Source: a virus. Taken from it: a stretch of 53,102 bases of DNA. Location of the stretch: the IMG/VR virus record IMGVR_UViG_3300044837_000127, positions 1-53,102 of that record; one strand, written 5' to 3'. Positions 1 through 53,102 of the stretch are shown here, piece by piece. The translations under genes and the position numbers were made by a program. Below the pieces are notes generated by a model that made no database searches, had not been told where the DNA came from, and saw only the letters and a program-made list of their open reading frames with translations. Position 1 is the stretch's first letter. Every line of letters begins with the position of its first letter.

Positions 1-127
1 CGCATCGCCCAGGGGAACGGGGGGCTGGTCGGGCCCATCCGGCAAGCGCAAGAGGGCAGCGTTTCCGTCACGGTCGCTATTCCAGACGTCCGCGGCCTTG
101 AATTCTGGTTTCTGCAGACGCCCTATG
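1..127. repeat. Left copy of terminal 127-bp direct repeat
   Basis: Identical to 52976-53102. The same reading frame runs through both copies, so joining the ends restores one intact gene. The length equals a common assembler maximum k-mer, so this is probably the overlap of a circular contig rather than a true phage terminal repeat. The unit genome is then 52,975 bp. Confidence 0.95.
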
Positions 128-255
128 GCGCGCAATATTGGGCCGCCACCGCCGGCTATCGGACCGCGCATTATGTAGCCGCGCCGCCCTATGACTTCGG
201 GCCTTACGGGTTTGGTTTTGGCGGGGGTTGGGGAAACTCTCGATGGCCGAACTAA
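1..255 (+). CDS. DUF4054-type head-completion protein, 3' part (crosses the contig ends)
   Basis: This is the C-terminal part of a gene whose start lies at 52772; the joined protein is 152 aa. The reading frame is open from base 1 to the TAA at 253-255. The segment keeps the family pattern of a Gly-Pro turn followed by a Ser/Val-rich stretch (EGSVSVTV) and then an aromatic WFLQTPYG motif. It ends in a Tyr/Gly/Phe-rich tail. DUF4054 proteins sit just after the major capsid gene in contractile-tailed phages and probably help complete the head or neck. Its stop overlaps the start of the next gene. Confidence 0.85.
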   Translation, partial: RIAQGNGGLVGPIRQAQEGSVSVTVAIPDVRGLEFWFLQTPYGAQYWAATAGYRTAHYVAAPPYDFGPYGFGFGGGWGNSRWPN

Positions 256-788
256 ACGGCGGCAAAAAGCTGGAGCAAGCGCTGGAATCGCTGGCCCGCA
301 AGCTGGAGCGTGGCGGCACGCTGCGGGTTGGTTTTCTGGAGGGGGCCACCTATCCCGACGGCACCCCCGTGGCCATGGTAGCGGCTCTTCAGAATTTCGG
401 TGCGGCGGCTCGCGGGATCCCGCCCCGGCCGTTTTTCACCAACATGATCGCGGAGAAATCGGAGCGCTGGGCATCGGCTTTGGCGGCCCTGCTGAAGCGC
501 AACGATTTTGACGTGGATAAGACACTCCGTCAGATGGGCGCCGGCATTAAGGGCCAGCTCCAGCAAGCGATCGTCGACATGAATTCTCCGCCGCTGTCGC
601 CCATTACCCTGATGCTCCGCAAGATGCGGTCCGAAGATCCGGACCTGGAGGTCACGGGGGCGACGGTCGGGGAGGCGGCACGGCGCGTGGCGGCCGGGGA
701 GTCGACCGCGGGCGCATCGACCAAGCCGCTGATCGACACCACCCAGATGATCAATTCCGTGGATTATGAAGTGACTGGGGGCGGGTGA
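243..788 (+). CDS. HK97 gp10-like neck/tail-completion protein
   Basis: 181 aa if started at ATG 243; an in-frame start at 228 is possible but lies further into the upstream gene. The N-terminal half carries a GFLEGATYPDG stretch, then LQNFGAA and IPPRPFF, the pattern of gp10-like proteins (an xEFGxxxxPARPF-type motif) that join head and tail. It lies in the neck gene block between the DUF4054 and terminator proteins, which fits. The stop overlaps the next start (TGATG), so translation is probably coupled. Family assignment rests on the motif and on position only. Confidence 0.7.
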   Translation: MAELNGGKKLEQALESLARKLERGGTLRVGFLEGATYPDGTPVAMVAALQNFGAAARGIPPRPFFTNMIAEKSERWASALAALLKRNDFDVDKTLRQMGAGIKGQLQQAIVDMNSPPLSPITLMLRKMRSEDPDLEVTGATVGEAARRVAAGESTAGASTKPLIDTTQMINSVDYEVTGGG

Positions 789-1210
789 TGCGGTTGCTGG
801 ACCCGGACCCGCATTTCCTCTGGTACACGGTGGAAACCGCCGATTCCGATCATGGCTGTATCCAGCCGGACGGCATCACCCAATGGGGCGGCTTTGACGT
901 CGATTCGTTTCATTATATTGACCGGATCGCTGATGCCGATGGTATCACGTTCCTTTGCCCCAAATGCTTCGAAGCCAATGGCGGTTCGATCGGCACCCAT
1001 TCGGTCCAGATATATTTCCGGTCTGGCATCGTGCCTTCCGATCTGGGGCGCAACCGTGAGGGCCAGACCGTTCGCTGGAGCGTGACAAAAGGCACCGGAT
1101 ATGACGATTTGGTTCTATCGCCGTCCATCCTGTTGCTTGGCGGGTGCGGCTGGCACGGCTTTATTGGCGCGGCGGATGGAAGCCGGCCGGGCGAAGTGGT
1201 AACGTGCTGA
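788..1210 (+). CDS. Cys/His metal-binding protein, DUF6527-like
   Basis: 140 aa. Two likely metal-ligand pairs are visible: CPKC near residue 56 and CGWH near residue 119, followed by an FIGAADG strand. The CxxC plus late C-x-x-H-F-x-I-x-x-G layout resembles DUF6527 proteins, small predicted zinc proteins often found in phages and mobile elements. A GTG at 785 could also start it. It is encoded among neck genes but resembles no structural family I know; it may be an accessory gene carried in the operon. Confidence 0.5.
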   Translation: MRLLDPDPHFLWYTVETADSDHGCIQPDGITQWGGFDVDSFHYIDRIADADGITFLCPKCFEANGGSIGTHSVQIYFRSGIVPSDLGRNREGQTVRWSVTKGTGYDDLVLSPSILLLGGCGWHGFIGAADGSRPGEVVTC

Positions 1211-1211
1211 C

Positions 1212-1616
1212 ATGAACCTTCACGCCATCGTCCGCGGCGCCGTGACCGCCATCAATCCCGACGCCAGCGGGCGGGTGTACATTAGCACCGGTCAAGCCAC
1301 GGGCGCGAACGGCAAGCGGGTGCCGACATATGATCGGATTGATGGCGTCCCTATGCAAGTCCAGCCGCTTTCGATGCAGGACGTCGGGCGGCTCCAGCAA
1401 ATGGACGGGCTGAATATCGAAGGCGTCATGCGGTCGGTCTATATCAACGGGGCGCCCAAAGGGGCTGACCGGGTGGAAATGAAGGGCGGGGATATCCTGT
1501 ACCTCATCGGCCATTTCTGGCTGGTGGTGGCCGTTCTGGAGCCGTGGGATACCGCCGGTTGGGCCAAGGTCGGGGTGTCCAAGCAAATCAACGCGCCGGA
1601 GGGGGTAACCGTCTGA
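1212..1616 (+). CDS. Phage neck/tail-joining protein of unknown family
   Basis: 134 aa, no membrane segment or signal. It is predicted to be mostly beta-strand, with alternating hydrophobic residues (ILYLIGHFWLVVAVLEPW) near residue 95. Its place between gp10-like and neck-terminator genes is where contractile-tailed phages keep head-closure or joining proteins, so a structural role is inferred from context. The stop overlaps the start of the next gene by one base. Confidence 0.5.
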   Translation: MNLHAIVRGAVTAINPDASGRVYISTGQATGANGKRVPTYDRIDGVPMQVQPLSMQDVGRLQQMDGLNIEGVMRSVYINGAPKGADRVEMKGGDILYLIGHFWLVVAVLEPWDTAGWAKVGVSKQINAPEGVTV

Positions 1617-2149
1617 TGGGCCCAGAAGTCACCGAAGACGATCTGATGACCGCGTTGCGCACTTTCCTGGCAGGGCTCGCGCTGACCGGGGTGGATCCGG
1701 ACGATATTATCCAAAGTCAGGTGAATCGGGTGCCGGAGCCAAAGGCGGCCGATTTCATCGTTATGACCCCGACCTTTAGGCGGCGGATTGCCACCAACGT
1801 GGAAACATGGTCGACCGCTCCGGATCCGGCGCCACCGCCGGACGAGCTTCGCATGGAACGGGACACCGAAGTCACCATCCAGCTTGACATTCACGGGCCC
1901 AATGGCGCGGACAACGCCCAAACGATTGCCACGCTCTGGCGGAGCGACTATGGTTGCCGGGCAATTGACCCGCCGATTTTCCAGCCGCTCTATGCGAGCG
2001 ATGGGCACCAAGCGCCCTTCGTCAACGCGGAAAAGCAATACGAAAACCGATGGGTCATGGCGCTGTTGATGCAAGCCAATGTGGCCGTCTCGACAGCGAC
2101 GGACTTTGCCGATAGTATCAGCGTGGAAATCATAGGAACCGGCGCATGA
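1616..2149 (+). CDS. Phage neck terminator protein (LIC_12616/gp12-like)
   Basis: 177 aa. It shows the characteristic pattern of this family: IIQSQVNRVPEPK then FIVMTP near residues 35-50, QLDIHGPNGADNAQTIATLWR near residue 85, and PLYASD followed by PFVNAEKQYENRW near residue 125. Neck terminators cap the tail tube and join it to the head. The true start is the ATG at 1616, which overlaps the preceding TGA; the frame is open further upstream but that is out-of-frame shadow. The next gene, the sheath, overlaps by 4 bases. Confidence 0.8.
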   Translation: MGPEVTEDDLMTALRTFLAGLALTGVDPDDIIQSQVNRVPEPKAADFIVMTPTFRRRIATNVETWSTAPDPAPPPDELRMERDTEVTIQLDIHGPNGADNAQTIATLWRSDYGCRAIDPPIFQPLYASDGHQAPFVNAEKQYENRWVMALLMQANVAVSTATDFADSISVEIIGTGA

Positions 2150-3861
2150 CACCCAGCATTCCCGCCAGCGCGATTGTCAATGTCACGCCCAACGTGATCG
2201 GTGCGGGCGGTACGGGCCTGGATCTGAACGGGCTGATTCTGACCATCACCGATTATGTTCCGGTCGGCACCGTCATGAGCTTTGCCACCGCCCAGGACGT
2301 GGCCGATTTCTTCGGGCCGCTCAGTGCGGAGGCAGCCATGGCGGCCATCTATTTCGCCGGTTTCGACGGGTCCAACATCAAGCCCGCCTCCCTGCTGTTC
2401 GTGCAGTATGTGGAAAATATCCCCGGCGTGCCGCCGTACCTTCGCAGTGGTGACGTTTCGGGCATGACGGTCGCCCAGCTCCAGGCACTCGGCTCCGGCA
2501 CGCTGGGCTTCACGATTAATGGTCGGGCGTTCACCAGCGGCACCATCAATCTGTCCGCAACCACCAGTTTCTCCAATGCCGCTGCGCTTATCCAGGCCGG
2601 CCTCGCACATTATGATGCGGTGGTGACGGGCAGCATCGCCGGCACCACGCTGACCGTTACCGCGGTCACCAGCGGCACGCTTCGGATCGGTCAGACCATT
2701 ACCGGCGCGGGCATCACCCCGGTGCGCATCGGGGCGCTCGGCACCGGCACGGGAGGGACGGGCACCTATACGATCGAAGGTGGCTCGCAAACCGTCAGCA
2801 GCACCACGATCAGCGCCGGCCAGACCATCGTTTCCTATAATTCGCAGCTCGGTTCATTCGAAGTCTTCGGCGGGACGCCCGGTGCGAACGGTGGGACCGT
2901 TTCCTATGCAACCGGAGCGCTGTCGGCCGGACTGAAACTGACCGCGGCCACGGGTGCTATCCAGAGCGCCGGCACCAGCACCATGACGCCCGCTGGCGCG
3001 ATGGATGCGGTGGTCGCCAACACCCAGAATTTCGCCAGCTTCACCACCACCTTCAAGCCAAGCGTGGCCGATATGGTCGCCTTCGCCGCCTGGGCCAACG
3101 GTCAGGACAATCGGTTCCTGTACGCCATGTGGGATGACAATATTACCGTGGCGACCGTGCAGGACGATCCGGCGACGGCGGGCTATCTGGTCGCTGCGAA
3201 CGATTATTCCGGCACGGTGCCGATCTATGACCCGCTGAACGGGCAGAATATCGCCGCCTTCGTCATGGGCACAGTGGCCAGCCTGGACTTCACCCAGACC
3301 GAAGGCCGTACCAATGTGGACTTGCGGTCCCAATCGGGACTCGCTGCCGGCGTGACCAGCGCGACCGTTCGCAATATGCTGATCGCCAATGGCTATAATT
3401 TCTATGGCTCGTTCGCGACGGCCAATGACGAATTCACCTTTTTCAATTCCGGCACCGTCAGCGGTCCGTTCGCGTGGATCGATTCCTACGTCAACCAGAT
3501 TTGGATGAACAACGGCTTCCAGCTCGCGCTGATGGTGCTGCTGACCAGCGTTCGGTCCATTCCCTATAATTCGGCGGGCTATGGTCTGATCGAGTCGGCC
3601 ATGCTGGCCCAGGTGGAAGCGGCGGTGAATTTCGGCGCCGTCCGGGCCGGGGTAACGCTGTCCGCTCTGCAGATCGCCCAGGTCAATGCGGCGGCCGGGC
3701 TCAACATCAGCGATACGATCCAGCAACGCGGCTGGTATATCCAGGTGAAGAATGCGAGCGCCGATGTTCGGGCGGCTCGTGGAAGCCCGCCGGTCACCTT
3801 CTGGTACACGGACGGCCAATCGGTCCAGTCCATCAATCTGGCGAGCGTGGAGGTCCAATAA
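2146..3861 (+). CDS. Contractile tail sheath protein (DUF3383)
   Basis: 571 aa. It starts with the DUF3383 pattern (IVNVTPNVIGAGGTGLDLNGLIL, and FGPLSAEAAMAAIYF near residue 53) and ends with the conserved C-terminal region (GWYIQVKNAS, then PVTFWYTDGQSVQSINLASVEV). These proteins form the contractile sheath. Near residues 158-225 it carries an extra Gly/Thr-rich module that also occurs in the baseplate J protein and in the decoration-like protein of this genome. The inserted module makes the protein longer than the roughly 500 aa usual for the family. It overlaps the neck gene by 4 bases and abuts the tube gene. Confidence 0.9.
   Translation: MTPSIPASAIVNVTPNVIGAGGTGLDLNGLILTITDYVPVGTVMSFATAQDVADFFGPLSAEAAMAAIYFAGFDGSNIKPASLLFVQYVENIPGVPPYLRSGDVSGMTVAQLQALGSGTLGFTINGRAFTSGTINLSATTSFSNAAALIQAGLAHYDAVVTGSIAGTTLTVTAVTSGTLRIGQTITGAGITPVRIGALGTGTGGTGTYTIEGGSQTVSSTTISAGQTIVSYNSQLGSFEVFGGTPGANGGTVSYATGALSAGLKLTAATGAIQSAGTSTMTPAGAMDAVVANTQNFASFTTTFKPSVADMVAFAAWANGQDNRFLYAMWDDNITVATVQDDPATAGYLVAANDYSGTVPIYDPLNGQNIAAFVMGTVASLDFTQTEGRTNVDLRSQSGLAAGVTSATVRNMLIANGYNFYGSFATANDEFTFFNSGTVSGPFAWIDSYVNQIWMNNGFQLALMVLLTSVRSIPYNSAGYGLIESAMLAQVEAAVNFGAVRAGVTLSALQIAQVNAAAGLNISDTIQQRGWYIQVKNASADVRAARGSPPVTFWYTDGQSVQSINLASVEVQ
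2617..2820 (+). repeat. Virion-protein module, copy 1 (in sheath)
   Basis: Encodes about 65 residues with the pattern GxIAGTTLTVTAVTSGTL, then IGQTITGAG, then GTGTGGTGTYTI and a closing QTVSSTTI. Related copies lie at 13810-14015, 50764-50959 and 50961-51141. Probably a beta-rich Ig-like add-on domain. Confidence 0.8.
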
Positions 3862-4299
3862 ATGGCCGGGAAAACCATCACCGCCGCCAACAGCATCCTC
3901 CTTCTGTCGATCGAAGGGCTGTTCGATGTTCCCCAGCAGCTCCAGGGCTTCGCGGCGGACGATGTTTTCGATACGGAGACGATCGCGCCGGCCGAAACCA
4001 TGATGGGCGTGGACGGCCATCTGTCCGGTGGCTTCGTCTTCAATCCGATTCGGCAGAATATCGCGCTTCAGGCGGACAGCGATTCCAACCGGATTTTCGA
4101 AGCTTGGATCGCCGCCATGGTCCAGTCGCGCGAAACCTATATCGCCAACGGTCAAGTGCAGCTCCAGGCTATCCAGCGCAAATATGCGATGGCGCGGGGC
4201 TTCCTGACCAGTATTCCACCGACCCCGGCCGCCCGCAAGGTGCTGCAGCCGCGGCGCTACCAAATCACATGGGAGCGGATTACCGCCGCGCCCTACTAA
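3862..4299 (+). CDS. Tail tube protein (DUF3277)
   Basis: 145 aa. Begins MAGKTITAANSILLL and contains FDVPQQLQGFAADDVFDTE, a layout typical of DUF3277 tube proteins, which stack inside the sheath. The C-terminal half has the conserved GFLTSIPPTP...LQPRRYQITWE pattern. It starts directly after the sheath stop codon (TAAATG), consistent with co-translation. Its length is normal for the family. Confidence 0.85.
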   Translation: MAGKTITAANSILLLSIEGLFDVPQQLQGFAADDVFDTETIAPAETMMGVDGHLSGGFVFNPIRQNIALQADSDSNRIFEAWIAAMVQSRETYIANGQVQLQAIQRKYAMARGFLTSIPPTPAARKVLQPRRYQITWERITAAPY

Positions 4300-4311
4300 A
4301 CGAGGGCCGCC

Positions 4312-4824
4312 ATGCGGAAAACCACCACCGTGACCATAGCGACGGAAGGTCGCGATAAGGGCAAGGTCTTTTTGCTGACCGAAATGCCCGCCAGCCAAGC
4401 CGAAAACTGGGGAATGCGGGCTCTGGCTGCGATCGGCCGGGCCGGTATCGAGATTCCCGACGAAATGGAAGGATCCGGAATGGCCGGCGTGGCGGCGATC
4501 GGCCGGGCCGGTTTCCGACTGCAGGGAAGTCTGGCGCCGGAAGATATCGAGCCGTTGATGGCCGAAATGATGGGGTGCGTCCAGATCGTTCCCGACCCCA
4601 AGCAACCGACGGTCACGCGGGGGCTGGTGGAAGACGATATCGAAGAAGTCGCCACGCGCCTTCATTTACGCAGCGAGGTCATGTCGCTCCACTTGGGTTT
4701 TTCGATAGCCGACGCCCTGTCGAAATTGGGGGCGTTGGCCAAGAGTCGGATCGGGATTACGCCGAGTACGCCAACGTCAGCCGAGCCATCGGTGCCGTTG
4801 TCTCCGCCCGCATCGCCAGCCTGA
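4312..4824 (+). CDS. Tail assembly chaperone, zero-frame product
   Basis: 170 aa, the shorter of two products. It lies between tube and tape-measure genes, as gpG does in lambda-like tails and equivalent genes in myoviruses. The protein has two copies of AIGRAG separated by about 27 residues and an acidic middle (PEDIEPLMAEMMGCVQIVP). The last 40 residues, after the predicted slip at 4695-4701, are low-complexity (TPSTPTSAEPSVPLSPPASP). They lie over the well-conserved second frame, which supports the view that the frameshifted product is also made. Confidence 0.8.
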   Translation: MRKTTTVTIATEGRDKGKVFLLTEMPASQAENWGMRALAAIGRAGIEIPDEMEGSGMAGVAAIGRAGFRLQGSLAPEDIEPLMAEMMGCVQIVPDPKQPTVTRGLVEDDIEEVATRLHLRSEVMSLHLGFSIADALSKLGALAKSRIGITPSTPTSAEPSVPLSPPASPA

Positions 4825-4925
4825 TTGAGCTCGATACGGTCTATGGGACTGAAGACCTTTACGTCCTGCTGGAAATCGTGGAGGTCGACACGCATAACCA
4901 GCAGCTAGCGAACCGGGAAGAATAG
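4312..4925 (+). CDS. Tail assembly chaperone, -1 frameshift fusion (gpGT-like)
   Basis: Ribosomes that slip back one base at 4695-4701 would read into a second frame ending with the TAG at 4923-4925, giving about 204 aa. The second-frame segment looks real: DYAEYANVSRAIG, then ARIASLIELDTVYGTEDLY and a final EIVEVDTHNQ, the typical downstream part of such chaperones. The downstream frame has no good start of its own. The shift direction (-1) is the one used by lambda G/GT. The tape-measure gene starts two bases after this stop. Confidence 0.75.
4695..4701 (+). promoter_or_regulatory. Predicted -1 ribosomal slippery heptamer GGGTTTT
   Basis: In the zero frame the codons read TTG GGT TTT, so the heptamer has the canonical X XXY YYZ form (G GGT TTT) and is correctly phased to move ribosomes into the conserved second frame. 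No other in-frame heptamer between 4680 and 4760 fits as well. Confidence 0.7.
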
Positions 4926-4926
4926 C

Positions 4927-6636
4927 GTGGAAATTGTTGACGAATTCGTTGTCACGCTGGGGCTGGATCCTTCCAAATATAAGAAGGAAATGGCCGACTT
5001 CCGTGACGATTTGCGGCGGACGAAAGACGAGACGCGCCGTACCACTCGCGACATGGAAGCTGACGGGCGCCGCGGGGCCGAATCGTTCAGCCGGCTGAAA
5101 AATGAAATCGTCGGGTTGTTTTTGGTGGTAGCCGGAGCGCGAAGCCTGGGCGGCTTTGTCACCGACTTGATCCACGGGGCCGCGGAAACCGGCCGGTTCG
5201 CCCAGAGCGTTGGAATCGCAACAGAGCGGGTATCGGTCTGGGAAATGGCGGTCCACTCCATGGGGGGCACCGCCCAGGACGCCCGTGCCTCTCTGGCGGC
5301 GCTTAATGCCGAATATACCAGCTACATGCTGACCGGCCGGGCGGTCCACGATGCGGATCTGGCCGCGCTCGGCATCAGCGCGCACGACTTACAAAGTCCG
5401 GAGCAATTGGCGCTGTCACTGGCCGAACGCCGGTCACATATATCCCAGCGTGAATTCTATGCCCGATTGCAGCGGCTGGGGCTGTCGGACAGCTTCATTC
5501 GCACCCTCGCGCAAGGTCGGCACGGGGTGGAGGATTTGCTGGGCCAGATGGAGCGCGTTGGGCCCGTGACCGATCGGGACGCCCGCGCCGCCCAGGATTA
5601 TGAACGTCAGCTATCGATTCTGTCCAACCGCATCAAAGCGGACTTGCGGCCAACGCTGACGTGGCTGCTGGAAACCGGCCTTCCTTTCGTCACCAATAAC
5701 ACATGGCTAGCGAATGCTGCGTTCGGCGCATTGGGCGGCACCGTTGCCCTGGTGGCCCTACGATTCGCCGGGTTGCCGGGGCTGATCGCTGCGGCCGGGA
5801 TTGCCATTGCAAGCCTCGCTTCCACCACCACGTCCAGCAATTGGGGGGCCGCAGCGCAATATGAATATTTGCGCCTTCGCCGCTGGATTTTGCAAACGGA
5901 GCTTGAACAGACCACCGATCCAGCGTTGCGTCAGGACGTGCAGCGGCAAATAGCTGCGCTCAATCCACAAATCGAGCAATTACGCATCGCCAGCGGGACT
6001 TTGGCGGACCCGGCTTTTGGGGGTACGGCGCCGGGCCAGCCGGCCGCTGGTGCGCCGGCCGGCGGTGGTGGTGCGGGCGCTCCCGGTGGTCCGCTCGCAC
6101 GGGTGCGGCAAACCGAATCGGGCAATAACTATAATCGGGTGGTTTACGATCTGCCCTCGCCGCGGGCGCCTACCACCATGACCCTTGGTGAAATTCATGA
6201 CGTGCTGCAGCCACAGCTTACCCGGCTGTCTCGCGGGCGCCGAGGCCCAGATGATCCCGGATCGTCAGCGATCGGCGCCTATCAGTTTGTCAGGGCCACC
6301 TTGGCCGCCGCGGCTAGCGGGGTCTTCGGCACGAGGTGGCGCAACCAGCGCTTTTCCCCAGGCACCCAAGACCGGATGGCCCAATGGTTGTACGCCCATC
6401 ACGGGCTGCGCGATTGGGCCATTGGCGGGGGCGCCACGTTGCCGGGTCATGGTGGTGCCCGTACCGCTATCGCGCGGTCTGGCGGAGGCGGCGGCACTCA
6501 TGTATCGGTTGGATCGATTGTCGTTTATACCCCGCCCGGAACGTCTGCCCATCAGGCACGGGCGGTGGCGGAGGAAGTACCCCGCGCCGTCCAACGTAGG
6601 GGCGTGGTGACGCAAGCCAATTCGGGGCTCAATTAG
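4927..6636 (+). CDS. Tail tape measure protein with C-terminal lysozyme-like domain
   Basis: 569 aa, GTG start two bases after the chaperone stop. The N-terminal third is charged and helical (KKEMADFRDDLRRTKDETRR). Two hydrophobic stretches follow, near residues 255-300. A Gly/Ala/Pro linker lies near residues 365-395. After it comes a transglycosylase-like domain: RQTESGNNY, MTLGEI, SSAIGAYQF and FSPGTQDRMAQWLY. This domain probably opens the cell wall locally during DNA injection. It is short for a tape measure, so the tail should be short. No separate endolysin was recognised, so this is the only clear wall-degrading domain in the genome. Confidence 0.85.
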   Translation: MEIVDEFVVTLGLDPSKYKKEMADFRDDLRRTKDETRRTTRDMEADGRRGAESFSRLKNEIVGLFLVVAGARSLGGFVTDLIHGAAETGRFAQSVGIATERVSVWEMAVHSMGGTAQDARASLAALNAEYTSYMLTGRAVHDADLAALGISAHDLQSPEQLALSLAERRSHISQREFYARLQRLGLSDSFIRTLAQGRHGVEDLLGQMERVGPVTDRDARAAQDYERQLSILSNRIKADLRPTLTWLLETGLPFVTNNTWLANAAFGALGGTVALVALRFAGLPGLIAAAGIAIASLASTTTSSNWGAAAQYEYLRLRRWILQTELEQTTDPALRQDVQRQIAALNPQIEQLRIASGTLADPAFGGTAPGQPAAGAPAGGGGAGAPGGPLARVRQTESGNNYNRVVYDLPSPRAPTTMTLGEIHDVLQPQLTRLSRGRRGPDDPGSSAIGAYQFVRATLAAAASGVFGTRWRNQRFSPGTQDRMAQWLYAHHGLRDWAIGGGATLPGHGGARTAIARSGGGGGTHVSVGSIVVYTPPGTSAHQARAVAEEVPRAVQRRGVVTQANSGLN

Positions 6637-6638
6637 CG

Positions 6639-7322
6639 ATGGCGGATCCCCTCTATCCCAACGTCCCACGCTTCCCAGGCGTCCCCCCGGTCAATCGAAT
6701 CGATACAGGACAGGAGTCGAGTCTGGAACGGCTGACCAGGGATGCCGCCAGCCTCAGTCCGGGACAGATGACCGCATGGGGCATTTTCAGCCAGAAGGGG
6801 GCGCTGGCGCTCCGGCCCGACAATATAACCGCCTTTGAATTCCAGCGCGAATATCGGATTTCCGATTATCCTTTGGAAGCGGGCAGCTTCGAATCGTTCA
6901 ACAAGGTCACCCTCCCCTACGATATCCGCGTGATCATGACCAAAGGCGGTAGTCTGGCGGACCGGAAGGAATTTCTGGACATGGTGGATGCGCTGGTCGC
7001 CGCGCTCGATTTGTTCACCATAGTCACGCCGGAACGGGTTTATTTGAACGCCAATCTGATCCGGCAGGACTATCGCCGCGAGGCGACCAGCGGGGTCTCT
7101 CTGTTGACGGTGGAGCTTCACGCAACGGAGATTCGGTCCAAGGTGTCGGTGCAATTCGTTTCGTCGGTGACGGGCCCCGGCATCGGCGCGATCGCTGCAA
7201 CGGCCGGGACCACCCATGCCCCCAGTGGTGCCAATCCGCGCAATAACGGGTCGGTCCAGGCATTGACTCCAGCCCAGGAACGGCTTTTCCAACAGGGTTT
7301 ACCGATCGACATTGGCCCATGA
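6639..7322 (+). CDS. Dit-like tail/baseplate protein
   Basis: 227 aa. The core has WGIFSQKGALAL, then FQREYRISDYPLEAGSFESF followed by NKV, the hallmark of the Dit-like domain found just after tape measures in contractile-tailed phages. Later strands read TPERVYLNANLIRQDYRRE. The last 40 residues are Gly/Asn-rich. It probably forms part of the hub connecting tube and baseplate. The stop overlaps the next start (ATGA). Confidence 0.75.
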   Translation: MADPLYPNVPRFPGVPPVNRIDTGQESSLERLTRDAASLSPGQMTAWGIFSQKGALALRPDNITAFEFQREYRISDYPLEAGSFESFNKVTLPYDIRVIMTKGGSLADRKEFLDMVDALVAALDLFTIVTPERVYLNANLIRQDYRREATSGVSLLTVELHATEIRSKVSVQFVSSVTGPGIGAIAATAGTTHAPSGANPRNNGSVQALTPAQERLFQQGLPIDIGP

Positions 7323-7630
7323 TATCGCAAATTCCCCTTATCGCGGTCGCTTCGCAGACCATGGCCGTCCAGCTTGGCGGTCAGCTTTGCCGTATCGACG
7401 TTTTCCAGAAGGCAACCGGGCTCTATATGGATCTGTACGTTGCCGACGTGCCGGTGGTGCTGGGGGTCATTTGCGAGGATCGCAACCCGCTGGTCCGATC
7501 GATTTATCTGGGCTTCCTAGGCGATCTTTATTTCTGGGATAGCCAGGGCGCCGCAGACCCCGATTATACGGGCCTGGGGGGACGGTTCCTGTTGCTCTGG
7601 GATAGTACGCTGGGCAACCAGTCGGCATAG
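7319..7630 (+). CDS. Baseplate plug-like protein (Pam3 gp18 family)
   Basis: 103 aa. Pattern SQTMAVQLGGQLCRIDVFQ, LYMDLYVADVPVV and VRSIYLGFLGDLYFWDSQG, then DPDYTGLGGRFLLLW matches the small baseplate plug family seen in cyanophage Pam3 and many contractile phages. The ATGA overlap with the Dit-like gene indicates coupling. A strong hairpin lies directly after the stop, so the rightward transcript may be partly ended here, before the leftward cassette. Confidence 0.8.
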   Translation: MISQIPLIAVASQTMAVQLGGQLCRIDVFQKATGLYMDLYVADVPVVLGVICEDRNPLVRSIYLGFLGDLYFWDSQGAADPDYTGLGGRFLLLWDSTLGNQSA

Positions 7631-7632
7631 AA

Positions 7633-7663
7633 AAGGGCGGCGCGATTGGACCGCACCGCCCTT
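7633..7663. terminator. Bidirectional hairpin between converging genes
   Basis: Arms AAGGGCGG (7633-7640) and CCGCCCTT (7656-7663) form a perfect 8-bp stem with a 15-nt loop. It sits between the rightward plug gene and the leftward gene ending at 7689. There is no long T run on either side, so strength is uncertain. Confidence 0.55.
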
Positions 7664-7688
7664 CCCTTGTCGCAGAGGGGGCCCGCGA

Positions 7689-8279
7689 TTACTGGTCGGA
7701 CTGGCCGCCGGGCTGATCGGCCGGGACGTCGGAAGCGGGCGCATCGCTGGCCGGCTCGTCCACCTGATTGGATTCGGACGGCTCTTCGTTCGGCTCGCCG
7801 GTTTCGAAGTCGCTGCCGACGCCGTTCTGGTTGCCGAAGGTCGAATCGTTGCCGGAACCGCCCGTATCGCCGGACACCGCCGGATCCACCGCGGGCGCAT
7901 CGCTGGCCGGAACGTCGGAAGCGGGCGCATCGCTGGAGCCGGTGTCGCCGCCCTGGTCGCTGCCATCGGCCGGGACGTCGGAAGCGGGCGTATCGCTGGA
8001 GCCGGTGTCGCCGGCAAGGCCGGCCTGCAGCTCGTCAAGCTGGCCCGCCGCGGCGGTGAGCTTGTCGGCCGCGGCCAGGAGGACGTCGGCGCTGATGCCG
8101 GAATCGCTGTTCACATGGTTGCGGATCGCATCGGCGGTTTCACCGACTTCCTTGCCGACGAGGGCGACGGCGGCCAGAAGCGCCGCGACTGCTTGGGTTG
8201 CCATTTTGGTGCCTTTCCTGATTTCGTAAGAGATTGAGAAAACGGATAAAGCGATAAGGACCAGCGCTGCCGCGTTCAT
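7689..8279 (-). CDS. Acidic repeat protein with hydrophobic N-terminus, unknown function
   Basis: 196 aa from ATG 8279, which follows a good ribosome site (GGAAAGGG) placed just behind the predicted promoter at 8305-8332. The N-terminus is a membrane-like helix (AAALVLIALSVFSISYEI). A second in-frame ATG at 8204 has its own ribosome site (AGGAAAGG) and would give a 171-aa form without that helix. The middle is helical. The last 130 residues are disordered and acidic, with repeated DAPASDVPA-like units. It is the only gene of this leftward cassette inside the rightward tail operon, so it looks like an accessory gene. No family recognised. Confidence 0.6.
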   Translation of the reverse strand: MNAAALVLIALSVFSISYEIRKGTKMATQAVAALLAAVALVGKEVGETADAIRNHVNSDSGISADVLLAAADKLTAAAGQLDELQAGLAGDTGSSDTPASDVPADGSDQGGDTGSSDAPASDVPASDAPAVDPAVSGDTGGSGNDSTFGNQNGVGSDFETGEPNEEPSESNQVDEPASDAPASDVPADQPGGQSDQ

Positions 8280-8317
8280 TCGTTTCGCCCTTTCCGGAGC
8301 GGTCACCATACCAGCGC

Positions 8318-8331
8318 TGACGGTGCGGTCA
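8318..8331. promoter_or_regulatory. TGACSGnnCSGTCA operator site 1 with leftward promoter
   Basis: TGACGGTGCGGTCA. On the minus strand it forms -35 TTGACC, a 16-bp spacer and -10 TATGGT (8305-8310), ahead of the acidic repeat protein. The rightward side reads CTGACG, so it lacks the full -35 box. Confidence 0.75.
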
Positions 8332-8378
8332 ATAGGGGCTATGTGGACCGGCGATAAATATTTGGCTATGCCAAGCGC

Positions 8379-9263
8379 ATGTCATTCGCCCATCGTCGAA
8401 TCGATCTGGAATTCCAGCTAGGCCAAGGCGATTTTGGCAAAGCGGACTTCGATACCGTCCGGGTTTCCGGGTTGCGGGTCACGGCCACGGTCACGCGGTC
8501 GGGCGGCGCCCAAATGAGCGAATTAAACATGCGGGTCTTCGGGCTCCCGCTGGACGTCATGAACAAGCTGACGATCCTGAACATCCTTCGTCAGTATGAC
8601 GCCCGCCGCAACACCGTGGTCTTTTCGGCCGGCGATGATGGCAGCGTGGCGACATGCTTCATCGGCAACATCGTGGAAGCTTGGGCGGACATATCGCAGC
8701 CCGAAGGCGCCATGTACGTCCGGGCGGCCAGTGGCTATCTGGACTTGCTGCAGCCGGTGGCCCCGACCAGCTACAAAGGTGCGGTGGATGCGGCTTTCAT
8801 CCTGTCGGGGCTGGCGGCCCGGATGAATCCGCCGTTGACGGTGGAAAATAGCGGGGTGTCGGTCCAGCTCAGTAATCCGTATCTGGCCGGAACGCTGCTG
8901 GACCAGATCCGCGCCATCGCCCAGGCGGGCAATTTCAATTGCGTCATTGACGATGTAAACCGACGGTTGGCGATCTGGCCGGCCAACGGTGCCCGCGGCG
9001 GCCAGCGAACGGTGGTCGGGCCCGACACCGGCATGGTCGGCTATCCGTCATATACCCAGAGCGGCATTCAGCTAACGATGCTCTACAATCCGGCCATTGC
9101 CTTCGGTACGGAAATCCACGTGGAGTCCCAGCTCTTGCCGGCATCGGGCGGATGGATGGTCGCCCAGGTTTCGCATGATCTGGAAAGCGAGGTTCCGGGC
9201 GGCAAGTGGTTTACAAGGGTAGAGTGCGGCCTGATCGGTCAGGCGGTGCCGATCATCACTTAA
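8379..9263 (+). CDS. Baseplate hub protein
   Basis: 294 aa. Opens with a beta-rich domain (IDLEFQLGQGDFG, then RVSGLRVTATVTRSG), then AQMSELNMRVFGLPLDVMNKLT, typical of hub proteins of the gp27/gp44 class. The central part (GLAARMNPPLTVENSGV...LLDQIRAIAQAGNFNCVIDD) is also conserved in that class. The C-terminus repeats a strand-turn pattern (HVESQLLPASGGWMVAQVSHDLESE). It forms the centre of the baseplate and precedes the spike gene, as expected. No ribosome site is evident upstream. Confidence 0.75.
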   Translation: MSFAHRRIDLEFQLGQGDFGKADFDTVRVSGLRVTATVTRSGGAQMSELNMRVFGLPLDVMNKLTILNILRQYDARRNTVVFSAGDDGSVATCFIGNIVEAWADISQPEGAMYVRAASGYLDLLQPVAPTSYKGAVDAAFILSGLAARMNPPLTVENSGVSVQLSNPYLAGTLLDQIRAIAQAGNFNCVIDDVNRRLAIWPANGARGGQRTVVGPDTGMVGYPSYTQSGIQLTMLYNPAIAFGTEIHVESQLLPASGGWMVAQVSHDLESEVPGGKWFTRVECGLIGQAVPIIT

Positions 9264-9311
9264 CCACAGAGCCCTAGCCGCCCCCGCCCCAGCGTGATAA
9301 TCTCCCGCCCC

Positions 9312-9893
9312 ATGCCGGACGAATCCTATAAGGGCCAAGCGCGCATTCCCGACGCGGGGGGCGACTTTAACGAGCTCGCCTTTGTTTTCCGTCAGCTTTC
9401 CAGCGCCCTGGCCACCAGCCAGCCGGTTCTGGTGCAAGCGGTCGGTGCCGATGGTCTGACGGTCGACGTCCAGCCAATGGTGGCCCAGATCGACGGGGAG
9501 GGCAACGCAACGCCCCACGGGGTTATCCACAATGTTCCGGTACTCCGGGTCCAGGGCGGCACCAATGGAATTATCGTGGATCCGGTGGCCGGCGATATCG
9601 GCATGGCGGTCATTGCCAACAGGGATATCAGCAGCGTGAAGGCCAACCGCGCCCCCAGCAACCCCGGCTCGCGCCGGCAATTCGACTGGGCGGATGCGAT
9701 CTATATTCCGGGGATTCTCAATTTGACGCCCATGCAATTCGTCCGGGTCGGTGGTGCCGGCATCGCGCTGGAGGCGCCGCTGGTCACCGCGAGCGATAGC
9801 ATGCAAGTCGGGGCTGGCGCCACTGGGGTCATCACCGATATTACCGGACGGGTGGCCACGTTCGTCAAAGGCATCCTGGTGGAGCTCGCATGA
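9312..9893 (+). CDS. Baseplate spike protein (Gp138 N-domain/gpV-like)
   Basis: 193 aa from ATG 9312; an alternative GTG at 9294 would add six residues. The N-terminal half forms an OB-like domain (VDVQPMVAQIDGEGNATPHG, VLRVQGG...IIVDPVAGDIGMAVIANRDIS), matching Gp138/gpV spike proteins. The C-terminal half is a repetitive beta segment (LEAPLVTASDSMQVGAGATGVITDITGRVATFVKG) likely to form the trimeric needle. No clear ribosome site. The stop overlaps the next gene's ATG. Confidence 0.75.
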   Translation: MPDESYKGQARIPDAGGDFNELAFVFRQLSSALATSQPVLVQAVGADGLTVDVQPMVAQIDGEGNATPHGVIHNVPVLRVQGGTNGIIVDPVAGDIGMAVIANRDISSVKANRAPSNPGSRRQFDWADAIYIPGILNLTPMQFVRVGGAGIALEAPLVTASDSMQVGAGATGVITDITGRVATFVKGILVELA

Positions 9894-10225
9894 CCTTCGC
9901 ATCCGACGCCATCGCCCAGATCGACCGCGTGACCACGCAAGCGGAGCTGGACGCTATTGCACCGATCGTCACGGGGGCGCTGGGGGCCCAGATATCCGCC
10001 GCGGGCGCCGCCGAAGCGATTGTGGGACCACTGGCCGCGCTTGCTACCGCCAGCTTTTCCACGCTCCCCCAGGTGGTCACGTTCCTGCAGAGCATCCAGA
10101 CGGCGGTGCTGGGGCCCCAGGCGGCGGCGGCGGCCAAGCTGGTGGCCAACGGTGTGGCGGCCACTGCGGATCTGGCGGCGGTGACGGCCGCTATCGCTGC
10201 GGCGGAGGCACGGATTAACGGCTAG
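9890..10225 (+). CDS. Ala-rich helical protein, unknown function
   Basis: 111 aa, almost entirely Ala/Val/Ile/Thr, predicted helical (PQAAAAAKLVANGVAATADLAAV). It follows the spike gene with an ATGA overlap, so it is probably a small baseplate or fibre-associated protein. The stop shares the bases CTAG with the stop of the converging leftward gene. No family recognised. Confidence 0.55.
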   Translation: MTFASDAIAQIDRVTTQAELDAIAPIVTGALGAQISAAGAAEAIVGPLAALATASFSTLPQVVTFLQSIQTAVLGPQAAAAAKLVANGVAATADLAAVTAAIAAAEARING

Positions 10226-10326
10226 GTCAGTAGCCGGATAGCGACATACGCACAGTCGACCAACAGGGCCACCCGAAACCAGCGGGCGCATGTCGCACCA
10301 AAATACTCTTCGATCTTGCCTATCAT
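10222..10326 (-). CDS. 34-aa predicted membrane peptide
   Basis: Begins MIGKIEEYFG and ends with a hydrophobic helix (VALLVDCAYVAIRLL). Last gene of a four-gene leftward cassette; its ATG overlaps the preceding stop (ATGA). The stop overlaps the converging gene at CTAG. Reality is supported by the tight coupling; function unknown. Confidence 0.5.
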   Translation of the reverse strand: MIGKIEEYFGATCARWFRVALLVDCAYVAIRLLT

Positions 10327-10520
10327 CGCGGCACCAAGCACTTGCTGCAGCAATGAATCCAGCCATTCCCACGTCTGAAAACGCGCCAATGGGCCCGACT
10401 CAATTTCTCGAAAGCATCGTTCCAGTCGGACTCGCCGGTTTCCAGAGTCTCTTCGCAATTGACCATATTCTGCTGGTCGCAGAGAAAGACGATCGCTCCA
10501 TATTGGCGTTCGACGGTCAC
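10323..10520 (-). CDS. Small Cys-rich predicted zinc protein
   Basis: 65 aa from GTG 10520, which overlaps the preceding stop (GTGA). It has FLCDQQNMVNCE near the N-terminus, then RAHWRVFRRGNGWIHCCSKC. The layout (early C..C, a Gly-Trp or His-Trp turn, then W-x-H-x-C-x-x-C) is common in small phage proteins of unknown function. Third gene of the leftward cassette. Confidence 0.6.
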   Translation of the reverse strand: MTVERQYGAIVFLCDQQNMVNCEETLETGESDWNDAFEKLSRAHWRVFRRGNGWIHCCSKCLVPR

Positions 10521-10708
10521 GGTGTGTGGCCCGCGCGAAGAAGCGCCTCTGCGATATCCCCGGCCAGCCGCGCCGCTTCGTCCGGACATAGTTCGATCGC
10601 TACGCCGGTCACTTTAGGGCCATCCAATTTGGCGAAATTTAACGTCACGCCTTCCGCGGTTGGAGTCACCATTGCGCGCAGGCCGCTACGGAGATTGAAG
10701 CCGCTCAT
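10517..10708 (-). CDS. Small hypothetical protein
   Basis: 63 aa: MSGFNLRSGLRAM, then strands (VTLNFAKLDGPKVTGVAIEL) and a C-terminal helix (PDEAARLAGDIAEALLRAG). Starts in an ATGA overlap with the upstream gene and is second in the cassette. No family recognised; the compact strand-helix layout and tight coupling support a real gene. Confidence 0.6.
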   Translation of the reverse strand: MSGFNLRSGLRAMVTPTAEGVTLNFAKLDGPKVTGVAIELCPDEAARLAGDIAEALLRAGHTP

Positions 10709-10941
10709 GCCGCGTCGTTCTGCCCGTTATAGGGCGTATCGAGCGGCGGCGGGAGGACACTTTCCAGCGCCCGAATCTCCGCCATGGTTCCGGCAATAGC
10801 CATCGCCCTTTCGCTGTCGAGCCACGATCTTTTGCGCCGATAGATTTCGATCATTTCGCGCCGCGACCGTAGCAAATTGCACAACTCGATTCTGATTTCG
10901 CGGCACGTCAGGCCATGATTCTTGCCCTCAAATTTTTCCAT
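10705..10941 (-). CDS. Small charged helical protein
   Basis: 78 aa, first gene of the leftward cassette behind operator site 2. Ribosome site AGAAGGAG lies about 10 bases upstream of the ATG. Rich in Arg/Glu and predicted helical (IRIELCNLLRSRREMIEIYRRKRSWLDSERAMAI), so it could form a coiled coil. Stop overlaps the next ATG. No family recognised. Confidence 0.65.
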   Translation of the reverse strand: MEKFEGKNHGLTCREIRIELCNLLRSRREMIEIYRRKRSWLDSERAMAIAGTMAEIRALESVLPPPLDTPYNGQNDAA

Positions 10942-10984
10942 TTCGAATCGCTCCTTCTCTGTCCCGACTCGTATTATCGAGTGC

Positions 10985-10998
10985 TGACCGAGCCGTCA
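10985..10998. promoter_or_regulatory. TGACSGnnCSGTCA operator site 2 with leftward promoter
   Basis: TGACCGAGCCGTCA. Minus strand: -35 TTGACG, 17-bp spacer, -10 TAATAC (10971-10976), ahead of the four-gene cassette 10941-10222. The rightward side reads CTGACC, so it is a weaker -35 toward the gp25-like gene at 11046. Confidence 0.8.
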
Positions 10999-11045
10999 AT
11001 CCCCCATAATTGCCCACACCCCGCCGCCATGCTAGACCCGTGACT

Positions 11046-11396
11046 ATGGCCTCAACGCTCTTGCTGGATCGAAACGCCTGGGATTTAGCGGTGGATGCCA
11101 TCGGCAACATCGCATTGGCCAGCGAGCCCTACAGCATCCTGCAGGACGTGGCGTCCGCTTGCCGGTTGTTCCAGGGCGAGCTCTGGTACGGGGGGACCGA
11201 CGGGCTTCCCTATTTCGATCAGATACTGGGCGAATATCAGCCCATCCAGGTGCTGAAGGATGGGCTGGTGCGGGCCGCGCTGTCGGTGCCGGGCGTACTG
11301 GCCGCGACGGTTTTCCTGACCGCCGTGGTGGGCCGCCAGATCAGCGGTCAGGTCCAGATAACCACCAGCGCCGGCCCGGCAATCGTCACGCTCTAG
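11046..11396 (+). CDS. Baseplate wedge protein, gp25-like
   Basis: 116 aa. Starts at ATG 11046 (MASTLLLDRNAWDL). The sequence WDLAVDAIGNIAL, QDVASACRLFQGELWY and PYFDQILG, then AALSVPGVLAATVF is the usual gp25-like/GPW wedge pattern, including the region equivalent to the EPR core. Wedges link hub and sheath. It precedes the baseplate J gene, separated from it by a leftward cassette. Stop shares CTAG with the converging gene. Confidence 0.75.
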   Translation: MASTLLLDRNAWDLAVDAIGNIALASEPYSILQDVASACRLFQGELWYGGTDGLPYFDQILGEYQPIQVLKDGLVRAALSVPGVLAATVFLTAVVGRQISGQVQITTSAGPAIVTL

Positions 11397-11650
11397 CGGG
11401 GTGGCGGCAGCGAGTCCGGGTGCTTGGGGCGGAAGCCGCCCGCATCTTGCGCCCGATCAAACGCATCCTTGCGCGCTTTGACGGCATCGGGCAGGCCGGT
11501 ATCGAACCGGGCTTGCTCTGCCGGGACGCCGCCCAGCAGCGTGCTGATGCCCGCCGTGATCTTGGTGAAGGCCGGCGTATCCGCGCCCGCCAGCCGTGCC
11601 GCCTGTAGCGCAAGGTCGACGAAGGGTTTGATTTTGGTCAGGTCGATCAT
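11393..11650 (-). CDS. Small helical protein after lipoprotein, unknown function
   Basis: 85 aa. Helical N-terminus (LTKIKPFVDLALQAARLAGAD, then FTKITAGISTLLGG), charged middle and a Pro/Arg-rich end. It overlaps the stop of the upstream lipoprotein gene (ATGA) and is last in the leftward membrane cassette 12392-11393. The cassette order (membrane protein, lipoprotein, small protein) resembles lysis or cell-envelope modules, but no lysis family is recognisable here. Confidence 0.6.
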   Translation of the reverse strand: MIDLTKIKPFVDLALQAARLAGADTPAFTKITAGISTLLGGVPAEQARFDTGLPDAVKARKDAFDRAQDAGGFRPKHPDSLPPPR

Positions 11651-12135
11651 TGGCCGGATCCTCTCGCATTGGCCGCGCGGACAAGCTCCGCGAGCTGATT
11701 CGTATAGCTGTCCGCTTTGGCCAGATTGTCCGCGAAGGCGACGGGATCACGCGCATCGAACGCGGCGCCCGCACGGTCCAGATGATGCTCGATTCGGCAA
11801 CCCAGCGCGAGCGCCCGGCCCCCTTCGTCGGTGATCGTCGCAAGGTCCGCCATGACCATCGCGCAGAAATTAGCGCGCGGACGGCCGGTGTCCGGATCGT
11901 TGGACCGCGCAATGGCGCCCGATGTGAAGGCGGCGGTCAGATTGTCCGCGACCGAACGGGCCAGATGGTTGGCGGCGGTCAGCTTCGTCTGGTCCAGAAC
12001 GATCGCTCCGGCCGGCGGTGGCGCGGCGCCCAGCAGCACACCCAGGCCCCCCAATCCGATGCCGGCGGCATTTTGCCAACCGGCACACCCGGTAAGCGAC
12101 AGGACGATTGCGGCGACGATGGCAAAGCGTTTCAT
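11647..12135 (-). CDS. Phage lipoprotein
   Basis: 162 aa. Clear lipoprotein signal: MKRF, hydrophobic AIVAAIVLSL, lipobox LTGC-A with Cys at residue 17. The rest is Ala-rich and helical with two later Cys (ANFCAMV and ALGCRIEHH). Ribosome site AAGGA is 8 bases upstream. The product should be anchored to the outer or inner membrane. It might be an outer-membrane spanin or an exclusion protein; nothing in the sequence decides this. ATGA overlaps at both ends show a coupled three-gene unit. Confidence 0.75.
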   Translation of the reverse strand: MKRFAIVAAIVLSLTGCAGWQNAAGIGLGGLGVLLGAAPPPAGAIVLDQTKLTAANHLARSVADNLTAAFTSGAIARSNDPDTGRPRANFCAMVMADLATITDEGGRALALGCRIEHHLDRAGAAFDARDPVAFADNLAKADSYTNQLAELVRAANARGSGQ

Positions 12136-12392
12136 GTCCGATCCTTCAGCGTGATTCGTGGGGCAATGTCTTGGGTGAGGCGGCCCTGGACCGTCATACC
12201 AGCGCCAATGACGCCAAGTAACGTCAGGGCAAAATCGGTCCATACGGCCAAATCGTTCGGTGCGATATCCCGAACAAGGCCGGTGCGCTCCAGAATGGTG
12301 GCGAAAGCGGCGACTAGAGCCCCGACGATCACGCGGGACCGATACCACGGCATGTTGCGGGCGTATCGGACGGTCTTGCGGCTTTTGGTCAT
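12132..12392 (-). CDS. Two-helix membrane protein (holin-like candidate)
   Basis: 86 aa from ATG 12392; an in-frame GTG at 12398 is possible. Basic N-terminus (TKSRKTVRYARNMPWYRSR), first membrane helix VIVGALVAAFATIL, second FALTLLGVIGAGMTVQG. Size and topology suit a holin, and it precedes a lipoprotein gene. The predicted promoter at operator site 3 would start transcription within a few bases of the ATG, so the mRNA may be nearly leaderless. No holin family is matched directly. Confidence 0.6.
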   Translation of the reverse strand: MTKSRKTVRYARNMPWYRSRVIVGALVAAFATILERTGLVRDIAPNDLAVWTDFALTLLGVIGAGMTVQGRLTQDIAPRITLKDRT

Positions 12393-12415
12393 AGTCACGC
12401 GGGTTTATCGGCAAT

Positions 12416-12429
12416 TGACCGTGCCGTCA
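12416..12429. promoter_or_regulatory. TGACSGnnCSGTCA operator site 3 with leftward promoter
   Basis: TGACCGTGCCGTCA, flanked by T and A on both sides so both strands carry TTGAC. Leftward: -35 TTGACG, 17 bp, -10 TAAACC (12402-12407) immediately before the membrane protein gene. Rightward, a TATAAT lies 20 bases after TTGACC, a poor spacing. Confidence 0.8.
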
Positions 12430-12439
12430 ATGCGAGCCG

Positions 12440-12598
12440 TTATAATCGCCCCAGCAGCCACAAAATGAGAATGATAACAAGCACCGTGCCGAGCAACCCG
12501 GACGGCCCGTATCCCAAATTGCGGGCGTACCCCCATGTCGGCAACGATCCGACCAGTAAAATCACAAGGATGACGATAATGAGGGTGGTGACGGACAT
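12440..12598 (-). CDS. DUF3309 small membrane protein
   Basis: 52 aa. Two hydrophobic segments (LIIVILVILLVG and TVLVIILILWLLGRL) flank a short loop with the family signature LPTWGYARNLGYGPSG. DUF3309 proteins are tiny membrane proteins common in alphaproteobacteria and other proteobacteria; function unknown. A good ribosome site (GGAAGGA) lies 7 bases before the ATG. It lies upstream of operator site 3 on the same strand. Confidence 0.85.
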   Translation of the reverse strand: MSVTTLIIVILVILLVGSLPTWGYARNLGYGPSGLLGTVLVIILILWLLGRL

Positions 12599-12665
12599 GT
12601 GCGTTTCCTTCCGTGCGAGCCGCGACTATAGCGCCTTGCGCCCCCTTATGCTACGCCTCTAGCCG

Positions 12666-14093
12666 ATGGCTACCAACGTCCCGCAACCGACCTTCGGACC
12701 CAACGGTTTTATCGCACCGCTGGAGTCCGCAATTCTGGCCGGGATACTGGCGGATTACAACGCGGCGTTCGGTGGCAACCTCAATCTGGACCAGACCACC
12801 CCGCAAGGCCAGCTCGCGGTCAGCATGGCGGCGGTGCTGGGCTATGCGAACGATTTATATCTGGCGTACACCAACGGCGTCGATCCGGCCTTTGCGAACG
12901 GCCGGATGCAGGACGCCATTGCGCGCATCTATTTTCTGGAGCGCAAGCCGGCGCTGCCAACGACGGTCCAGGCGGTTTGTAGCGGCCTGACCGGGACCAT
13001 CATTTTCAGCGGCGCCAAGGCCATCACCACCGACGGCCACATTTTCCAGGCGACGGCCACCAGCACCATTCCGGCCGGCGGCTCGGTCACGCTGCCCTTT
13101 GAGTGCCTGGAAACCGGGCCGATCCCATGTCCGCCGGGGGCGCTCAACAGCATTTATCAAACCCTCCCCGGCTGGGACAGCGTGACCAATCCCGATTACG
13201 GCATTTCGGGGCAGGACGTGGAGAGCCGCGCGGACTTCGAAGAGCGTCGGATTGAATCTGTTGCGATCAATGCGGCCGGTACGTTACCCGCCATTCACGG
13301 ATCGGTCCATGGCGTGGCCGGAGTGCTGGATGCCTATGTGACCGAAAACAATACTGGTTCGCCGGTGACGATCGGCGGTGTCAGCATCGCCGCGCACAGC
13401 CTGTACGTATGCGTTGCCGGTGGTGCGCCAGCCGACGTCGCCAAGGCCATCTGGCGCAAGAAAAATCCGGGGTGCGGCTACACCGGCGCCACCACCGTGA
13501 CCGTGGTGGACGATAATAGCGGCTACTCGATTCCCTATCCCAGCTATTCGGTCAGTTTTCAGACGGCCGCACCGTTGCAAATCGTCTTCGCGGTCAGCAT
13601 TGCGTCCAACGCCCTCATACCCGCGGATGCGGAGGCCCAGGTGGCGGCGGCCATTATCGCGGCGTTTACCGGAAGTGACGGTGGGGAGCGGGCCAAAATC
13701 GGCGCGACCGTCTTTGCCAGCCGTTTCTATGCGAACGTGGCAGCACTGGGGGCCTGGGGACAATCGATTATCGCCATCAATGTCGGATCGGCCAACAGCC
13801 CGGCGGCCACTTATACCGCAAGCATTTCCGGTCTGACCATGACCGTCACGGCGGTGGCGAGCGGAACGCTTGCGGTCGGTCAGACCGTAACCGGCGCGGG
13901 GTTGCTGCCGGGCACGGTCATTACCGCGTTTGGCACCGGAGCTGGAGGCACCGGCACCTATACGCTTGGCAAATCCCAGACGGTGGCAAGCGGTACCCGC
14001 AAGTCGGTATCGGCGACCGCGGACAGCGTGACGGTGAATATCGACCAGGTTCCGACGCTGGACGCCGCCGATGTTCATGTGACGATTGTTTAA
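12666..14093 (+). CDS. Baseplate J-like wedge protein
   Basis: 475 aa. The family pattern is clear: [23 protein letters not shown] near residue 45, [19 protein letters not shown] near residue 158, [21 protein letters not shown] near residue 187, and the final [21 protein letters not shown]. Baseplate J proteins form the wedge ring that triggers sheath contraction. An extra Gly/Thr-rich module, also present in sheath and decoration proteins, is inserted near residues 381-450, just before the conserved C-terminal strand. The stop overlaps the next ATG (TAATG). Confidence 0.9.
13810..14015 (+). repeat. Virion-protein module, copy 2 (in baseplate J)
   Basis: Encodes [18 protein letters not shown], then VGQTVTGAG, then [19 protein letters not shown]. 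Same pattern as the module at 2617-2820 and the pair at 50764-51141. Confidence 0.8.
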
Positions 14094-14770
14094 TGTCAGG
14101 GACGCCTTCCCCTCCGCACCCGCCGCCGCTACCTCCACCCGTGCCGCCACCGCCGCCGGGACCGGATTATCCACCCGCGCCTCCGCAAGCGCCCGGTCCG
14201 CCATATCCGATCGCCCAGACGATCATCAGTCAGTATCAGAACAGCCCGATTCTGATGCGGCTGGTGGCCAACCTTGTGGAGTATTTTGATCCCACGGTCC
14301 GGCTCAACGACTTTTACAATTTGATCTGGAACATCGATTCCGCGCAAGGCTGGGGGCTTGACGTCTGGGGGCGCATTCTAGGCGTCGGGCGACTACTGCA
14401 CGTTCCTATTCCGGGGACGTATCTGGGGTGGCTGGAAGCAACCGACGGACATACTTTTGGGGAAGGTATCTGGTACGGCGGCGCCGCGCCACTGACGGAA
14501 AATTTCTATCTGTCGGACGGGGTGTTTCGCCGGGTGCTGCTGGCCAAGGCATTTGCCAACATTTGCGACGGGTCGATTCCGGCCATAAATCAGATCCTCA
14601 TTAACCTGTTTCCGGACTATGGAAACTGCTATGTCATTGACAACCTGGATATGACGATAACCTATCGCTTCACCGACGTATTGAGCGCTCCGGACTCCAC
14701 GCTCGCCCAGCAATCGGGGGTGTTACCGAAGCCGGCCGGCGTAGCGGCAAGTTTCCACATAGGACCATAG
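14093..14770 (+). CDS. DUF2612 baseplate protein
   Basis: 225 aa. DUF2612 pattern: LIWNIDSAQGWGLDVWGRILGVGR near residue 77 and a region around FRRVLLAKAFANICDGSIPAINQIL near residue 145. The family follows baseplate J and probably links wedges to fibres. Unusual here is an N-terminal 45-residue stretch that is nearly all proline and glycine, likely a rigid or disordered extension. The start overlaps the baseplate J stop. Confidence 0.85.
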   Translation: MSGTPSPPHPPPLPPPVPPPPPGPDYPPAPPQAPGPPYPIAQTIISQYQNSPILMRLVANLVEYFDPTVRLNDFYNLIWNIDSAQGWGLDVWGRILGVGRLLHVPIPGTYLGWLEATDGHTFGEGIWYGGAAPLTENFYLSDGVFRRVLLAKAFANICDGSIPAINQILINLFPDYGNCYVIDNLDMTITYRFTDVLSAPDSTLAQQSGVLPKPAGVAASFHIGP

Positions 14771-14773
14771 GCG

Positions 14774-15559
14774 ATGCTAGCAAGCGACATTCCGACCACC
14801 AAATTCCCGATTCCCTGGGGCAACAACGCGAGTGGCACCTATAAGCTGGTACCGATTCCGACCGCCTCGCAAATCGGCGTGACCAGTGGCGCCGCATCGC
14901 TGACCGACGGCTTTCCCCCACTCAATTTTCAGTCGGTTGCGTCCGGCGGCGTCCCGCCCCGCGGCAAGGATATGAACGGCATTTTATACGAACTGTCGGG
15001 ATGGTCACGCTGGGCGCAAGCGGGCGGCCCGATCCAGTATGACGGCACGTTCGCTGCCGCGATTGGGGGCTATCCGGCTGGTGCGGTGCTGATGAGCAAC
15101 CCGATCGGCATTCTTTGGGTATCGACCGCGGACAATAATACCACCGATCCCGATGGCGGCTCGCCGGCCGATTGGGAACCGCTGATGCCGGTGAAGGCGC
15201 CGGACCCCCTGGACGAGACGGACGATACGAATTTTGTCACGCCGATGGGGCTCGCTGCGGCGTTGTTGGAATTGCCGCCTGGGTGCGATCTCAATCAGAA
15301 CGGCTATTACACGCTGCCCGGCGGCCTGATCCACCAGTGGGGCCGGTTCACCATCAGCAGCGGGATCAATCTGACGGTCGGTTTCCCGATCGCTTTTCCG
15401 ACCGCCTGTTTTTCTTGTGTGGTCGGTGGCGGCAACAGCACCGCCAACCAAGATAATCAAGTGTCGCTTATTTCGGGCAGCATTACCCTCAGTCAATTCC
15501 AGACCCGCTATTTGCCGTCGGGTAGCGTACAGGGCACGTTTATCGCCTATGGCAATTAG
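14774..15559 (+). CDS. Tail fibre protein with gp53-like C-terminal domain
   Basis: 261 aa. The N-terminal part (FPIPWGNNAS, then PPRGKDMNGILYELSGWSRW) is typical of fibre proteins that attach to the baseplate. The C-terminal domain (YTLPGGLIHQWGRFT, then FPIAFPTACFSCVVGGG) is the gp53-like fold seen at fibre tips. It may contribute to receptor contact or chaperone the fibre tip. It lies directly after DUF2612, in the usual order. Confidence 0.8.
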   Translation: MLASDIPTTKFPIPWGNNASGTYKLVPIPTASQIGVTSGAASLTDGFPPLNFQSVASGGVPPRGKDMNGILYELSGWSRWAQAGGPIQYDGTFAAAIGGYPAGAVLMSNPIGILWVSTADNNTTDPDGGSPADWEPLMPVKAPDPLDETDDTNFVTPMGLAAALLELPPGCDLNQNGYYTLPGGLIHQWGRFTISSGINLTVGFPIAFPTACFSCVVGGGNSTANQDNQVSLISGSITLSQFQTRYLPSGSVQGTFIAYGN

Positions 15560-15614
15560 CGGAACGGTGCGCTAGGTAGTAAAGTAATAGTCCGCCAGAT
15601 CAGGGGATTTTCCA

Positions 15615-16166
15615 ATGCAGCTATCCGTTGCCGTCCGTAACGCCCGGCTCGATTCGATCGAATTGACCATCGGCACCGCCGCGCTTCTTCGCATCTATTC
15701 GGGCGCCATGCCCGCCAATTGCGCCGCCGCGGCGACCGGCACGTTACTGGCCGAGCTCGCGTTGCCGTCGGATTACATGGCGGCGGCGAGCGGTGGCAGC
15801 AAGGCCAAGTCCGGCACGTGGGAAGATACCGCCGCGAACGCTTCGGGCTATGCGGGCTATTATCGCTTCTATGACAGCGGCGGGACCAATTGTGGCATTC
15901 AGGATCTGGTATCCCAAGCCTGGGCGGCCAGCACGGCGTACGTCCTCAACCAGCAGGCCAACAATGGCGGCAACGTCTACCGCGTGACCACGGCTGGCAC
16001 GTCCGCCGGGTCGGGCGGTCCGACCGGCACCGGCACGGGCATCACCGACAATACCGTGGTCTGGGATTATGTCGGTCCCGTCGGTATGACCGTCGATAAT
16101 ACCAATTTCGCGGTCGGACAGGACTTCCTGGTCACGGGGTACACCCTGACCGACGGCAACGCATAA
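15615..16166 (+). CDS. Tail/virion protein with carbohydrate-binding-like segment
   Basis: 183 aa. The N-terminal half is of a type seen in small phage structural proteins (ALLRIYSGAMPANCAAAATGTLLAELALPS). Near residue 98 a segment reads WAASTAYVLNQQ, VYRVTTAGTSAGSGGPTGTG and VVWDYVG. This is the pattern of short carbohydrate-binding-like modules found in fibres. The same module type starts the next gene. Ribosome site AGGGG lies before the ATG. Likely displayed at the tail tip. Confidence 0.65.
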   Translation: MQLSVAVRNARLDSIELTIGTAALLRIYSGAMPANCAAAATGTLLAELALPSDYMAAASGGSKAKSGTWEDTAANASGYAGYYRFYDSGGTNCGIQDLVSQAWAASTAYVLNQQANNGGNVYRVTTAGTSAGSGGPTGTGTGITDNTVVWDYVGPVGMTVDNTNFAVGQDFLVTGYTLTDGNA

Positions 16167-16178
16167 GGGCGCGGCGGC

Positions 16179-17696
16179 ATGGCCGCATGGTACGTCAGCA
16201 GCGTCGGATGGACGGCGGTTACGCCTTGGGCCGCGCTGACCAGCTACAGCGTTGGGGACTTGCGCCGCCAGCTCGCCGCGCCGAGCGTCGGCAACGAGCG
16301 CGTCTGGCGCTGCACCACGGCGGGGGTTAGCGGCGCCGCCGAGCCGACATGGACGCTGACCAAGGGCAGCACGACCAACGACGGCACGGCTGTCTGGACG
16401 GAGGTTACGGGGAGCAGCACGTATAACTCGGCGTCCTCCTATGCGGCACCCCACGCCCGGACTGTTAATGCTATTGCCTGGGGCGCGGCTGGCGACGATT
16501 ACTATTTTCCAGCGTCTCATGCTGAAACACGAGCCAACACGCTCACAATAACATTCAACGGCACGAGCACGGCTCCAGATCGTGCTTTGTGCGTCGATTC
16601 TTCTGGCGTCTTAACAACCGGAGCGTCCATCACAGTTACGGGTAATTTTGCGCTTACCCTAGCCGGTGTAGTTTATGGGTATGGGATTACGTTTAATTGT
16701 GGCACGGGGTCATCGGCCTCAGCCAATCTTAACATATCCAATGCCAACGGCAGCATTCAGACGTGGGAAGCCTGCGCTTTTAATCTGATAACCACATCAG
16801 GTTCTGCCGGGATAGTCACAGGGGGGGGTTCGGCGTCCTCCTTGGCCACCCTCGTTAACTGCACCCTGTCTTTCGGCGCTACCGGGCAATCGCTTAAGCT
16901 GGGCAGTTCAAAGACGACCATAGCCTCTAAGCCGGGTTCCGTATTTGTAACAGGCGCGACAGTACCGACGACGCTGGTTTCGACGCAAAATGCTGGGGCG
17001 GCCCTTGTCATGAGCGGCCTTGATCTTAGTGCGTCCGGCTCGGGGGTAACGCTTTTTGGAGCTAGCTCTTTGGCTGTTGCCAACATCGTAAATTGCAAAC
17101 TTAACGCCAGTGTTACCGTCGCGGCCACCCCCACAAATGCGCTGTTTATTGGCCCGGACCTCATCGGCTGCAACTCGACAACCAACGTCGAGCGCAATGA
17201 GCGCTACCGCTACCAAGGCACCCTCACTACCGAATTGACGATCATCCGCACGGCTGGCGCGTCGGACGGCACGACGGCCTACAGTTGGAAGATCGTCACC
17301 ACCGCCAACAGCAAGCGCACCTTCCCCTTCGAGACATTCGAAGGCGCGATCTGGAACGATGCGATCGGCTCGCCGCTGACACTCACCGTCCACACCGTTA
17401 CGGACAATGTGACCCTGACCGATGCTGAAATTTGGGTTGAGGTCGAATATCTCGGCAGCTCGGCAACGCCGGTCGCAACGCTTATCACCGATGCCAACGC
17501 CACGGTGCTGACGACCCCGGCCAATCAGACGAGCGACAGTGGCACCGCTTGGACCACCACGGACCTTGGTACGCCCGTCAAACAGCAACTTAACGTCACC
17601 TTTACCCCCCAGATGAAGGGTCCGGTCCGCTTCCGGGTTAAGGTCGCCAAGGCGTCCACCACCGTTTACGTCGATCCCAAAGCGGACCTCGCGTAA
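16179..17696 (+). CDS. Tail spike/fibre protein with mosaic central region
   Basis: 505 aa. N-terminal ~80 residues are a carbohydrate-binding-like module (VWRCTTAGVSGAAEPTWTL...AVWTEVTG). The middle, about residues 105-330, has short Gly/Ser/Asn-rich strands of the sort that form beta-helices. The C-terminal third is a beta-sandwich-like domain. The DNA of the middle, about 16480-17180, is visibly richer in A and T and uses codons that neighbours avoid, and holds a G8 run at 16821-16828. This suggests the receptor-binding part was acquired from elsewhere. No enzyme motif was found. Confidence 0.65.
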   Translation: MAAWYVSSVGWTAVTPWAALTSYSVGDLRRQLAAPSVGNERVWRCTTAGVSGAAEPTWTLTKGSTTNDGTAVWTEVTGSSTYNSASSYAAPHARTVNAIAWGAAGDDYYFPASHAETRANTLTITFNGTSTAPDRALCVDSSGVLTTGASITVTGNFALTLAGVVYGYGITFNCGTGSSASANLNISNANGSIQTWEACAFNLITTSGSAGIVTGGGSASSLATLVNCTLSFGATGQSLKLGSSKTTIASKPGSVFVTGATVPTTLVSTQNAGAALVMSGLDLSASGSGVTLFGASSLAVANIVNCKLNASVTVAATPTNALFIGPDLIGCNSTTNVERNERYRYQGTLTTELTIIRTAGASDGTTAYSWKIVTTANSKRTFPFETFEGAIWNDAIGSPLTLTVHTVTDNVTLTDAEIWVEVEYLGSSATPVATLITDANATVLTTPANQTSDSGTAWTTTDLGTPVKQQLNVTFTPQMKGPVRFRVKVAKASTTVYVDPKADLA

Positions 17697-18862
17697 TGTC
17701 TCGGCAATGGGTCGGACCCTCCGGCACATTGACCGAAGAAACCGGCACGCGGCAATGGGTCGGGCCGGGCGGAACACTGGTTGAGGAAACGGCCAGTATA
17801 TCGGGGTCCGCCACGACCACCCTTGGCGCCGCGGCGGCCAGCGCGGCCAGCACCGTCAAAATCCAGGGGACGGCCAATACCTCCACCAGCCCGCTGACCG
17901 CAGTAGCAACCGGCGCCATCGGTATCCACGGTGCGGCCAGTACCGCTCTAGCCCCGGCAACGGGAGTCGACGTGGCAACCGACCGCATCAGCGGGACCGC
18001 CAGCACCACCCTTGGCGCCGCGACCGGCAGTACCACGGGCACCCTTCCGATCCACGGCACGGCCAATACCACCGCCAGCAATCTGACCGCATCGGCCCAA
18101 GGCGTTCTGGTCCTGCAGGCGGTCAGCATCGTCACGCTTGCCGAAGCGACCGGCATTGATACCGGAACGGAACGCATTGTCGGAACCGTGGCAACGATCC
18201 TTGCCGATGCGACCGGCAGCGAGGCGGCGACCGATCGTATCTCGGCATTCGCAGCGACCACGCTATCCCCCGCAACCGCACTTACCGCCGGCCTCCTTCC
18301 GATTCACGGCGCGGCCAGCATCACCCTTGCCAATGCAACCGGCGTTGAGGCCGGAACCGGCGGGATCGTGGGGTCCGTCAGCACCACCCTTGGCGCGGTG
18401 ATACTGGCCGCCCCATCGCAACCCCGGCAATGGGTCGGGCCGCGAGGGACGTTAATCCAGGAAACCGGCCAGCGGCAATGGGTCGGTCCCTCCGGCACTC
18501 TGATCCAGGAGACTGCGGGCACTGGCGGACCCAACGGGCGCTTGCGGCTCCAGGGCAGCGTGACCATTACCCTTAGTCCTGCCAGCGCGAGCGGTGCCGG
18601 CCGCCTCTCAATCCACGGCGCGTCGGTCCATGCGCTTGACCCGTTGGTCGCCAGTGCGGTCAGCGCGCTCCGTCTCCACGCGGCCAATGATACCGACCTT
18701 GCGCCCCTTACCGCCGAAGCCGCCGGGCTTCATTATGCGCTGCCCGATAATTGCCGTGTGTTGCGGATAGCGCGCCAAGACCGTATCGTGCGCGTGGCCC
18801 GGCAGGACCGAACAATCCGGGTGCCCTATCAGGATCGGGCGATCAAGGTGAGGGCGTGCTAG
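17696..18862 (+). CDS. Repeat-built fibre-region protein
   Basis: 388 aa made of three repeat families. RQWVGPSGTL-x-EET occurs four times, in two pairs at residues ~3-30 and ~243-270. A ~20-22 residue unit of the type ISGTASTTLGAATGS recurs about ten times between and after them. Four RxxRxxRQDRxIRV-type units end the protein (from residue ~355). No family recognised. Its position among fibre genes suggests a long, extended virion protein. The ATG overlaps the preceding TAA. Confidence 0.6.
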   Translation: MSRQWVGPSGTLTEETGTRQWVGPGGTLVEETASISGSATTTLGAAAASAASTVKIQGTANTSTSPLTAVATGAIGIHGAASTALAPATGVDVATDRISGTASTTLGAATGSTTGTLPIHGTANTTASNLTASAQGVLVLQAVSIVTLAEATGIDTGTERIVGTVATILADATGSEAATDRISAFAATTLSPATALTAGLLPIHGAASITLANATGVEAGTGGIVGSVSTTLGAVILAAPSQPRQWVGPRGTLIQETGQRQWVGPSGTLIQETAGTGGPNGRLRLQGSVTITLSPASASGAGRLSIHGASVHALDPLVASAVSALRLHAANDTDLAPLTAEAAGLHYALPDNCRVLRIARQDRIVRVARQDRTIRVPYQDRAIKVRAC

Positions 18863-18863
18863 G

Positions 18864-19142
18864 ATGGCCGATTACCAATTGCCCACCAGGTACACGCCGG
18901 ACCGGCTGGACTATGCGGTCGATTGGTCCGACTGGCTCGGTGATGAAGAGTCGCTGACCGGGGTATCGGTAACGGTCACGGGGGATCTGGACGTTTCGGA
19001 TATCACCCATAACGCCACGTCCATGATTTTCTGGCTGACCGGCGGGACCGCCAGTTTTCAGACCGTCGCCATCACCGCGACCACTGACCATTCGCCACCG
19101 CGCGTTCGGGAAATCAAAGCGTCAATTATTTGTAATTCATAA
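18864..19142 (+). CDS. Phage fibre-tail adaptor-like protein
   Basis: 92 aa. Pattern LDYAVDWSDWLGDEESLTGVSVTV, then ATSMIFWLTGGTASFQTVAITATT resembles small beta-sandwich proteins (fibre-tail adaptor type) that many phages encode next to fibres. Likely connects or decorates a fibre. The start follows the previous stop by one base. Confidence 0.65.
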   Translation: MADYQLPTRYTPDRLDYAVDWSDWLGDEESLTGVSVTVTGDLDVSDITHNATSMIFWLTGGTASFQTVAITATTDHSPPRVREIKASIICNS

Positions 19143-19154
19143 AGGAAACGACCG

Positions 19155-19958
19155 ATGCGCAAATTACTCGTATTGCTGGCCGTGCTGCTATTGCCGGTCA
19201 CCGTCTATTCCCAACCGACCGTCACGCTGCCTGCCGCAAAGACCGTCACCGGCCAAGCGGTACAGGCGATGCCGACCATTTCGCTGGATGCGTCCGGCGC
19301 TTACGCTTCTTCCGGTTATACCGGTCCCGTCGCCGCGCAGCTCCCGGCGTCCCTGGGCTCCCAGACCGGCGCCAACAGCCTGTCGGTTACCCCGGCGAGC
19401 AACGCGACCTTTACCGTGGGGCTTCCGTCCGGCGCGTCCACCAGTGCGCTCCAGACCACCGGCAATACCGCGCTGACGACCATCAATACTACCCTTGGCT
19501 CGCCTTTCCAGGCGGGCGGCTCGATTACCAATATCAGCGGCACCGTCAGTTTGCCGACCGGCGCGGCCACCAGCGCCAACCAGACCGCGCTCTCCGCCCA
19601 GATACCGGCCAGCCTGGGGGTAAAGACAAGCGCAGCAAGCCTGTCCGTTGTCCCCGCGAGCGATGCGGCATTTACCGTCACACCGGCCGGCTATAGCTAC
19701 GCCCATCTATCGACGGCCACCACCACGACGATCAAGAGCGGCGCGGGCGTGCTGCATACCCTGTCGGTCAATAACCTCGGCACGGTCGCCTCCGTCACTA
19801 CGGTCTATGACAATACGGCGGCTTCCGGCAGCGTCATCGCGGTCATCAACACGCTGGCCGGACAGGAGTCATACATTTACGATGTGGCTTTTAGCACGGG
19901 GCTGACCATCGTTACCACCGGGACCGTTGCGCCCGATATCACTATCTCCTACCGCTAG
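19155..19958 (+). CDS. Virion-like protein with signal peptide
   Basis: 267 aa. Begins with a clear signal peptide (MRKLLVLLAVLLLPVTVYSQ), which is unusual among phage virion proteins. The rest is Ser/Thr/Ala-rich beta repeats; the unit LPASLGxxT-AxSLSV-PASxA occurs twice and LPTGAATSANQTAL-like units occur twice. The C-terminal 80 residues look like a compact beta-sandwich. It closes the fibre block and has a good ribosome site (AAAGGAAA). It may be exported to coat the host surface instead of joining the virion. Stop shares CTAG with the converging gene. Confidence 0.6.
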   Translation: MRKLLVLLAVLLLPVTVYSQPTVTLPAAKTVTGQAVQAMPTISLDASGAYASSGYTGPVAAQLPASLGSQTGANSLSVTPASNATFTVGLPSGASTSALQTTGNTALTTINTTLGSPFQAGGSITNISGTVSLPTGAATSANQTALSAQIPASLGVKTSAASLSVVPASDAAFTVTPAGYSYAHLSTATTTTIKSGAGVLHTLSVNNLGTVASVTTVYDNTAASGSVIAVINTLAGQESYIYDVAFSTGLTIVTTGTVAPDITISYR

Positions 19959-20326
19959 GCGCTCTGCCCGGCAACCGGCAAGCGCCGCCGGTCCATGTAA
20001 AGCGTGCCGCTGTCGAATAGCCGCGCCACGTACTCCGCGACCGGTGGACGGCCGGCCGCCTTGTCGGCATCGTTGAGCATCCGGGCGATCCGGGTCAGCT
20101 CGCTACGGGCTTGACCGCAGATCGGTTGAGTCCCCCCGTGCCCACCGCCTCGCGTGGCGAACATCGCTTTGACCAGTGGTGCGAGGATTTTACCCTCAGC
20201 CGCCATGCGATTATTGAAATCCACCTGACATTTGCGCCGGCAGAACCGGCGGCCATAACGAACCTCATAAGATTGGCCGCACTGGGGGCACAGGGCGGTT
20301 TCCGGGGGTTTTGGGGTACCTGACAT
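19955..20326 (-). CDS. Zinc-ribbon protein, unknown function
   Basis: 123 aa. N-terminal zinc motif: CPQCGQSYEV, then RRFCRRKCQ, i.e. Cx2C and Cx3C, the layout of small FCS-like or ribbon domains. The rest is helical and charged. It lies downstream of operator site 4 and is the last leftward gene of the replication side. Start chosen at ATG 20326 because the predicted promoter begins transcription around 20350. Could be a DNA- or RNA-binding accessory protein. Confidence 0.65.
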   Translation of the reverse strand: MSGTPKPPETALCPQCGQSYEVRYGRRFCRRKCQVDFNNRMAAEGKILAPLVKAMFATRGGGHGGTQPICGQARSELTRIARMLNDADKAAGRPPVAEYVARLFDSGTLYMDRRRLPVAGQSA

Positions 20327-20371
20327 GCCAGCGACTCGCTTTGTTAAGTGCAAGTCACTTGTAGCGAGCGG

Positions 20372-20385
20372 TGACGGAGCGGTCA
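20372..20385. promoter_or_regulatory. TGACSGnnCSGTCA operator site 4 with leftward promoter
   Basis: TGACGGAGCGGTCA. Minus strand: -35 TTGACC, 17 bp, -10 TACAAG (20358-20363), reading into the zinc-ribbon gene. The site overlaps the stop codon of the DUF1643 gene. The rightward side reads GTGACG, and no rightward gene is close. Confidence 0.8.
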
Positions 20386-20970
20386 ATCCTTTATCGGTTT
20401 CCATTCGGCGCACGTTCTACCGGAGCGAATCGGGTAGGGGCCAATATACGGTTGGGGGGGAATTCCGGCGTTTGCGCTCTTCCCACGGGCCAGCGGGTGC
20501 AAAGGCATCCCATCGTCCGTGGTGCCCAGACATAGTAAGGGGGACGAATTGTACCGGGTGAAAGCGCCCAGCATCCGCCGGCAATGCTCCGGGTGGCGGC
20601 GCATAGGTTCCGCTCCGAAAGCGACCACCAGCCGATCGGCCGCCCCTCCGATCAGCTCCAAGGCCCGTTCATTCGCCAGAATCATGTCTTCGGTGATGCG
20701 ACCCGCTGCCAACGCCGTCCAAAGGTCGCGTGGATACGGGGTGCGCCAGCTCCACATATTACCCAGCAGAGACATGCCACCCCCGTGGTCATCGCTGGTG
20801 GTCACGGTCCGTCCGCATGTAGGGTCATCTATCAGATGGCTGGCCACGGACGGATTGGTCATCAGCCATGCGAAGACGAGCCGCGAGCCGTCCCAGCAGC
20901 GATAGAGCATCGGCCGGCACTGGGGGATGCCGTCGGCATTGAAATTGGTCAGACTGGCGCCCCGGAGCAT
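20383..20970 (-). CDS. DUF1643 protein
   Basis: 195 aa. Pattern: YRCWDGSRLVFAWLMTNPS, DDPTCGRTV, LLGNMWSWRTPYPRDLW, VVAFGAEP, and the late GMPLHPL. DUF1643 proteins are common in phages; the role is unproven, and the NPSxAxxxxxDPT motif suggests a nucleotide-related or nuclease-like site. Its ATG overlaps the stop of the polymerase ORF, so it belongs to the replication operon. A C7 run lies in its coding strand. Confidence 0.8.
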   Translation of the reverse strand: MLRGASLTNFNADGIPQCRPMLYRCWDGSRLVFAWLMTNPSVASHLIDDPTCGRTVTTSDDHGGGMSLLGNMWSWRTPYPRDLWTALAAGRITEDMILANERALELIGGAADRLVVAFGAEPMRRHPEHCRRMLGAFTRYNSSPLLCLGTTDDGMPLHPLARGKSANAGIPPQPYIGPYPIRSGRTCAEWKPIKD

Positions 20971-23231
20971 CAGACCTTCCTATAGACTCGGCCTCGCCAG
21001 CCGCCTTCGGCCCGGATGGGCCAATCGTGCGCAAAGGGCGGCGGGGTCGACAAGATCCCTTCCACATGCCCCACCGTCCCAAAGCCGTGCGGAACCTCCA
21101 GGACCACTTCGTCATAAACCTCCATGACCGGGACCGGATAGCCGGCGGCAATCAGCGCTTTGATGCCGTGGCGCTGGATTTCCACTTCATGACCCATAAC
21201 CACGTTTTCCGTCAGCGAGCCCCCATAGGTGGACAGCCGTTGCCAGCCGGGCGCCCCGCGCTTGGGGTTGCTGTTATATCCGGAATAGCTGATGGCCAAT
21301 TCGTCCATATTACGATCGGACTGGGCGAGCCGCGGGTGCCAATAAGTCAGCGAGCGAAGCCCGCTTAACAGACCGATCGTCAGCTTGTCCGTGGTCGCAT
21401 CATAGAGAAACGGCATTCCCCGGAACGTATAGACCACGCCGGGCGACTGGAGCGCGGCGATAAAATAGCCTTCCATGCCATAGAGTTCCGCCCGTTCGCG
21501 CCGCCAGGGCGGGCCGCGCCACTGGCCACCCCAGAACTCAACGATGGCGGGATTGGCCGCACGCCACGCGAGAATCTGGGTTCGGATTACATCGTCGGGC
21601 TCTTCGGATCCGAAAGCGCGGTAACTGGGAATCCAGCCTTGGAATCCGCAATTATGAACCAGCAGATGGCCGGTGGCCGTCTGGATCGTAAATCGGTTCC
21701 GCGGCCCCGCATGTGCAATGTCGTAAACGGGCTCGCAAGGCGTCCAGCTCGCGCTGCATCGCTTGGATAGATCGTTTGTTGCCAGTATTCGCTCGGCGCG
21801 TAACAAAGCGGAGATTGCCCGGCTCATAGTTACCATCCGTTTCGATACGATCAAGCTCCAGCGCCGGTTGATCCCAGCCGTCCAGAGTGACAAGGTAGGC
21901 CAGAAATTCGCGACGTCCGTCCGTACCATTAGTCCAGGGCTCATGGACGCGAATTCCGCGTTTTCCATAGTTGGGGTGGCCCTCTGGTCGACACCGAGTA
22001 AGGCAGGCTGAAATTCGGTTAAGAAGGCGGCGTCGGTGCCCATCATCCGGCACGATGACGGCGTATTTCCAAAACATTTTTTGGTATGCGCCAGCCGCTT
22101 TTCGGGCGCATACCCCGCAGCGAGTGCTAGCCCCCTTGCGAAGATTAGAAGCCGCAACATAGTACGGTTTCGAATCGCACCCACCGCACGTAACCAAAAT
22201 CGAGCTAACGGCCCCCCACTTGCCGTATCCAACCACGGTAAGCTGGCCGAACCTGTCGCCAATGCTTGGCGGAGCATGGTGCGGTTGGAAACGAGTCGGC
22301 TTGCCGGCTTCCAAAAACCGTTCAAGAATATCAGATGATTCGGGGTCATCCCGACGCCATCCAGGCGGACGGTCTCCGCGATACCCTTTGCGACTACCCC
22401 CGCATGGCAAACCCATTCCACCCCATCCCAAAGTAAATCGGTTAGACGAACAGCCACAATATCCACGTATCCGCGGGCCGTCAACACTTGGGTTTGACGG
22501 TTGAAACAAGCAAGCTCGGAAACCTTGCCGATCTTTTGGCGGTCCGGGTGGTGCTGGCGGTACGCTGGGTCCGGGTGCGATTGCTCCCAATACCGGAGGT
22601 ACTCCGAAACCGGCACCCCCGTAATCTTACTCGCCCCCAGCAAGTAAATCGGCTTGCCAGCACGGAAGGCATCGATACGCCATTGCTCGCCCGCGAGACA
22701 GGCCAGCACCACGGCTTGCAAGCTGCTGTAATCGGTAGCGATGAAATCGTAACCATCCGCGGCGATGAACAGTGACCGGATGCAGCCGGATATGGCCAGC
22801 AGGGCGTCCCCGAAGAACCGTTCCACCATGCCCAGATCCCGCGTGGCCATAATCTCCAGCACGAAGGGGACCATTTCCACGGTCCATTCCCGGCGCCGAT
22901 CGGCCGCGCCCAGGTTTCCGCACCATGGGCAGAACGGCGCGAGCTTATGGGGGCGGAGGCATTTTTCGCACCAGACCAGCCTGGGGCCGGCCTTCGGGAG
23001 ATTTAGCGGTTGAACCGCCCCGCCCGTAGGGCGCCCTGGCTGCGTTCCGTGATGGATGATAAGGTCGCGAAGGCGGTTGTCGCGGCACGCCTGGTTATCC
23101 ATCGCGTAGAGTTTTTTAACGCTTGCGGAGGCGGTTAGCTGACGGAGCTCCAGTACCCGCCGCACGTCCGCCGGCAAGTCGAGTCGCTCCAGAGCCGCGC
23201 TTACCGTTTCGCTGTCCAGAGAGGCTATCAT
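20970..23231 (-). CDS. Family-A DNA polymerase, polymerase domain, with intein
   Basis: 753-aa precursor that would give a ~467-aa polymerase domain after intein removal. Extein features: GRPTGGAVQPLNLPK (template grip), CEKC/CPWC zinc ribbon near residue 88, motif A DYSSLQAVVLACLAG near residue 167, motif B RQKIGKVSELA-CGFQGW split by the intein, motif C VYDEVVLEV near residue 700. Motif A has Gln where family-A enzymes have the steric-gate Glu, and motif C has Tyr for the usual His. The 3'-5' exonuclease domain is a separate ORF (23920-24828), because a GIY-YIG gene lies between them. The ATG overlaps that gene's stop. Confidence 0.85.
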   Translation of the reverse strand: MIASLDSETVSAALERLDLPADVRRVLELRQLTASASVKKLYAMDNQACRDNRLRDLIIHHGTQPGRPTGGAVQPLNLPKAGPRLVWCEKCLRPHKLAPFCPWCGNLGAADRRREWTVEMVPFVLEIMATRDLGMVERFFGDALLAISGCIRSLFIAADGYDFIATDYSSLQAVVLACLAGEQWRIDAFRAGKPIYLLGASKITGVPVSEYLRYWEQSHPDPAYRQHHPDRQKIGKVSELACFNRQTQVLTARGYVDIVAVRLTDLLWDGVEWVCHAGVVAKGIAETVRLDGVGMTPNHLIFLNGFWKPASRLVSNRTMLRQALATGSASLPWLDTASGGPLARFWLRAVGAIRNRTMLRLLIFARGLALAAGYAPEKRLAHTKKCFGNTPSSCRMMGTDAAFLTEFQPALLGVDQRATPTMENAEFASMSPGLMVRTDVANFWPTLSLWTAGINRRWSLIVSKRMVTMSRAISALLRAERILATNDLSKRCSASWTPCEPVYDIAHAGPRNRFTIQTATGHLLVHNCGFQGWIPSYRAFGSEEPDDVIRTQILAWRAANPAIVEFWGGQWRGPPWRRERAELYGMEGYFIAALQSPGVVYTFRGMPFLYDATTDKLTIGLLSGLRSLTYWHPRLAQSDRNMDELAISYSGYNSNPKRGAPGWQRLSTYGGSLTENVVMGHEVEIQRHGIKALIAAGYPVPVMEVYDEVVLEVPHGFGTVGHVEGILSTPPPFAHDWPIRAEGGWRGRVYRKV
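21651..22508 (-). mobile_element. Intein in polymerase motif B
   Basis: 286 residues, from Cys242 to Asn527 of the precursor. Splicing blocks are visible: A, CFNRQTQVLTARGY; B, GMTPNHLIF with NGFWKPASRL after it; F, CEPVYDIAHAG; G, GHLLVHN followed by Cys of the extein. Removing it joins KVSELA to CGFQGW in the O-helix motif, the conserved active-site position that inteins favour. Roughly residues 330-495 show no homing-endonuclease motif in this frame. That stretch is the out-of-frame reading of an HNH gene. Confidence 0.85.
21652..22413 (-). CDS. HNH endonuclease encoded out of frame inside the intein
   Basis: A different frame of the intein DNA encodes a recognisable phage-type HNH protein over about 22263-21721. 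It reads IGDRFGQLTVVGYG, then CGGCDSKPYYVAASNLRKGAS with TRCGVC, then NRISACLTRCRPEGHPNYGKRGI and ELDRIETDGNYEPGNLRFVT. Its TAA uses bases of the His-Asn end of the intein. The best start is uncertain: ATG 22413, preceded by G-rich GGGATGGGG, gives 253 aa; TTG 22314 is another. Alternatively a frameshift joins it to the intein. It would be the homing nuclease of this intein. Confidence 0.75.
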   Translation of the reverse strand, partial: GLPCGGSRKGYRGDRPPGWRRDDPESSDILERFLEAGKPTRFQPHHAPPSIGDRFGQLTVVGYGKWGAVSSILVTCGGCDSKPYYVAASNLRKGASTRCGVCARKAAGAYQKMFWKYAVIVPDDGHRRRLLNRISACLTRCRPEGHPNYGKRGIRVHEPWTNGTDGRREFLAYLVTLDGWDQPALELDRIETDGNYEPGNLRFVTRRANTGNKRSIQAMQRELDALRARLRHCTCGAAEPIYDPDGHRPSAGS

Positions 23232-23884
23232 GCCTTTTTCGCTCGGTTGGTGGCCTGTAGTGTCTCCCGGCGCCGCGCGATGTAGTCGGCATAGCGGTCT
23301 GGATCGGCACGCAAGTCCACCCAGAATTGCTTAATCCCACGGCTGGCGGCTTCGGCCCTTTGTCGGACGTCTCCCTTGGCGCGCGCGGCCAACATTCGTT
23401 CTTGCTGGAGCGCTTTGAACGCCGGGTCTTCGGCGCATCGTCTTTTCAGAGTGGCGGAAATAGTGTCGAAAATTTGCCGCTTGCGCTTCGGGCTTCGGGA
23501 CGCCCAGACCCCCCGCGTGACTTCCGAAGACCGAAGACTATAGGCGGCATAAAATGTCGGGTCGGTACTAAGCCGGTGCCGTAAAGCGATGGGGCCGGTC
23601 AATGCGTCATAGTCTCCGCCCGGCGAAATGTTGTATCCGTCCGACCGGTCCGCGCTATTGAGCATGGCGATCAACGATATCTCTGCGGCTTTTGCGGCAA
23701 CAAGGTCTGGATGAGAAGAAACAATTTCCATCGTGAAGGCGTCCCGTCCGTATTTCTTCATGGCTCGATAAAGCGGATGAGCCTTTTTGCACTTTCGATG
23801 TTGACGCCAGCGTTCTTTGGGATTGTTGGTGATCCCCACGTACGCTTTGCCTGTTGGTCCCAGGATGACATAGAGATAGGTCAT
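23228..23884 (-). CDS. GIY-YIG homing endonuclease splitting the polymerase gene
   Basis: 218 aa. GIY-YIG core at the N-terminus: YLYVILGPTGKAYVGITNNPKERWRQH, then AMKKYGRDAF and the Glu of AAKAAEISLI. Basic tail with repeats of the KRRCAEDPAFKAL kind, probably DNA-binding. It lies exactly between the exonuclease and polymerase parts of the DNA polymerase and overlaps the second part (ATGA). This is the arrangement known for genes fragmented by free-standing homing endonucleases in T4-like phages. Confidence 0.9.
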   Translation of the reverse strand: MTYLYVILGPTGKAYVGITNNPKERWRQHRKCKKAHPLYRAMKKYGRDAFTMEIVSSHPDLVAAKAAEISLIAMLNSADRSDGYNISPGGDYDALTGPIALRHRLSTDPTFYAAYSLRSSEVTRGVWASRSPKRKRQIFDTISATLKRRCAEDPAFKALQQERMLAARAKGDVRQRAEAASRGIKQFWVDLRADPDRYADYIARRRETLQATNRAKKA

Positions 23885-23919
23885 TCAGATAGATTAAGCG
23901 GCTAAAGTTTCCACGTCAA

Positions 23920-24828
23920 CTAAAATGGGATATCGTCCGCTAAATCTTCATCATATTGCTGACTGAAGCCGTAACCGCCGGCACCGTTGGAGCGAAACGT
24001 CGGACCGTGCATCCTGCCCTGAATCCACCCCACAAGCGCTTGCACTTGGGACGGGCCGATACCGCCGGTTATCTCGCGGCATTCGGCGCCGTAGCGCTCC
24101 AGCACCGCCTCCAGCACCGCCCGGCAATCCAGCACCGCCGGCCGGTCAATGCCGATGCCTCGCCAATTCATTTCCTGATTGATCTGCCAGATTTCCAGCT
24201 CGCTGGGTGACATGGGCGGCATGGCGGAGCTGGCCGCTTGCTCCGTTTGCACGTCCCGATCGCAATAGAGGCATAGCCGTTCAAAATCTTCGGGGTCATC
24301 CTCCGGCCGGATCCGGCGCCGGCTATCGGCCTTGGTAGGGTTGCGGGGCACGCTGAATTTATCCAGCAGCCGCTTACCTTCCTTATCCTTCCGGGTTTCC
24401 AGCCGCAGCACGTCGCCCAGCGCGTCCAGCTTGCCGGGGAGGCTGTTGACGCGAGCCGTGGCCATGCTGCAGCGCTGGACTCCGGGAGGGAGCGGCGGCC
24501 ATCCGTACCGGGGAACGCAAACGTTCGCCCAGATCAGCCGTTCGAACATGGCGTTATGCGATTCGAGCTCCGCCCCTGGGCGCGTGACGTGGATGAACAA
24601 ATCTTCGGGCGGTGGCAGATGGGGACCAAGGCGCCGGATGCCTTTGCCGTCCAGCAGATCATAAGAGCCGGTCAGCACTTCGGTGGTTGGATGCTCGCTA
24701 TATGCGGGGGCCCCGACCGACTCCAGACCCTTTTTCCGGGCACCCTCCGGCATCCGCCATTTCTGGGTTGTTTCGTCCCATATATGGCCGGCTTCCGAAT
24801 AGGTTTCAAAGTCCAGGGCTGGGCGCAT
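23920..24828 (-). CDS. DNA polymerase A, 3'-5' exonuclease half, with SSB-like tail
   Basis: 302 aa. Exo I motif LDFETYS at the N-terminus, Exo II region ESHNAMFERLIW near residue 90, Exo III YCDRDVQTEQAA near residue 190. The protein follows full-length phage polymerases up to SQVQALVGWIQ near residue 262 and then changes. The new tail is Gly/Ser-rich and ends YDEDLADDIPF, very like the acidic DDDIPF tip by which bacterial SSB binds partner proteins. It must pair with the polymerase half encoded after the GIY-YIG gene. It starts three bases after the MazG-like gene. Confidence 0.85.
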   Translation of the reverse strand: MRPALDFETYSEAGHIWDETTQKWRMPEGARKKGLESVGAPAYSEHPTTEVLTGSYDLLDGKGIRRLGPHLPPPEDLFIHVTRPGAELESHNAMFERLIWANVCVPRYGWPPLPPGVQRCSMATARVNSLPGKLDALGDVLRLETRKDKEGKRLLDKFSVPRNPTKADSRRRIRPEDDPEDFERLCLYCDRDVQTEQAASSAMPPMSPSELEIWQINQEMNWRGIGIDRPAVLDCRAVLEAVLERYGAECREITGGIGPSQVQALVGWIQGRMHGPTFRSNGAGGYGFSQQYDEDLADDIPF

Positions 24829-24831
24829 TGG

Positions 24832-25209
24832 TCACGCGGTGCCGGGGAGCGGCGAATCAGACGGCCGCGAATCATATTTGGCACGAATGCGGGCAATCAT
24901 GGCCGGGGTGTCGACGCGGCCCAATTCGATATAAGCGCAATCCGCCATGTCCATCTGACGCGCCAAGCAAAGCGCCGCCAGCGTAACCATTACCCCGCCA
25001 GCCTCCGATTCAGGGATACCCTTGGGGCGTCCAAAAACATAATCAACCAGACGGTGCGCGTCTTCGGCGGTCATATCGCACGCTTGGACTAGCTCCAGCG
25101 CTTCCTCCAGAAACCGGTTATTCCGTTCGGCTGGATCCATCCCGAAGCCAGCGGGAAAGCTCCGGCGCATCCAGTGGAGTACCGCTGTCTGAAACGCCGA
25201 CATGGCCAT
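24832..25209 (-). CDS. MazG-like nucleotide pyrophosphohydrolase
   Basis: 125 aa from ATG 25209, which overlaps the upstream stop (TGATG). Pattern AERNNRFLEEALELVQACD, then RPKGIPESEAGGVMVTLAALCLA and IARIRAKYDSR, matches the MazG-like all-alpha family (EExxE...ExxD type helices), which hydrolyse nucleoside triphosphates. In phage operons they shape the nucleotide pool next to the polymerase, as here. Confidence 0.75.
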   Translation of the reverse strand: MAMSAFQTAVLHWMRRSFPAGFGMDPAERNNRFLEEALELVQACDMTAEDAHRLVDYVFGRPKGIPESEAGGVMVTLAALCLARQMDMADCAYIELGRVDTPAMIARIRAKYDSRPSDSPLPGTA

Positions 25210-25724
25210 CAGTCGCACCCCGGCCCGACGCTCGCGCTGTCCCCAGAGGCACCGAAGGCGGTAAAATCCTTCCAGTGACGCCAGCCGTTGGGACAATGGA
25301 ATCCCCATTCACGGACCGTGGGACCGGTGGCGAAGAGCGAAATACACCGGCCACCTTCGGGAATCTCCAGGCGGTGCGCATCGGTCGCTTCCCGCGTGAC
25401 AATATCGCCCGGAGCGCGCCAGACCCGCCGGAACGGTCCGTCCGCCCCCGTGCCGTCCGGCTCCGGCATGATTTCCCAATAGCCCCCTTCCAGCACGAAG
25501 TTGGTATTGGGCCACGGATGATCGTGAAGCGCCCGGTCATCGTCGCTTCGTTGGGTCAGGTGGAGATAGAGATTCATCGAATCGTTGCGGGGAATGATCC
25601 ACCAGCGACGGATATAATCAGGCTCCCCTGGCCCGATAATGAAATCCGGCTTGGGGCGCACGATCATAGTGGCGCGAGCCCAAGCCACCATTTCCTCCAG
25701 GGTAGCCGTAAACTGTCCGCTCAT
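25209..25724 (-). CDS. Cupin-fold protein, unknown substrate
   Basis: 171 aa. Start at ATG 25724 is fixed by an ATGA overlap with the small upstream gene and a GGGGAG ribosome site 8-9 bases before it. Cupin metal motif: ALHDHPWPNTNFVLEGGYWEI near residue 80, with a second part GDIVTREATDAHRLEIP near residue 115. It ends WGFHCPNGWRHWKDF. Such cupins are frequent in phage replication operons; function unknown, possibly small-molecule or nucleotide modification. Confidence 0.7.
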   Translation of the reverse strand: MSGQFTATLEEMVAWARATMIVRPKPDFIIGPGEPDYIRRWWIIPRNDSMNLYLHLTQRSDDDRALHDHPWPNTNFVLEGGYWEIMPEPDGTGADGPFRRVWRAPGDIVTREATDAHRLEIPEGGRCISLFATGPTVREWGFHCPNGWRHWKDFTAFGASGDSASVGPGCD

Positions 25725-25894
25725 TCCTTCGTCTCCCCAACGTGGTCGGGACATAAATGCGTCCCGCCGCTGCAATGCCATCCCATCCGGTTCAACCCAT
25801 GAGCGGCCATAATCTCTTCGATTGGCGGGGCCGGGCGGTCACAAACGTTGCAATGGATCCGGGGGTTATCCCCGGCATCGTCACGCTTGATCAT
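25721..25894 (-). CDS. 57-aa Cys/His zinc-finger protein
   Basis: Reads MIKRDDAGDNPRIHCNVCD, a helix (PIEEIMAAHGLN), then MGWHCSGGTHLCPDH: two CxxC-like pairs with a final H, a typical small phage zinc protein. Ribosome site GGAAGGGG. Ends in an ATGA overlap with the cupin gene. Confidence 0.7.
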   Translation of the reverse strand: MIKRDDAGDNPRIHCNVCDRPAPPIEEIMAAHGLNRMGWHCSGGTHLCPDHVGETKE

Positions 25895-25915
25895 CGCCCG
25901 GCCCCTTCCGATCGG

Positions 25916-26890
25916 TCAGGCGGCCGGCGCCTGCATCATACCGTTGGCGATAAGCTGGGCGTCCGTCCAGCCCTTGGCAATGAAGGCTTCATAGGTGGTG
26001 CCTTTGGCCGCCGGGAGCATGACCGGGCCGGCCGCCTTCTCGGTGATCGGATAGGACGGCGCGGGCGGTGGTGATGGGGCGGCCGGAGCTGCCGGGTAGC
26101 GGGCCGCCAGATCGGCATCGGTCAGCACGTCCTGGCCCTTGTAATGATAGCCTGGGGACGTCGGGTGCTTGATCCAGCCATCGGCCACCGCAGCCGCGAG
26201 CGGGTCATGGGCCGCAGCAGGCGCCGCGGGAGCGGCCGGAGCCGGCGGAGGCGGGGGTGTCGGGGTGGGAGCGGGCGGAGCCGCCGCAGCGCCAGCCGCA
26301 CCCGTGCCGAAGGCTTGTTCGGCCGTCGGGCCCATGACGATGCGCTCGCCCTCGCGGTCCATCGCGACCATATTGAGGTTCATGTACATGCCGGGCGACT
26401 GGGCGGACTGGTTGGACTGGCACGTGCCGCTGATCATGACATAATCGCCCAGCTTGACCTTGCCCGGCGCCGTCTGCATCCAGCCGGCGGGCCCGCGTTC
26501 GAAGACGGTCGGGGCGAATTGGCTGGCGCACTTGACGATCCAGCAGCCGGCCCAGCCTTCGCGGGTCGCATAGGACTGGCCCTTGCTGTCCGCGCCATCC
26601 CCGTCCGTGATCTTGTCCGCGAACGTGGGGTTGGTGCAATTGCCGTTGGCATCGTGGAATTGCGGCCACGCGGCGCGTTGCTCCACCATCAGCGCTTCCC
26701 GGAACGCCGGCCACAGCGGGTCATTCTTCGGCACGGCCACGGCGGCGAAAAACTGGGTTTCGGCCTGCCCGGCATTGGCATGACCGACCGGATAGATTTT
26801 CGGCTTGCCGGTTGCATCCTTGCGGGGCTGGGCGATGTAGGGGTCGCCCTGGACCATGCGGCCAACGGGGGTGGTGAAATTCACGCTCAT
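25916..26890 (-). CDS. Single-stranded DNA-binding protein-like (DUF2815/Enc34-type), long C-tail
   Basis: 324 aa. The first ~190 residues resemble DUF2815/Enc34-type phage SSBs: MSVNFTTPVGRMVQGDPYIAQ, QFFAAVAVPKNDP, KITDGDGADSKGQSY, GCWIVKCASQFAP and LGDYVMISGT. After a Pro/Ala-rich linker two short motifs occur, one with GYHYKGQDVLTDADLAARYP and one with YEAFIAKGWTDAQLIANGMM. It lacks the acidic SSB tip; that tip is instead found on the polymerase exonuclease half. Ribosome site AGGAG. Family assignment is by pattern only. Confidence 0.65.
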   Translation of the reverse strand: MSVNFTTPVGRMVQGDPYIAQPRKDATGKPKIYPVGHANAGQAETQFFAAVAVPKNDPLWPAFREALMVEQRAAWPQFHDANGNCTNPTFADKITDGDGADSKGQSYATREGWAGCWIVKCASQFAPTVFERGPAGWMQTAPGKVKLGDYVMISGTCQSNQSAQSPGMYMNLNMVAMDREGERIVMGPTAEQAFGTGAAGAAAAPPAPTPTPPPPPAPAAPAAPAAAHDPLAAAVADGWIKHPTSPGYHYKGQDVLTDADLAARYPAAPAAPSPPPAPSYPITEKAAGPVMLPAAKGTTYEAFIAKGWTDAQLIANGMMQAPAA

Positions 26891-26905
26891 TTTGGTTGCT
26901 CCTGG

Positions 26906-27052
26906 TTAAATATATGTGTCCGTCCATCGGGCCTTTTCGATTTTCTCCGCTTGCTCCAAAATCGGGCCGTAGAATTCGTCCCCGTGGGCTTGCGTACCCT
27001 CTTCGCAAAGACGGCGAATCTCTTTCAAAGCGTTACGGATCTCTTCATGCAT
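26906..27052 (-). CDS. 48-aa helical protein
   Basis: MHEEIRNALKEIRRLCEEG, then GPILEQAEKIEKARW: an amphipathic charged helix pair. Its ATG overlaps the stop of the DUF2800 gene (TAATG). Unknown function; supported by coupling and by its place in the operon. Confidence 0.55.
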   Translation of the reverse strand: MHEEIRNALKEIRRLCEEGTQAHGDEFYGPILEQAEKIEKARWTDTYI

Positions 27053-28215
27053 TACAAACCGCTCCCGAATGCCTTGGCCGCGGTCGAATCGTCCAGTGGG
27101 ACGAGCTTCAGCGACCCCAATGGAGTATCGGCATATTGGTCAATGACGGCTTGGTCAATACCCGCCTTTATCGCTTGCTTCGGGGTGATCGCATCATCCT
27201 TACGCAGATCCACCCCGAAGAGCCGCCCCATGGCCACCACGTCCGGGATGGGTTGTTTCCAGACGGTCCGCGGTTGGGTGCGCCCCATCGTCCAGTGCGG
27301 GACGGACTGCCCCTTGCGCACCAGTCCAACGGCATGTTCCTCCAGGGCGTCCAACCGCGCCTTCATGCGTTTGGCCGCCGCGGTCAGAATGGCGAGCTCC
27401 AGCCCGACGGCCGGCGCGGGCATGTCGATCGGGCCTTGCGCATAGGAGAAATCCACCGCGGACATGGCCGCCCGCTGCAGCGCCGGGCACGCATGGGCCG
27501 CGAGACAATCCCGGCAATGATCCCCGGTCTTCAGCGGCGGTTCCGGTTGGCTGGCATGGATGGCCGCAACCCTCAGCGACTCGCGATGGATTCCCAGCGC
27601 GCGGCCGTTTATAAACCACTCGCGCATCGGGCCTTCCGGCGCATAATTGCGCGGCTGGGCCACGGTCAGCGTGATTTGCCAATCTGCATAATCTTCGATC
27701 CCATGGGTTTCGAAGACCCCGACCGCATAGGCCAGTATTTGCCAATTCATATAGGCCCGCACGTAGCGGTGCCCATATTTGTAATCCCAGACGTGAAGCC
27801 GCTTGTTGGCCCAGTCGATAATATAGATATCGGGCGTTCCCCAGCAATCGCCATGGATGGCATGGGCCATGGTCACGCGGGATTCGATGTGCGCGTCATC
27901 GGGCGGCAATCCGGCCGCGCTAAGGGTGTCCCGCACGTCCACCAACAAATCGGCGGCGCACTGGATCATTTCCAGATCCACCGGGAAGCCGTTGGGGGCC
28001 AGCGTGCCGATCGCCGGCTGGCGGTCCTGGAGCGTTTCCGTCAGATACCAGTGCGCCGCGGTGCCTTGGCGGGCCGCTTCGCTGTCTTCATCCTCCGGAT
28101 AATGATCTTCCATCGCCGCGGAACCGGCGCAACCATGCGGGCCCCAGCGGAAGGCGCGGGACGGCGCAAGGCGAGCGTGCTGGCTGTCAATGCCCATGGG
28201 GACGACTCGCTTCAT
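27052..28215 (-). CDS. DUF2800 Cas4/RecB-like nuclease
   Basis: 387 aa (381 if started at ATG 28197). PD-(D/E)XK layout: HARLAPSRAFRWGPHGCAGSA at the start, ARQGTAAHWYLTE near residue 48, DCWGTPDIYIID near residue 122, the catalytic VWDYKYGHRYV near residue 141, and QILAYAVG. A Cys cluster (CRDCLAAHACP) near residue 233 may hold an iron-sulfur or zinc site as in Cas4. Phage DUF2800 nucleases probably process DNA ends during recombination or replication. Two small genes overlap its ends. Confidence 0.8.
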   Translation of the reverse strand: MKRVVPMGIDSQHARLAPSRAFRWGPHGCAGSAAMEDHYPEDEDSEAARQGTAAHWYLTETLQDRQPAIGTLAPNGFPVDLEMIQCAADLLVDVRDTLSAAGLPPDDAHIESRVTMAHAIHGDCWGTPDIYIIDWANKRLHVWDYKYGHRYVRAYMNWQILAYAVGVFETHGIEDYADWQITLTVAQPRNYAPEGPMREWFINGRALGIHRESLRVAAIHASQPEPPLKTGDHCRDCLAAHACPALQRAAMSAVDFSYAQGPIDMPAPAVGLELAILTAAAKRMKARLDALEEHAVGLVRKGQSVPHWTMGRTQPRTVWKQPIPDVVAMGRLFGVDLRKDDAITPKQAIKAGIDQAVIDQYADTPLGSLKLVPLDDSTAAKAFGSGL

Positions 28216-28351
28216 AGCCCGGCCGTTGACGCTGGAAACGTAACGGCGGGGGCGGTGCTGGGGGAACCGGCGCGATGCCTTTGGGGTCGCAATAACCCCG
28301 GCACCCGTCGACCGATGAACAGCCGAAACGGCAGATGGTTAAGTCAGCCAT
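28187..28351 (-). CDS. 54-aa Cys-rich protein
   Basis: Starts MADLTICRFGCSSVDGCRGYCD, with four Cys in fifteen residues, then a proline run and a basic tail. The ATG overlaps the previous stop (TGATG) and its own stop runs into the DUF2800 start region. The CRFGCxxxDGCRGxC pattern recurs in small phage proteins; function unknown. Confidence 0.6.
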   Translation of the reverse strand: MADLTICRFGCSSVDGCRGYCDPKGIAPVPPAPPPPLRFQRQRPGYEASRPHGH

Positions 28352-28581
28352 CAGCTCGCCTTCCGAATGCGATAAGCAACGATATCATCGGACGGTTTGG
28401 TCCGGCGATGCTTCCAGATCCATTGTTCCGGCGCGTCATCCGATGCGGTTGAACCGTCCCGGAATTTCACCTGATGGAGCGTGCCGGCAGCGAGCGGGGA
28501 CTTTTTGCTGCGGCCGTCCCAATCGATCCATGGCCCCCATTTATAGGTGACGCGGATATCGTCTATGATGGTACGGGCCAT
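28351..28581 (-). CDS. Small phage protein with WGPWIDWDG motif
   Basis: 76 aa. DDIRVTYKWGPWIDWDG, PLAAGTLHQVKFRDGS, PEQWIWKHRRTKPSDDIVAYRI: a beta-rich small protein with a layout seen in many phage replication regions (W-x-x-W and a later RDG). Coupled at both ends by TGATG overlaps. No function assigned. Confidence 0.65.
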   Translation of the reverse strand: MARTIIDDIRVTYKWGPWIDWDGRSKKSPLAAGTLHQVKFRDGSTASDDAPEQWIWKHRRTKPSDDIVAYRIRKAS

Positions 28582-28850
28582 CACGCCATCCCCAGCGCGG
28601 CTTTATAGGTGTCCAGCAGTGCTTCGGCTTGCTGGCGATCGTGCGTTTCCATCCGCCTCAGCCGGACGATGATACGCATCGTTTTGGCGTCATAGCCGCG
28701 CGCCTTGGCTTCGCCATAGACGTCGCGAACGTCCGCGCCGATGCTGGCGCGCTCTTCCTCCAGCCGTTCCACCCGCTCGATCAGCAGGCGCAATTCATCA
28801 GCGGCGATAGAGCCGTCCGGGCTTTTGTTATGGGTCGGTGCGTCAGGCAT
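28581..28850 (-). CDS. GapR/DUF2312 DNA-binding protein
   Basis: 89 aa from ATG 28850. Signature ELRLLIERVERLEEERASIGADVRDVYGEAKARGYDAKTMRIIVRLRRM matches the coiled-coil GapR family. GapR in alphaproteobacteria binds AT-rich overtwisted DNA and stimulates topoisomerases during replication. A phage copy in the replication operon may act at its own origin or promoters. It supports an alphaproteobacterial host. Confidence 0.9.
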   Translation of the reverse strand: MPDAPTHNKSPDGSIAADELRLLIERVERLEEERASIGADVRDVYGEAKARGYDAKTMRIIVRLRRMETHDRQQAEALLDTYKAALGMA

Positions 28851-29080
28851 CATTCTTTCCCCAGCACTTCCTCTAGTTTCCGGCCGTACCAATTGGCTTT
28901 GGCCGCTTCCTGGGCGGGGGTATCCTTAAGGCCCAGCCGCCACTGATATTTGATGATCTGCCCCCGAAGAAAGCCGATAAATTGTTCCCGGCCCAGCGCC
29001 GCTTCGATCCCGTCGATACATTCGATCGCGCCGTTATTGTAATGCGGCGGGTGATCGACGGCGCTGGGCTTTCGGGCCAT
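28850..29080 (-). CDS. DUF3310 protein
   Basis: 76 aa. DHPPHYNNGAIECIDGIEAAL, FLRGQIIKYQWRLGLKD and ANWYGRKLEE are the family signature. DUF3310 proteins are widespread in phage replication regions, sometimes fused to nucleotide kinases; function unknown. Stop overlaps the GapR start. Confidence 0.9.
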   Translation of the reverse strand: MARKPSAVDHPPHYNNGAIECIDGIEAALGREQFIGFLRGQIIKYQWRLGLKDTPAQEAAKANWYGRKLEEVLGKE

Positions 29081-29082
29081 TG

Positions 29083-29886
29083 TCAGGCGGCCGGCGCTTC
29101 CGCGATCTTCGCTTCCATGGTGTCAGCGAACAATCGCAGCGTGGTGGCCGGGGCCTTGGCGAGCGAAGCGAATTTCTCCAGCCCCATCGCCACGGCCATG
29201 GCGTTCAGAGTGTCATAGTCCAGACCCCCTTCGTTCGCGCGGGACAGGACGGCCGGATAGATCAGCTCGCCAGCAGCCGGCGCGGCGGGAGGCGGCGGGG
29301 TCGCATCGGCGGCTGGGGGCGAGGGCACGTCCGCAGCGGGCGGCGCCGGGGCGTCAGACGCACCGCCGGCACCGGCCGCCCCAAACGCCGTGGCTGCATC
29401 GGCGGCGGTCGCGGCCGGTGCCGGCTCCGAAGGGGGCGGCGGGGCATCGGCGGCCGGGGGCTGTTGGGCTGCGGCCTTCAGCTCCGCGGTGACGCTGGCG
29501 ACCAGCGCCGGATCCGCGCCGCGCTTGGTGCGCCACGATTGGTCCGCATTCTTGACCTTGGTGCCGGCGTGGATCCGGGCGTCCCACGGAATGCCATTGG
29601 CGTCGAGCTCGCCCGTGGCCGCGGCGCCGGCCGCGCGATTGGCTTCCGACTGGATTAGCGCTTCGCTGGTCGGGGGATCTGTGACGGGAGGGTCGGAAGC
29701 CGGCGGTGCGGCATCGGCGGCCGGAGGCGGGGGTGCGGCGGGTGCCGGAGTGGGCGCTGGCTCGACATGCGAGCGCTCTTCGGGAATTCGGATGGTCGCA
29801 TCGCCGCGTAACACCGCGATAAGCGCGGCAATCGCCATCAATTCCGTCTCGTTGGTTTCGCTACTTACGGTAATTTGGATCGTCAC
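29083..29886 (-). CDS. Ala/Pro-rich phage protein with PWDARIH motif
   Basis: 267 aa, GTG start with GGGAG 8 bases upstream, first gene of the leftward replication operon. Between Pro/Ala-rich disordered stretches lies a conserved module ELDANGIPWDARIHAG, then KTKRGADPALVASVTAEL-like sequence. The C-terminus is a helical pair (YDTLNAMAVAMGLEKFASL). The PWDxRIH module is frequent in phage genomes beside recombination and replication genes, function unknown. Being first in the operon and strongly expressed fits an abundant DNA-metabolism partner. Confidence 0.7.
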   Translation of the reverse strand: MTIQITVSSETNETELMAIAALIAVLRGDATIRIPEERSHVEPAPTPAPAAPPPPAADAAPPASDPPVTDPPTSEALIQSEANRAAGAAATGELDANGIPWDARIHAGTKVKNADQSWRTKRGADPALVASVTAELKAAAQQPPAADAPPPPSEPAPAATAADAATAFGAAGAGGASDAPAPPAADVPSPPAADATPPPPAAPAAGELIYPAVLSRANEGGLDYDTLNAMAVAMGLEKFASLAKAPATTLRLFADTMEAKIAEAPAA

Positions 29887-29929
29887 GGTTTTTCTCCCGA
29901 TTGCTGTTGCGACTCGGAATAACGAGCAT

Positions 29930-29943
29930 TGACGGGGCGGTCA
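29930..29943. promoter_or_regulatory. TGACSGnnCSGTCA operator site 5, divergent promoters
   Basis: TGACGGGGCGGTCA with full TTGAC on both strands. Leftward: TTGACC, 17 bp, TATTCC (29916-29921), driving the replication operon. Rightward: TTGACG, 16 bp, TATTTT (29951-29956), then only six bases to the ATG at 29963, so that mRNA is probably leaderless. Confidence 0.85.
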
Positions 29944-29962
29944 ATACGGTTATTTTGACGGC

Positions 29963-30226
29963 ATGATTCAAGATTATCCGGACGAATGGATTGATGACGC
30001 GATTGTTCGCGCTGCATCGTCCACCTTCGATGTAATTCCGCGCGCACGGCTCATTAAATGCCGCGAAAAAATGATCGCGATCAGAGAAACCGCCCGCAAA
30101 GAAGTGGTCCGAATCGCCCCCGGCATCCGCCCGTCCGAAGACGAGGATATCCAGACGGCTCTATATTTACGGGCTGGCGATATTCTCGGAACGAATCGCA
30201 AAAGCGGATGGATGCCCAAGGCGTGA
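29963..30226 (+). CDS. Small hypothetical protein, probably leaderless
   Basis: 87 aa. Helical N-terminus (DYPDEWIDDAIVRAASSTFDVIP, charged middle KCREKMIAIRETARKEVVRI). First gene of the rightward early unit. The -10 box lies six bases before the ATG, so transcription would begin at or next to the start codon. Its end overlaps the helicase start. No family recognised. Confidence 0.65.
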   Translation: MIQDYPDEWIDDAIVRAASSTFDVIPRARLIKCREKMIAIRETARKEVVRIAPGIRPSEDEDIQTALYLRAGDILGTNRKSGWMPKA

Positions 30227-31872
30227 CCATCACCCTTCGTCCCTACCAAGATCAGATGGTCCAAACGGTCCGTCAGGCATGGGCCGATGGCGCCCAGAAT
30301 GTGCTGATGCGGGCCGATACTGGCGCCGGTAAAACGGCCATTCTAGGGTATATCCATAATGAGCATTCGGGCGCTTCGGCCATCATAGCGCACCGCCAGG
30401 AATTAGTCGGACAGCTCAGCTTAACCCTCGCACGCTATGGACTCCGTCACGATCTAATCGCTGCGGACGCCACCAAGCGCGCTATCGCTCGCGCCCATGT
30501 GGAAGAATTCGGCCAGTGCTATTTCACCCCCGGCGCCCGCGCCAAGGTGGTCAGCATTGACACCCTCATAAGAGCGGACGGGCTGGACTCCTGGGCGGCC
30601 CAGGTCACGCTGTGGACCAATGACGAAGGGCACCATCTGGTCCGGGATAACAAGTGGTGCAAGGGCGTTTCGCTCTTCACCCATCCTGAATGCCGGGGCC
30701 TGTTACCGACGGCCACCCCGAAGCGGGCGGACGGCAAGGGCCTGGGGCGCCACGCGGACGGTTATGCCGATGTGATGGTGGAAGGGCCGCCCATGCGGTG
30801 GCTGATCGAAAATGGCTATCTAACGGATTACAAGATCGTCTGCCCACCAACCGATATTCGCCAATTCCTGGAGGAAGAGACGCCAGGCGCCAGCGGCGAC
30901 TGGTCGCCCAAACAGCTCCGGAAGGCGGCCCAGCGCTCGCATATCATCGGGGATGCGGTCCAGCATTATTGCCGATGGGCGCATGGCAAGCGCACCATCG
31001 CCTTTTGCACCGACGTGGACACCGCGGTGGAGACGGCCGCCCGCTTCAACGCCGCGGGCATTCCGGCCGCTACGCTTACGGGCAAAACGGACGATCGGTT
31101 GCGGCGCCACATCATCAAGCAATTGGAGCGGGGCGAAATCTGGGTGCTTTGCGCCGTCGATATCATTTCCGAAGGCTTCGATCTGCCCGCCGTGGAATGT
31201 ATCATCATGGCCCGGCCAACCGAGTCGCTGGCCCTCTTTATGCAACAATTCGGCCGCGCACTTCGAATCATGGCCGGCAAGCAATGGGCCATCATCATCG
31301 ATATGGTCGGCAACGTGGTACGGCTGGGCGGCCCCCCGGACCGGCCGCGCGTCTGGTCGCTGGACCGGCGGGACAAACGATCGGCCGCCAAGGAAGGAAT
31401 CCCCTATCGGATATGTGTCGAATGTTTCCAGCCGTATGAGCGATATTACCGGGAATGCCCATTTTGCGGCCACTATCCGGAGCCGGAGGGCCGATCGCAA
31501 CCCAATCAAGTAGATGGTGACCTGGAAGAGCTGGATGCGGCCACGCTCGCGCGGCTCCGAGGCGAAGTCGCCGCAGTCGATATGTCCGAATGGGACTATG
31601 CGCACCAGCTCAACCTAAAGCACGCCCGGCCCGAATGGATAACCACCCATTGCCGCCGGCACCGCGAGCAACAGGCGGCCCAGGCGGAGCTCCGCGCCAC
31701 CATGGACCGCTGGGCTGGCCCTCGGCATTATCACGCGGGGCGAACCGATTCGCAGATCCAGCGGGAATTTTATCTGACTTTCGGTCTGTCCATCTTGGAG
31801 GCGATGGCGCTGGGGACGGCTGATGCTTTGGCGTTAACCGCGAGGGTTGACGAGGCGGTCAGTGGTGGATAA
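30208..31872 (+). CDS. SF2 DEAD/DEAH-type helicase
   Basis: 554 aa from ATG 30208; GTG 30223, overlapping the upstream stop, is an alternative. Motifs: LRPYQDQMVQTVRQAW (Q-like), Walker A ADTGAGKTAI, Walker B TNDEGHHL, ATPKRADGKGL, late CAVDIISEGFDLPAVECIIMARPTES (motif V) and MQQFGRALRIM (motif VI). A zinc ribbon follows (ICVECFQPYERYYRECPFCG). Similar proteins are replicative or recombination helicases of phages. The last codons contain operator site 6. Confidence 0.9.
   Translation: MDAQGVTITLRPYQDQMVQTVRQAWADGAQNVLMRADTGAGKTAILGYIHNEHSGASAIIAHRQELVGQLSLTLARYGLRHDLIAADATKRAIARAHVEEFGQCYFTPGARAKVVSIDTLIRADGLDSWAAQVTLWTNDEGHHLVRDNKWCKGVSLFTHPECRGLLPTATPKRADGKGLGRHADGYADVMVEGPPMRWLIENGYLTDYKIVCPPTDIRQFLEEETPGASGDWSPKQLRKAAQRSHIIGDAVQHYCRWAHGKRTIAFCTDVDTAVETAARFNAAGIPAATLTGKTDDRLRRHIIKQLERGEIWVLCAVDIISEGFDLPAVECIIMARPTESLALFMQQFGRALRIMAGKQWAIIIDMVGNVVRLGGPPDRPRVWSLDRRDKRSAAKEGIPYRICVECFQPYERYYRECPFCGHYPEPEGRSQPNQVDGDLEELDAATLARLRGEVAAVDMSEWDYAHQLNLKHARPEWITTHCRRHREQQAAQAELRATMDRWAGPRHYHAGRTDSQIQREFYLTFGLSILEAMALGTADALALTARVDEAVSGG
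31848..31861. promoter_or_regulatory. TGACSGnnCSGTCA operator site 6 with rightward promoter
   Basis: TGACGAGGCGGTCA, with one mismatch to the consensus, inside the end of the helicase gene. Rightward: -35 TTGACG, 17 bp, -10 TAATGT (31870-31875), ahead of the Ala-rich gene. The opposite strand reads CTGACC. Confidence 0.8.
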
Positions 31873-31904
31873 TGTCGTTACGAATCGAACGAAAGGATGG
31901 GCCG

Positions 31905-32693
31905 ATGCTTGCATTTCACAATGACCCGGCGATTAAAGCAAAATATCTGGCCCGCGTAGAAGAGCACCAGAAAGCTGACCAGATCGTCAAAGGGCTTTAT
32001 TGGGAGGGCGGGCGCGGATGCGCGGTCGGTTGTACCCTCCACAGCTCGAATCACGCGGCATACGAAACGGAAATGGGCATCCCTGAAATGCTGGCCCGGC
32101 TGGAAGATGGGATTTTTGAAGGTTTGCCGATGGCCTCCGCCAAGCTCTTCCCGCACCGATTCCTTTCGGCCATTCCCGTCGGTGCCGATCTTTCGCTTGT
32201 CGGCTGGAAATTTCTTTCGTGGTCTGTTGAATTGACGCTGAAGCGCCACGGGACTCGCTCCGTTCGTGACGGATGTAAGCCAGCAATTCAATTATTGCGC
32301 GATATGGCCGGAGGGAAACAAATCACGGAGTCGGCGGCGGCGTGGGCGGCGGAGTCGGCGGAGTCGGCGGCGCGGGCGGCGGCGGCGGAGTCGGCGCGGG
32401 CGGCGGCGTGGGCGGCGGAGTCGGCGCGGGCGGCGGCGTGGGCGGCGTGGGCGGCGGCGTGGGCGGCGTGGGCGGCGGAGTCGGCGGAGTCGGCGGCGGC
32501 GTGGGCGGCGGAGTCGGCGGAGTCGGCGGCGCGGGCGGCGGCGGAGTCGGCGCGGGCGGCGGCGGCGTGGGCGGCGGCGTGGGCGGCGGAGTCGGCGCGG
32601 GCGGCGGCGGCGTGGGCGGCGGCGCGTGATGAACAGGCAAAAAAAGTATTGGAATTATTGGCCGCTGCGCCGGTGCCGGCCAATGTCGTCTGA
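31905..32693 (+). CDS. Phage protein with conserved N-domain and Ala/Trp/Glu/Ser repeat tail
   Basis: 262 aa from ATG 31905, chosen because it lies after the predicted -10 box and has AAGGA 8 bases upstream; the in-frame ATG 31872 is inside the promoter. The first 135 residues are ordered (CAVGCTLHSSNHAAYETEMGIPEMLARLEDGIFEGLP, LFPHRFLSAIPVGADLSLV). The next ~100 residues repeat AWAAESA-, ARAA- and AWAA-type units and should form a long helix. The same protein type with a similar tail occurs in other phages. Function unknown. Confidence 0.7.
   Translation: MLAFHNDPAIKAKYLARVEEHQKADQIVKGLYWEGGRGCAVGCTLHSSNHAAYETEMGIPEMLARLEDGIFEGLPMASAKLFPHRFLSAIPVGADLSLVGWKFLSWSVELTLKRHGTRSVRDGCKPAIQLLRDMAGGKQITESAAAWAAESAESAARAAAAESARAAAWAAESARAAAWAAWAAAWAAWAAESAESAAAWAAESAESAARAAAESARAAAAWAAAWAAESARAAAAWAAARDEQAKKVLELLAAAPVPANVV
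32331..32629 (+). repeat. Short tandem repeats of GCG-GCG-TGG and GCG-GAG-TCG type
   Basis: About 300 bases of 9-bp-like units made of GCGGCG plus TGG, CGG or GAGTCG blocks. All units are multiples of three, so slippage changes the length of the helix without breaking the frame. Nearly pure G/C with strand asymmetry. Confidence 0.85.
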
Positions 32694-33090
32694 AACCGAA
32701 GTCCAAGCGACTGTCCGATTGGAATATGCGAGACGTGGCTATCGGCTTTGGAGAAACAATTCCGGGGTCATGATCGACCGGACGGGACGCCCCGTACGAT
32801 ATGGGCTGGCTAATGATAGCGCCCAACTTAATCGTCGGTTAAAGAGTTCCGATCTAATCGGCTGGCACCCGGTAACCCTAACTTCCGAAATGGTCGGCCA
32901 AACCGTAGCTATATTTACGGCACTGGAATGCAAGCCATCCGATTGGCACCCGTCGACAAAATACGGGCCCGAAGATATCGCCTTGGCCACCACCCCCGAA
33001 TCGGTCCGACGCGAGCTCGCGCAACAGGCGTGGCTGGATCTGGTCCTTGCCGACGGTGGCGAAGCGCGCTTTATGACGGGGGTGGACTGA
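32683..33090 (+). CDS. VRR-NUC domain nuclease
   Basis: 135 aa. SETEVQATVRLEYARRGYRLWRNNSGV, then VRYGLANDSAQ, SSDLIGWHPVT and VAIFTALECKPSDW are the VRR-NUC pattern, with the active-site Asp of SDLIG and Glu-x-Lys of ALECK. These nucleases cut branched or structured DNA. It overlaps the previous gene, and its stop overlaps the methyltransferase start (TGATG). Confidence 0.85.
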   Translation: MSSETEVQATVRLEYARRGYRLWRNNSGVMIDRTGRPVRYGLANDSAQLNRRLKSSDLIGWHPVTLTSEMVGQTVAIFTALECKPSDWHPSTKYGPEDIALATTPESVRRELAQQAWLDLVLADGGEARFMTGVD

Positions 33091-33539
33091 TGCCGGAATG
33101 GACCGTCCTGCCCGGCGATTGCCGCCAGACGATGCGCCTTTGCTTGGCGCCCGACTCGGTGGATAGCATCGTGACGGATCCACCATATGATCTGTTGTCG
33201 ATTCACGAACGCTTCCGTAATTCCGTCCGAACCGAAAGCACCCGATCGTCCAGCGGGCCGCATCAACGCACGGCGCGGGGCTTTATGGGTCAGACCTGGG
33301 ACGGCTCCGGCGTGGCGTTCGATCCGGACACATGGCGCGAAGCGTACCGGGTGCTCAAGCCGGGCGGCCATCTGATCGCTTTTGGCGGCTCGCGGACCTA
33401 TCATCGGCTGGCGTGCGCCATAGAGGATGCCGGCTTTGAAATCCGCGATCAGATTATGTGGCTTTATGGGTCGGGGTTTCCCAAGTCGCATAATGTTGGA
33501 GGCGTTTATCCCCTTGACCCACCCTCCGAAACGTTCTAA
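33090..33539 (+). pseudogene. DNA methyltransferase, N-terminal fragment
   Basis: 149 aa, of which about 137 are methyltransferase. DNA methyltransferase motif IV DPPYDL lies near residue 30, followed by FDPDTWREAYRVLKPGGHLIAFGGSRTYHRL and IRDQIMWLYGSGFPKSHNV. The frame then enters the IS at 33501 and ends after 13 foreign codons. The C-terminal piece (SAM-binding FAGSG motif) is at 35582-35893. The expected ~150 middle residues with the target-recognition region are absent, so this enzyme is dead. Confidence 0.85.
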
Positions 33540-33547
33540 GAGAGGGA

Positions 33548-34447
33548 ATGACCAATCGCAGCCCCTCCGCATCGCCCGCTTTTCCGGTCCGCCAGTTCTT
33601 TGAACGCTTCCCGAATGAACACGCCTGCCTAGAGCATATCATGGCGGTGCGCTTCGGCGGGACCGTTCTCGACTGCCCGTCTTGCGGTGTCCCCGACGTT
33701 CAATTCCACAAGCTGCGCGAGAGGCGTGTTTATGCCTGCCCGCATTGCCGGTTTCAGATTGCCCCCACCGCCAACACCATCCTGCACGATACCCGGACCC
33801 CGCTCGTCTCCTGGTTCTATGCGATGTATCTTTTCTGCACGACGCGCCACGGGGTGAGCGGCAAGGAGCTACAGCGCCAGCTCGGCGTGACCTATAAGAC
33901 CGCGTGGCGCATGGGTCAGCAAATCCGGGATCTGACTACGCTGGCGGACGTAAGCGCGCTGTTGAGCGGCCATATCGAAGCTGACGAAGCCTATGTCGGC
34001 GGGCGCCGGCCGGGCAAGCGGGGCCGCGGCGCTGCCGGTAAAACTGTAGTGTTCGGCATGGCAGAACGGGGCGGTCCGATCAAAACGGCCATTGTCCCAG
34101 ATGCCAAGCGCGCCAGCCTTCGCGAGGCGTTGCTGACGCGGGTCGAGCCGGGCTCGATCGTCTCGACCGACGAATGGATGAGCTACGGTTTATTGACTGG
34201 CGACGGCTACCGGCACGGCCACGTCAAGCACGCGGCAAAGGAATGGTCGCGGACCGACCCGGACGGCGTTCGGCATTCAACCAACCATGTTGAGTCGTTC
34301 TGGCTGATGTTCAAAAATTCGATCCGCTCGACGCACATTCATATCAGCCAAAAGCACATGGCCCGTTACCTGTCGGAATTCACTTTCCGCGCGAACCATC
34401 GCGAGCGGGAGAATGCGATGTTCGATGTGCTGGTTGGGGCGCTTTGA
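33548..34447 (+). CDS. IS1595-family transposase
   Basis: 299 aa. N-terminal zinc ribbon: LDCPSCG and YACPHCRFQ. Then PTANTILHDTRTPLVSWFYAMYLF, GVSGKELQRQLGVTYKTAWRM (HTH), and the catalytic region GHIEADEAYVGGRRPGKRGRG (first Asp) and VSTDEWMSY (second Asp), ending with HSTNHVESFWLMFKNSI (His/Glu). This is a complete ISXO2/IS1595-type enzyme with no frame damage. It starts 47 bases inside the left end of the element. Confidence 0.95.
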   Translation: MTNRSPSASPAFPVRQFFERFPNEHACLEHIMAVRFGGTVLDCPSCGVPDVQFHKLRERRVYACPHCRFQIAPTANTILHDTRTPLVSWFYAMYLFCTTRHGVSGKELQRQLGVTYKTAWRMGQQIRDLTTLADVSALLSGHIEADEAYVGGRRPGKRGRGAAGKTVVFGMAERGGPIKTAIVPDAKRASLREALLTRVEPGSIVSTDEWMSYGLLTGDGYRHGHVKHAAKEWSRTDPDGVRHSTNHVESFWLMFKNSIRSTHIHISQKHMARYLSEFTFRANHRERENAMFDVLVGAL

Positions 34448-34571
34448 CCAGTCGGTCTAATCGAGCGTCAAACTCGGCAGGATCGACTGGACCGATGGCC
34501 TCACCCTCAGCCTGACGGATGAACGATTCGAGATCGTCGGTTGCGAGTGCGCGCGATAAGGTCAGGCGAGT
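34380..34571 (-). CDS. Small IS-associated protein (antitoxin-like)
   Basis: 63 aa from GTG 34571. MTRLTLSRALATDDLESFIRQAEGEAIGPVDPAEFDARLDRLV then a Ser/Arg-rich end. Its 3' end overlaps the transposase gene on the opposite strand. Similar small proteins often sit beside transposons and toxin genes in alphaproteobacteria; function unproven. Start uncertain. Confidence 0.5.
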   Translation of the reverse strand, partial: TRLTLSRALATDDLESFIRQAEGEAIGPVDPAEFDARLDRLVKAPQPAHRTSHSPARDGSRGK

Positions 34572-34613
34572 CACCGCACCCGTATAGACTAACTCATTTG
34601 GTTTTGATAGAAG

Positions 34614-34653
34614 GGGGCCGGACGTGATGCCCGGCCCCTGCCGGTTCAACCGG
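34614..34653. terminator. Two adjacent GC hairpins inside the IS
   Basis: GGGGCCGG (34614-34621) pairs with CCGGCCCC (34631-34638); CCGGTT-c-AACCGG follows at 34641-34653. They lie after the transposase gene and before the passenger gene. No T run is clear. Confidence 0.5.
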
Positions 34654-34720
34654 CTAGGGTCTTAACAAGGCCATCATGGCCCCACCTCCTTTCTCCCGTG
34701 ATGGGAAGGGAGTTGATAAT

Positions 34721-34748
34721 CGGCCCACCGGGTGCAACCGGTGGGCCG
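34721..34748 (+). terminator. 11-bp stem hairpin inside the IS
   Basis: CGGCCCACCGG (34721-34731) and CCGGTGGGCCG (34738-34748) form a perfect stem with a 6-base loop, followed by CATTGTTTT. Likely ends rightward transcription before operator site 7. Confidence 0.65.
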
Positions 34749-34812
34749 CATTGTTTTACCGCAACAACCCGTAATGAATCAAGGCTAAGTCTTTGATATC
34801 ATTATCCGCCGT

Positions 34813-34826
34813 TGACCGAGCGGTCA
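34813..34826. promoter_or_regulatory. TGACSGnnCSGTCA operator site 7 (inside the IS)
   Basis: TGACCGAGCGGTCA, a perfect palindrome around a 2-base centre. Rightward -35 TTGACC is complete; the best -10 (TAGTTT at 34832) has a short 14-bp spacing, so promoter strength is unclear. A ~200-base leader follows before the ATG at 35042. The leader contains CTCCTAGGAG inside a CGTGC...GCACG hairpin and a CCCGGC...GCCGGG hairpin; an overlapping weak frame (34857-35075) is not convincing as a gene. Confidence 0.65.
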
Positions 34827-35041
34827 GTCTGTAGTTTCTCCTAAGATTCCATTATGATGCTCGCCATCCATCCGGTCTTGGTACACCGGGCGGTCGCGCT
34901 TTTGCGCCGAGACTCCAGTCGCCTATGTCGGGCGGCCTACGGAATAAAACACCCTCACGGGGAATACGTGGGGCGTGCTCTCCTAGGAGTCTCGCACGTA
35001 CCAACCACCCGGCGCCAGCCGGGAAGGGCTGGAGGCGAGCG

Positions 35042-35545
35042 ATGCGAAACGGGACGATCCTGGGGCTGGCAGTAATCGTCGGCGTCGGAACGATGGTGGC
35101 GCTGCGTTCGAACCCTCCCGCCGCTCGATCCGCACCGGCCATTGTCACGCCTTCGCCAGCCGAAGAAGCGCCGGTGTTGCCGCCCGCAACCGCCTCCGGC
35201 GACCCACTTTCCGACAACCCCCGCATAGCTGCGTATCAACAGGTAGCAGCCTCTATCGACCGGAAAATTGCCGTCGCTAATGTAGTGGCCGATTGCGGCA
35301 TTCGGGACATGGACTGGTACAACAGCGTGACCAGACGGCTTGAGGATTATCGGAACGGTCCGGCTGTCGCGCCGCTTATGATGGTGATGAACAGCGCGGA
35401 GCTGCGTGAGGCCCAAGGCTTCGATATGCAAATCACCCGTCAGCACGAACAATGGTTGAGGCCGAATGGTCGGTCGGATTGCGCCCGGATCGCCCGGGAG
35501 CCCTTTCCGTACAATGACGCCGCGTACGATCCGGTAGCCGATTAG
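35042..35545 (+). CDS. Membrane-anchored protein carried in the IS
   Basis: 167 aa. MRNGTILGLAVIVGVGTMVAL is an N-terminal membrane anchor. A Pro/Ala-rich spacer follows, then a soluble helical part with two Cys (VADCGIRDMDWYN and RSDCARIAREPFPYN) that could form a disulfide in the periplasm. Ribosome site GGAGG is 8 bases upstream. It is passenger DNA between the transposase and the right end. No family recognised; an exclusion or envelope role is only a guess from topology. Confidence 0.65.
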   Translation: MRNGTILGLAVIVGVGTMVALRSNPPAARSAPAIVTPSPAEEAPVLPPATASGDPLSDNPRIAAYQQVAASIDRKIAVANVVADCGIRDMDWYNSVTRRLEDYRNGPAVAPLMMVMNSAELREAQGFDMQITRQHEQWLRPNGRSDCARIAREPFPYNDAAYDPVAD

Positions 35546-35581
35546 GTTCGTTTTTACGGGTGGGTCAAGGGGATAAACGCC

Positions 35582-35893
35582 ATGCGCTATTTGTGTCGGC
35601 TCGTCACTCCGCCGGGCGGGACGGTGCTGGACCCGTTTGCCGGCTCTGGCAGCACGGGCAAAGCGGCGATACTGGAGGGATTTTCGTTCATCGGCTGCGA
35701 AATGACCCCGGAGTATATCCCGATTGCCGAAGCCCGGCTGGCCCATGCGCTCGCCAAGTATCTGGCCGCCCAGTCGTGCCGGCGGTGCGACAATACCGGG
35801 GACATTCATCGCGCTGATGGTGCCTACGTGGGGCCATGTGATTGCGGCGCGCCGAGTCTATTGACCGACCCGTCACCATTGGCTACCCCATGA
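35582..35893 (+). pseudogene. DNA methyltransferase, C-terminal fragment
   Basis: 103 aa starting right after the IS end: MRYLCRLVTPPGGTVLDPFAGSGSTGKAA holds the SAM-binding FAGSG motif, then GCEMTPEYIPIAEARL, followed by a CRRC/CDC zinc pair. It is in the same frame as the N-terminal fragment across the element, but the middle of the enzyme is missing. The gene end contains operator site 8 and overlaps the regulator start (ATGA). Confidence 0.85.
35862..35875. promoter_or_regulatory. TGACSGnnCSGTCA operator site 8, promoter of the HTH regulator
   Basis: TGACCGACCCGTCA. Rightward: -35 TTGACC (35861-35866), 17 bp, -10 TACCCC (35884-35889). The first ATG of the regulator touches the -10 and a second lies at 35896, so transcription from here would favour the second ATG as a leaderless start. 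Suggests autoregulation. Confidence 0.75.
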
Positions 35894-36426
35894 CCATGGA
35901 CTCTCTGGACCCCTTCACCGCCGAACCGTCCGACCGCGCCTTGTCGGTGCTGGAGGCGGCAACCGCCGAAGCGCGAAGGGTCGGACTCGCCTTTATCACG
36001 CGGGACGGAGTGGCCGCGCGGGCCGGCGTTCCGGCGGGATCCATGTGTCTCTTCGGGTCCATGACCGATATCAAACAAAAGGTGGCCCAGATGGACCCCA
36101 GCCTACAGACCGACCAGCTCAACCGATACGATGCCGCCCGCGGTGAAACCGACCAGCGAATCATGGACGCGGCGCTGACGCTCGCGGTGACCGGCCGCTA
36201 TGATCGAATCACCCGCCGCCAGATTGCCAATGCCGCGGGCGTAAGCCCCGCGCGGGTCAGCCTGCTGGCCGGCGATATGGACGGGATGCGCGATGCGATT
36301 ATGCGGGCCGCGGTGACCGCCGGTAATGCCATCGTGGTCGCCCAGGGACTTGCCGATCGGCACCCGGCGGCGCTGGCCGTATCCGACGAATTGAAACAAG
36401 CTGCACTTGCGGCTCTGTCCGACTAG
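35890..36426 (+). CDS. Tandem TetR-like HTH regulator
   Basis: 178 aa. Two TetR-type DNA-binding motifs lie in one chain: residues ~36-57, ITRDGVAARAGVPAGSMCLFG, and residues ~107-127, ITRRQIANAAGVSPARVSLLA. Each is preceded by an Ala-rich helix, as in TetR N-domains. There is no room for the usual ligand-binding domain. One chain could contact both halves of a short palindrome. Its own promoter holds operator site 8, and TetR family sites such as TTGACCAnnTGGTCAA of RutR resemble the TGACSGnnCSGTCA set found here. Start 35890 overlaps the upstream stop; 35896 is possible. Confidence 0.75.
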   Translation: MTMDSLDPFTAEPSDRALSVLEAATAEARRVGLAFITRDGVAARAGVPAGSMCLFGSMTDIKQKVAQMDPSLQTDQLNRYDAARGETDQRIMDAALTLAVTGRYDRITRRQIANAAGVSPARVSLLAGDMDGMRDAIMRAAVTAGNAIVVAQGLADRHPAALAVSDELKQAALAALSD

Positions 36427-36441
36427 CAGCTAAACCGATAA

Positions 36442-36475
36442 CGGCCCGCCCGTCGGGGGCGTGACGGGCGGGCCG
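36442..36475 (+). terminator. 13-bp stem terminator after the regulator
   Basis: CGGCCCGCCCGTC (36442-36454) and GACGGGCGGGCCG (36463-36475) form a perfect stem. The T run is weak, so it may also act as an attenuator before the methyltransferase-primase unit. Confidence 0.7.
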
Positions 36476-36499
36476 GAACATTAACCACGCGGGGCCGCG

Positions 36500-37457
36500 A
36501 TGGCGCGAGACGATATAGCCGAAGCCTTGGGTGCTGTCCAGACCGCCCCCGAAACGCTCCTTCTCCCGGTCGATTGCCGGGCAGGGATGCGGCTTTGTCT
36601 GGCGCCCAAAAGTATCCATACCGTGGTGACGTCGCCTCCCTATTTTGGGCTGCGCAATTACGATCATGATGGCCAGCTAGGACAGGAACAGACGCCCGAA
36701 GAATATGTGGCGGCGTTGGTGGCGGTATTCGATGAAGTCTGGCGGGTGCTTCGGGATGACGGCACGGTCTGGTTGAACCTTGGGGACAGCTACGCTCGCA
36801 ATCCCGCGAAAGGAACACCTAATGGCCGTAATCTAGCAAAAATGGGCTATAGCGGCGGTGCTGGGATTCCCGTCGGCATTAAAGAAAAAGAATTGATCGG
36901 AATTCCTTGGATGGTGGCCTTTGCCCTTCGCGCGGCGGGTTGGTATCTCCGCCAAGACATTATATGGGCCAAATCTAACCCCATGCCCGAAAGCGTTACA
37001 GATCGATGCACCAAGGCGCACGAATATATTTTTCTACTGACCAAATCCGCCCGCTATTATTTTGATGGCGATGCGATTGCCGAGCCGGCCGTTTCTACCC
37101 ATTCTTCAGGTAATGGTTTCGCCGGGCGTCAGGGCGGCGCAGCACATATGCCTATGTCGGGTGGACGTGGAACCATAGAAGAGTGGAAACCCGGTGGCAC
37201 GCGCAATAAACGATCGGTTTGGATGGTGCCGAGCCGCCCCTATAAAGGCGCGCATTTTGCTACCTTCCCGCCCGATCTAATCGCGCCGTGCATTTTGGCC
37301 GGAAGTCCAAGGGGGGGGGGTTGTGCTGGATCCGTTCGGCGGCGCCGGCACCACCGCTCTGGTCAGTCAACGGCTGGGCCGCTCCAGCGTTACATTCGAT
37401 ATCAACGCGGGCTATTGCGAAATGGCCGAAGCGCGGCTGGCGGCCGATAAGGCGTGA
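36500..37457 (+). pseudogene. DNA methyltransferase with G10 tract (phase-variable or frameshifted)
   Basis: Motif IV TSPPYFGLRNYDHDGQLGQEQT near residue 48 and a typical body (VWRVLRDDGTVWLNLGDSY, WYLRQDIIWAKSNPMPESV, HFATFPPDLIAPCILAGSPRGG). At 37311-37320 there is a run of ten G. With nine G the protein continues VVLDPFGGAGTTALVSQRLG to a TGA at 37455-37457 that overlaps the primase start (GTGA). With ten it leaves frame before the FGGAG SAM motif and ends at 37450. Either the tract is a real on/off switch or the read count is off by one base. Confidence 0.85.
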
Positions 37458-39862
37458 CCCTCCCCGTGCCCCTCCAGCCGCTGGGCTTGTACCGACAATG
37501 GATTACGTACCGGCTGGTCCCCCATCCGACGAAGGCCGGCAAAACCGACAAAATCCCCTGTAGCTGGCGGACCGGGGGCGATATCGATTTGATGAATCCC
37601 GCCAATTACGGCAGCTATGACGAAGCGGCGGCCGGCGCCCATCTGGCTGATATCGGCTATGGCCATGGGGTTGGCTTCGTCTTCACCGATGCGGACCCCT
37701 TCTGGTTTCTCGACATAGACGGGGCGTTCACCCCCGCAGGCGAGGGGGCAGACCGCCAATGGTCGATCATCGCGCGCACGCTCTGGGACCAGCTCCATGA
37801 AGCGGCCTGGGAATATAGCCAGTCCGGCAACGGACTTCATGCCTTCGGCTCCGGGCCGCTCCCCCCGCACGGCACGCGCAACAATGGGTTAGGTCTGGAG
37901 CTCTACCATGCCCGGCGCTTTGTCGCGCTGACCCTCAATACGTGCAACGATGGGTCCGCCGCGGCGGTCATCCCCGCCATTGCCGACGTCGCGACCACCT
38001 ATTTCCCTGCCTTGGTCGATACCGGTGGTGCGATCGATGATGCGTGGACCACACAAGCCGTCCCCGAATGGTCGGGCCCGGAGGATGACGAAGAGCTGTT
38101 ACGGATGATGCTGGCGAGCCGCACCGCCGCCCAGGCGTTCGGCAACGCTGACGGTACCACCGGTAAGGCGACCGCCGCGCAATTATGGGCCGGCGAGACG
38201 CAGGGCTACGGCCAGAGCGAAGCGGACGCGGCGCTGGCCAGCCACCTGGCGTTCTGGACCGGCAAAAATTGCGAACGCATTGAACGGCTGATGCGCCTCA
38301 GCGCACTGGCCAGAGAGAAATGGGACCGCGGCTCCCCCTATCTGGTCCCGACCATCCTTCGGGCGTGCGCAACGGTCAGCAAGGTGCTTCAGGCGTCGGC
38401 GGCCACCGCGGCCCAACCGATTCCGGAAGACGCGGCCAAGGCACTTGCGATCGGACAGGAATTCGGCGGCTACATTCCGCCGGCCAGCTACGGGGCGTAC
38501 TTCTCCGGCGCCGTTTATGTCATCGCGCACAATCAGATCTTCACCCCCGGCCATGGGCTGGTGGGGGCAACCGCTTTCGATACGATTTATGGGGGCCGCA
38601 AATTCATCAAGGATGGCGAGGGCCGGCCGGCCAGCATCACCGCGAGCGCCTGGGATGCCTTCCGCATGTGCGAAATGTGGCGACCGCCGATCGCATCGGA
38701 TACGTGCTTTCGCCCGGAGCATCCAACCGCGGCGCTGGTCGACATAGAGGGCCGCGCGTTCGTCAACACCTATGCGCCCATCATTACCGCTCGCGCGGCC
38801 GGCGACCCGGCGCCCTTCCTGGATTATCTGGCGCGGCTGATCCCCGACGAACGGGACCGGCGCATCATATTGTCCTACATGGCGGCGGCCATCCAGTCGC
38901 CTGGCCGTAAATTCCAGTGGTGGATCGTGCTGCAGGGCACCGAAGGCAATGGCAAAACCACCATTCTTCGCATCATGTCGCACGCGATCGGCCACAGATA
39001 TACCCATCTGGTCAACCCGGAGGCGATGGCGAAGACGGGCGGCCAATTCAACCTCTGGGTCCAGGGCAATTTGTTTTGCGGCTTCGAAGAAATCTATATC
39101 GGCCGGCGCCGCGATTTCCTGGAGACGTTCAAAGCCACCGTGACCAATGACCGGCTGGCTATGGAAGGCAAGGGCACCGCCCAATTCACCGGGGACAATC
39201 GGTGCAACGGTATCATGCTGACCCAGCATCCGGACGGCGTGCCCATTACCACCGATACCCGCCGCTATGCCGTCTTTCTGACCGCCCAGCAGAGCGAAGA
39301 GGATCTGGCCCGCGATGGGATGCTGGGCGACTATTTCCCCAAATTATACGATTGGCTGAAGGGCGAAGGCGAGTGGTCCGGCCATGGCGTGGATTACGGC
39401 TATGCGGTGGTTAACGATTATCTCCAGCGCTACGTGCCGGACGAAGAATTCAATCCGGCCGGCGCTTGCCAGCGAGCGCCAAAAACCAGCAGTTACGGTG
39501 CGGTCATTCGCGAGTCGCTCGGCAATGCCGAACAGGAAGTGCTGGAGGCGATCGAGCAGGGCCAGACGGGCTTCCGGGGCGGTTGGGTCAGCTCGCATTA
39601 TCTGGTGCTGTTGCTGGAGCGAATCCGGATCAGCATCCCGCCGGGCAAGCGGCGCAAATTTATGAATTCCATCGGCTATGACTACCACCCGGCAATGCCC
39701 GACGGGCGGGTCAATAATCCCGTCCTGCCCGATGGGGTCAAATCGCGGCTGTACGTGCGGCGCGATCATCTGGTGGCGCTCAACGTGGTCAACCATGTGG
39801 CGATCTGCGATGCGTACACCGCGGCCCAACAGCAATTACCGAGCGAACGGGCGGTGGGTTAA
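37454..39862 (+). CDS. Primase-polymerase/SF3 helicase fusion
   Basis: 802 aa, GTG start overlapping the methyltransferase stop. The N-terminal third resembles archaeo-eukaryotic primases of phage type: DKIPCSWRTG, GVGFVFTDADPFWFLDIDGA with metal-binding Asp pair, QSGNGLHAFGSG and LELYHARRFVALT. Near residue 490 begins a D5-like superfamily 3 helicase: Walker A QGTEGNGKTTILRIM, Walker B NLFCGFEEIYIGRRRDFLETFKA. This should start and unwind phage replication forks. The layout is like NrS-1-type primases. The gene lies next to the candidate origin. Confidence 0.85.
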   Translation: MTLPVPLQPLGLYRQWITYRLVPHPTKAGKTDKIPCSWRTGGDIDLMNPANYGSYDEAAAGAHLADIGYGHGVGFVFTDADPFWFLDIDGAFTPAGEGADRQWSIIARTLWDQLHEAAWEYSQSGNGLHAFGSGPLPPHGTRNNGLGLELYHARRFVALTLNTCNDGSAAAVIPAIADVATTYFPALVDTGGAIDDAWTTQAVPEWSGPEDDEELLRMMLASRTAAQAFGNADGTTGKATAAQLWAGETQGYGQSEADAALASHLAFWTGKNCERIERLMRLSALAREKWDRGSPYLVPTILRACATVSKVLQASAATAAQPIPEDAAKALAIGQEFGGYIPPASYGAYFSGAVYVIAHNQIFTPGHGLVGATAFDTIYGGRKFIKDGEGRPASITASAWDAFRMCEMWRPPIASDTCFRPEHPTAALVDIEGRAFVNTYAPIITARAAGDPAPFLDYLARLIPDERDRRIILSYMAAAIQSPGRKFQWWIVLQGTEGNGKTTILRIMSHAIGHRYTHLVNPEAMAKTGGQFNLWVQGNLFCGFEEIYIGRRRDFLETFKATVTNDRLAMEGKGTAQFTGDNRCNGIMLTQHPDGVPITTDTRRYAVFLTAQQSEEDLARDGMLGDYFPKLYDWLKGEGEWSGHGVDYGYAVVNDYLQRYVPDEEFNPAGACQRAPKTSSYGAVIRESLGNAEQEVLEAIEQGQTGFRGGWVSSHYLVLLLERIRISIPPGKRRKFMNSIGYDYHPAMPDGRVNNPVLPDGVKSRLYVRRDHLVALNVVNHVAICDAYTAAQQQLPSERAVG

Positions 39863-39863
39863 A

Positions 39864-40289
39864 TTACTCCACCCATTCAAAATGCAGATCTTTGACGGGC
39901 GTGTGGTAGCTTAAGGCTCTGGCCAGCCGTCCCACGGTTATGTTGAAAAAGGTCAGTACCTTTACGAAATCGTCAAAGACCATATCGAGCTCCACGCACC
40001 GGATACGGTCGCCCCGGCGCGGTTTTTGAAAATCTGGGTTGTTTTCATAATTACAGCACGGACGATGCTGGCGAATCAACTCTCCTTCATGATTATAAGC
40101 ATCGAATCGATTGTCAAACCAAGCCAGGATATCAACCGATATTTTCTTCCGCTTTGTCATCCGGTGCCAACGAATCGAGCGTTTATCGGCAAAAGCGCGA
40201 GCCGGGGGACCGGAGCCAATATAAATTATCTGCGTGCCGTTAAAATGCGCATAAACGCAATATGGCTTGCTGAAGGCGTCTTTGATCAT
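39864..40289 (-). CDS. GIY-YIG-like endonuclease, free-standing
   Basis: 141 aa from ATG 40289. GIY-YIG-like core: PYCVYAHFNGTQIIYIGSGPPARAF, then RSIRWHRMTK and the Glu of NHEGELIRQHRPCCNY. DNA is more AT-rich than neighbours, typical of recently arrived mobile endonucleases. It converges on the primase gene, with three bases between the stops. It borders the candidate origin. Confidence 0.7.
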   Translation of the reverse strand: MIKDAFSKPYCVYAHFNGTQIIYIGSGPPARAFADKRSIRWHRMTKRKKISVDILAWFDNRFDAYNHEGELIRQHRPCCNYENNPDFQKPRRGDRIRCVELDMVFDDFVKVLTFFNITVGRLARALSYHTPVKDLHFEWVE

Positions 40290-40301
40290 GGTTATAATCC
40301 G

Positions 40302-40571
40302 TATACCCCAAATGGTTCGGGGTAAAGTGATATCGTTAACTAGTTTATAATAGATTGATAGTAAACGATAAACCCGAAAATACCCCGATACCTGTGTTTG
40401 AATCAAGTCGGGCTGGCTTGTGCGTGCGGGCGCGATGCGCATGGGCGTGCGTAGCGCGCTATACGTGCGTAGCGATGCGCTCTAAAAAGTCAGGTATTTG
40501 GGTAGAATCTAAATAATCTAATAGAATCAACGGTCTGACAATACCCCGAACCCATACCCCGATAGTACCCC
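40302..40571. other. AT-rich intergenic region with repeated ATACCCCGA boxes, candidate origin
   Basis: The 400-base gap between 40289 and 40691 has no convincing gene. TACCCC occurs at 40304-40309, 40381-40386, 40542-40547, 40555-40560 and 40566-40571, mostly within ATACCCCGA, and once inverted (GGGGTA at 40319-40324), forming a hairpin with the first. GTGCGTAGCG occurs twice near 40450. The region is the most AT-rich of the genome and adjoins the primase-helicase, which suits an origin with iterons; a promoter region for the terminase operon is an alternative. Confidence 0.5.
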
Positions 40572-40690
40572 TATTACACCAGTAACACACTAACACACTC
40601 CGTAAGGGCGATGACGATGGGTACAGACCGGACGGCTGGAGCGCTGGCGGGTTGCCAACGGTGCCCCCAGCGTGATAATTCCGGCGGGTT

Positions 40691-41263
40691 ATGACGGATG
40701 CGCTTAATAACGGTGGTGCGGTGGCATTGGCGGTGCCGGTTGACGATGCGACCGCCCCTCCCACTGATTCGGGTGGTTCGCGCGTGCGCACGGCGCCGTT
40801 CGTCGCCCCGCCGCTGATGGTTGAATTGATTTGCGATGCGATTGCCCAGGGGCGATCGCTCATGGATATTTGCCGGGAAATTAACGTGCCGGACTCAACG
40901 GTGGATAGCTGGATTTTGCGCGATACGAAATTTGGCACCCGCTACGCTTATGCCCGGAGCAAGCGATTCGACCGCATCACCGAAGAGTGCCTGACCATCG
41001 CGGACGATCGGTCCCAGGACGATATTATCGACCACCAGGGCTTTCGGCGCCCCAATAAGGAATGGATTGCCCGATCGCGGGTGAAGATCGATACCCGGCT
41101 GCGACTGCTGGCCCTTTGGGATCCGAAAAAATACGGGGCCAAGCTGGAGCTCAATGGCGATCTGACCACCCGCAATTTGAATATCAACGTCCCGGTGGAT
41201 CCGGTCCAGGCGGCCCATGCCTATGCGGACCTGATGCGCGGCCGGCCGCCGGTTGACGGTTGA
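40691..41263 (+). CDS. Terminase small subunit
   Basis: 190 aa. HTH in the middle: MDICREINVPDSTVDSWILRD, then RYAYARSKRFDRITEECLTIADD and RSRVKIDTRLRLLALWDPKKYGAKLEL, the typical phage TerS pattern. It recognises the packaging site and loads the large subunit, encoded at 43057. A disordered N-terminal 35 residues precede the HTH. A hairpin and operator site 9 follow before the tiny genes. Confidence 0.85.
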   Translation: MTDALNNGGAVALAVPVDDATAPPTDSGGSRVRTAPFVAPPLMVELICDAIAQGRSLMDICREINVPDSTVDSWILRDTKFGTRYAYARSKRFDRITEECLTIADDRSQDDIIDHQGFRRPNKEWIARSRVKIDTRLRLLALWDPKKYGAKLELNGDLTTRNLNINVPVDPVQAAHAYADLMRGRPPVDG

Positions 41264-41416
41264 CAGCTCCGCCACGGCCGGGTAATTGCCGAATCACGGG
41301 CGAGCCACCAAGCCCCGCCATCATGATCGGTCTGGACCGAAACACTGGGGCAGAAAGAACGGCAGGGCGCGGCAAGCCCGGTCGGTTTCCAGACACCGGC
41401 CCAGCCGCAAGGGGAG

Positions 41417-41450
41417 GCCCCGCCGGCAACGGTGCGGGCCTTTTCCTTTG
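41417..41450 (+). terminator. Terminator-like hairpin before operator site 9
   Basis: GGCCCCGC and GCGGGCC pair with one bulge across a short loop, followed by TTTTCCTTT. It lies about 150 bases after the TerS gene; the 320 bases between TerS and the next gene hold only this hairpin, operator site 9 and non-coding-looking sequence. Confidence 0.6.
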
Positions 41451-41457
41451 TCCGATT

Positions 41458-41471
41458 GACCGACTCGTCAG
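41458..41471. promoter_or_regulatory. TGACSGnnCSGTCA operator site 9 with rightward promoter
   Basis: TGACCGACTCGTCA, one mismatch to the consensus. Rightward: TTGACC (41457-41462), 17 bp, -10 TATCAA (41480-41485), ahead of the tiny membrane genes from 41582. Confidence 0.8.
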
Positions 41472-41581
41472 CCATCATTATCAACCGTTCCCGACTCGGT
41501 CGGACGGCACCCGCGAATCGACGCGGAACCGAAGGGGGTAAGACTCCACCGCGCCGGCCGGGTTAACGGGAGGGGCGGATT

Positions 41582-41752
41582 ATGGGTGTGCTGCTGGTGA
41601 TTGGAGTGCTGGTGATGCTGGGCGGAATAGCGGCGATGGACCGGACCACCGGAGCGCTGCGGCGTAAGGTTGCCTGGGCGTCGACCGGCGCCGCGGTGCT
41701 GGTGGTGTCCATGCTGCTGGTGGCACCGCCCGACGTCTGGATCAGGCAATGA
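41582..41752 (+). CDS. 56-aa two-helix membrane protein
   Basis: MGVLLVIGVLVMLGGIAAMD, a basic loop (TGALRRKVAW), then AAVLVVSMLLVAPP. Ribosome site GGGAGGGG. Pinholin-like size and topology. First gene behind operator site 9 and coupled to the next gene by an ATGA overlap. Function unproven. Confidence 0.65.
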   Translation: MGVLLVIGVLVMLGGIAAMDRTTGALRRKVAWASTGAAVLVVSMLLVAPPDVWIRQ

Positions 41753-41889
41753 CCGGGCTATGTATGGCGGTCGATTGGGGACCCTTGGCATTTATCGGGC
41801 TTTTAGTGGCGGCAGTTCTAGTGCCCATAGGGATTTATGAAATTATCGATATTCAACGTTCTATTAATCGGATGCGGAAGGGTAAGTAG
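41749..41889 (+). CDS. 46-aa single-helix membrane protein
   Basis: MTGLCMAVDWG, helix LAFIGLLVAAVLVPIGIYEII, basic end (QRSINRMRKGK). Starts in an ATGA overlap with the two-helix protein gene. Together they could form a small membrane complex, for example in lysis; this is inference from topology. Confidence 0.6.
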   Translation: MTGLCMAVDWGPLAFIGLLVAAVLVPIGIYEIIDIQRSINRMRKGK

Positions 41890-42069
41890 GTGCCGGCGAG
41901 CCCCCAGCTCCAGGCGACGCTTGATTCGCTGGGGGCGACCCTGGCCGCCAGCACTCGCCAGCCAACGGTCCGAACGGAGGGCGATGAACGGATTTGCGCG
42001 GCCTGCTGGCGCCGATGGAGGCTCGCGGAAGAGCGGCCCGACTGCGAACGGGGCTGCAATGGCCGGTAA
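41890..42069 (+). CDS. 59-aa Cys-cluster protein
   Basis: GTG start with GGAAGG eight bases upstream and directly after the previous stop. ERICAACWRRWR and RPDCERGCNG give Cx2C and Cx3C pairs, a likely zinc site. Unknown function. Confidence 0.55.
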   Translation: MPASPQLQATLDSLGATLAASTRQPTVRTEGDERICAACWRRWRLAEERPDCERGCNGR

Positions 42070-42301
42070 TTATGGAGCTTGGGGCCGCGGGCGGGCCTTT
42101 ACGGCACATCGGGCGACGGCCAAGCGGGCCAAACTTAACCGCTTCGCCCAGGCGCTGGCGGATAGCGCGACCGGAAGCATTAGCGAGGCCGCCCGCGCCG
42201 CCGGCATCAGTCAGCAAACCGGGAGCATTTACTTCCGGGAGATTTGTGGGGCGATCAATGCCGCTCAACGGGCGGCGGGGTATGGAGACTGGGCGACATG
42301 A
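42059..42301 (+). CDS. Small HTH protein
   Basis: 80 aa. Basic N-terminus, then SISEAARAAGISQQTGSIYFREI, a helix-turn-helix. It could be a DNA-binding helper of packaging or a local regulator. An in-frame ATG at 41984 is possible (GGAGG upstream) but would lie over the previous gene. Stop overlaps the next ATG. Confidence 0.6.
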   Translation: MAGNYGAWGRGRAFTAHRATAKRAKLNRFAQALADSATGSISEAARAAGISQQTGSIYFREICGAINAAQRAAGYGDWAT

Positions 42302-42660
42302 CGGACCCGACAATTATCATAATCACCGCCGGATTGCTGCTGGCCGCCCTGACCGTCTTGCTGGTCCGCCGCCTGTCGCCAACCGAGCCGATCGCCGCGC
42401 CCCGGCTCTTTGGACCACCGGAACCGCCCGTGCTGGTAGTCGCCCCACAGCCAGACGAATTTTGTTTGATCACCAAGATCGGTGAGGTCGTATCGCACGG
42501 CATGGATCGGGTCGACGCCATGCGGCAATTCGGAGCGGACCGCTTTCTGACGTTCATGCCGATGCCGGACGGGACGTGCTGGTCCCTGACCGTGGTGCAT
42601 CACCCGAACGAAGCGACGGCCAAGGCCAGCTATCGGCCGGCGCCGTTGGTCACGCACTGA
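42298..42660 (+). CDS. Membrane-anchored small protein
   Basis: 120 aa. TIIIITAGLLLAALTVLLVRRL anchors it; a Pro-rich linker follows and then a soluble part (DEFCLITKIGEVVSHGMDRVDAMRQFGADRFLTFM...CWSLTVVHH). ATGA overlaps at both ends. Probably faces the cytoplasm or periplasm; no family recognised. Confidence 0.65.
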   Translation: MTDPTIIIITAGLLLAALTVLLVRRLSPTEPIAAPRLFGPPEPPVLVVAPQPDEFCLITKIGEVVSHGMDRVDAMRQFGADRFLTFMPMPDGTCWSLTVVHHPNEATAKASYRPAPLVTH

Positions 42661-42893
42661 TGGCAACCGCTCCGCCCGCGCCGGTAATCGACTGGTACGC
42701 CCTGGGCGGAACGGAATATCTGAACGATAAGCACATGCCGGACCGAATGTGCCGGATATACCCCACCCGCGACCGCCATAGCGAGGAAGACGAGCGGCGC
42801 TATCTGGCCGGCTGGCGAGCGGCCCAGGAAGCGGACCAGACCCAACATGCCGATATGACGGAGCGCGAAAACGTCTGGGGGTGGATGGAGTGA
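42660..42893 (+). CDS. Small hypothetical protein
   Basis: 77 aa. PVIDWYALGGTEYL, CRIYPTRDRHSEEDERRYLAGWRAAQEAD: a short ordered core ending in a helix with YLAGWRAA, a pattern seen in small phage proteins. Coupled by one-base overlaps to both neighbours. Unknown function. Confidence 0.65.
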   Translation: MATAPPAPVIDWYALGGTEYLNDKHMPDRMCRIYPTRDRHSEEDERRYLAGWRAAQEADQTQHADMTERENVWGWME

Positions 42894-43057
42894 TGGCCGC
42901 CACCAGTAATTATCGCCGCCGCCGGTTCAGCTCCACCCCGCAGCAAATTATGGAAAGGCTGGTGCGGACCGAGCCCAAGGGCGGTGCGGCGCTCATGATC
43001 TTGCGCTGGCTGACCGATAGTGCGGCCCGTGATGGGGCGGTGCCCAAAGACGCATAA
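42893..43057 (+). CDS. 54-aa basic protein upstream of terminase
   Basis: MAATSNYRRRRFSSTPQQIMERLVRTEPKGGAALMI and an acidic end. Overlaps the large terminase start by one base (TAATG). Size and position suggest a helper in packaging, but nothing in the sequence proves it. Confidence 0.6.
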   Translation: MAATSNYRRRRFSSTPQQIMERLVRTEPKGGAALMILRWLTDSAARDGAVPKDA

Positions 43058-44706
43058 TGCCGAATATTTCCCAACAAAATCAATCTGATGGGGTGGTGAC
43101 CTTCGACTGGGCCCATCCGGATTATGCAGCGGTCTTTCGCCAACGGGTGGACCGGCTAAAATGGCTGCAGGACAATCCCGACCAGCTCCCGGCCATCCGC
43201 GCCTATTACCGCTCGCATATTGCCGACTTCATCAACGATTGGGGCTGCACGGTCGACCCGAAACGGGCGGACGATAGCCGGCCGGCCATGCTCCCGTTCG
43301 TCCTCTACCCTCGCCAGCGCGAATTTATCGACTGGATGCTATGGCTATGGCGGACCAAGCAATCCGGCGCCGCCCCCAAATCTCGCGAAGTCGGGCTGTC
43401 CTGGCTGGCCATCGCCACTAGCTGTTCGCTCTGTCTGTTCCATCGGGATTTAGCCATTGGTTTCGGATCAAGCAAATTGGAGCTGGTGGATAAGCTGGGC
43501 GACCCCAAGTCGTTATTTTGGAAAGCCCGGGAATACATGGCGTTGCTGCCGGCCGAATTCACCAACGGATGGACCCGCGCTGACGCCCCCGAAAAACTGA
43601 TTAAGTTTCCGGCTACGGGCAGCACCATGGCCGGCGAAGGAGGCGATGATATTGGCCGTGGCGGCCGTACCAGCATGTATTTTGTGGACGAAGCGGCTTT
43701 TCTGGAACGGCCGATGCTGGCCGAAGGGTCTTTATCGGAGAATACCTTTTGCCGAATTGACATCAGTACCGCGCATGGCATCGGCAACCCCTTTTATGAG
43801 AAGGTCACGAAGACCTATCCGCCCGCGCGGGTGTTTCGTTTCCACTGGCGCGACGATCCCCGCAAGGATGATGCGTGGTACGCGGACCGGGTGGCCAATC
43901 TGGACCCGGTGACGGTCGCCCAGGAAATCGACATAGATTTCTCCGCATCCATGGAAGGCGTGGTGATTCCCTCTGCCTGGGTGCAAACCGCGATCGACGC
44001 CCATTTGAAGCTGAATATCGCCCCGACCGGAGCGCTGACCGGCGCCCTGGACGTGGCGGACGAAGGGCGCGATCTGAACGCCTTTGCCGCAGCCCAGGGG
44101 ATACTGGTCGACCACCTGTCCGAATGGTCGGGCAAGGGATCTGACGTTTTTGGCACCACCCAGCGAGCGTTCGGCCTTTGCGACGATCTGGAGCTGGAGG
44201 GCTTCCGATACGATGCCGATGGGCTGGGGGCGGGCGTGCGCGGCGACGCCCGCGTGATCAATGAACAGCGCGCCGCCGACGGCCGGGCGGAAATATTGGT
44301 CCAGCCGTTCCGGGGGTCCGCCGAAGTGATGGAGCCGGAGCGCGAGGACGTAAAGGGCCGCAAAAACAAGGATTATTTTGCCAACCGTAAGGCCCAATCA
44401 TGGTTTGCGCTGCGGCGCCGCTTTGAAATTACCCATCGTGCCGTCACCGCCCCGTCGGTGGCTGCGGCGATGGGCTGGGGGCCCGACGATATAATTTCGC
44501 TGTCGAGCAGCCTGCCGATGCTGGCGAAACTGATGGCCGAATTGTCCCAGCCGACCTATACGCTTAACACCGTCGGCAAAATCGTGATAGACAAGGCCCC
44601 TGATGGAACGCGGAGCCCCAACCTTGCGGATGCGCTGATGATCCTTTTTGGACGGGCAAACCGGCCGCCAATGAGGATATCGGACCGGGCGCTGGAGGAG
44701 ATTTAA
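43057..44706 (+). CDS. terL: Terminase large subunit
   Basis: 549 aa. ATPase half: YPRQREFIDWMLWLWRTK (Q-like), Walker A-type KSREVGLSW near residue 110, Walker B SMYFVDEAAF near residue 207, coupling DISTAHG. Nuclease half: ALDVADEGRDLNAFA near residue 330, RYDADGLGAGV near residue 387, and NLADALMILFG near residue 525, supplying the acidic metal ligands. It drives DNA packaging with the TerS gene 1.8 kb upstream. The portal start overlaps its stop. Confidence 0.95.
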   Translation: MPNISQQNQSDGVVTFDWAHPDYAAVFRQRVDRLKWLQDNPDQLPAIRAYYRSHIADFINDWGCTVDPKRADDSRPAMLPFVLYPRQREFIDWMLWLWRTKQSGAAPKSREVGLSWLAIATSCSLCLFHRDLAIGFGSSKLELVDKLGDPKSLFWKAREYMALLPAEFTNGWTRADAPEKLIKFPATGSTMAGEGGDDIGRGGRTSMYFVDEAAFLERPMLAEGSLSENTFCRIDISTAHGIGNPFYEKVTKTYPPARVFRFHWRDDPRKDDAWYADRVANLDPVTVAQEIDIDFSASMEGVVIPSAWVQTAIDAHLKLNIAPTGALTGALDVADEGRDLNAFAAAQGILVDHLSEWSGKGSDVFGTTQRAFGLCDDLELEGFRYDADGLGAGVRGDARVINEQRAADGRAEILVQPFRGSAEVMEPEREDVKGRKNKDYFANRKAQSWFALRRRFEITHRAVTAPSVAAAMGWGPDDIISLSSSLPMLAKLMAELSQPTYTLNTVGKIVIDKAPDGTRSPNLADALMILFGRANRPPMRISDRALEEI

Positions 44707-46220
44707 TGCGATTCGCCCGCCTTCGCCGCTGGTTGGCCACCCAATTGGCACCGCCCATCCAGACGGTGACGGAGCAATTGGCCGATCTGCCCGAAGCCCG
44801 CGGGGTCAGCATGATGGCCCTGGCCGAAGCCTCCGCCGGCTACGGGCAGCCCCTCCAGGCGTTCCATTCGTTGCCGGCCGCGGCGCCCGGCGTGATGCCG
44901 ACTACCATGGCGATGGATGCCGGTGTTCCGGCCTATGCGTCCCAGGCGGCCGGCGCGATCATGCAATGGGGGCTGGAAAGTCGCTTCCATGAAGGCATGG
45001 CGTTCCTGGGCTTCCCCTATCTGGCGGAGCTCGCCCAGCGGTCCGAATATCGAAAAATGACGGAGACGATCGCACGGGACGCCACCCGCAAATGGATGGA
45101 ATTGAAGGGTCCGGACGAAACGAAGCTGAAGGCCCTGAAGGATGCGATAATCACGCATGGCGTCCGCGCGAAGCTGCAGCATGTGGCGGAGCTGGACGGC
45201 TATTTCGGCCGCGGCCAGATCTTCGTGGACGTCGGGGAAACCAATTTGCGCACCGCCATGGTGATCGACAAGAAGGCGATCGGCAAAGGCAAGCTGAAGG
45301 GCTTTACGGTGGTGGAGCCGGTTTGGACCTATCCGGGCGAATATAACGCGACGGAGCCGCTGAAACCGGACTTCTTCGTGCCGCGCGAATGGTACGTGAT
45401 GGGCGATATCATCCACCGATCCCGACTGCTGGTCTTCATCGCCCGCGAAGTGCCCGACATGCTTAAAGCCACCTATGCTTTCGGTGGTCTCAGCATGTCC
45501 CAGATGGCCAAGCCCTATGTGGACAATTGGCTGCGCACCCGTCAGTCCGTCAGCGATTTGATCCATTCGTTTTCCACCATGGTCCTGAAGACCGATATGG
45601 CATCGATTTTGACCGGCGGCCCGGCCGCCAATGTCCTGGCCCGACTCCAGCTCTACACGCAATTCCGCGATAACCGGGGGGTCTTCGCGGTCGACAAAGA
45701 GTCGGAAGAGCTGGAGAATGTAAGCGCGCCGCTCGCCAATCTGGACGATCTGCAGACTCAGGCGCAAGAGCAAATGTGCACGGTATCGGGGGTGCCCCGG
45801 CTGCTATTGTTGGGCCTGTCGCCTAAGGGCTCCGGCATAGGCGATTCGGGCCAAGGCGAAATTCAGGCGTATTTCGGGTATATTATCGCCTATCAGGAAC
45901 GCTTTTTCCGGCCGCACCTGACCACCATCATCAACCTGATCCAGCTCGACCTTTGGGGCGAAGTCGACCCGCTGATTACCTTTGAATTCCACCCGCTACA
46001 GGAAATGGATTTGAAGGAACTGGCGGAAATCCGCAAGAGCGATGCCGAAGCCATCACCCTCTATGTGAACGCCGGGTGCGTCTCGCCCGACGAAGCGCGG
46101 GAAGTCATTTCGGAAGACGAAAACGGGCTGTTCTTTGGCGTCGATCTGTCCGCCCCGGCGCCAGAGCAAGATGACGATACCGATGTGTTGAACGGTCCGC
46201 CCGATGCCGGCGGTGGCTAA
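44706..46220 (+). CDS. Portal protein (DUF1073)
   Basis: 504 aa. DUF1073 pattern: AIMQWGLESRFHEGMAFLGFPYLAELAQRSEYRKM near residue 80, LDGYFGRGQIFVDVG, EWYVMGDIIHRSRLLVF, and late VSGVPRLLLLGLSPKGSGIGDSGQGEIQAYF. C-terminal part acidic. Portals form the dodecameric DNA gate at one head vertex. It lies between terminase and head-morphogenesis genes, the standard order. Confidence 0.9.
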   Translation: MRFARLRRWLATQLAPPIQTVTEQLADLPEARGVSMMALAEASAGYGQPLQAFHSLPAAAPGVMPTTMAMDAGVPAYASQAAGAIMQWGLESRFHEGMAFLGFPYLAELAQRSEYRKMTETIARDATRKWMELKGPDETKLKALKDAIITHGVRAKLQHVAELDGYFGRGQIFVDVGETNLRTAMVIDKKAIGKGKLKGFTVVEPVWTYPGEYNATEPLKPDFFVPREWYVMGDIIHRSRLLVFIAREVPDMLKATYAFGGLSMSQMAKPYVDNWLRTRQSVSDLIHSFSTMVLKTDMASILTGGPAANVLARLQLYTQFRDNRGVFAVDKESEELENVSAPLANLDDLQTQAQEQMCTVSGVPRLLLLGLSPKGSGIGDSGQGEIQAYFGYIIAYQERFFRPHLTTIINLIQLDLWGEVDPLITFEFHPLQEMDLKELAEIRKSDAEAITLYVNAGCVSPDEAREVISEDENGLFFGVDLSAPAPEQDDDTDVLNGPPDAGGG

Positions 46221-47016
46221 CAGCGCGGATCCGGTCCAGCCGGCCGCCCCCATCCGGACCGAATATCAGCGCCGGCTGGAACGCGCGGTCACCGACATGC
46301 ACAAGTCCGTCCGCTTTTGGGTGGCAGGCTGCTATCGGGTCCAGATGGCCAATGCGCCGATCGTGCTGGCCGCGGACGCACCCCCACACCATGCTGGGGA
46401 CGCATCGGCGCCTCGCGAGCTCCAGGATGCCATCCGCAAATTGTCGCGCCGGTGGCTCCGCAATTTCGACAAGCTCGCATGGAAATTGTCGGACTGGTTT
46501 GCTACCAAGGTGGAAGAGCGGTCGACCGTTGGTTTGCGGGAATCGCTGCGAAAACATGGGTTTACTGTCCGGTTCAAGCCAACGCGGGCGATGAATGACG
46601 CGGCCCAGGCGGTCGCGGCTGAAAATGTCGCACTGATAAAATCCATTCCAGAACAATACCTTAAGAGCGTTGAGGGCGCCGTGATGCGCTCCGCCCAGAC
46701 CGGACGGGATCTGAAATCGCTGGTCGACGAGCTGACCCAGATCGAAGGCATCACCCGGCGCCGAGCCAAGCTGATCGCCCGGACCCAGAACAATCAGGCC
46801 ACCGCGGCGATGACCCGCGTGCGGATGCTGGAGGCCGGAATTACCCAAGCGATCTGGGTCCATACCGGTGCCGGCAGAACGTTCCGGCCGGCCCACGTCG
46901 CCATGTCGGGTCGACGCTATAGCATCGCGGACGGCGCGGACGTGGAAGGGCGCTGGCCCGGCGTGGCCATAAACTGCCATTGCATTCAACGGCCGGTCAT
47001 TCCGGGATTTGATTAG
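46204..47016 (+). CDS. Phage head morphogenesis protein (Mu F/SPP1 gp7-like)
   Basis: 270 aa, starting 17 bases inside the portal gene. Helical N-terminal half, then the C-terminal signature ITRRRAKLIARTQNNQATAAMTRVRML, IWVHTGAGRTFRPAHVAMSGRRYSI and GVAINCHCIQRPV, typical of minor head proteins that enter the capsid with DNA. Ends before a tiny gene and operator site 10. Confidence 0.85.
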   Translation: MPAVANSADPVQPAAPIRTEYQRRLERAVTDMHKSVRFWVAGCYRVQMANAPIVLAADAPPHHAGDASAPRELQDAIRKLSRRWLRNFDKLAWKLSDWFATKVEERSTVGLRESLRKHGFTVRFKPTRAMNDAAQAVAAENVALIKSIPEQYLKSVEGAVMRSAQTGRDLKSLVDELTQIEGITRRRAKLIARTQNNQATAAMTRVRMLEAGITQAIWVHTGAGRTFRPAHVAMSGRRYSIADGADVEGRWPGVAINCHCIQRPVIPGFD

Positions 47017-47026
47017 GAGACGTCCA

Positions 47027-47152
47027 ATGCTTGCAATTTTCGCCCTTTACGCATCGCTCGTCGGCCCCGGCCCGGTTATTGAGACATGCGCGTTCCTGCC
47101 GGCCACTCGACTTTGCGTTCATCCAGGCTACCCGTGGCGGCGGGGCTATTGA
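47027..47152 (+). CDS. 41-aa small peptide
   Basis: MLAIFALYASLVGPGPVIETCAFLPA..., with ribosome site AGGAGA. The N-terminus is hydrophobic and two later Cys (ETCAF, RLCVH) could pair. Its stop is inside operator site 10. Could be a secreted peptide; low certainty. Confidence 0.45.
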   Translation: MLAIFALYASLVGPGPVIETCAFLPATRLCVHPGYPWRRGY

Positions 47153-47163
47153 CCGTCCCGTCA
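47150..47163. promoter_or_regulatory. TGACSGnnCSGTCA operator site 10 with rightward promoter
   Basis: TGACCGTCCCGTCA. Rightward: -35 TTGACC (47149-47154), 17 bp, -10 TAGACG (47172-47177). A strong terminator lies 50 bases downstream, so the first product would be a short RNA. Confidence 0.75.
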
Positions 47164-47182
47164 GTAATCGCTAGACGGTGAT

Positions 47183-47272
47183 TTGCGCGGTTTTGGCATT
47201 CCCCTTTTCCGCGCAACCTCCCTGATACTGGGGCGCCGGGTGGGCTGTTCAAAGCCCGGCGCCCCGTTTTTT
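47183..47272 (+). ncRNA. Candidate ~90-nt structured RNA
   Basis: Between the operator-site-10 promoter and a strong terminator. Stem 1: TTGCGCGG (47183-47190) with CCGCGCAA (47209-47216), perfect 8 bp, with a pyrimidine-rich loop. Stem 2 is the terminator at 47230-47265 followed by a T run. A 15-codon frame (GTG at 47179) exists but is not convincing. Confidence 0.5.
47230..47272 (+). terminator. Strong rho-independent terminator
   Basis: GGGGCGCCGGG (47230-47240) and CCCGGCGCCCC (47255-47265) form an 11-bp perfect stem, followed by GTTTTTT. Separates portal/head genes from the next set. Confidence 0.9.
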
Positions 47273-47332
47273 ATTGGCGGTTCGGCCGGCTTTGGCATAG
47301 GCTCTTGGTGACGCCAAGACCGGGAGGCAATG

Positions 47333-47542
47333 ATGCAGCTATCCGATTCCGCAATGGTCAAAGCCCGCGCGATCAAGCGGGCTCTGGAGCGGGCGCACGA
47401 AGCGCACCCCAATTCCCTTGCGCTCAACCGTCTTCATCGTGCGATGGAAAACGGGGTTTTCGAGCTCGACTTGCCCGATGATCAGCGGATCGCATTGGGC
47501 GGCGGCACGAACAAGGATGACGATGGCGACGGCGGCCCGTGA
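47333..47542 (+). CDS. Small charged helical protein
   Basis: 69 aa from ATG 47333 (GGAGG 5 bases upstream; ATG 47330 is too close). KARAIKRALERAHEAHPNSLALNRLHRAME, then an acidic end. Stop overlaps the next gene's GTG. Unknown function. Confidence 0.6.
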   Translation: MQLSDSAMVKARAIKRALERAHEAHPNSLALNRLHRAMENGVFELDLPDDQRIALGGGTNKDDDGDGGP

Positions 47543-48018
47543 CCCACTACATTTTCCTGATTTATGGCGCTCTGGCAGTCTTGGCGCTATGGTCGTCTGG
47601 TCACGATCGTGACTTGCGAGCGATCGGCATATGCCTAGTCTTGGGCTGGGCATTTTCCAATATTTTGGATTGGTCATTCCCCGCAACCGATAAGCCCGGC
47701 CCCTACACATTCATTGAGCTCATCGTTGCACTATTCGCCTATCTGGCCTGGGAGGTCCGCCAGCAACGGTCGATTCTGTTGATTTTATGTGTCAATATTG
47801 TCTCAATTTGTTCGAATATCGCCCTTGCGTTAAATAATCTTCCAGATGCGCGACATATTTACGTCCATGCACTGACTACAAATCTGTGCTTTGCCGCGGA
47901 ATGCGGGTTGGTCATGTGGATTGGGGTTGCTGATGGATATCGGATTGGGCGTTTCCATTGGCGGCCTTTTAATCGTCGGGCTTCTGCTCAACCGGGCGTT
48001 AGTGGCAAGGCGCCGTAA
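47539..48018 (+). CDS. Four-helix membrane protein
   Basis: 159 aa, GTG start overlapping the previous stop. Hydrophobic helices: IFLIYGALAVLAL, AIGICLVLGWAFSNIL, TFIELIVALFAYLAW and LLILCVNIVSICSNIAL, then a basic C-terminus. Multi-span phage membrane protein; possible holin or superinfection gene. DNA is slightly more AT-rich than neighbours. Confidence 0.65.
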   Translation: MTHYIFLIYGALAVLALWSSGHDRDLRAIGICLVLGWAFSNILDWSFPATDKPGPYTFIELIVALFAYLAWEVRQQRSILLILCVNIVSICSNIALALNNLPDARHIYVHALTTNLCFAAECGLVMWIGVADGYRIGRFHWRPFNRRASAQPGVSGKAP

Positions 48019-48023
48019 GCGCG

Positions 48024-48533
48024 ATGAGCGGCGGGATATCTGAGTGGTTTTTGTGGGTCCAAGGCTTCGGCTGGGTCGCTACTGCCACCATCGCCTCGCG
48101 CCTCTATACCACTAACAAAAAGCTTCGGATCGAAGCCGACAGCGCTGCGGCTACGGCTCGTGCCAGCGACCGCGCCAGCGATCTGGCCGTTGAGACACAT
48201 CGTGACGAATTGACCATACAGCTCCTGACCGCGGCGCGTTCAGAGTGTGAGGCGTTGCGGATCGAACTCGCGCGGCGGGGTCCGGTCAATGAAGAGCACG
48301 CCCGACATTTCATGAGCGCTCTTAATCACATTCAGGCGATCGTAATGGCCGACAACCCGGCCGAACGGAAGACCGCCGAACGGTCCGCACTCGCCTTTTT
48401 AACTAGGATGCGACGGCTGGCCGATGTGCGCGGCACGTTGGCGAACGAAGCCCAGCGGCTCCAGAGTGGCATCGGTTTGATCGATCGTAAATTGGCGGAG
48501 GGGGACACCGGAGCGGACGATGACCAAGAGTAA
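48024..48533 (+). CDS. Membrane-anchored coiled-coil protein
   Basis: 169 aa. N-terminal helix EWFLWVQGFGWVATATIA anchors it. Then long charged helices (KKLRIEADSAAATARASDRASDLAVETHRDELTIQLL). Acidic end. It could be an inner-membrane spanin-like or DNA-segregation factor; no Rz signature. Overlaps the next gene by 14 bases. Confidence 0.6.
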   Translation: MSGGISEWFLWVQGFGWVATATIASRLYTTNKKLRIEADSAAATARASDRASDLAVETHRDELTIQLLTAARSECEALRIELARRGPVNEEHARHFMSALNHIQAIVMADNPAERKTAERSALAFLTRMRRLADVRGTLANEAQRLQSGIGLIDRKLAEGDTGADDDQE

Positions 48534-48939
48534 CTGCTCTTCCGTATCGCTAAAAAAGCACCTTTCCATGCGGGTGGACTATGTGGAAGCGGCCAGTCGC
48601 GAGCGGGACGTGGATGCAGAAAAGCGCGAGCTGGAGCGCTTCGACAATCTGACCCATATCATGACGGCCAATGCCGCGGCCCAAGCTAAGGCGGTGGATC
48701 TGGCCCTGACCGGCACCGCGGCCATGGCGGACCGATTAGCCGAAGCCAACGCCACCAGTACGGAACGCATCGTCACCCGCCTAGAGGCGGTGGAAAAGGC
48801 GATTTTGACTGGAAGTAGCCAAAAAGCGGGCGTGGAAAGCTGGTGGACCAAGGCGCGCATCAACACCGCCGCAACCATCGGATTTCTGGGTTTCCTGATT
48901 ATGGTAGGAACGAATCTCGCTATCCTTTTGCGGGGATGA
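48520..48939 (+). CDS. Coiled-coil protein with C-terminal membrane helix
   Basis: 139 aa. Long helical part (MRVDYVEAASRERDVDAEKRELERFDNLTHIM...) and a single C-terminal membrane helix (TAATIGFLGFLIMVGTNLAILL) with few residues after it, giving tail-anchored topology. Similar small proteins precede capsid genes in related phages. With the previous gene it may form a membrane complex; lysis role possible but unproven. Confidence 0.65.
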   Translation: MTKSNCSSVSLKKHLSMRVDYVEAASRERDVDAEKRELERFDNLTHIMTANAAAQAKAVDLALTGTAAMADRLAEANATSTERIVTRLEAVEKAILTGSSQKAGVESWWTKARINTAATIGFLGFLIMVGTNLAILLRG

Positions 48940-48952
48940 TAGACTGTTGGTG

Positions 48953-50305
48953 ATGACGCTCAGCCCCGCCCTTGCCTTCGATCGCGGAAGCGTGCGCACG
49001 CTGGACGTGGACGGCCGGCTACACATCAGCGTGACCAACATCAGCAAGGCTACGGTCAATCCGTATTTGGGCAATGAGATTCCCGGCTGGCAAGCGATGG
49101 GCCTGCAACCGGATCGAATCTACCGGTTGCTGCGGTGTCCCGTGGAACTTGCCGCCGCCGCCGGCACCTTCAATAATCTGCCGATCCTGGACGTTCATAT
49201 GGCAGTGGACGCCTATGACGAAGGGAACCACCGCCCGGATATCATCATCGGATCCACCGGGACCGATGCTGCATTTGCGGACCCCTATCTGCAAAATAGC
49301 GCGGTGGTCTGGTCCAAATCGGCCATTGATGACGTCGACGCGGCTATCCGTGCCGACCAGCAGGGCCGGGAGTCCGACCGTGGCAAGCGGGAGTGGTCAT
49401 GTGCCTATCGCTACACCCCCGATATGACCCCCGGCAAATTTATGGGTTTGCCATATGATGGGGTTATGCGTAACATCATTGGTAATCACGTGGCGCTGGT
49501 CAAAGAGGGCCGGGCCGGTCCGGACGTCATGATTGGGGATTGTTCAATGAAATCTCGCATGGGTCTTTTCCTCTCCGGCGCGCTGGTCGGACTGGTCACG
49601 CCGAAGCTGGCCGCGGACGCCACGGTCAATCTGGAACCTCTGCTGGACGATATCACGGCCGACAATTTGCCCGGCCGGGCCGGCAAGCTGGCGGTTTCGA
49701 TCGCCGCGGCGGTGGAGCCGCATCTGGCCACCGATCAATCGCTGGACATGGACGATATCGTTTCCGTCATCGCGAGCGCCCAGGCCAATCCGATGGCCGC
49801 CGATGCGGAGCCGGCGCCGCCGGCCAGTCCGCCCGCGGCTGACGCGGATCCCGACGAGGATGGCGGTGCGGCGGATGCCGACCCGGACGATGACGATGAA
49901 GAGGCCAAGAAAAAGGCCGAAGACGACGCGGCTGCGGCCGGTGCTGCCGATTGCGACGACACCGCCATGGACAGTGCCACGGTTGCCACCATGATTGCCG
50001 ATGCGGTCGGGCGCGAGCGGCGCCGCGCGGCGGCCATCGCCACCGCCCGCGAAGAAGTCGCCCCGTATATCGGCGCGGTGACCGGCGCGGCGGACAGCGC
50101 GGCCGATATCTATAAGCTGGCGCTGGACGGTGCTGGCATCAACACCACCGACGTGCCGAAGACGTCTTTCCGTCACATGGTGGCGATGCTTCCGAAGCCG
50201 GGCGATACCAGCGCGACCGCCGCAGCCATGGCCACTGACGCCGCGGCCGGCTCTTCCTTCCGCAAGCGGTTCCCCCAGGCGGGCGCCCCCAGCAAGGTGA
50301 TCTAG
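48953..50305 (+). CDS. DUF2213 prohead protease/scaffold-like protein
   Basis: 450 aa from ATG 48953; TTG and GTG upstream are less likely. The first ~200 residues match DUF2213 (VNPYLGNEIPGWQAMGL, IYRLLRCPVELAAAAGTFNNLPIL, SCAYRYTPDMTPGKFMG, MRNIIGNHVALVKEGRAGPDV). The family precedes capsid genes and is thought to act in prohead maturation. A very acidic Asp/Glu/Ala stretch at residues ~280-330 and a helical end resemble scaffolding proteins. Hence one protein probably carries protease and scaffold parts. Confidence 0.8.
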   Translation: MTLSPALAFDRGSVRTLDVDGRLHISVTNISKATVNPYLGNEIPGWQAMGLQPDRIYRLLRCPVELAAAAGTFNNLPILDVHMAVDAYDEGNHRPDIIIGSTGTDAAFADPYLQNSAVVWSKSAIDDVDAAIRADQQGRESDRGKREWSCAYRYTPDMTPGKFMGLPYDGVMRNIIGNHVALVKEGRAGPDVMIGDCSMKSRMGLFLSGALVGLVTPKLAADATVNLEPLLDDITADNLPGRAGKLAVSIAAAVEPHLATDQSLDMDDIVSVIASAQANPMAADAEPAPPASPPAADADPDEDGGAADADPDDDDEEAKKKAEDDAAAAGAADCDDTAMDSATVATMIADAVGRERRRAAAIATAREEVAPYIGAVTGAADSAADIYKLALDGAGINTTDVPKTSFRHMVAMLPKPGDTSATAAAMATDAAAGSSFRKRFPQAGAPSKVI

Positions 50306-50308
50306 GCT

Positions 50309-51226
50309 ATGACCGGATTTCAGCGCGAGATTCACACCGAGCCGGCCCCTGCGGTCGACGGCGATTTTGCCAGCGCCAATCCGCGCGCTTCGATGCTGGC
50401 GGGTCCGGCCGCACTGGTCGCCGGCCCGTTGGGCGTCATCGTCGGTCGCTTCGCTCGCGCCAATTTCAACACCGGGGTGGCCACCAACGCGGATCCAGGC
50501 GTTGGTGCCTCCAGTGCGCTAGGTTTCGTCGCACGGCAGGGCAATATCGCCTCAATCATCCAATGGCTGGGCGAATCCAGTATGATGGTGATGGCCGGCC
50601 GGGAAATCACGCTTCATGCTGCGGGCGATTTCTGGACTCGCTTTGCGGCGGGCGCCACGCCGGGCCAGAAGGTCTTTGCGTCCTATGGCGACGGCACGGC
50701 TGTAGCCGGTGCGGCGGCTGGTACGGTGGCCGGCGCGGTGGTCACGGCGGTTGGCGGAGCGGTGGTTACGGGCGCCATCGCCGGCACCGTCCTGACCGTC
50801 AGCGCGGTGACCAGCGGTACGCTGGGCGTCGGCTCTGTCCTGTCCGGCACTGGCGTCACCGCCGGCACCACCATCACCGCGCTCGGCACTGGTACGGGAG
50901 GCGTGGGCACATATACGGTCACGCCCAGCCAGACCGCGGCCAGCACCACCATCACCGCCACCAATCAGATCCTGACGGTGACTGGCGTTACCAGCGGCAC
51001 GCTTGCGATCGGTCAGCCGATCAGCGGGTCCGGCGTGACGGCCGGCAGCTACATCAGCGGCCTGGGCACCGGCACCGGGGGCGTCGGCACGTACACCATC
51101 AGCGCCGCCCAGCAATTCGGCAGCGCAACGGTCACCGCTCTGGGTGGCGAAGAAACGCCTTGGTACGTCTGGTCCACGGCGCTTTCCGGCGAGCTCGCCA
51201 AGATCAGCACGGCCCCGGTGGTCTAG
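50309..51226 (+). CDS. Capsid-associated decoration-like protein with two Gly/Thr modules
   Basis: 305 aa, starting three bases after the DUF2213 stop and followed by the capsid gene. N-terminal 110 residues are unlike known families but the position is that of capsid-stabilising (DUF2190-like) proteins. A helical Ala/Gly stretch follows, then two tandem copies of the module (residues ~152-217 and ~218-277), and a C-terminal [15 protein letters not shown]. The modules probably project from the head surface. Confidence 0.65.
50764..50959 (+). repeat. Virion-protein module, copy 3
   Basis: Encodes [20 protein letters not shown], then [19 protein letters not shown] and [19 protein letters not shown]. 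First of two tandem copies in the decoration-like protein. Confidence 0.85.
50961..51141 (+). repeat. Virion-protein module, copy 4
   Basis: Encodes [18 protein letters not shown], then [19 protein letters not shown] and [19 protein letters not shown]. Tandem with copy 3 and more diverged from it than copies 1 and 3 are from each other. Confidence 0.8.
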
Positions 51227-51238
51227 GAGACGAATGGC

Positions 51239-52342
51239 ATGAACGCTCCCGCCCGCTTTCGCGATTTCCAGTCGGACCGCGGCCTTCTGGCCATGGACTG
51301 GGGCATCAACACCCAGGCCCTTGGCTATGTCGAAGACGCCTGGAAGGGCAATATCGTCGCGGCGATCGAAGCGGCCCCCGATGCCATCGGTATGGCGCTG
51401 CAGCGCGCCGCCGGCCTGGGCATGGACGCCCAGCCGCAGCTTATTACCGTTGCCAACGCCGGCATTCCGGCGTTCCTGACCAACCTGATCGACCCCCAGG
51501 TCATCCGGGTGCTGGTCGCTCCGATGCGGTCGGAAGAGATTTACGGCTCCGCCAAAAAGGGCGACTGGACGTTGCTGTCCACCCAATTCCCGATCGTGGA
51601 ATCGGCCGGCGAAGTCACCAGCTATGGCGACTTCAATAACAACGGCAACGCCAGCGCCAACATCAACTGGGTGTCGCGCCAGTCCTACCATTTCCAGACC
51701 GTCACCCAGTGGGGCGAGCGCGAGCTGGCCATGTATGGCGTGGCCCAGATCAACTATGCGTCGGAACAGAACATTGCGTCCGCGCTGGTGATCAACAAAT
51801 TCATGAACAAGGTCAATTTCTTTGGCATGTCGGGGCTGCTGCTCTACGGCGCGCTGAATGACCCCAATCTGATCGCGCCCGTTCTTCCGACCGTGAAGGC
51901 GGCCGGCGGCTATACCTGGGCGGTGGCGATCGCCGCGGAAATCTATTCCGACGTGCTGAAGCTCTATACCCAGCTCAACACCCAGATGACCGGCATTCTG
52001 GACATGAACGCCAATCTGACGCTGGCGCTGTCCACCACCATCATGCCTTATCTGCACAAGGTGTCGGCGTTCAACGTCACCGCGCTGCAAACGATCAAAG
52101 AGAATTTCCCCAATCTGCGCATCGTCGCGGCGCCGGAATTCTCGCTTCCGTCGGGCGAGCTGATGCAGCTCATTCTGAATGATGTGGACGGGGTGACCAC
52201 CACCCTGACCGCGTTCACCGAAAAGATGCGGGCCCATCCGGTCATTCCGGAGCTGTCGAGCTTCAAGCAAAAGAAGAGCGCCGGCACCTGGGGCTTCATC
52301 GGGCGCCGCCCGGTGGCCATCTCCCAAATGCAGGGAATGTGA
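51239..52342 (+). CDS. Major capsid protein (DUF2184)
   Basis: 367 aa, ribosome site AGGAGA. DUF2184 pattern: AGIPAFLTNLIDPQVIRVLVAPMRSEEIYG near residue 77, SAGEVTSYGDFNNNG near residue 121, TQWGERELAMYGVAQINY near residue 158, and the C-terminal FSLPSGELMQLIL and SSFKQKKSAGTWGFIGRRP. HK97-fold capsid. Family and position agree. Confidence 0.9.
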   Translation: MNAPARFRDFQSDRGLLAMDWGINTQALGYVEDAWKGNIVAAIEAAPDAIGMALQRAAGLGMDAQPQLITVANAGIPAFLTNLIDPQVIRVLVAPMRSEEIYGSAKKGDWTLLSTQFPIVESAGEVTSYGDFNNNGNASANINWVSRQSYHFQTVTQWGERELAMYGVAQINYASEQNIASALVINKFMNKVNFFGMSGLLLYGALNDPNLIAPVLPTVKAAGGYTWAVAIAAEIYSDVLKLYTQLNTQMTGILDMNANLTLALSTTIMPYLHKVSAFNVTALQTIKENFPNLRIVAAPEFSLPSGELMQLILNDVDGVTTTLTAFTEKMRAHPVIPELSSFKQKKSAGTWGFIGRRPVAISQMQGM

Positions 52343-52345
52343 TCC

Positions 52346-52747
52346 ATGGCCGATAAAGGTATCATCGCGTGCAAGCTCCCCAACGGGCTGACGATCGACC
52401 ACCGGGACGTGACGGTCACGCTGAACGGTTCCGATCATGCGTCCGCCGTCTCTGGCTACGGGCTGACGCCCGGCGTGGACGTGGAGTGGTTCCAGGATTG
52501 GGTCACGGGTCCGGCCAGGGATTTCCCGGCGGTCGCCAGAGGGCTCATTTTCCTGGCCCCAAACGAGCGTTTCGCCCAGGATCAGGCGAGCGACCAGGGC
52601 GCCCATATCGCTTCGGGCCTGGAGGGGATCGACCCCGACAACCCCGCCAAGTCGGATCCCGCGCTGGCCGGCGTGGAGCCGACCGACGAACAGCGCCGCA
52701 ACATGGGCAAGGCGCGCTCCGAAGCGGCGGGCGACAAGCTGAAATAG
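52346..52747 (+). CDS. Small head-associated protein
   Basis: 133 aa. The first half (IIACKLPNGLTIDHRDVTVTLNGSDHASAVSGYGLTPGV, then VEWFQDWVTGPARDFPAV) is a beta-rich domain found after DUF2184 capsid genes. Acidic/helical end. Probably a head-completion or decoration protein. The next gene crosses the contig junction. Confidence 0.65.
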   Translation: MADKGIIACKLPNGLTIDHRDVTVTLNGSDHASAVSGYGLTPGVDVEWFQDWVTGPARDFPAVARGLIFLAPNERFAQDQASDQGAHIASGLEGIDPDNPAKSDPALAGVEPTDEQRRNMGKARSEAAGDKLK

Positions 52748-52771
52748 CCCGCTGCTGGGAGGCGTGACCAT

Positions 52772-53102
52772 ATGGCCGCAGCGGTCTTTAACTACGGCCA
52801 ATGGGCGTTGCTCTATCCCAATCTGGCGCTTTGCGTCAGCGAGCCTCAGGCACAAGCATTCTTCCTTCAGGCGGGTCTGTACTGCGACAATTCCGATTGC
52901 TCGCCCATAAGTGACTTGGCCCAGCGTTTGATGCTGATGAACCTGCTGGTGGCCCATCTGGCGGAAATCAATCACCGCATCGCCCAGGGGAACGGGGGGC
53001 TGGTCGGGCCCATCCGGCAAGCGCAAGAGGGCAGCGTTTCCGTCACGGTCGCTATTCCAGACGTCCGCGGCCTTGAATTCTGGTTTCTGCAGACGCCCTA
53101 TG
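52772..53102 (+). CDS. DUF4054-type head-completion protein, 5' part
   Basis: Starts ATG 52772 and runs off the end, continuing at base 1 after the repeat. N-terminus: YGQWALLYPNLALCVSEPQAQAFFLQAGLYCDNSDCSP, LMLMNLLVAHLAEINH, then GGLVGPIRQA, which is the DUF4054 layout. Full protein 152 aa. Confidence 0.85.
   Translation, partial: MAAAVFNYGQWALLYPNLALCVSEPQAQAFFLQAGLYCDNSDCSPISDLAQRLMLMNLLVAHLAEINHRIAQGNGGLVGPIRQAQEGSVSVTVAIPDVRGLEFWFLQTPY
52976..53102. repeat. Right copy of terminal 127-bp direct repeat
   Basis: Exact match to 1-127; see the left copy. It lies inside the DUF4054 gene, which argues against a natural terminal repeat at this place. Confidence 0.95.

Follow-up and report, generated by a model that had tools for sequence, protein, structure and literature searches.

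Dispersed palindromes over the -35 boxes of a myovirus-type phage genome are probable operators of a phage-encoded TetR-type protein

Introduction

Ten palindromes resembling TGACSGnnCSGTCA are dispersed between positions 8,318 and 47,163 of the viral genome considered here. An earlier note on this DNA took them for a genome-wide operator/promoter set, which raises the questions of whether their symmetry exceeds what a promoter needs and, if so, which protein recognizes it. The window, i.e., the whole stretch of DNA that was analysed, spans the full 53,102 bases of its viral record, carries a direct terminal repeat of 127 bp and encodes a myovirus-type structural set comprising tail sheath, baseplate proteins, terminase, portal and major head protein. 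An integrase was not found among the approximately 40 window proteins scanned, and a direct nucleotide search with the window as query returned no relatives. With regard to the structural genes, the tail sheath and the baseplate wedge both match PHROG 21413 (2146-3861 and 12666-14093), and on visual inspection a similar Gly/Thr-rich module recurs between the tail sheath and the protein at 50309-51226.

The palindromes and their promoter geometry

The sequence TGACSGNNCSGTCA occurs in eight exact copies in the 53,102-base window against 0.02 expected from shuffles, a density of 150 per Mb, and two additional sites, at 31848 (TGACGAGGCGGTCA) and 41457 (TGACCGACTCGTCA), carry one mismatch each. 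All ten sites listed in the earlier note thus exist, but there is no strict ten-of-ten consensus, and the start given there as 41458 is in fact 41457. An unbiased scan of every palindrome with arms of 4-6 bases and gaps of 0-15, with a p value that covers all of them, ranked TGAC-N6-GTCA first in over-representation across the window (12 copies vs. 1.2 expected, p 6e-9), with gap 6 alone raised among the gaps. The two extra copies, at 27144 and 31976, are intragenic and correspond to about the chance number. Gene calls made in the present analysis place eight of the ten sites between genes, although non-coding sequence makes up only 6.9% of the window (p 2e-8); at the remaining two, 31848 and 35862, the next start codon follows after 10 and 14 bp, respectively.

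The proposed combination of TTGAC within the site and a TA-rich -10 box is likewise borne out. Among the site-derived TTGACs that face a gene, 10 of 12 are followed by TA at 16-17 bp, compared with 9 of 82 other TTGACs (p 5e-7), and the sites therefore extend over the -35 box into the first part of the spacer. The -10 boxes are poor at site 34813 (TTTCTC) and site 35862 (TACCCC). The GTCA arm is retained at exactly gap 6 in each site, even where no promoter faces that side, which means that the palindrome is kept beyond the need of a -35 box, as had been suggested.

Three exact palindromes on the minus strand form putative operator/-35 elements of leftward genes, namely 8318..8331, facing gene 7689-8204(-) with the -10 box TATGGT; 10985..10998, 43 bp before gene 10705-10941(-), with TAATAC; and 20372..20385, 45 bp before gene 19955-20326(-), with TACAAG. 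TTGAC is present on both sides at two exact sites. One of these, 12416..12429, lies 23 bp before a small-gene cassette (12392-11393, minus strand; -10 box TAAACC), and the other, 29930..29943, is a putative divergent operator between two replication-module operons whose genes were assigned by PHROG: a leftward operon from 29886 with ssDNA-binding protein, exonuclease and polymerase, and a rightward helicase operon from 29963, with the DNA helicase at 30208..31872 (+) recognized by profile search. The plus-strand sites begin with 31848..31861 (one mismatch; -10 box TAATGT), located at the end of the helicase gene and before 31872-32693. The exact site 35862..35875 would serve the candidate regulator gene, a second methyltransferase and the primase; 41457..41470 (one mismatch; TATCAA) is upstream of small genes at 41582-43057 leading to the terminase, and the exact site 47150..47163 (TAGACG) is upstream of small genes at 47330-48939. 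The predicted targets are the divergent replication operons (29930), the regulator-primase operon (35862) and, for the most part, small-gene units among the late genes.

The tenth site, 34813..34826 (+), is exact, has a weak -10 box and is situated within an IS1595-type insertion not recognized in the earlier note, 98 bp before a passenger ORF (34925-35545) for which no relative was found in phages or in 201 sphingomonad genomes. The insertion (33507..35575; Pfam DDE_Tnp_IS1595) carries a transposase at 33548-34447 and inverted repeats GTTTATCCCCTTGACCCACCC, and IS copies with the same ends are found in sphingomonads; its relatives occur mainly in that group and are devoid of site 34813. The element splits a DNA methyltransferase gene, leaving its ends at approximately 33091-33539 and 35582-35893 with no obvious target duplication.

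Several features of the neighbouring genes were recorded alongside. The DNA polymerase gene is apparently split: 23920-24828 and 20970-23231 each encode a pol-like part, a GIY-YIG endonuclease (23228-23884) separates the two, and the ORF at 20970-23231 additionally contains an endonuclease-like segment. The 273-aa protein at 31872-32693 has a long Ala/Trp/Ser/Glu/Arg-rich low-complexity repeat (AAWAAESARAAA) in its C-terminal part. A GACTCG-N6-CGAG element around the -10 box is common to two leftward site promoters (10966-10981 and 29911-29926) and is possibly a second control element.

A candidate regulator of the TetR type

The gene directly downstream of site 35862 encodes a protein of 178 aa (35890..36426, + strand) with two TetR_N-type HTH domains. 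The protein passes the Pfam TetR_N profile (PF00440) with 25.3 bits against a cut-off of 24 over residues 91-124, and it falls into PHROG 8723 (E 1e-26), which PHROG annotates as "unknown function". A second copy of the domain is detected in the N-terminal half with a family HMM (E 5e-9), and the protein is therefore a tandem HTH protein. The tandem layout is shared with Scuro and SppYZU01, in which tandem forms span 166-178 aa, while the remaining members of the family contain a single HTH in about 92-105 aa. The C-terminal ligand-binding/dimerisation domain, which occupies ~120 residues in full-length TetR/AcrR proteins, is absent, and only ~45-50 residues follow the HTH.

The TetR_N-type profile matches 197 PDB sequences, of which those shown are TetR-type. 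The predicted model of the homologue in MSW-3 (pLDDT 94) displays a three-helix HTH fold, whose best structure matches are TetR-family proteins, RutR among them, at an E of only ~0.01; a single-sequence fold of the window protein itself reached only pLDDT 51, too low for interpretation. In a control, PHROG 8723 also matched ordinary bacterial genomes, and such a match therefore carries information only within phage records. A search of 301 sphingomonad-family genomes yielded no prophage copy of the regulator, an empty answer that is no proof of absence, and scans of IMG/VR with the regulator or the helicase as single proteins gave no match.

Downstream of the candidate gene lie the second DNA methyltransferase (36500-37457), seemingly frameshifted near a G run at ~37311-37320, and a DNA primase (37466..39862, +) identified by PHROG and by relatives, the neighbourhood being the same in related phages. 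The 178-aa TetR-like protein is likely the regulator of the palindromes. Two other HTH candidates of the window were considered: a phage-encoded GapR-like protein in the leftward replication operon (28581-28853), which has no known sequence-specific palindrome, and the terminase small subunit (40691-41263). Both were set aside in favour of the TetR gene, with which the motif travels.

Association of gene and palindrome across phages

By tblastn, the regulator family extends to Klebsiella phages of the JD001 type and to Edwardsiella, Vibrio, Acinetobacter, Shewanella and other phages; PHROG 8723 likewise covers JD001-type Klebsiella phages, MSW-3, VchM-138, Scuro and others, and the genes usually reside in a replication neighbourhood of helicase, methyltransferase and primase. 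Unbiased palindrome scans recovered TGAC-N6-GTCA in eight gene-carrying genomes. In these de novo scans, this palindrome or a longer form of it is the leading one in G001 (44 copies vs. 2.4 expected), G003, G004, RCIP0080 and Scuro and is strong but not leading in MSW-3 and VchM-138; JD001 exhibits the same gap-6 peak as the window. The sites are intergenic in 13/15 cases in RCIP0080, 10/14 in JD001, 8/12 in MSW-3, 5/8 in VchM-138 and 4/5 in Scuro, with enrichment p values for these five annotated phages from 4e-4 to 2e-13, and the distance from their end to a start codon is often 41-50 bp.

A site precedes the tetR gene by 36-48 bp in four of the five annotated phages (JD001, RCIP0080, MSW-3 and Scuro), and one is also found upstream of the regulator gene in G003, G004, G332, G333, G334, G339 and G344, as it is in the window (35862); the gene match in G003 crosses stop codons. 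In VchM-138 and G001, no perfect site immediately precedes the regulator gene, which counts against the operator model.

Among 26 terminase relatives, the 22 without the gene have almost no sites, while the four with the gene include all three that are palindrome-rich. In a blind test, a DNA-pattern scan with ATTGACGNNNNCGTCAAT supplied 30 contigs that were tested for the gene, with sites counted as TTGAC-N6-GTCAA; the gene was present in 5 of 5 contigs with at least 8 sites vs. 6 of 25 others with three or fewer (p 0.003), although two of the five site-rich contigs are JD001-like, so that the five are not all independent.

The palindrome is missing in the gene-positive G026, phiPLPE, AeroV348, OsaM and SFCi1, which counts against the operator model, and it is weak in SppYZU01 and 367.14. 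The recognition helices of the palindrome-less gene carriers differ from those of the TTGAC group. PY6 (L086) contains five GTAGCGC-N4-GCGCTAC palindromes (7107, 8014, 12382, 19992 and 28188) located between TTGAC (-35) and TACACT-like (-10) boxes, which are likely that phage's own version of the operator. The differing helices and the PY6 palindrome fit a change of specificity, which they do not prove.

The distribution within genes also varies. G001 has ~35 intragenic sites against 2.1 (maximum 8) after synonymous-codon shuffling, so that in this lineage the sites cannot be promoter operators alone; the window, JD001, MSW-3 and VchM-138 have 2-5 vs. 0.6-1.1, which is near chance. A second palindrome, GTTCCC-N2-GGGAAC, was observed in G001 (L089-L091), with 8 copies vs. 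0.02 expected.

Proposed mechanism and competing explanations

Since the regulator gene adjoins a site and the gene-palindrome pairing recurs across independent phage lineages, the earlier suggestion of operator/promoter sites bound by a regulator is strengthened. We consider it quite probable that a small, autoregulated TetR-type repressor encoded by the phage itself uses the palindromes as operators to control early and small-gene units. The operator (TTGACsgNNcsGTCA) would cover the -35 box and the beginning of the spacer of a sigma-70-type promoter, and the 178-aa protein would bind it as a dimer, or possibly as a pseudo-dimer in the tandem form. As binding would cover the -35 box, repression by blocking RNA polymerase, rather than activation, is the most likely action. 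The repressed units would comprise the regulator's own gene, both replication operons and the small-gene cassettes between late genes, and the role may be to shut off or delay early genes during infection.

Phages such as T4 have a protein-defined promoter class, and the sites could similarly define middle promoters, at which an activator or temporal switch bound at -35 recruits or re-targets RNA polymerase. This is unlikely: the sites themselves supply the -35 hexamer and TA-rich -10 boxes lie downstream, but with a consensus-like TTGAC and standard spacing already there, no activator seems needed; in addition, the palindrome centre at ~-30 overlaps polymerase contacts, and repression is the action of most studied TetR proteins. 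That the sites are only strong promoters, symmetric by chance or drift, is highly improbable; the sites do resemble promoters, with TTGAC as an ordinary -35 box, but the invariant spacing of the GTCA arm, also without a facing promoter, and the excess of exact copies already contradict this reading.

A host regulator exploited by the phage would fit with the similar motif recognized by host TetR proteins such as RutR and with the location of one site in an IS element whose relatives are mostly from sphingomonads. The probability of such a regulator is very small, since sphingomonad genomes hold 26 exact sites in 29 Mb (~0.9 per Mb vs. 150 per Mb here), a motif density that makes a host regulon unlikely, and the motif accompanies the phage gene in Klebsiella, Vibrio, Edwardsiella and Acinetobacter phages. 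More plausible, yet still on the doubtful side, is an additional role of the sites as roadblocks to transcription or in organising the genome, like that of the stoperators of mycobacteriophages, with promoters only a subset. The intragenic excess in G001 favours this, and so do the cluster A repressors, which combine dispersed sites with two DNA-binding domains per chain (PMC9283540), as the window protein does; the near-chance intragenic numbers in the window, JD001, MSW-3 and VchM-138 argue against it, and palindromic sites cannot be oriented as stoperators are. For the preferred repressor reading, the G001 intragenic sites and window site 34813 in a mobile element count against a purely promoter-based model.

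Significance

The operators were not found described in the literature searched, which consisted of open-licence papers. The pairing of gene and sites in well-known Klebsiella, Edwardsiella and Vibrio phages appears not to have been described previously. The analysis provides a putative function and target set for a widespread phage gene (PHROG 8723) whose annotation does not go beyond "TetR family" or unknown and that is present in dozens of sequenced Klebsiella phages. The complete regulon, i.e., which promoters and at which start positions, is predicted for laboratory-grown phages, and temporal control in virulent phages in which no RNA polymerase or sigma factor was found therefore becomes directly testable. 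CP-T1 is reported to be temperate without integrase or known lysogeny genes (PMC3391216), and the system is a candidate answer to this behaviour. Tentatively, a class of virulent dwarf myoviruses that crosses lineages might run its early programme through a ligand-free mini-TetR with promoter-embedded operators, the spread of G001-type sites into coding sequence amounting to genome-wide silencing or roadblocks; such a scheme, which we regard as possible rather than probable, could also explain the reported temperate behaviour of CP-T1.

Comparison with known systems

The earlier statement that no phage network of this form is described was too strong, since dispersed repressor sites are known from the cluster A mycobacteriophages, whose operators/stoperators are asymmetric, oriented and recognized by a two-domain monomer (PMC9283540). 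The window system resembles that of L5/TipsytheTRex in having a phage regulator with two DNA-binding domains per chain and many dispersed sites of one motif at promoters and between genes (10 in the window, 44 in G001). However, the cluster A sites are 13 bp long, oriented with transcription and monomer-bound in temperate phages, whereas those of the window are palindromes over the -35 box in phages in which no lysogeny genes were found, and the regulator matches TetR_N and PHROG 8723 rather than a cluster A repressor. By analogy, the window system works somewhat like cluster A stoperators without being a member. Phage P1 c1 is likewise a single repressor whose operators are spread across the phage genome; its site is asymmetric and 17 bp long, its protein is unrelated, and the phage is temperate.

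TetR/AcrR regulators such as RutR, AcrR and EilR share the N-terminal TetR_N HTH, a palindromic operator over the promoter and likely autoregulation, but the phage family has no ligand-binding domain, is phage-encoded and appears to have a regulon across the whole phage genome. The double-TetR protein Mce3R also has two TetR units per chain, but its sites are non-palindromic (PMC11667970). The tetR-like genes of phiPLPE, CP-T1 and 138, speculated to have been co-opted from bacteria (Comeau et al. 2012, PMC3391216), belong to the same gene family, and 138 has the same palindromes; that paper describes no operators, and the words promoter and palindrome are absent from its text. The version that appears undescribed so far is that of lytic dwarf myoviruses, with a TetR-type regulator and palindromes that overlap the -35 box.

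What the first reader, a model, noticed from the sequence alone, without database searches (positions are those of the whole stretch)
20970..24828. DNA polymerase split by GIY-YIG gene and also carrying an intein
The exonuclease ORF, the GIY-YIG ORF and the polymerase ORF lie in order on one strand, with the last two overlapping by ATGA. The polymerase half also has an intein with an HNH nuclease. So three nuclease-type elements (GIY-YIG, intein, HNH) occupy one essential gene. Gene splitting by homing endonucleases is known for T4-like phages; combined with an intein in a family-A enzyme it is unusual. The two halves must assemble in trans.
Basis: partly seen in the sequence, partly recalled or inferred. 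Interest (0 to 1): 0.72.

Follow-up and report, generated by a model that had tools for sequence, protein, structure and literature searches.

The report
Hidden out-of-frame nuclease inside polymerase intein
In this phage, a self-splicing insert (an intein) in the DNA polymerase gene carries a second gene for a probable DNA-cutting mobility enzyme, written in a shifted reading frame over the same letters, and the same hidden arrangement occurs in at least 147 different phage inteins; a further mobility gene has cut the polymerase into two proteins.

Summary
A family-A polymerase is split into an exonuclease-containing half (23920-24828) and a polymerase half (20970-23231), with a GIY-YIG gene between them that overlaps the second half by ATGA. 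The polymerase half holds a complete intein in motif B (21651-22508).

It is a separate 254-aa ORF (21652-22416) inside the intein in the -1 frame. The intein frame stays open across it but encodes an unconserved, predicted disordered linker.

This is not a local accident. In public data I found 147 distinct phage inteins with an HNH-type ORF out of frame (83 in -1, 64 in +1), none in frame. Substitutions show the constrained frame shifting by one inside the intein and back. A start codon (mostly ATG) at intein nt 93 is conserved in the -1 class, with Shine-Dalgarno-like pairing upstream. Two Vibrio phages differ by exactly this element.

Published precedent: the ShiLan element, an out-of-frame HNH in a phage methylase, but not in an intein. 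A 2025 preprint on "non-canonical" inteins could not be read and may overlap. Nuclease activity, splicing and assembly of the two halves are inferred.

The parts
23920..24828 (-). N-terminal half of split family-A DNA polymerase (3'-5' exonuclease region), ORF 302 aa; ends with a 30-aa tail not found in fused relatives (...DEDLADDIPF)
   Evidence: phrog_17 E 6e-22; aligns with N-terminal part of fused PolA up to GWIQGR
23228..23884 (-). GIY-YIG (putative free-standing homing) endonuclease gene, 218 aa, separating the two halves
   Evidence: PF01541 E 7e-11; phrog_314 homing endonuclease E 4e-20; below-cutoff match to TIGR01453 group I intron endonuclease; no intron RNA match
20970..23231 (-). 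C-terminal half of the split polymerase with its intein, ORF 753 aa; start overlaps GIY-YIG stop (ATGA)
   Evidence: AF2 model with Foldseek matches to PolA and to inteins
21651..22508 (-). Intein (286 aa) in polymerase motif B: Hint N part about 22230-22508, Hint C part about 21651-21743
   Evidence: invariant C1, TxxH, terminal HN and +1 Cys; profile match to intein chains of the PDB; exact 855-bp element boundary in the relative 97.13 vs 367.14
21652..22416 (-). Nested HNH-type endonuclease gene, 254 aa + TAA, in the -1 frame of the intein; ATG at intein nt 93, stop codon overlapping the intein's terminal His-Asn codons
   Evidence: phrog_374 E 6e-25 for the ORF; 50-64% aa identity to seven relatives in this frame with differences concentrated at HNH codon position 3; conserved in 83 distinct inteins
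21744..22229 (-). Overlap stretch where the intein frame encodes only an unconserved linker (precursor residues about 335-496)
   Evidence: pLDDT about 25 over residues 335-496; intein-frame identity 22-26% against 46-59% (Hint N) and 61-74% (Hint C)

Best explanation
The core element is a mobile intein whose mobility enzyme is encoded as a separate gene, out of frame, inside the intein's own coding sequence. Translation in the polymerase frame gives the polymerase half with a splicing-competent intein whose middle is a frame-shifted, disordered linker; the intein should excise itself and restore motif B (inferred from conserved splicing residues). The HNH-type protein is most likely made by internal initiation at the ATG at intein nt 93 (window 22416), helped by Shine-Dalgarno-like pairing, and ends at or just before the intein's last codons. 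It would cut intein-free polA alleles so that repair copies the whole element (homing, inferred). Separately, a GIY-YIG gene has inserted at the boundary between the exonuclease and polymerase parts and split the gene; the C half is probably translated by coupling through the ATGA overlap, and the two halves would associate without being joined (inferred).
For: Frames: in 147 distinct inteins the HNH-type ORF is out of frame (83 in -1, 64 in +1), none in frame, with no stop in the intein frame in the 82 + 68 inteins scored. Selection: in 13 disjoint pairs of the -1 class, substitutions in the HNH core fall at HNH codon position 3 (691 against 163 and 224), while Hint N and Hint C show the usual third-position excess in the intein frame (87 of 158; 87 of 128); the +1 class behaves likewise in its own frame (581 against 245 and 225). 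Openness: keeping the HNH amino acids and shuffling synonymous codons leaves the intein frame open in 2.1% of trials for the window and in at most 1.2% for six of nine inteins. Start: base before the conserved TGG is A 59, G 14, T 2, C 0 of 75; at four-fold degenerate codons 17 of 19 are A. Upstream anti-SD pairing averages -6.75 kcal/mol, the best of 11 positions tested. The GenBank record of Salmonella phage LPSE1 annotates the nested ORF from exactly nt 93. Mobility: Vibrio phages 97.13 and 367.14 are 90-93% identical on both flanks and differ by exactly the 855-bp intein; inteins are more alike (mean distance 0.46-0.49) than exteins (0.66). Structure: linker pLDDT about 25, Hint parts about 72-90; nested protein has a predicted beta-beta-alpha element and Foldseek matches to phage HNH proteins.
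Against: No experiment here shows splicing, nuclease activity or expression of the nested ORF. Pfam does not recognise the nested protein and no solved structure matched significantly; the HNH label rests on PHROG profiles, predicted viral structures and a predicted beta-beta-alpha element, and where a classical HNH site has its first catalytic His this family reads LDRI. L026/L027 and L184 cannot start at nt 93 because a stop follows it. For Vibrio 97.13 (L006) the openness test alone is not significant (P 0.22). Related loci are not independent, so counts overstate the number of events.
Confidence: 0.82

Rival explanations
1. The nested frame is expressed by programmed ribosomal frameshifting (-1 in one class, +1 in the other), giving a fusion of the polymerase N part and Hint N with the nuclease instead of a free protein.
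For: The class offsets (-1, +1) match the two usual frameshift directions, and both frames are open over the overlap. In the window the nested frame is open through the whole intein.
Against: No conserved slippery heptamer: only 18 of 83 inteins have any in the tested stretch. Many inteins have a stop in the nested frame shortly before nt 93, and the start codon at nt 93 is conserved beyond need of the intein frame.
Confidence: 0.12
2. Chance or relic: the nested ORF is a dead remnant kept open by base composition, and only the intein frame is functional.
For: The window is fairly GC-rich (intein 57% GC), which favours long spurious ORFs; no activity is shown.
Against: Substitution phase in the core follows the nested frame (691 against 163 and 224), and the window shows 50-64% identity to seven relatives in that frame, against 22-26% in the intein frame there. 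The third frame has 15-30 stops in the first nine inteins.
Confidence: 0.03
3. The GIY-YIG gene sits in a self-splicing intron, so that exonuclease and polymerase parts are joined at the RNA level and the polymerase is not really split.
For: GIY-YIG genes often live in group I introns; weak below-cutoff match to TIGR01453 group I intron endonuclease.
Against: No Rfam match at gathering level or with permissive search. The insert is about 0.78 kb, 657 bases of it the GIY-YIG ORF, which ends at the first codons of the C half, leaving little room for an intron core.
Confidence: 0.05
4. The two-part polymerase is non-functional and the phage uses another polymerase not present in this record.
For: The record may be a fragment (notes this for virus records), and splitting by mobile genes can inactivate.
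Against: Both halves align along their length with fused PolA proteins without a stop or frameshift, and no second match to the polymerase half exists in the record.
Confidence: 0.1

Closest known systems
ShiLan element: out-of-frame HNH endonuclease inserted in an actinobacteriophage DNA methylase (PMC11855218)
   Same: HNH-type ORF nested out of frame in a host gene that stays open; stop codon in the last bases of the element; disjunct distribution suggesting homing
   Different: ShiLan has no detectable intein or intron splicing domains and is thought to stay in the methylase; here the nest lies in an intein with the conserved splicing residues, in PolA and some other genes, in many phages
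Actinobacteriophage inteins with 'non-canonical architecture' (Gosselin et al. 2025, bioRxiv 10.1101/2025.01.02.630785)
   Same: Title and the way PMC11855218 cites it suggest overlapping reading frames in inteins
   Different: Not readable here; overlap with this finding is unknown and could lower its novelty
Intein-containing DNA polymerase of Jerseyviruses (e.g. Salmonella phage vB_SenS-Ent2, HG934469)
   Same: Same intein family and site region; contains the same nested HNH-type ORF (L014)
   Different: Annotated there as an intein 'encoding splicing domains' only; no GIY-YIG split
Split gene 43 with seg43 in Aeromonas phage 25 (reviewed in PMC2988022)
   Same: Polymerase gene in two parts with a GIY-YIG-type homing gene associated; products co-purify and polymerise
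   Different: B-type polymerase, no intein with nested nuclease
Fractured PolA with split intein and GIY-YIG gene (L025, L078, found here)
   Same: PolA carrying a GIY-YIG gene between parts and an intein with out-of-frame HNH
   Different: There the break lies inside a split intein that could trans-splice; in the window it does not

Membership tests
Intein (Hint-domain protein splicing element) | Nucleophile at position 1, TxxH block, C-terminal His-Asn, nucleophile at +1 | tested here: met
   C1, T55, H58, H285, N286 invariant in nine aligned inteins; +1 Cys in the window, Ser in a few relatives
Intein (Hint-domain protein splicing element) | Precise excision from the precursor | not testable with these tools
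   needs expression; the fold model has Hint parts at about pLDDT 72-90 and Foldseek matches to gp41-1 and Ssp DnaB mini-inteins at E about 0.004-0.025
Intein with in-frame homing endonuclease domain | Endonuclease in the same reading frame as Hint | tested here: not met
   HNH-type ORF out of frame in the window and in all 147 distinct inteins
HNH endonuclease | beta-beta-alpha metal finger with its catalytic residues, and family profile | tested here: inconclusive
   phrog_374 HNH endonuclease E 6e-25, predicted strands 187-190 and 202-205 and helix 207-233, BFVD matches to phage HNH proteins; no Pfam match, no significant PDB match, LDRI in place of the usual His
GIY-YIG homing endonuclease | GIY-YIG catalytic domain | tested here: met
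   PF01541 42.7 bits, cut-off 22.6
GIY-YIG homing endonuclease | Cleaves an allele lacking the gene and is copied into it | not testable with these tools
   no empty/filled pair close to the window was found for the GIY-YIG gene
Family-A DNA polymerase | Motifs A, B, C | tested here: met
   motif A DYSSLQ, motif B GKVSELA..CGFQG, motif C YDE aligned with relatives; the PF00476 hit is below its gathering score
ShiLan-type out-of-frame HNH insertion | No splicing domains in the host frame | tested here: not met
   complete set of Hint splicing residues present

The most novel reading that the evidence does not exclude
Two separate lineages of phage inteins have uncoupled splicing from mobility by carrying the homing nuclease as an independent gene in an overlapping frame, using the intein's own conserved codons as start (xxA-TGG) and, in some members, as stop (CAT-AAY). 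This would show that nuclease genes colonise inteins as autonomous genes and then persist for long periods under dual coding.
Probability: 0.6. Interest if true: 0.8.

Novelty: new variant of a known kind. Interest (0 to 1): 0.68.

Why it matters
Inteins are usually described as one protein with a splicing part and, often, a nuclease part in the same frame. Here the mobility gene overlaps the splicing gene in another frame, in at least 147 distinct phage inteins, including Jerseyvirus polymerases annotated as having splicing domains only. It is a large natural set of dual-coding genes, offers a test of how nuclease genes enter inteins, and means that such 'endonuclease-free' inteins may be mobile. 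The split polymerase adds a family-A example of a gene cut by a GIY-YIG gene without a way to rejoin the parts.

Tried and rejected
Group I intron around the GIY-YIG gene: no Rfam match. Frameshift expression of the nested frame: no conserved slippery heptamer. In-frame relatives: none among 147 inteins, though the search started from out-of-frame members and cannot exclude in-frame cousins of other HNH families. PDB search with the HNH model: no significant match; the best VIA rows only cover an SH3/Tudor-like barrel at 48-95. SSB-like tail of the exonuclease half: no match in phages or PDB. The first phage search meant for the HNH was in the intein frame by mistake; repeated in the right frame.

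Full report
What is in the window. On the minus strand lie, in order, an ORF with the exonuclease region of a family-A polymerase (23920-24828), a GIY-YIG gene (23228-23884) and the polymerase region (20970-23231). The GIY-YIG stop and the polymerase-half start overlap as ATGA. Aligned with fused relatives, the N half runs to GWIQGR and the C half begins M-IASLD, where relatives read GWL..GV..SLD, so the gene was cut with almost no loss. The N half then has a 30-aa tail without match in phages or the PDB. No intron RNA family matches the region. Of 86 relatives with both parts visible, 80 have one ORF.

The intein. The polymerase half contains a 286-aa intein at 21651-22508 in motif B, with the residues expected for splicing. 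It is an ORF in the -1 frame, 21652-22416 if it starts at the ATG at intein nt 93, ending in a TAA that overlaps the terminal His-Asn codons.

Is it more than chance? In the first nine aligned inteins the intein frame has no stop, the -1 frame is open over about 740 nt, and the remaining frame has 15-30 stops. The HNH-frame proteins share four invariant cysteines and a conserved core. Shuffling synonymous codons while keeping the HNH amino acids leaves the intein frame open in 2.1% of trials for the window and in 0-1.2% for L002, L003, L012, L013, L014 and L015; 4.5% for L005 and 22% for L006.

How widespread? A scan of IMG/VR with the HNH alignment gave 80 loci; all whose intein is visible have Hint flanks in a different frame from the HNH hit. 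A second HNH set, from inteins such as those of Shewanella phage SFCi1, Gardnerella phage AB1 and Streptococcus phage Javan101, gave another 59 in the +1 frame. Together there are 147 distinct inteins, 83 in -1 and 64 in +1, none in frame. Some polymerases carry two such inteins, one of each class (L040, L048, L093). Members of the +1 class also sit in other genes (L123 second intein, L150, L152, L155-L157, L163, L168) whose flanks look like a phage SNF2-type helicase; that host name is my reading of the flanking peptides, not a profile result. Free-standing relatives of the +1 HNH exist (L160, L162, L164-L167, L169-L172, L174-L179).

Which frame is under selection? In 13 disjoint pairs of the -1 class, substitutions in Hint N (nt 1-90) and Hint C fall mostly at intein-frame third positions (87, 47, 24 and 87, 27, 14 for positions 3, 1, 2), but in the HNH core they fall at the HNH frame's third position (691 against 163 and 224). 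The +1 class shows the same for its own frame (581 against 245 and 225). For the window against seven relatives, HNH-frame identity is 50-64% with 94-108 differences at codon position 3 per pair, against 41-63 at position 1 and 40-57 at position 2; in five of these relatives the intein frame has only 22-26% identity in the linker but 46-59% in Hint N and 61-74% in Hint C. The predicted structure of the polymerase half agrees: the Hint parts are modelled at about 72-90 pLDDT and residues 335-496 at about 25.

How is the nested gene expressed? The base before the conserved Trp codon TGG is A in 59, G in 14, T in 2 and C in none of 75 (23% C among other Hint N third bases); where the codon is four-fold degenerate, 17 of 19 use A. 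So an ATG or GTG is kept beyond what the intein frame needs. An open ATG or GTG at nt 93 is present in 74 of 83. Pairing with the anti-Shine-Dalgarno sequence just upstream averages -6.75 kcal/mol, best of 11 positions tested, although the conserved WDG codons may contribute. Slippery heptamers are not conserved. The GenBank record of phage LPSE1 lists the nested ORF as a hypothetical protein starting at exactly nt 93. L026/L027 and L184 are exceptions that need a later start. I judge internal initiation most likely; it is not shown.

Is it mobile? Vibrio phages 97.13 and 367.14, both on V. mediterranei, are 90% and 93% identical on the two sides and differ by exactly the 855-bp intein, joined at the same codon. 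Across 77 -1 inteins, Hint and HNH parts are more alike between phages than the exteins are (mean distances 0.49, 0.46 and 0.66), and Hint and HNH distances correlate (r 0.66). This fits a unit that moves between polymerases; the higher similarity could also partly reflect slower evolution. Cleavage is not shown.

What is the nested protein? PHROG profiles call it HNH endonuclease and predicted viral structures match phage HNH proteins. The model has an SH3-like barrel, a zinc-type region and a beta-beta-alpha element; residues 1-33, which overlap Hint N, are mostly disordered. Pfam and the PDB give no significant match, and LDRI stands where the usual first His of the site would be, so activity must be tested.

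The split polymerase. Splitting of a polymerase gene with a GIY-YIG-type gene is known for gene 43 of Aeromonas phage 25, where both products co-purify and are active (PMC2988022). In L025 and L078 a related GIY-YIG gene lies between a Hint N and a Hint C part in PolA, that is inside a split intein, and the same genes also carry the intein with out-of-frame HNH. The window differs in having no intein parts at the break, so its halves could only associate.

Relation to known work. The closest published case is the ShiLan element (PMC11855218), an out-of-frame HNH in a phage methylase without splicing domains. That paper cites a 2025 preprint on actinobacteriophage inteins with non-canonical architecture, which is not held here; it may describe the same principle. 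I therefore call this a new variant of a known kind, with moderate confidence in its novelty.

Noticed in passing
window 23920-24009 (-): The exonuclease half ends in ...SQQYDEDLADDIPF, resembling the acidic C-terminal tail of bacterial SSB; no other ORF of at least 40 aa in the window ends this way and no database match was found.
   Followed up: partly
window about 22716-22733 (-), and L002: Motif A reads DYSSLQ in the window and L002 where other relatives have DYSAIE, DYSSIE or DFSAIE: the steric-gate Glu position is Gln.
   Followed up: no
L025 778-4806; L078 735-5127: PolA broken inside a split intein with a GIY-YIG gene between Hint N and Hint C, plus a second contiguous intein with out-of-frame HNH.
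   Followed up: partly
L040, L048, L093: One polymerase gene with two inteins, one carrying a -1-frame HNH and the other a +1-frame HNH.
   Followed up: partly
L082 2219-2929; L070 2926-2929: Polymerase in two ORFs with another gene inserted between them in L082; in the relative L070 the two ORFs abut with a 4-base overlap.
   Followed up: no
L017 (Escherichia phage ST4) 684-4106: PolA-type polymerase in two ORFs with an HNH gene between them, the first junction overlapping by 4 bases.
   Followed up: partly
window 17696-18862 (+): ORF with repeated peptides of the type RQWVGPSGTLxEET.
   Followed up: no

Follow-up and report, generated by a model that had tools for sequence, protein, structure and literature searches.

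An intein in a phage family-A DNA polymerase gene with its HNH endonuclease encoded in an overlapping reading frame

In classical bifunctional inteins, for example PI-SceI, the intein polypeptide contains the endonuclease as an in-frame domain. The LAGLIDADG-containing helicase intein of Jerseyvirus, which is annotated in phage Ent2, is of this kind. A second arrangement, reportedly described by Dassa and colleagues in 2009, is that of split inteins in fractured genes, in which a free-standing endonuclease gene lies between the two halves. The published element nearest to the intein analysed here is the ShiLan domain/Pacc40 gp60 insertion (Arsenault, Gosselin and Gogarten 2025, PMC11855218); the ShiLan domain, inserted in a methylase of a mycobacteriophage, holds its HNH gene out of frame, and neither intein or intron splicing domains nor a ribosome-binding site were detected in it.

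The intein described here interrupts a DNA polymerase gene in the window, by which we mean the whole 53,102-nucleotide stretch of viral DNA that was analysed (IMG/VR record IMGVR_UViG_3300044837_000127). It resembles the bifunctional inteins in its Hint fold, its splicing residues, the choice of a replication-gene motif as insertion site and the position of the endonuclease between blocks B and F, but the endonuclease is encoded separately in another frame, and only a disordered loop takes its place in the intein polypeptide. As in split inteins, the endonuclease gene is apart from the splicing polypeptide; unlike them, the window element and nearly all of its relatives form one continuous open reading frame that is overlapped by the endonuclease. 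With the ShiLan and Pacc40 insertions it shares an open host frame, a hidden out-of-frame HNH gene, a stop near the end of the insertion and a mobile distribution, and its HNH protein matches that of Pacc40 with an E value of 7e-6. In contrast to ShiLan, it has both Hint halves, which are conserved, and a start with a sequence resembling a ribosome-binding site. Judged by the features tested, the element is an intein, yet not a bifunctional in-frame one. A search of published articles, mainly in open-access journals, brought up no description of an out-of-frame endonuclease in an intein.

When a profile of the Hint N-terminal region was run on Mycobacterium phage Pacc40 gp60 (L270), it matched only at residues 932-1002, away from the HNH insertion, which suggests that the same gene carries a separate intein.

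Splicing and endonuclease frames at polymerase motif B

The features of the locus are collected in Table 1. Over its full length the polymerase is 42% identical to that of Pseudomonas phage MR14 and 40% identical to that of Vibrio phage 97.13. Comparison with intein-free homologues (phage TPWB-08 and others, which have no insertion at this point) places the insertion at residues 242-527 of the polymerase, within motif B (..RQKIGKVSELA^CGFQGW..). The intein runs from C1 to H285-N286 and is followed by C+1, and the polymerase frame is open throughout. The preliminary description had proposed an intein with blocks A, B, F and G at this motif; its coordinates proved exact, and profile and fold comparisons now support it.

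Table 1. Features of the polymerase intein and of the HNH gene that overlaps it (window coordinates).
Feature	Position	Strand	Evidence
Polymerase part of family-A DNA polymerase, CDS	20970..23231	-	Pfam DNA_pol_A E 4e-6, one segment
Intein, 286 codons, polymerase frame	21651..22508	-	Translation, invariant splicing residues, profile matches to solved inteins
N-terminal splicing (Hint) region, blocks A and B	22230..22508	-	AlphaFold pLDDT about 97-98, residues 1-90
Read-through loop (HNH-coding DNA in intein frame), predicted disordered	21747..22229	-	pLDDT about 40
C-terminal splicing region, blocks F and G, VYDIAHAGPRNRFTI...LLVHN	21651..21746	-	pLDDT about 97; conserved residues
Out-of-frame (+2) HNH homing endonuclease gene, 254 codons and stop TAA	21652..22416	-	PHROG families, AlphaFold
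Proposed internal start ATG, across intein Glu-Trp codons GAA TGG	22414..22416	-	Start conservation in relatives
G-rich Shine-Dalgarno-like stretch GGGATGGGGTGGA, also coding intein WDGVE	22417..22429	-	Anti-SD duplex energy
Zn-binding N-terminal domain of HNH protein (C77, C80, C100, C103)	22093..22269	-	Cys conservation
HNH-type nuclease core, ...NYGKRGI...ELDRIETDGNYEPGNLRF...N..NKR	21757..22044	-	Invariant residues; HNH codon position 3 fastest

The residues expected of a splicing domain (C1, T55 and H58 of the block B TxxH motif, H285 and N286) are invariant across 56-61 aligned relatives, and D263, R272, F273 and G280 are conserved with H285 and N286 in the C-terminal splicing region. 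Structures were predicted from alignments of the window and relative loci, with sequences from annotated phage records left out. For the intein frame (56 relatives) the pLDDT is about 97 at residues 1-90 and 260-286 and about 40 between them, including the read-through loop at residues 95-241. Read-through of HNH-coding DNA had been anticipated in the preliminary description and is borne out, although the stretch that does not fold (residues about 95-250) is some 155 residues long rather than the 165 given there. The best Foldseek matches of the model are the DnaX and gp41-1 inteins (probability 1.00), and the DnaX, gp41-1, DnaB and RecA inteins all match with probabilities of 0.99-1.00; the E values are only about 0.002 or weaker because of the disordered loop. 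A sequence profile built from the window intein also matches solved inteins. By every feature tested, the insertion is a class-1-type intein, which presumably splices.

The HNH gene lies wholly inside the intein, in a +2 frame that is open from 22626 to 21652 (minus strand). Its TAA stop (21654-21652) is built from CAT AAT, the codons of the terminal His-Asn of the intein, and the stop arises from these codons likewise in 21 of 99 relatives with a +2 HNH frame. PHROG HNH endonuclease families (phrog_374 and others) match the product with a best E value of 3.6e-25, and they match the corresponding product in 61/61 relatives. The four cysteines of the putative zinc-binding domain and residues D189, R190, Y197, N201, N210 and N213 of the core are all invariant in 56-61 relatives. 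The AlphaFold model of this frame has a mean pLDDT of 81.5 and reaches about 90 or more over most of residues 50-220. A Pfam search of the product returned no HNH match and a structure search of the model against the PDB returned no close match, so the assignment as a nuclease rests on the PHROG families and the conserved residues. The first His of the textbook HNH motif is not evident; DRID stands in its place. The product is probably an HNH-family endonuclease, and it would be expected to cut the empty allele. A well-formed HNH protein with a zinc-knuckle start in a second open frame, terminated by the His-Asn codons, had been recognized from the start, and each of these points is upheld.

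Several other observations concern the surrounding replication genes. The window polymerase is split in two, with an exonuclease part at 23920-24831 and the polymerase part listed in Table 1, both on the minus strand. A GIY-YIG endonuclease gene (23228-23884, minus strand) sits between them; in relatives the polymerase is a single open reading frame. Rfam shows no intron in the split region (23228-24831, minus strand), so the GIY-YIG gene appears to encode a second homing endonuclease, whose insertion would have divided the polymerase gene. Motif A of the polymerase (about 22720-22745, minus strand) reads DYSSLQ in the window, compared with DYSxIE or similar in the relatives compared; Gln replaces the conserved Glu, which is unusual for an active-site motif. 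A predicted cysteine-dioxygenase-like protein (25209-25781, minus strand; phrog_4786, E value 2e-52) is encoded near the replication genes.

Distribution of the two-frame design and selection on both frames

The same two-frame design was found in phages of Salmonella, Escherichia, Pseudomonas, Vibrio, Accumulibacter (EBPR), Streptococcus, Gardnerella, Hamiltonella (APSE), Caulobacter and Shewanella. The first six homologues (L001, MR14, Vibrio phage 97.13, the Jerseyviruses F12013 and VSe103 and EBPR siphovirus 2) have the HNH gene in the +2 frame, while that of Gardnerella phage AB1 has it in +1. Scans with single proteins yielded one relative each, and relatives were gathered by profile scans instead. 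The first profile scan of viral contigs gave 80 loci, all 80 with a full-length open intein frame and the HNH gene in +2. This profile contained the read-through middle and could favour +2 elements, and the scan was repeated with the intein N-domain only. The 80 loci of the repeat included 63 uninterrupted inteins with HNH in +1 and 11 uninterrupted inteins without an HNH gene; an in-frame HNH was found in none. Taken together, 201 uninterrupted inteins with an HNH gene were collected, and in none does that gene share the frame of the intein; a non-redundant set of 167 divides into 99 elements with HNH in +2 and 68 in +1, again with no in-frame case.

In GenBank, 239 phage records from many laboratories match the window HNH protein, and in 174 a place in the record covers at least 80% of the Jerseyvirus HNH. 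Over 100 isolated Jerseyvirus, Kagunavirus and Dhillonvirus records are among the two-frame homologues. Insertion sites of the family within the polymerase include several points at motif B as well as a second site (GGKL/EN), and helicase-like genes are also occupied. The two-frame design is the rule in a large, previously unrecognized phage intein family. The analysis thus extends the preliminary description from one locus to a whole family, with two frames, several genes, HNH-less mini-inteins and two apparently split members.

Some members have been annotated before. Salmonella phages Ent2 and Ent3 and Escherichia phage Pubbukkers carry annotated polymerase inteins that belong to the out-of-frame-HNH family; the Ent2 annotation describes a polymerase intein 'encoding splicing domains' and leaves the HNH in the other frame unmentioned. 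Among the GenBank records examined, Sodalis phage SO-1 alone annotates both products, but as an intron.

Two further observations were made on individual loci. Out-of-frame HNH inteins of the same design occur in what look like helicase genes (L055:7797-8723, L056:4001-4870, L268:4001-4924 and L269:4001-4930). A polymerase intein in scaffold22 of a Bacteroidota assembly, Taishania pollutisoli (L264), is 96% identical to the Salmonella Jerseyvirus intein; its flanks are 93% identical as well, and the assembly therefore probably contains phage contamination.

The coexistence of two open frames is not what the HNH codons alone would give. Synonymous shuffles of the HNH codons of the window leave the intein frame stop-free in only 2.3% of trials. 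Through the HNH core of 96 relatives of the +2 class, the intein frame has 0 stops compared with 376 expected from synonymous shuffling, and seven +1 elements have 0 compared with 49; the third frame, which served as a control in the 96 relatives, is normal (1743 stops seen, 1633 expected).

Selection was assessed by tallying the changes between related elements by codon position. For the HNH core, the values at positions 1, 2 and 3 of the HNH codons are 0.090, 0.050 and 0.216. The corresponding values by intein codon position are 0.055, 0.030 and 0.202 for the intein N-domain before the HNH start and 0.027, 0.022 and 0.188 for the C-domain. In the overlap from the internal start to codon 80, change is low at all three positions (0.048, 0.082 and 0.087). 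Most changes in the middle region fall at intein codon position 2, which is HNH position 3, and the intein frame there shows no amino-acid constraint. This dual-frame pattern is found in 24 of 26 independent (non-overlapping) pairs of the +2 class and 17 of 19 of the +1 class. In the +1 class, where the HNH gene begins later, codons 31-75 have the ordinary intein pattern and provide an internal control. The codon-position pattern and the absence of stops together indicate that the middle of the intein frame is selected for its lack of stops and not for its residues. Both frames are under selection. The codon-constraint analysis proposed in the preliminary description thus finds each segment constrained in the expected frame and the overlap constrained in both.

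Proposed translation of the HNH frame and alternative explanations

In the model that we favour, the element is a contiguous phage intein, and its mobility enzyme is encoded by a gene of its own that overlaps the intein frame; we assign this model as a whole a probability of about 0.88. The polymerase would be translated straight through the intein, and the Hint domain would fold from both intein ends around a disordered loop that is the HNH-coding DNA read in the wrong frame. The intein would then excise itself and restore polymerase motif B. On the same mRNA, ribosomes may use a second start inside the Hint-coding sequence, at the ATG at 22416 with its G-rich, ribosome-binding-like sequence, to make an independent 254-residue HNH endonuclease in the +2 frame that ends inside the intein. 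This enzyme is predicted to cut intein-free polymerase genes, into which the element would be copied. We infer internal initiation, protein splicing, DNA cutting and homing alike from the patterns described here.

The codon pair that ends in the Trp of the Hint motif WDGxEWV yields a start codon in the HNH frame in 96 of 96 relatives of the +2 class (73 ATG, 22 GTG and one TTG). The Glu or Lys codon before this Trp ends in A in 68 of 86 cases, compared with 39.5 expected from the same polymerases. Many elements with a GTG start have an ATG two codons further on, with sequences such as GGGGAGGAG before it. The duplex with the anti-Shine-Dalgarno sequence is calculated at -6.9 kcal/mol in the window, and the energy at the best start averages -7.6 kcal/mol over relatives against a background of -2.2 to -2.6 kcal/mol. 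The motif-B +1 class has an ATG at intein codons 44-53 in 50 of 53 elements (at codon 49 in 44 of 53), accompanied by AAGGAGGT-like sequences; the energy is -6 kcal/mol or lower in 46 of 50 (background 9%), and the frame from start to HNH is stop-free in 54 of 54. As a control, several mini-inteins that lack the HNH gene were found to have an ATG and a good Shine-Dalgarno sequence too. The start motifs are therefore no proof of their own use, and we have given the Shine-Dalgarno argument less weight. Conserved intein residues (WDGxEWV; KEV..YDG) in part determine both the start codon and the Shine-Dalgarno-like stretch, which we read as exapted rather than newly evolved.

The preliminary description had left the choice between an internal start and a frameshift, and this choice can now be narrowed. 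Programmed ribosomal frameshifting from the polymerase frame would yield a polymerase-N-intein-HNH fusion. The +2 frame can be reached by -1 slippage, it is open well upstream of the proposed start in the window itself (from 22626), and a few relatives keep the HNH frame open over a long upstream stretch, of up to 115-148 codons. However, in most +2 elements upstream stops close the HNH frame within a few codons of the start, only 15 of 99 contain any X XXY YYZ heptamer in the interval from codon 15 to the core, and these lie at scattered positions, and the +1 class would need the opposite shift. The start-site evidence favours internal initiation at 22416, and frameshifting appears unlikely. 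A decaying HNH pseudogene in an otherwise fixed intein would be in keeping with the HNH-less and degraded members (L183, L182 and L190), but the HNH frame is under purifying selection in both the +2 and the +1 classes, the +1 class has no stops from start to core, and the element shows presence/absence polymorphism and excess intein identity, so that decay is improbable.

The GenBank note 'type I self-splicing intron' for gp38/gp39 of Sodalis phage SO-1 (L168) raises the question of a group I intron. No Rfam intron match was obtained in the window, even at E values up to 5, the host frame is open throughout, and the Hint blocks are conserved, with change at third positions and a predicted intein fold. 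A group I intron is thus very improbable, and the SO-1 annotation appears to be a mis-annotation of an intein. That two indels might have pushed an in-frame HNH out of register, by sequencing or assembly error, finds a precedent in one old Jerseyvirus record, SS3e, which is a frameshifted copy. The indel in SS3e breaks both frames, whereas the out-of-frame elements include 201 that are uninterrupted. The comparison of homologues suggested earlier as a check on such an artefact finds the same layout in 167 non-redundant elements, with the third-position signatures proper to each segment. For the family, an indel artefact is refuted by the recurrence of the out-of-frame layout across many laboratories and hosts, and for the window we regard its probability as negligible.

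Mobility, origin and significance

The separate overlapping gene that we favour would be expected to make the intein mobile. The empty insertion site is intact in 207 of 368 Jerseyvirus- or Kagunavirus-type records. Between a Jerseyvirus and a Dhillonvirus the inteins are 82% identical and the flanks 66-68%; between loci L041 and L060 the figures are 90% and 72-77%. The empty sites and the excess intein identity show mobility, for which the homing cut would be the likely means.

In a tree of the HNH proteins (midpoint root only), the +2 elements form one clade (97/99). The +1 elements occupy two or more distinct positions: some group with the split pair, others lie among free-standing HNH genes. 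Out-of-frame entry would accordingly have taken place at least twice and probably three times. HNH-less mini-inteins of 120-168 residues (L182, from a Ruminococcus phage; L183, from Streptococcus phage Javan422; L190, L206, L216 and others) occupy the same polymerase sites with the splicing frame kept, and that of Javan422 still contains a remnant of the HNH N-terminus. Two loci, L001 (695-1695) and L087 (1966-2984), have a further intein at an earlier polymerase site, with the N-half, the HNH gene and the C-half in three frames. The N-half is followed by a stop codon, an arrangement like that of a split intein; these first inteins of the two loci are apparently split.

One tentative reading, to which we give slightly less than even odds, is that free-standing HNH genes repeatedly colonize phage mini-inteins as complete out-of-frame genes and not as in-frame fusions. 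For their expression they would rely on a ribosome-binding site and a start codon that are present by chance in the Hint motifs. On the same reading, loss of the HNH gene would yield mini-inteins, and a stop in the loop would yield split inteins with the HNH gene between their halves, so that the overlapping state would be a precursor of fractured genes.

The two-frame design explains some puzzling annotations, namely endonuclease-less inteins and 'introns', and surveys restricted to in-frame inteins will have missed out-of-frame endonucleases. It also offers a clear phage example of two overlapping genes that are conserved on the same strand, in a family whose hosts include the well-known, completely sequenced Jerseyvirus and APSE phages. 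Coding in two frames would uncouple the dose of the nuclease from that of the polymerase. Two questions are made testable by this family: the route by which endonuclease genes get into inteins, and the origin of split inteins.
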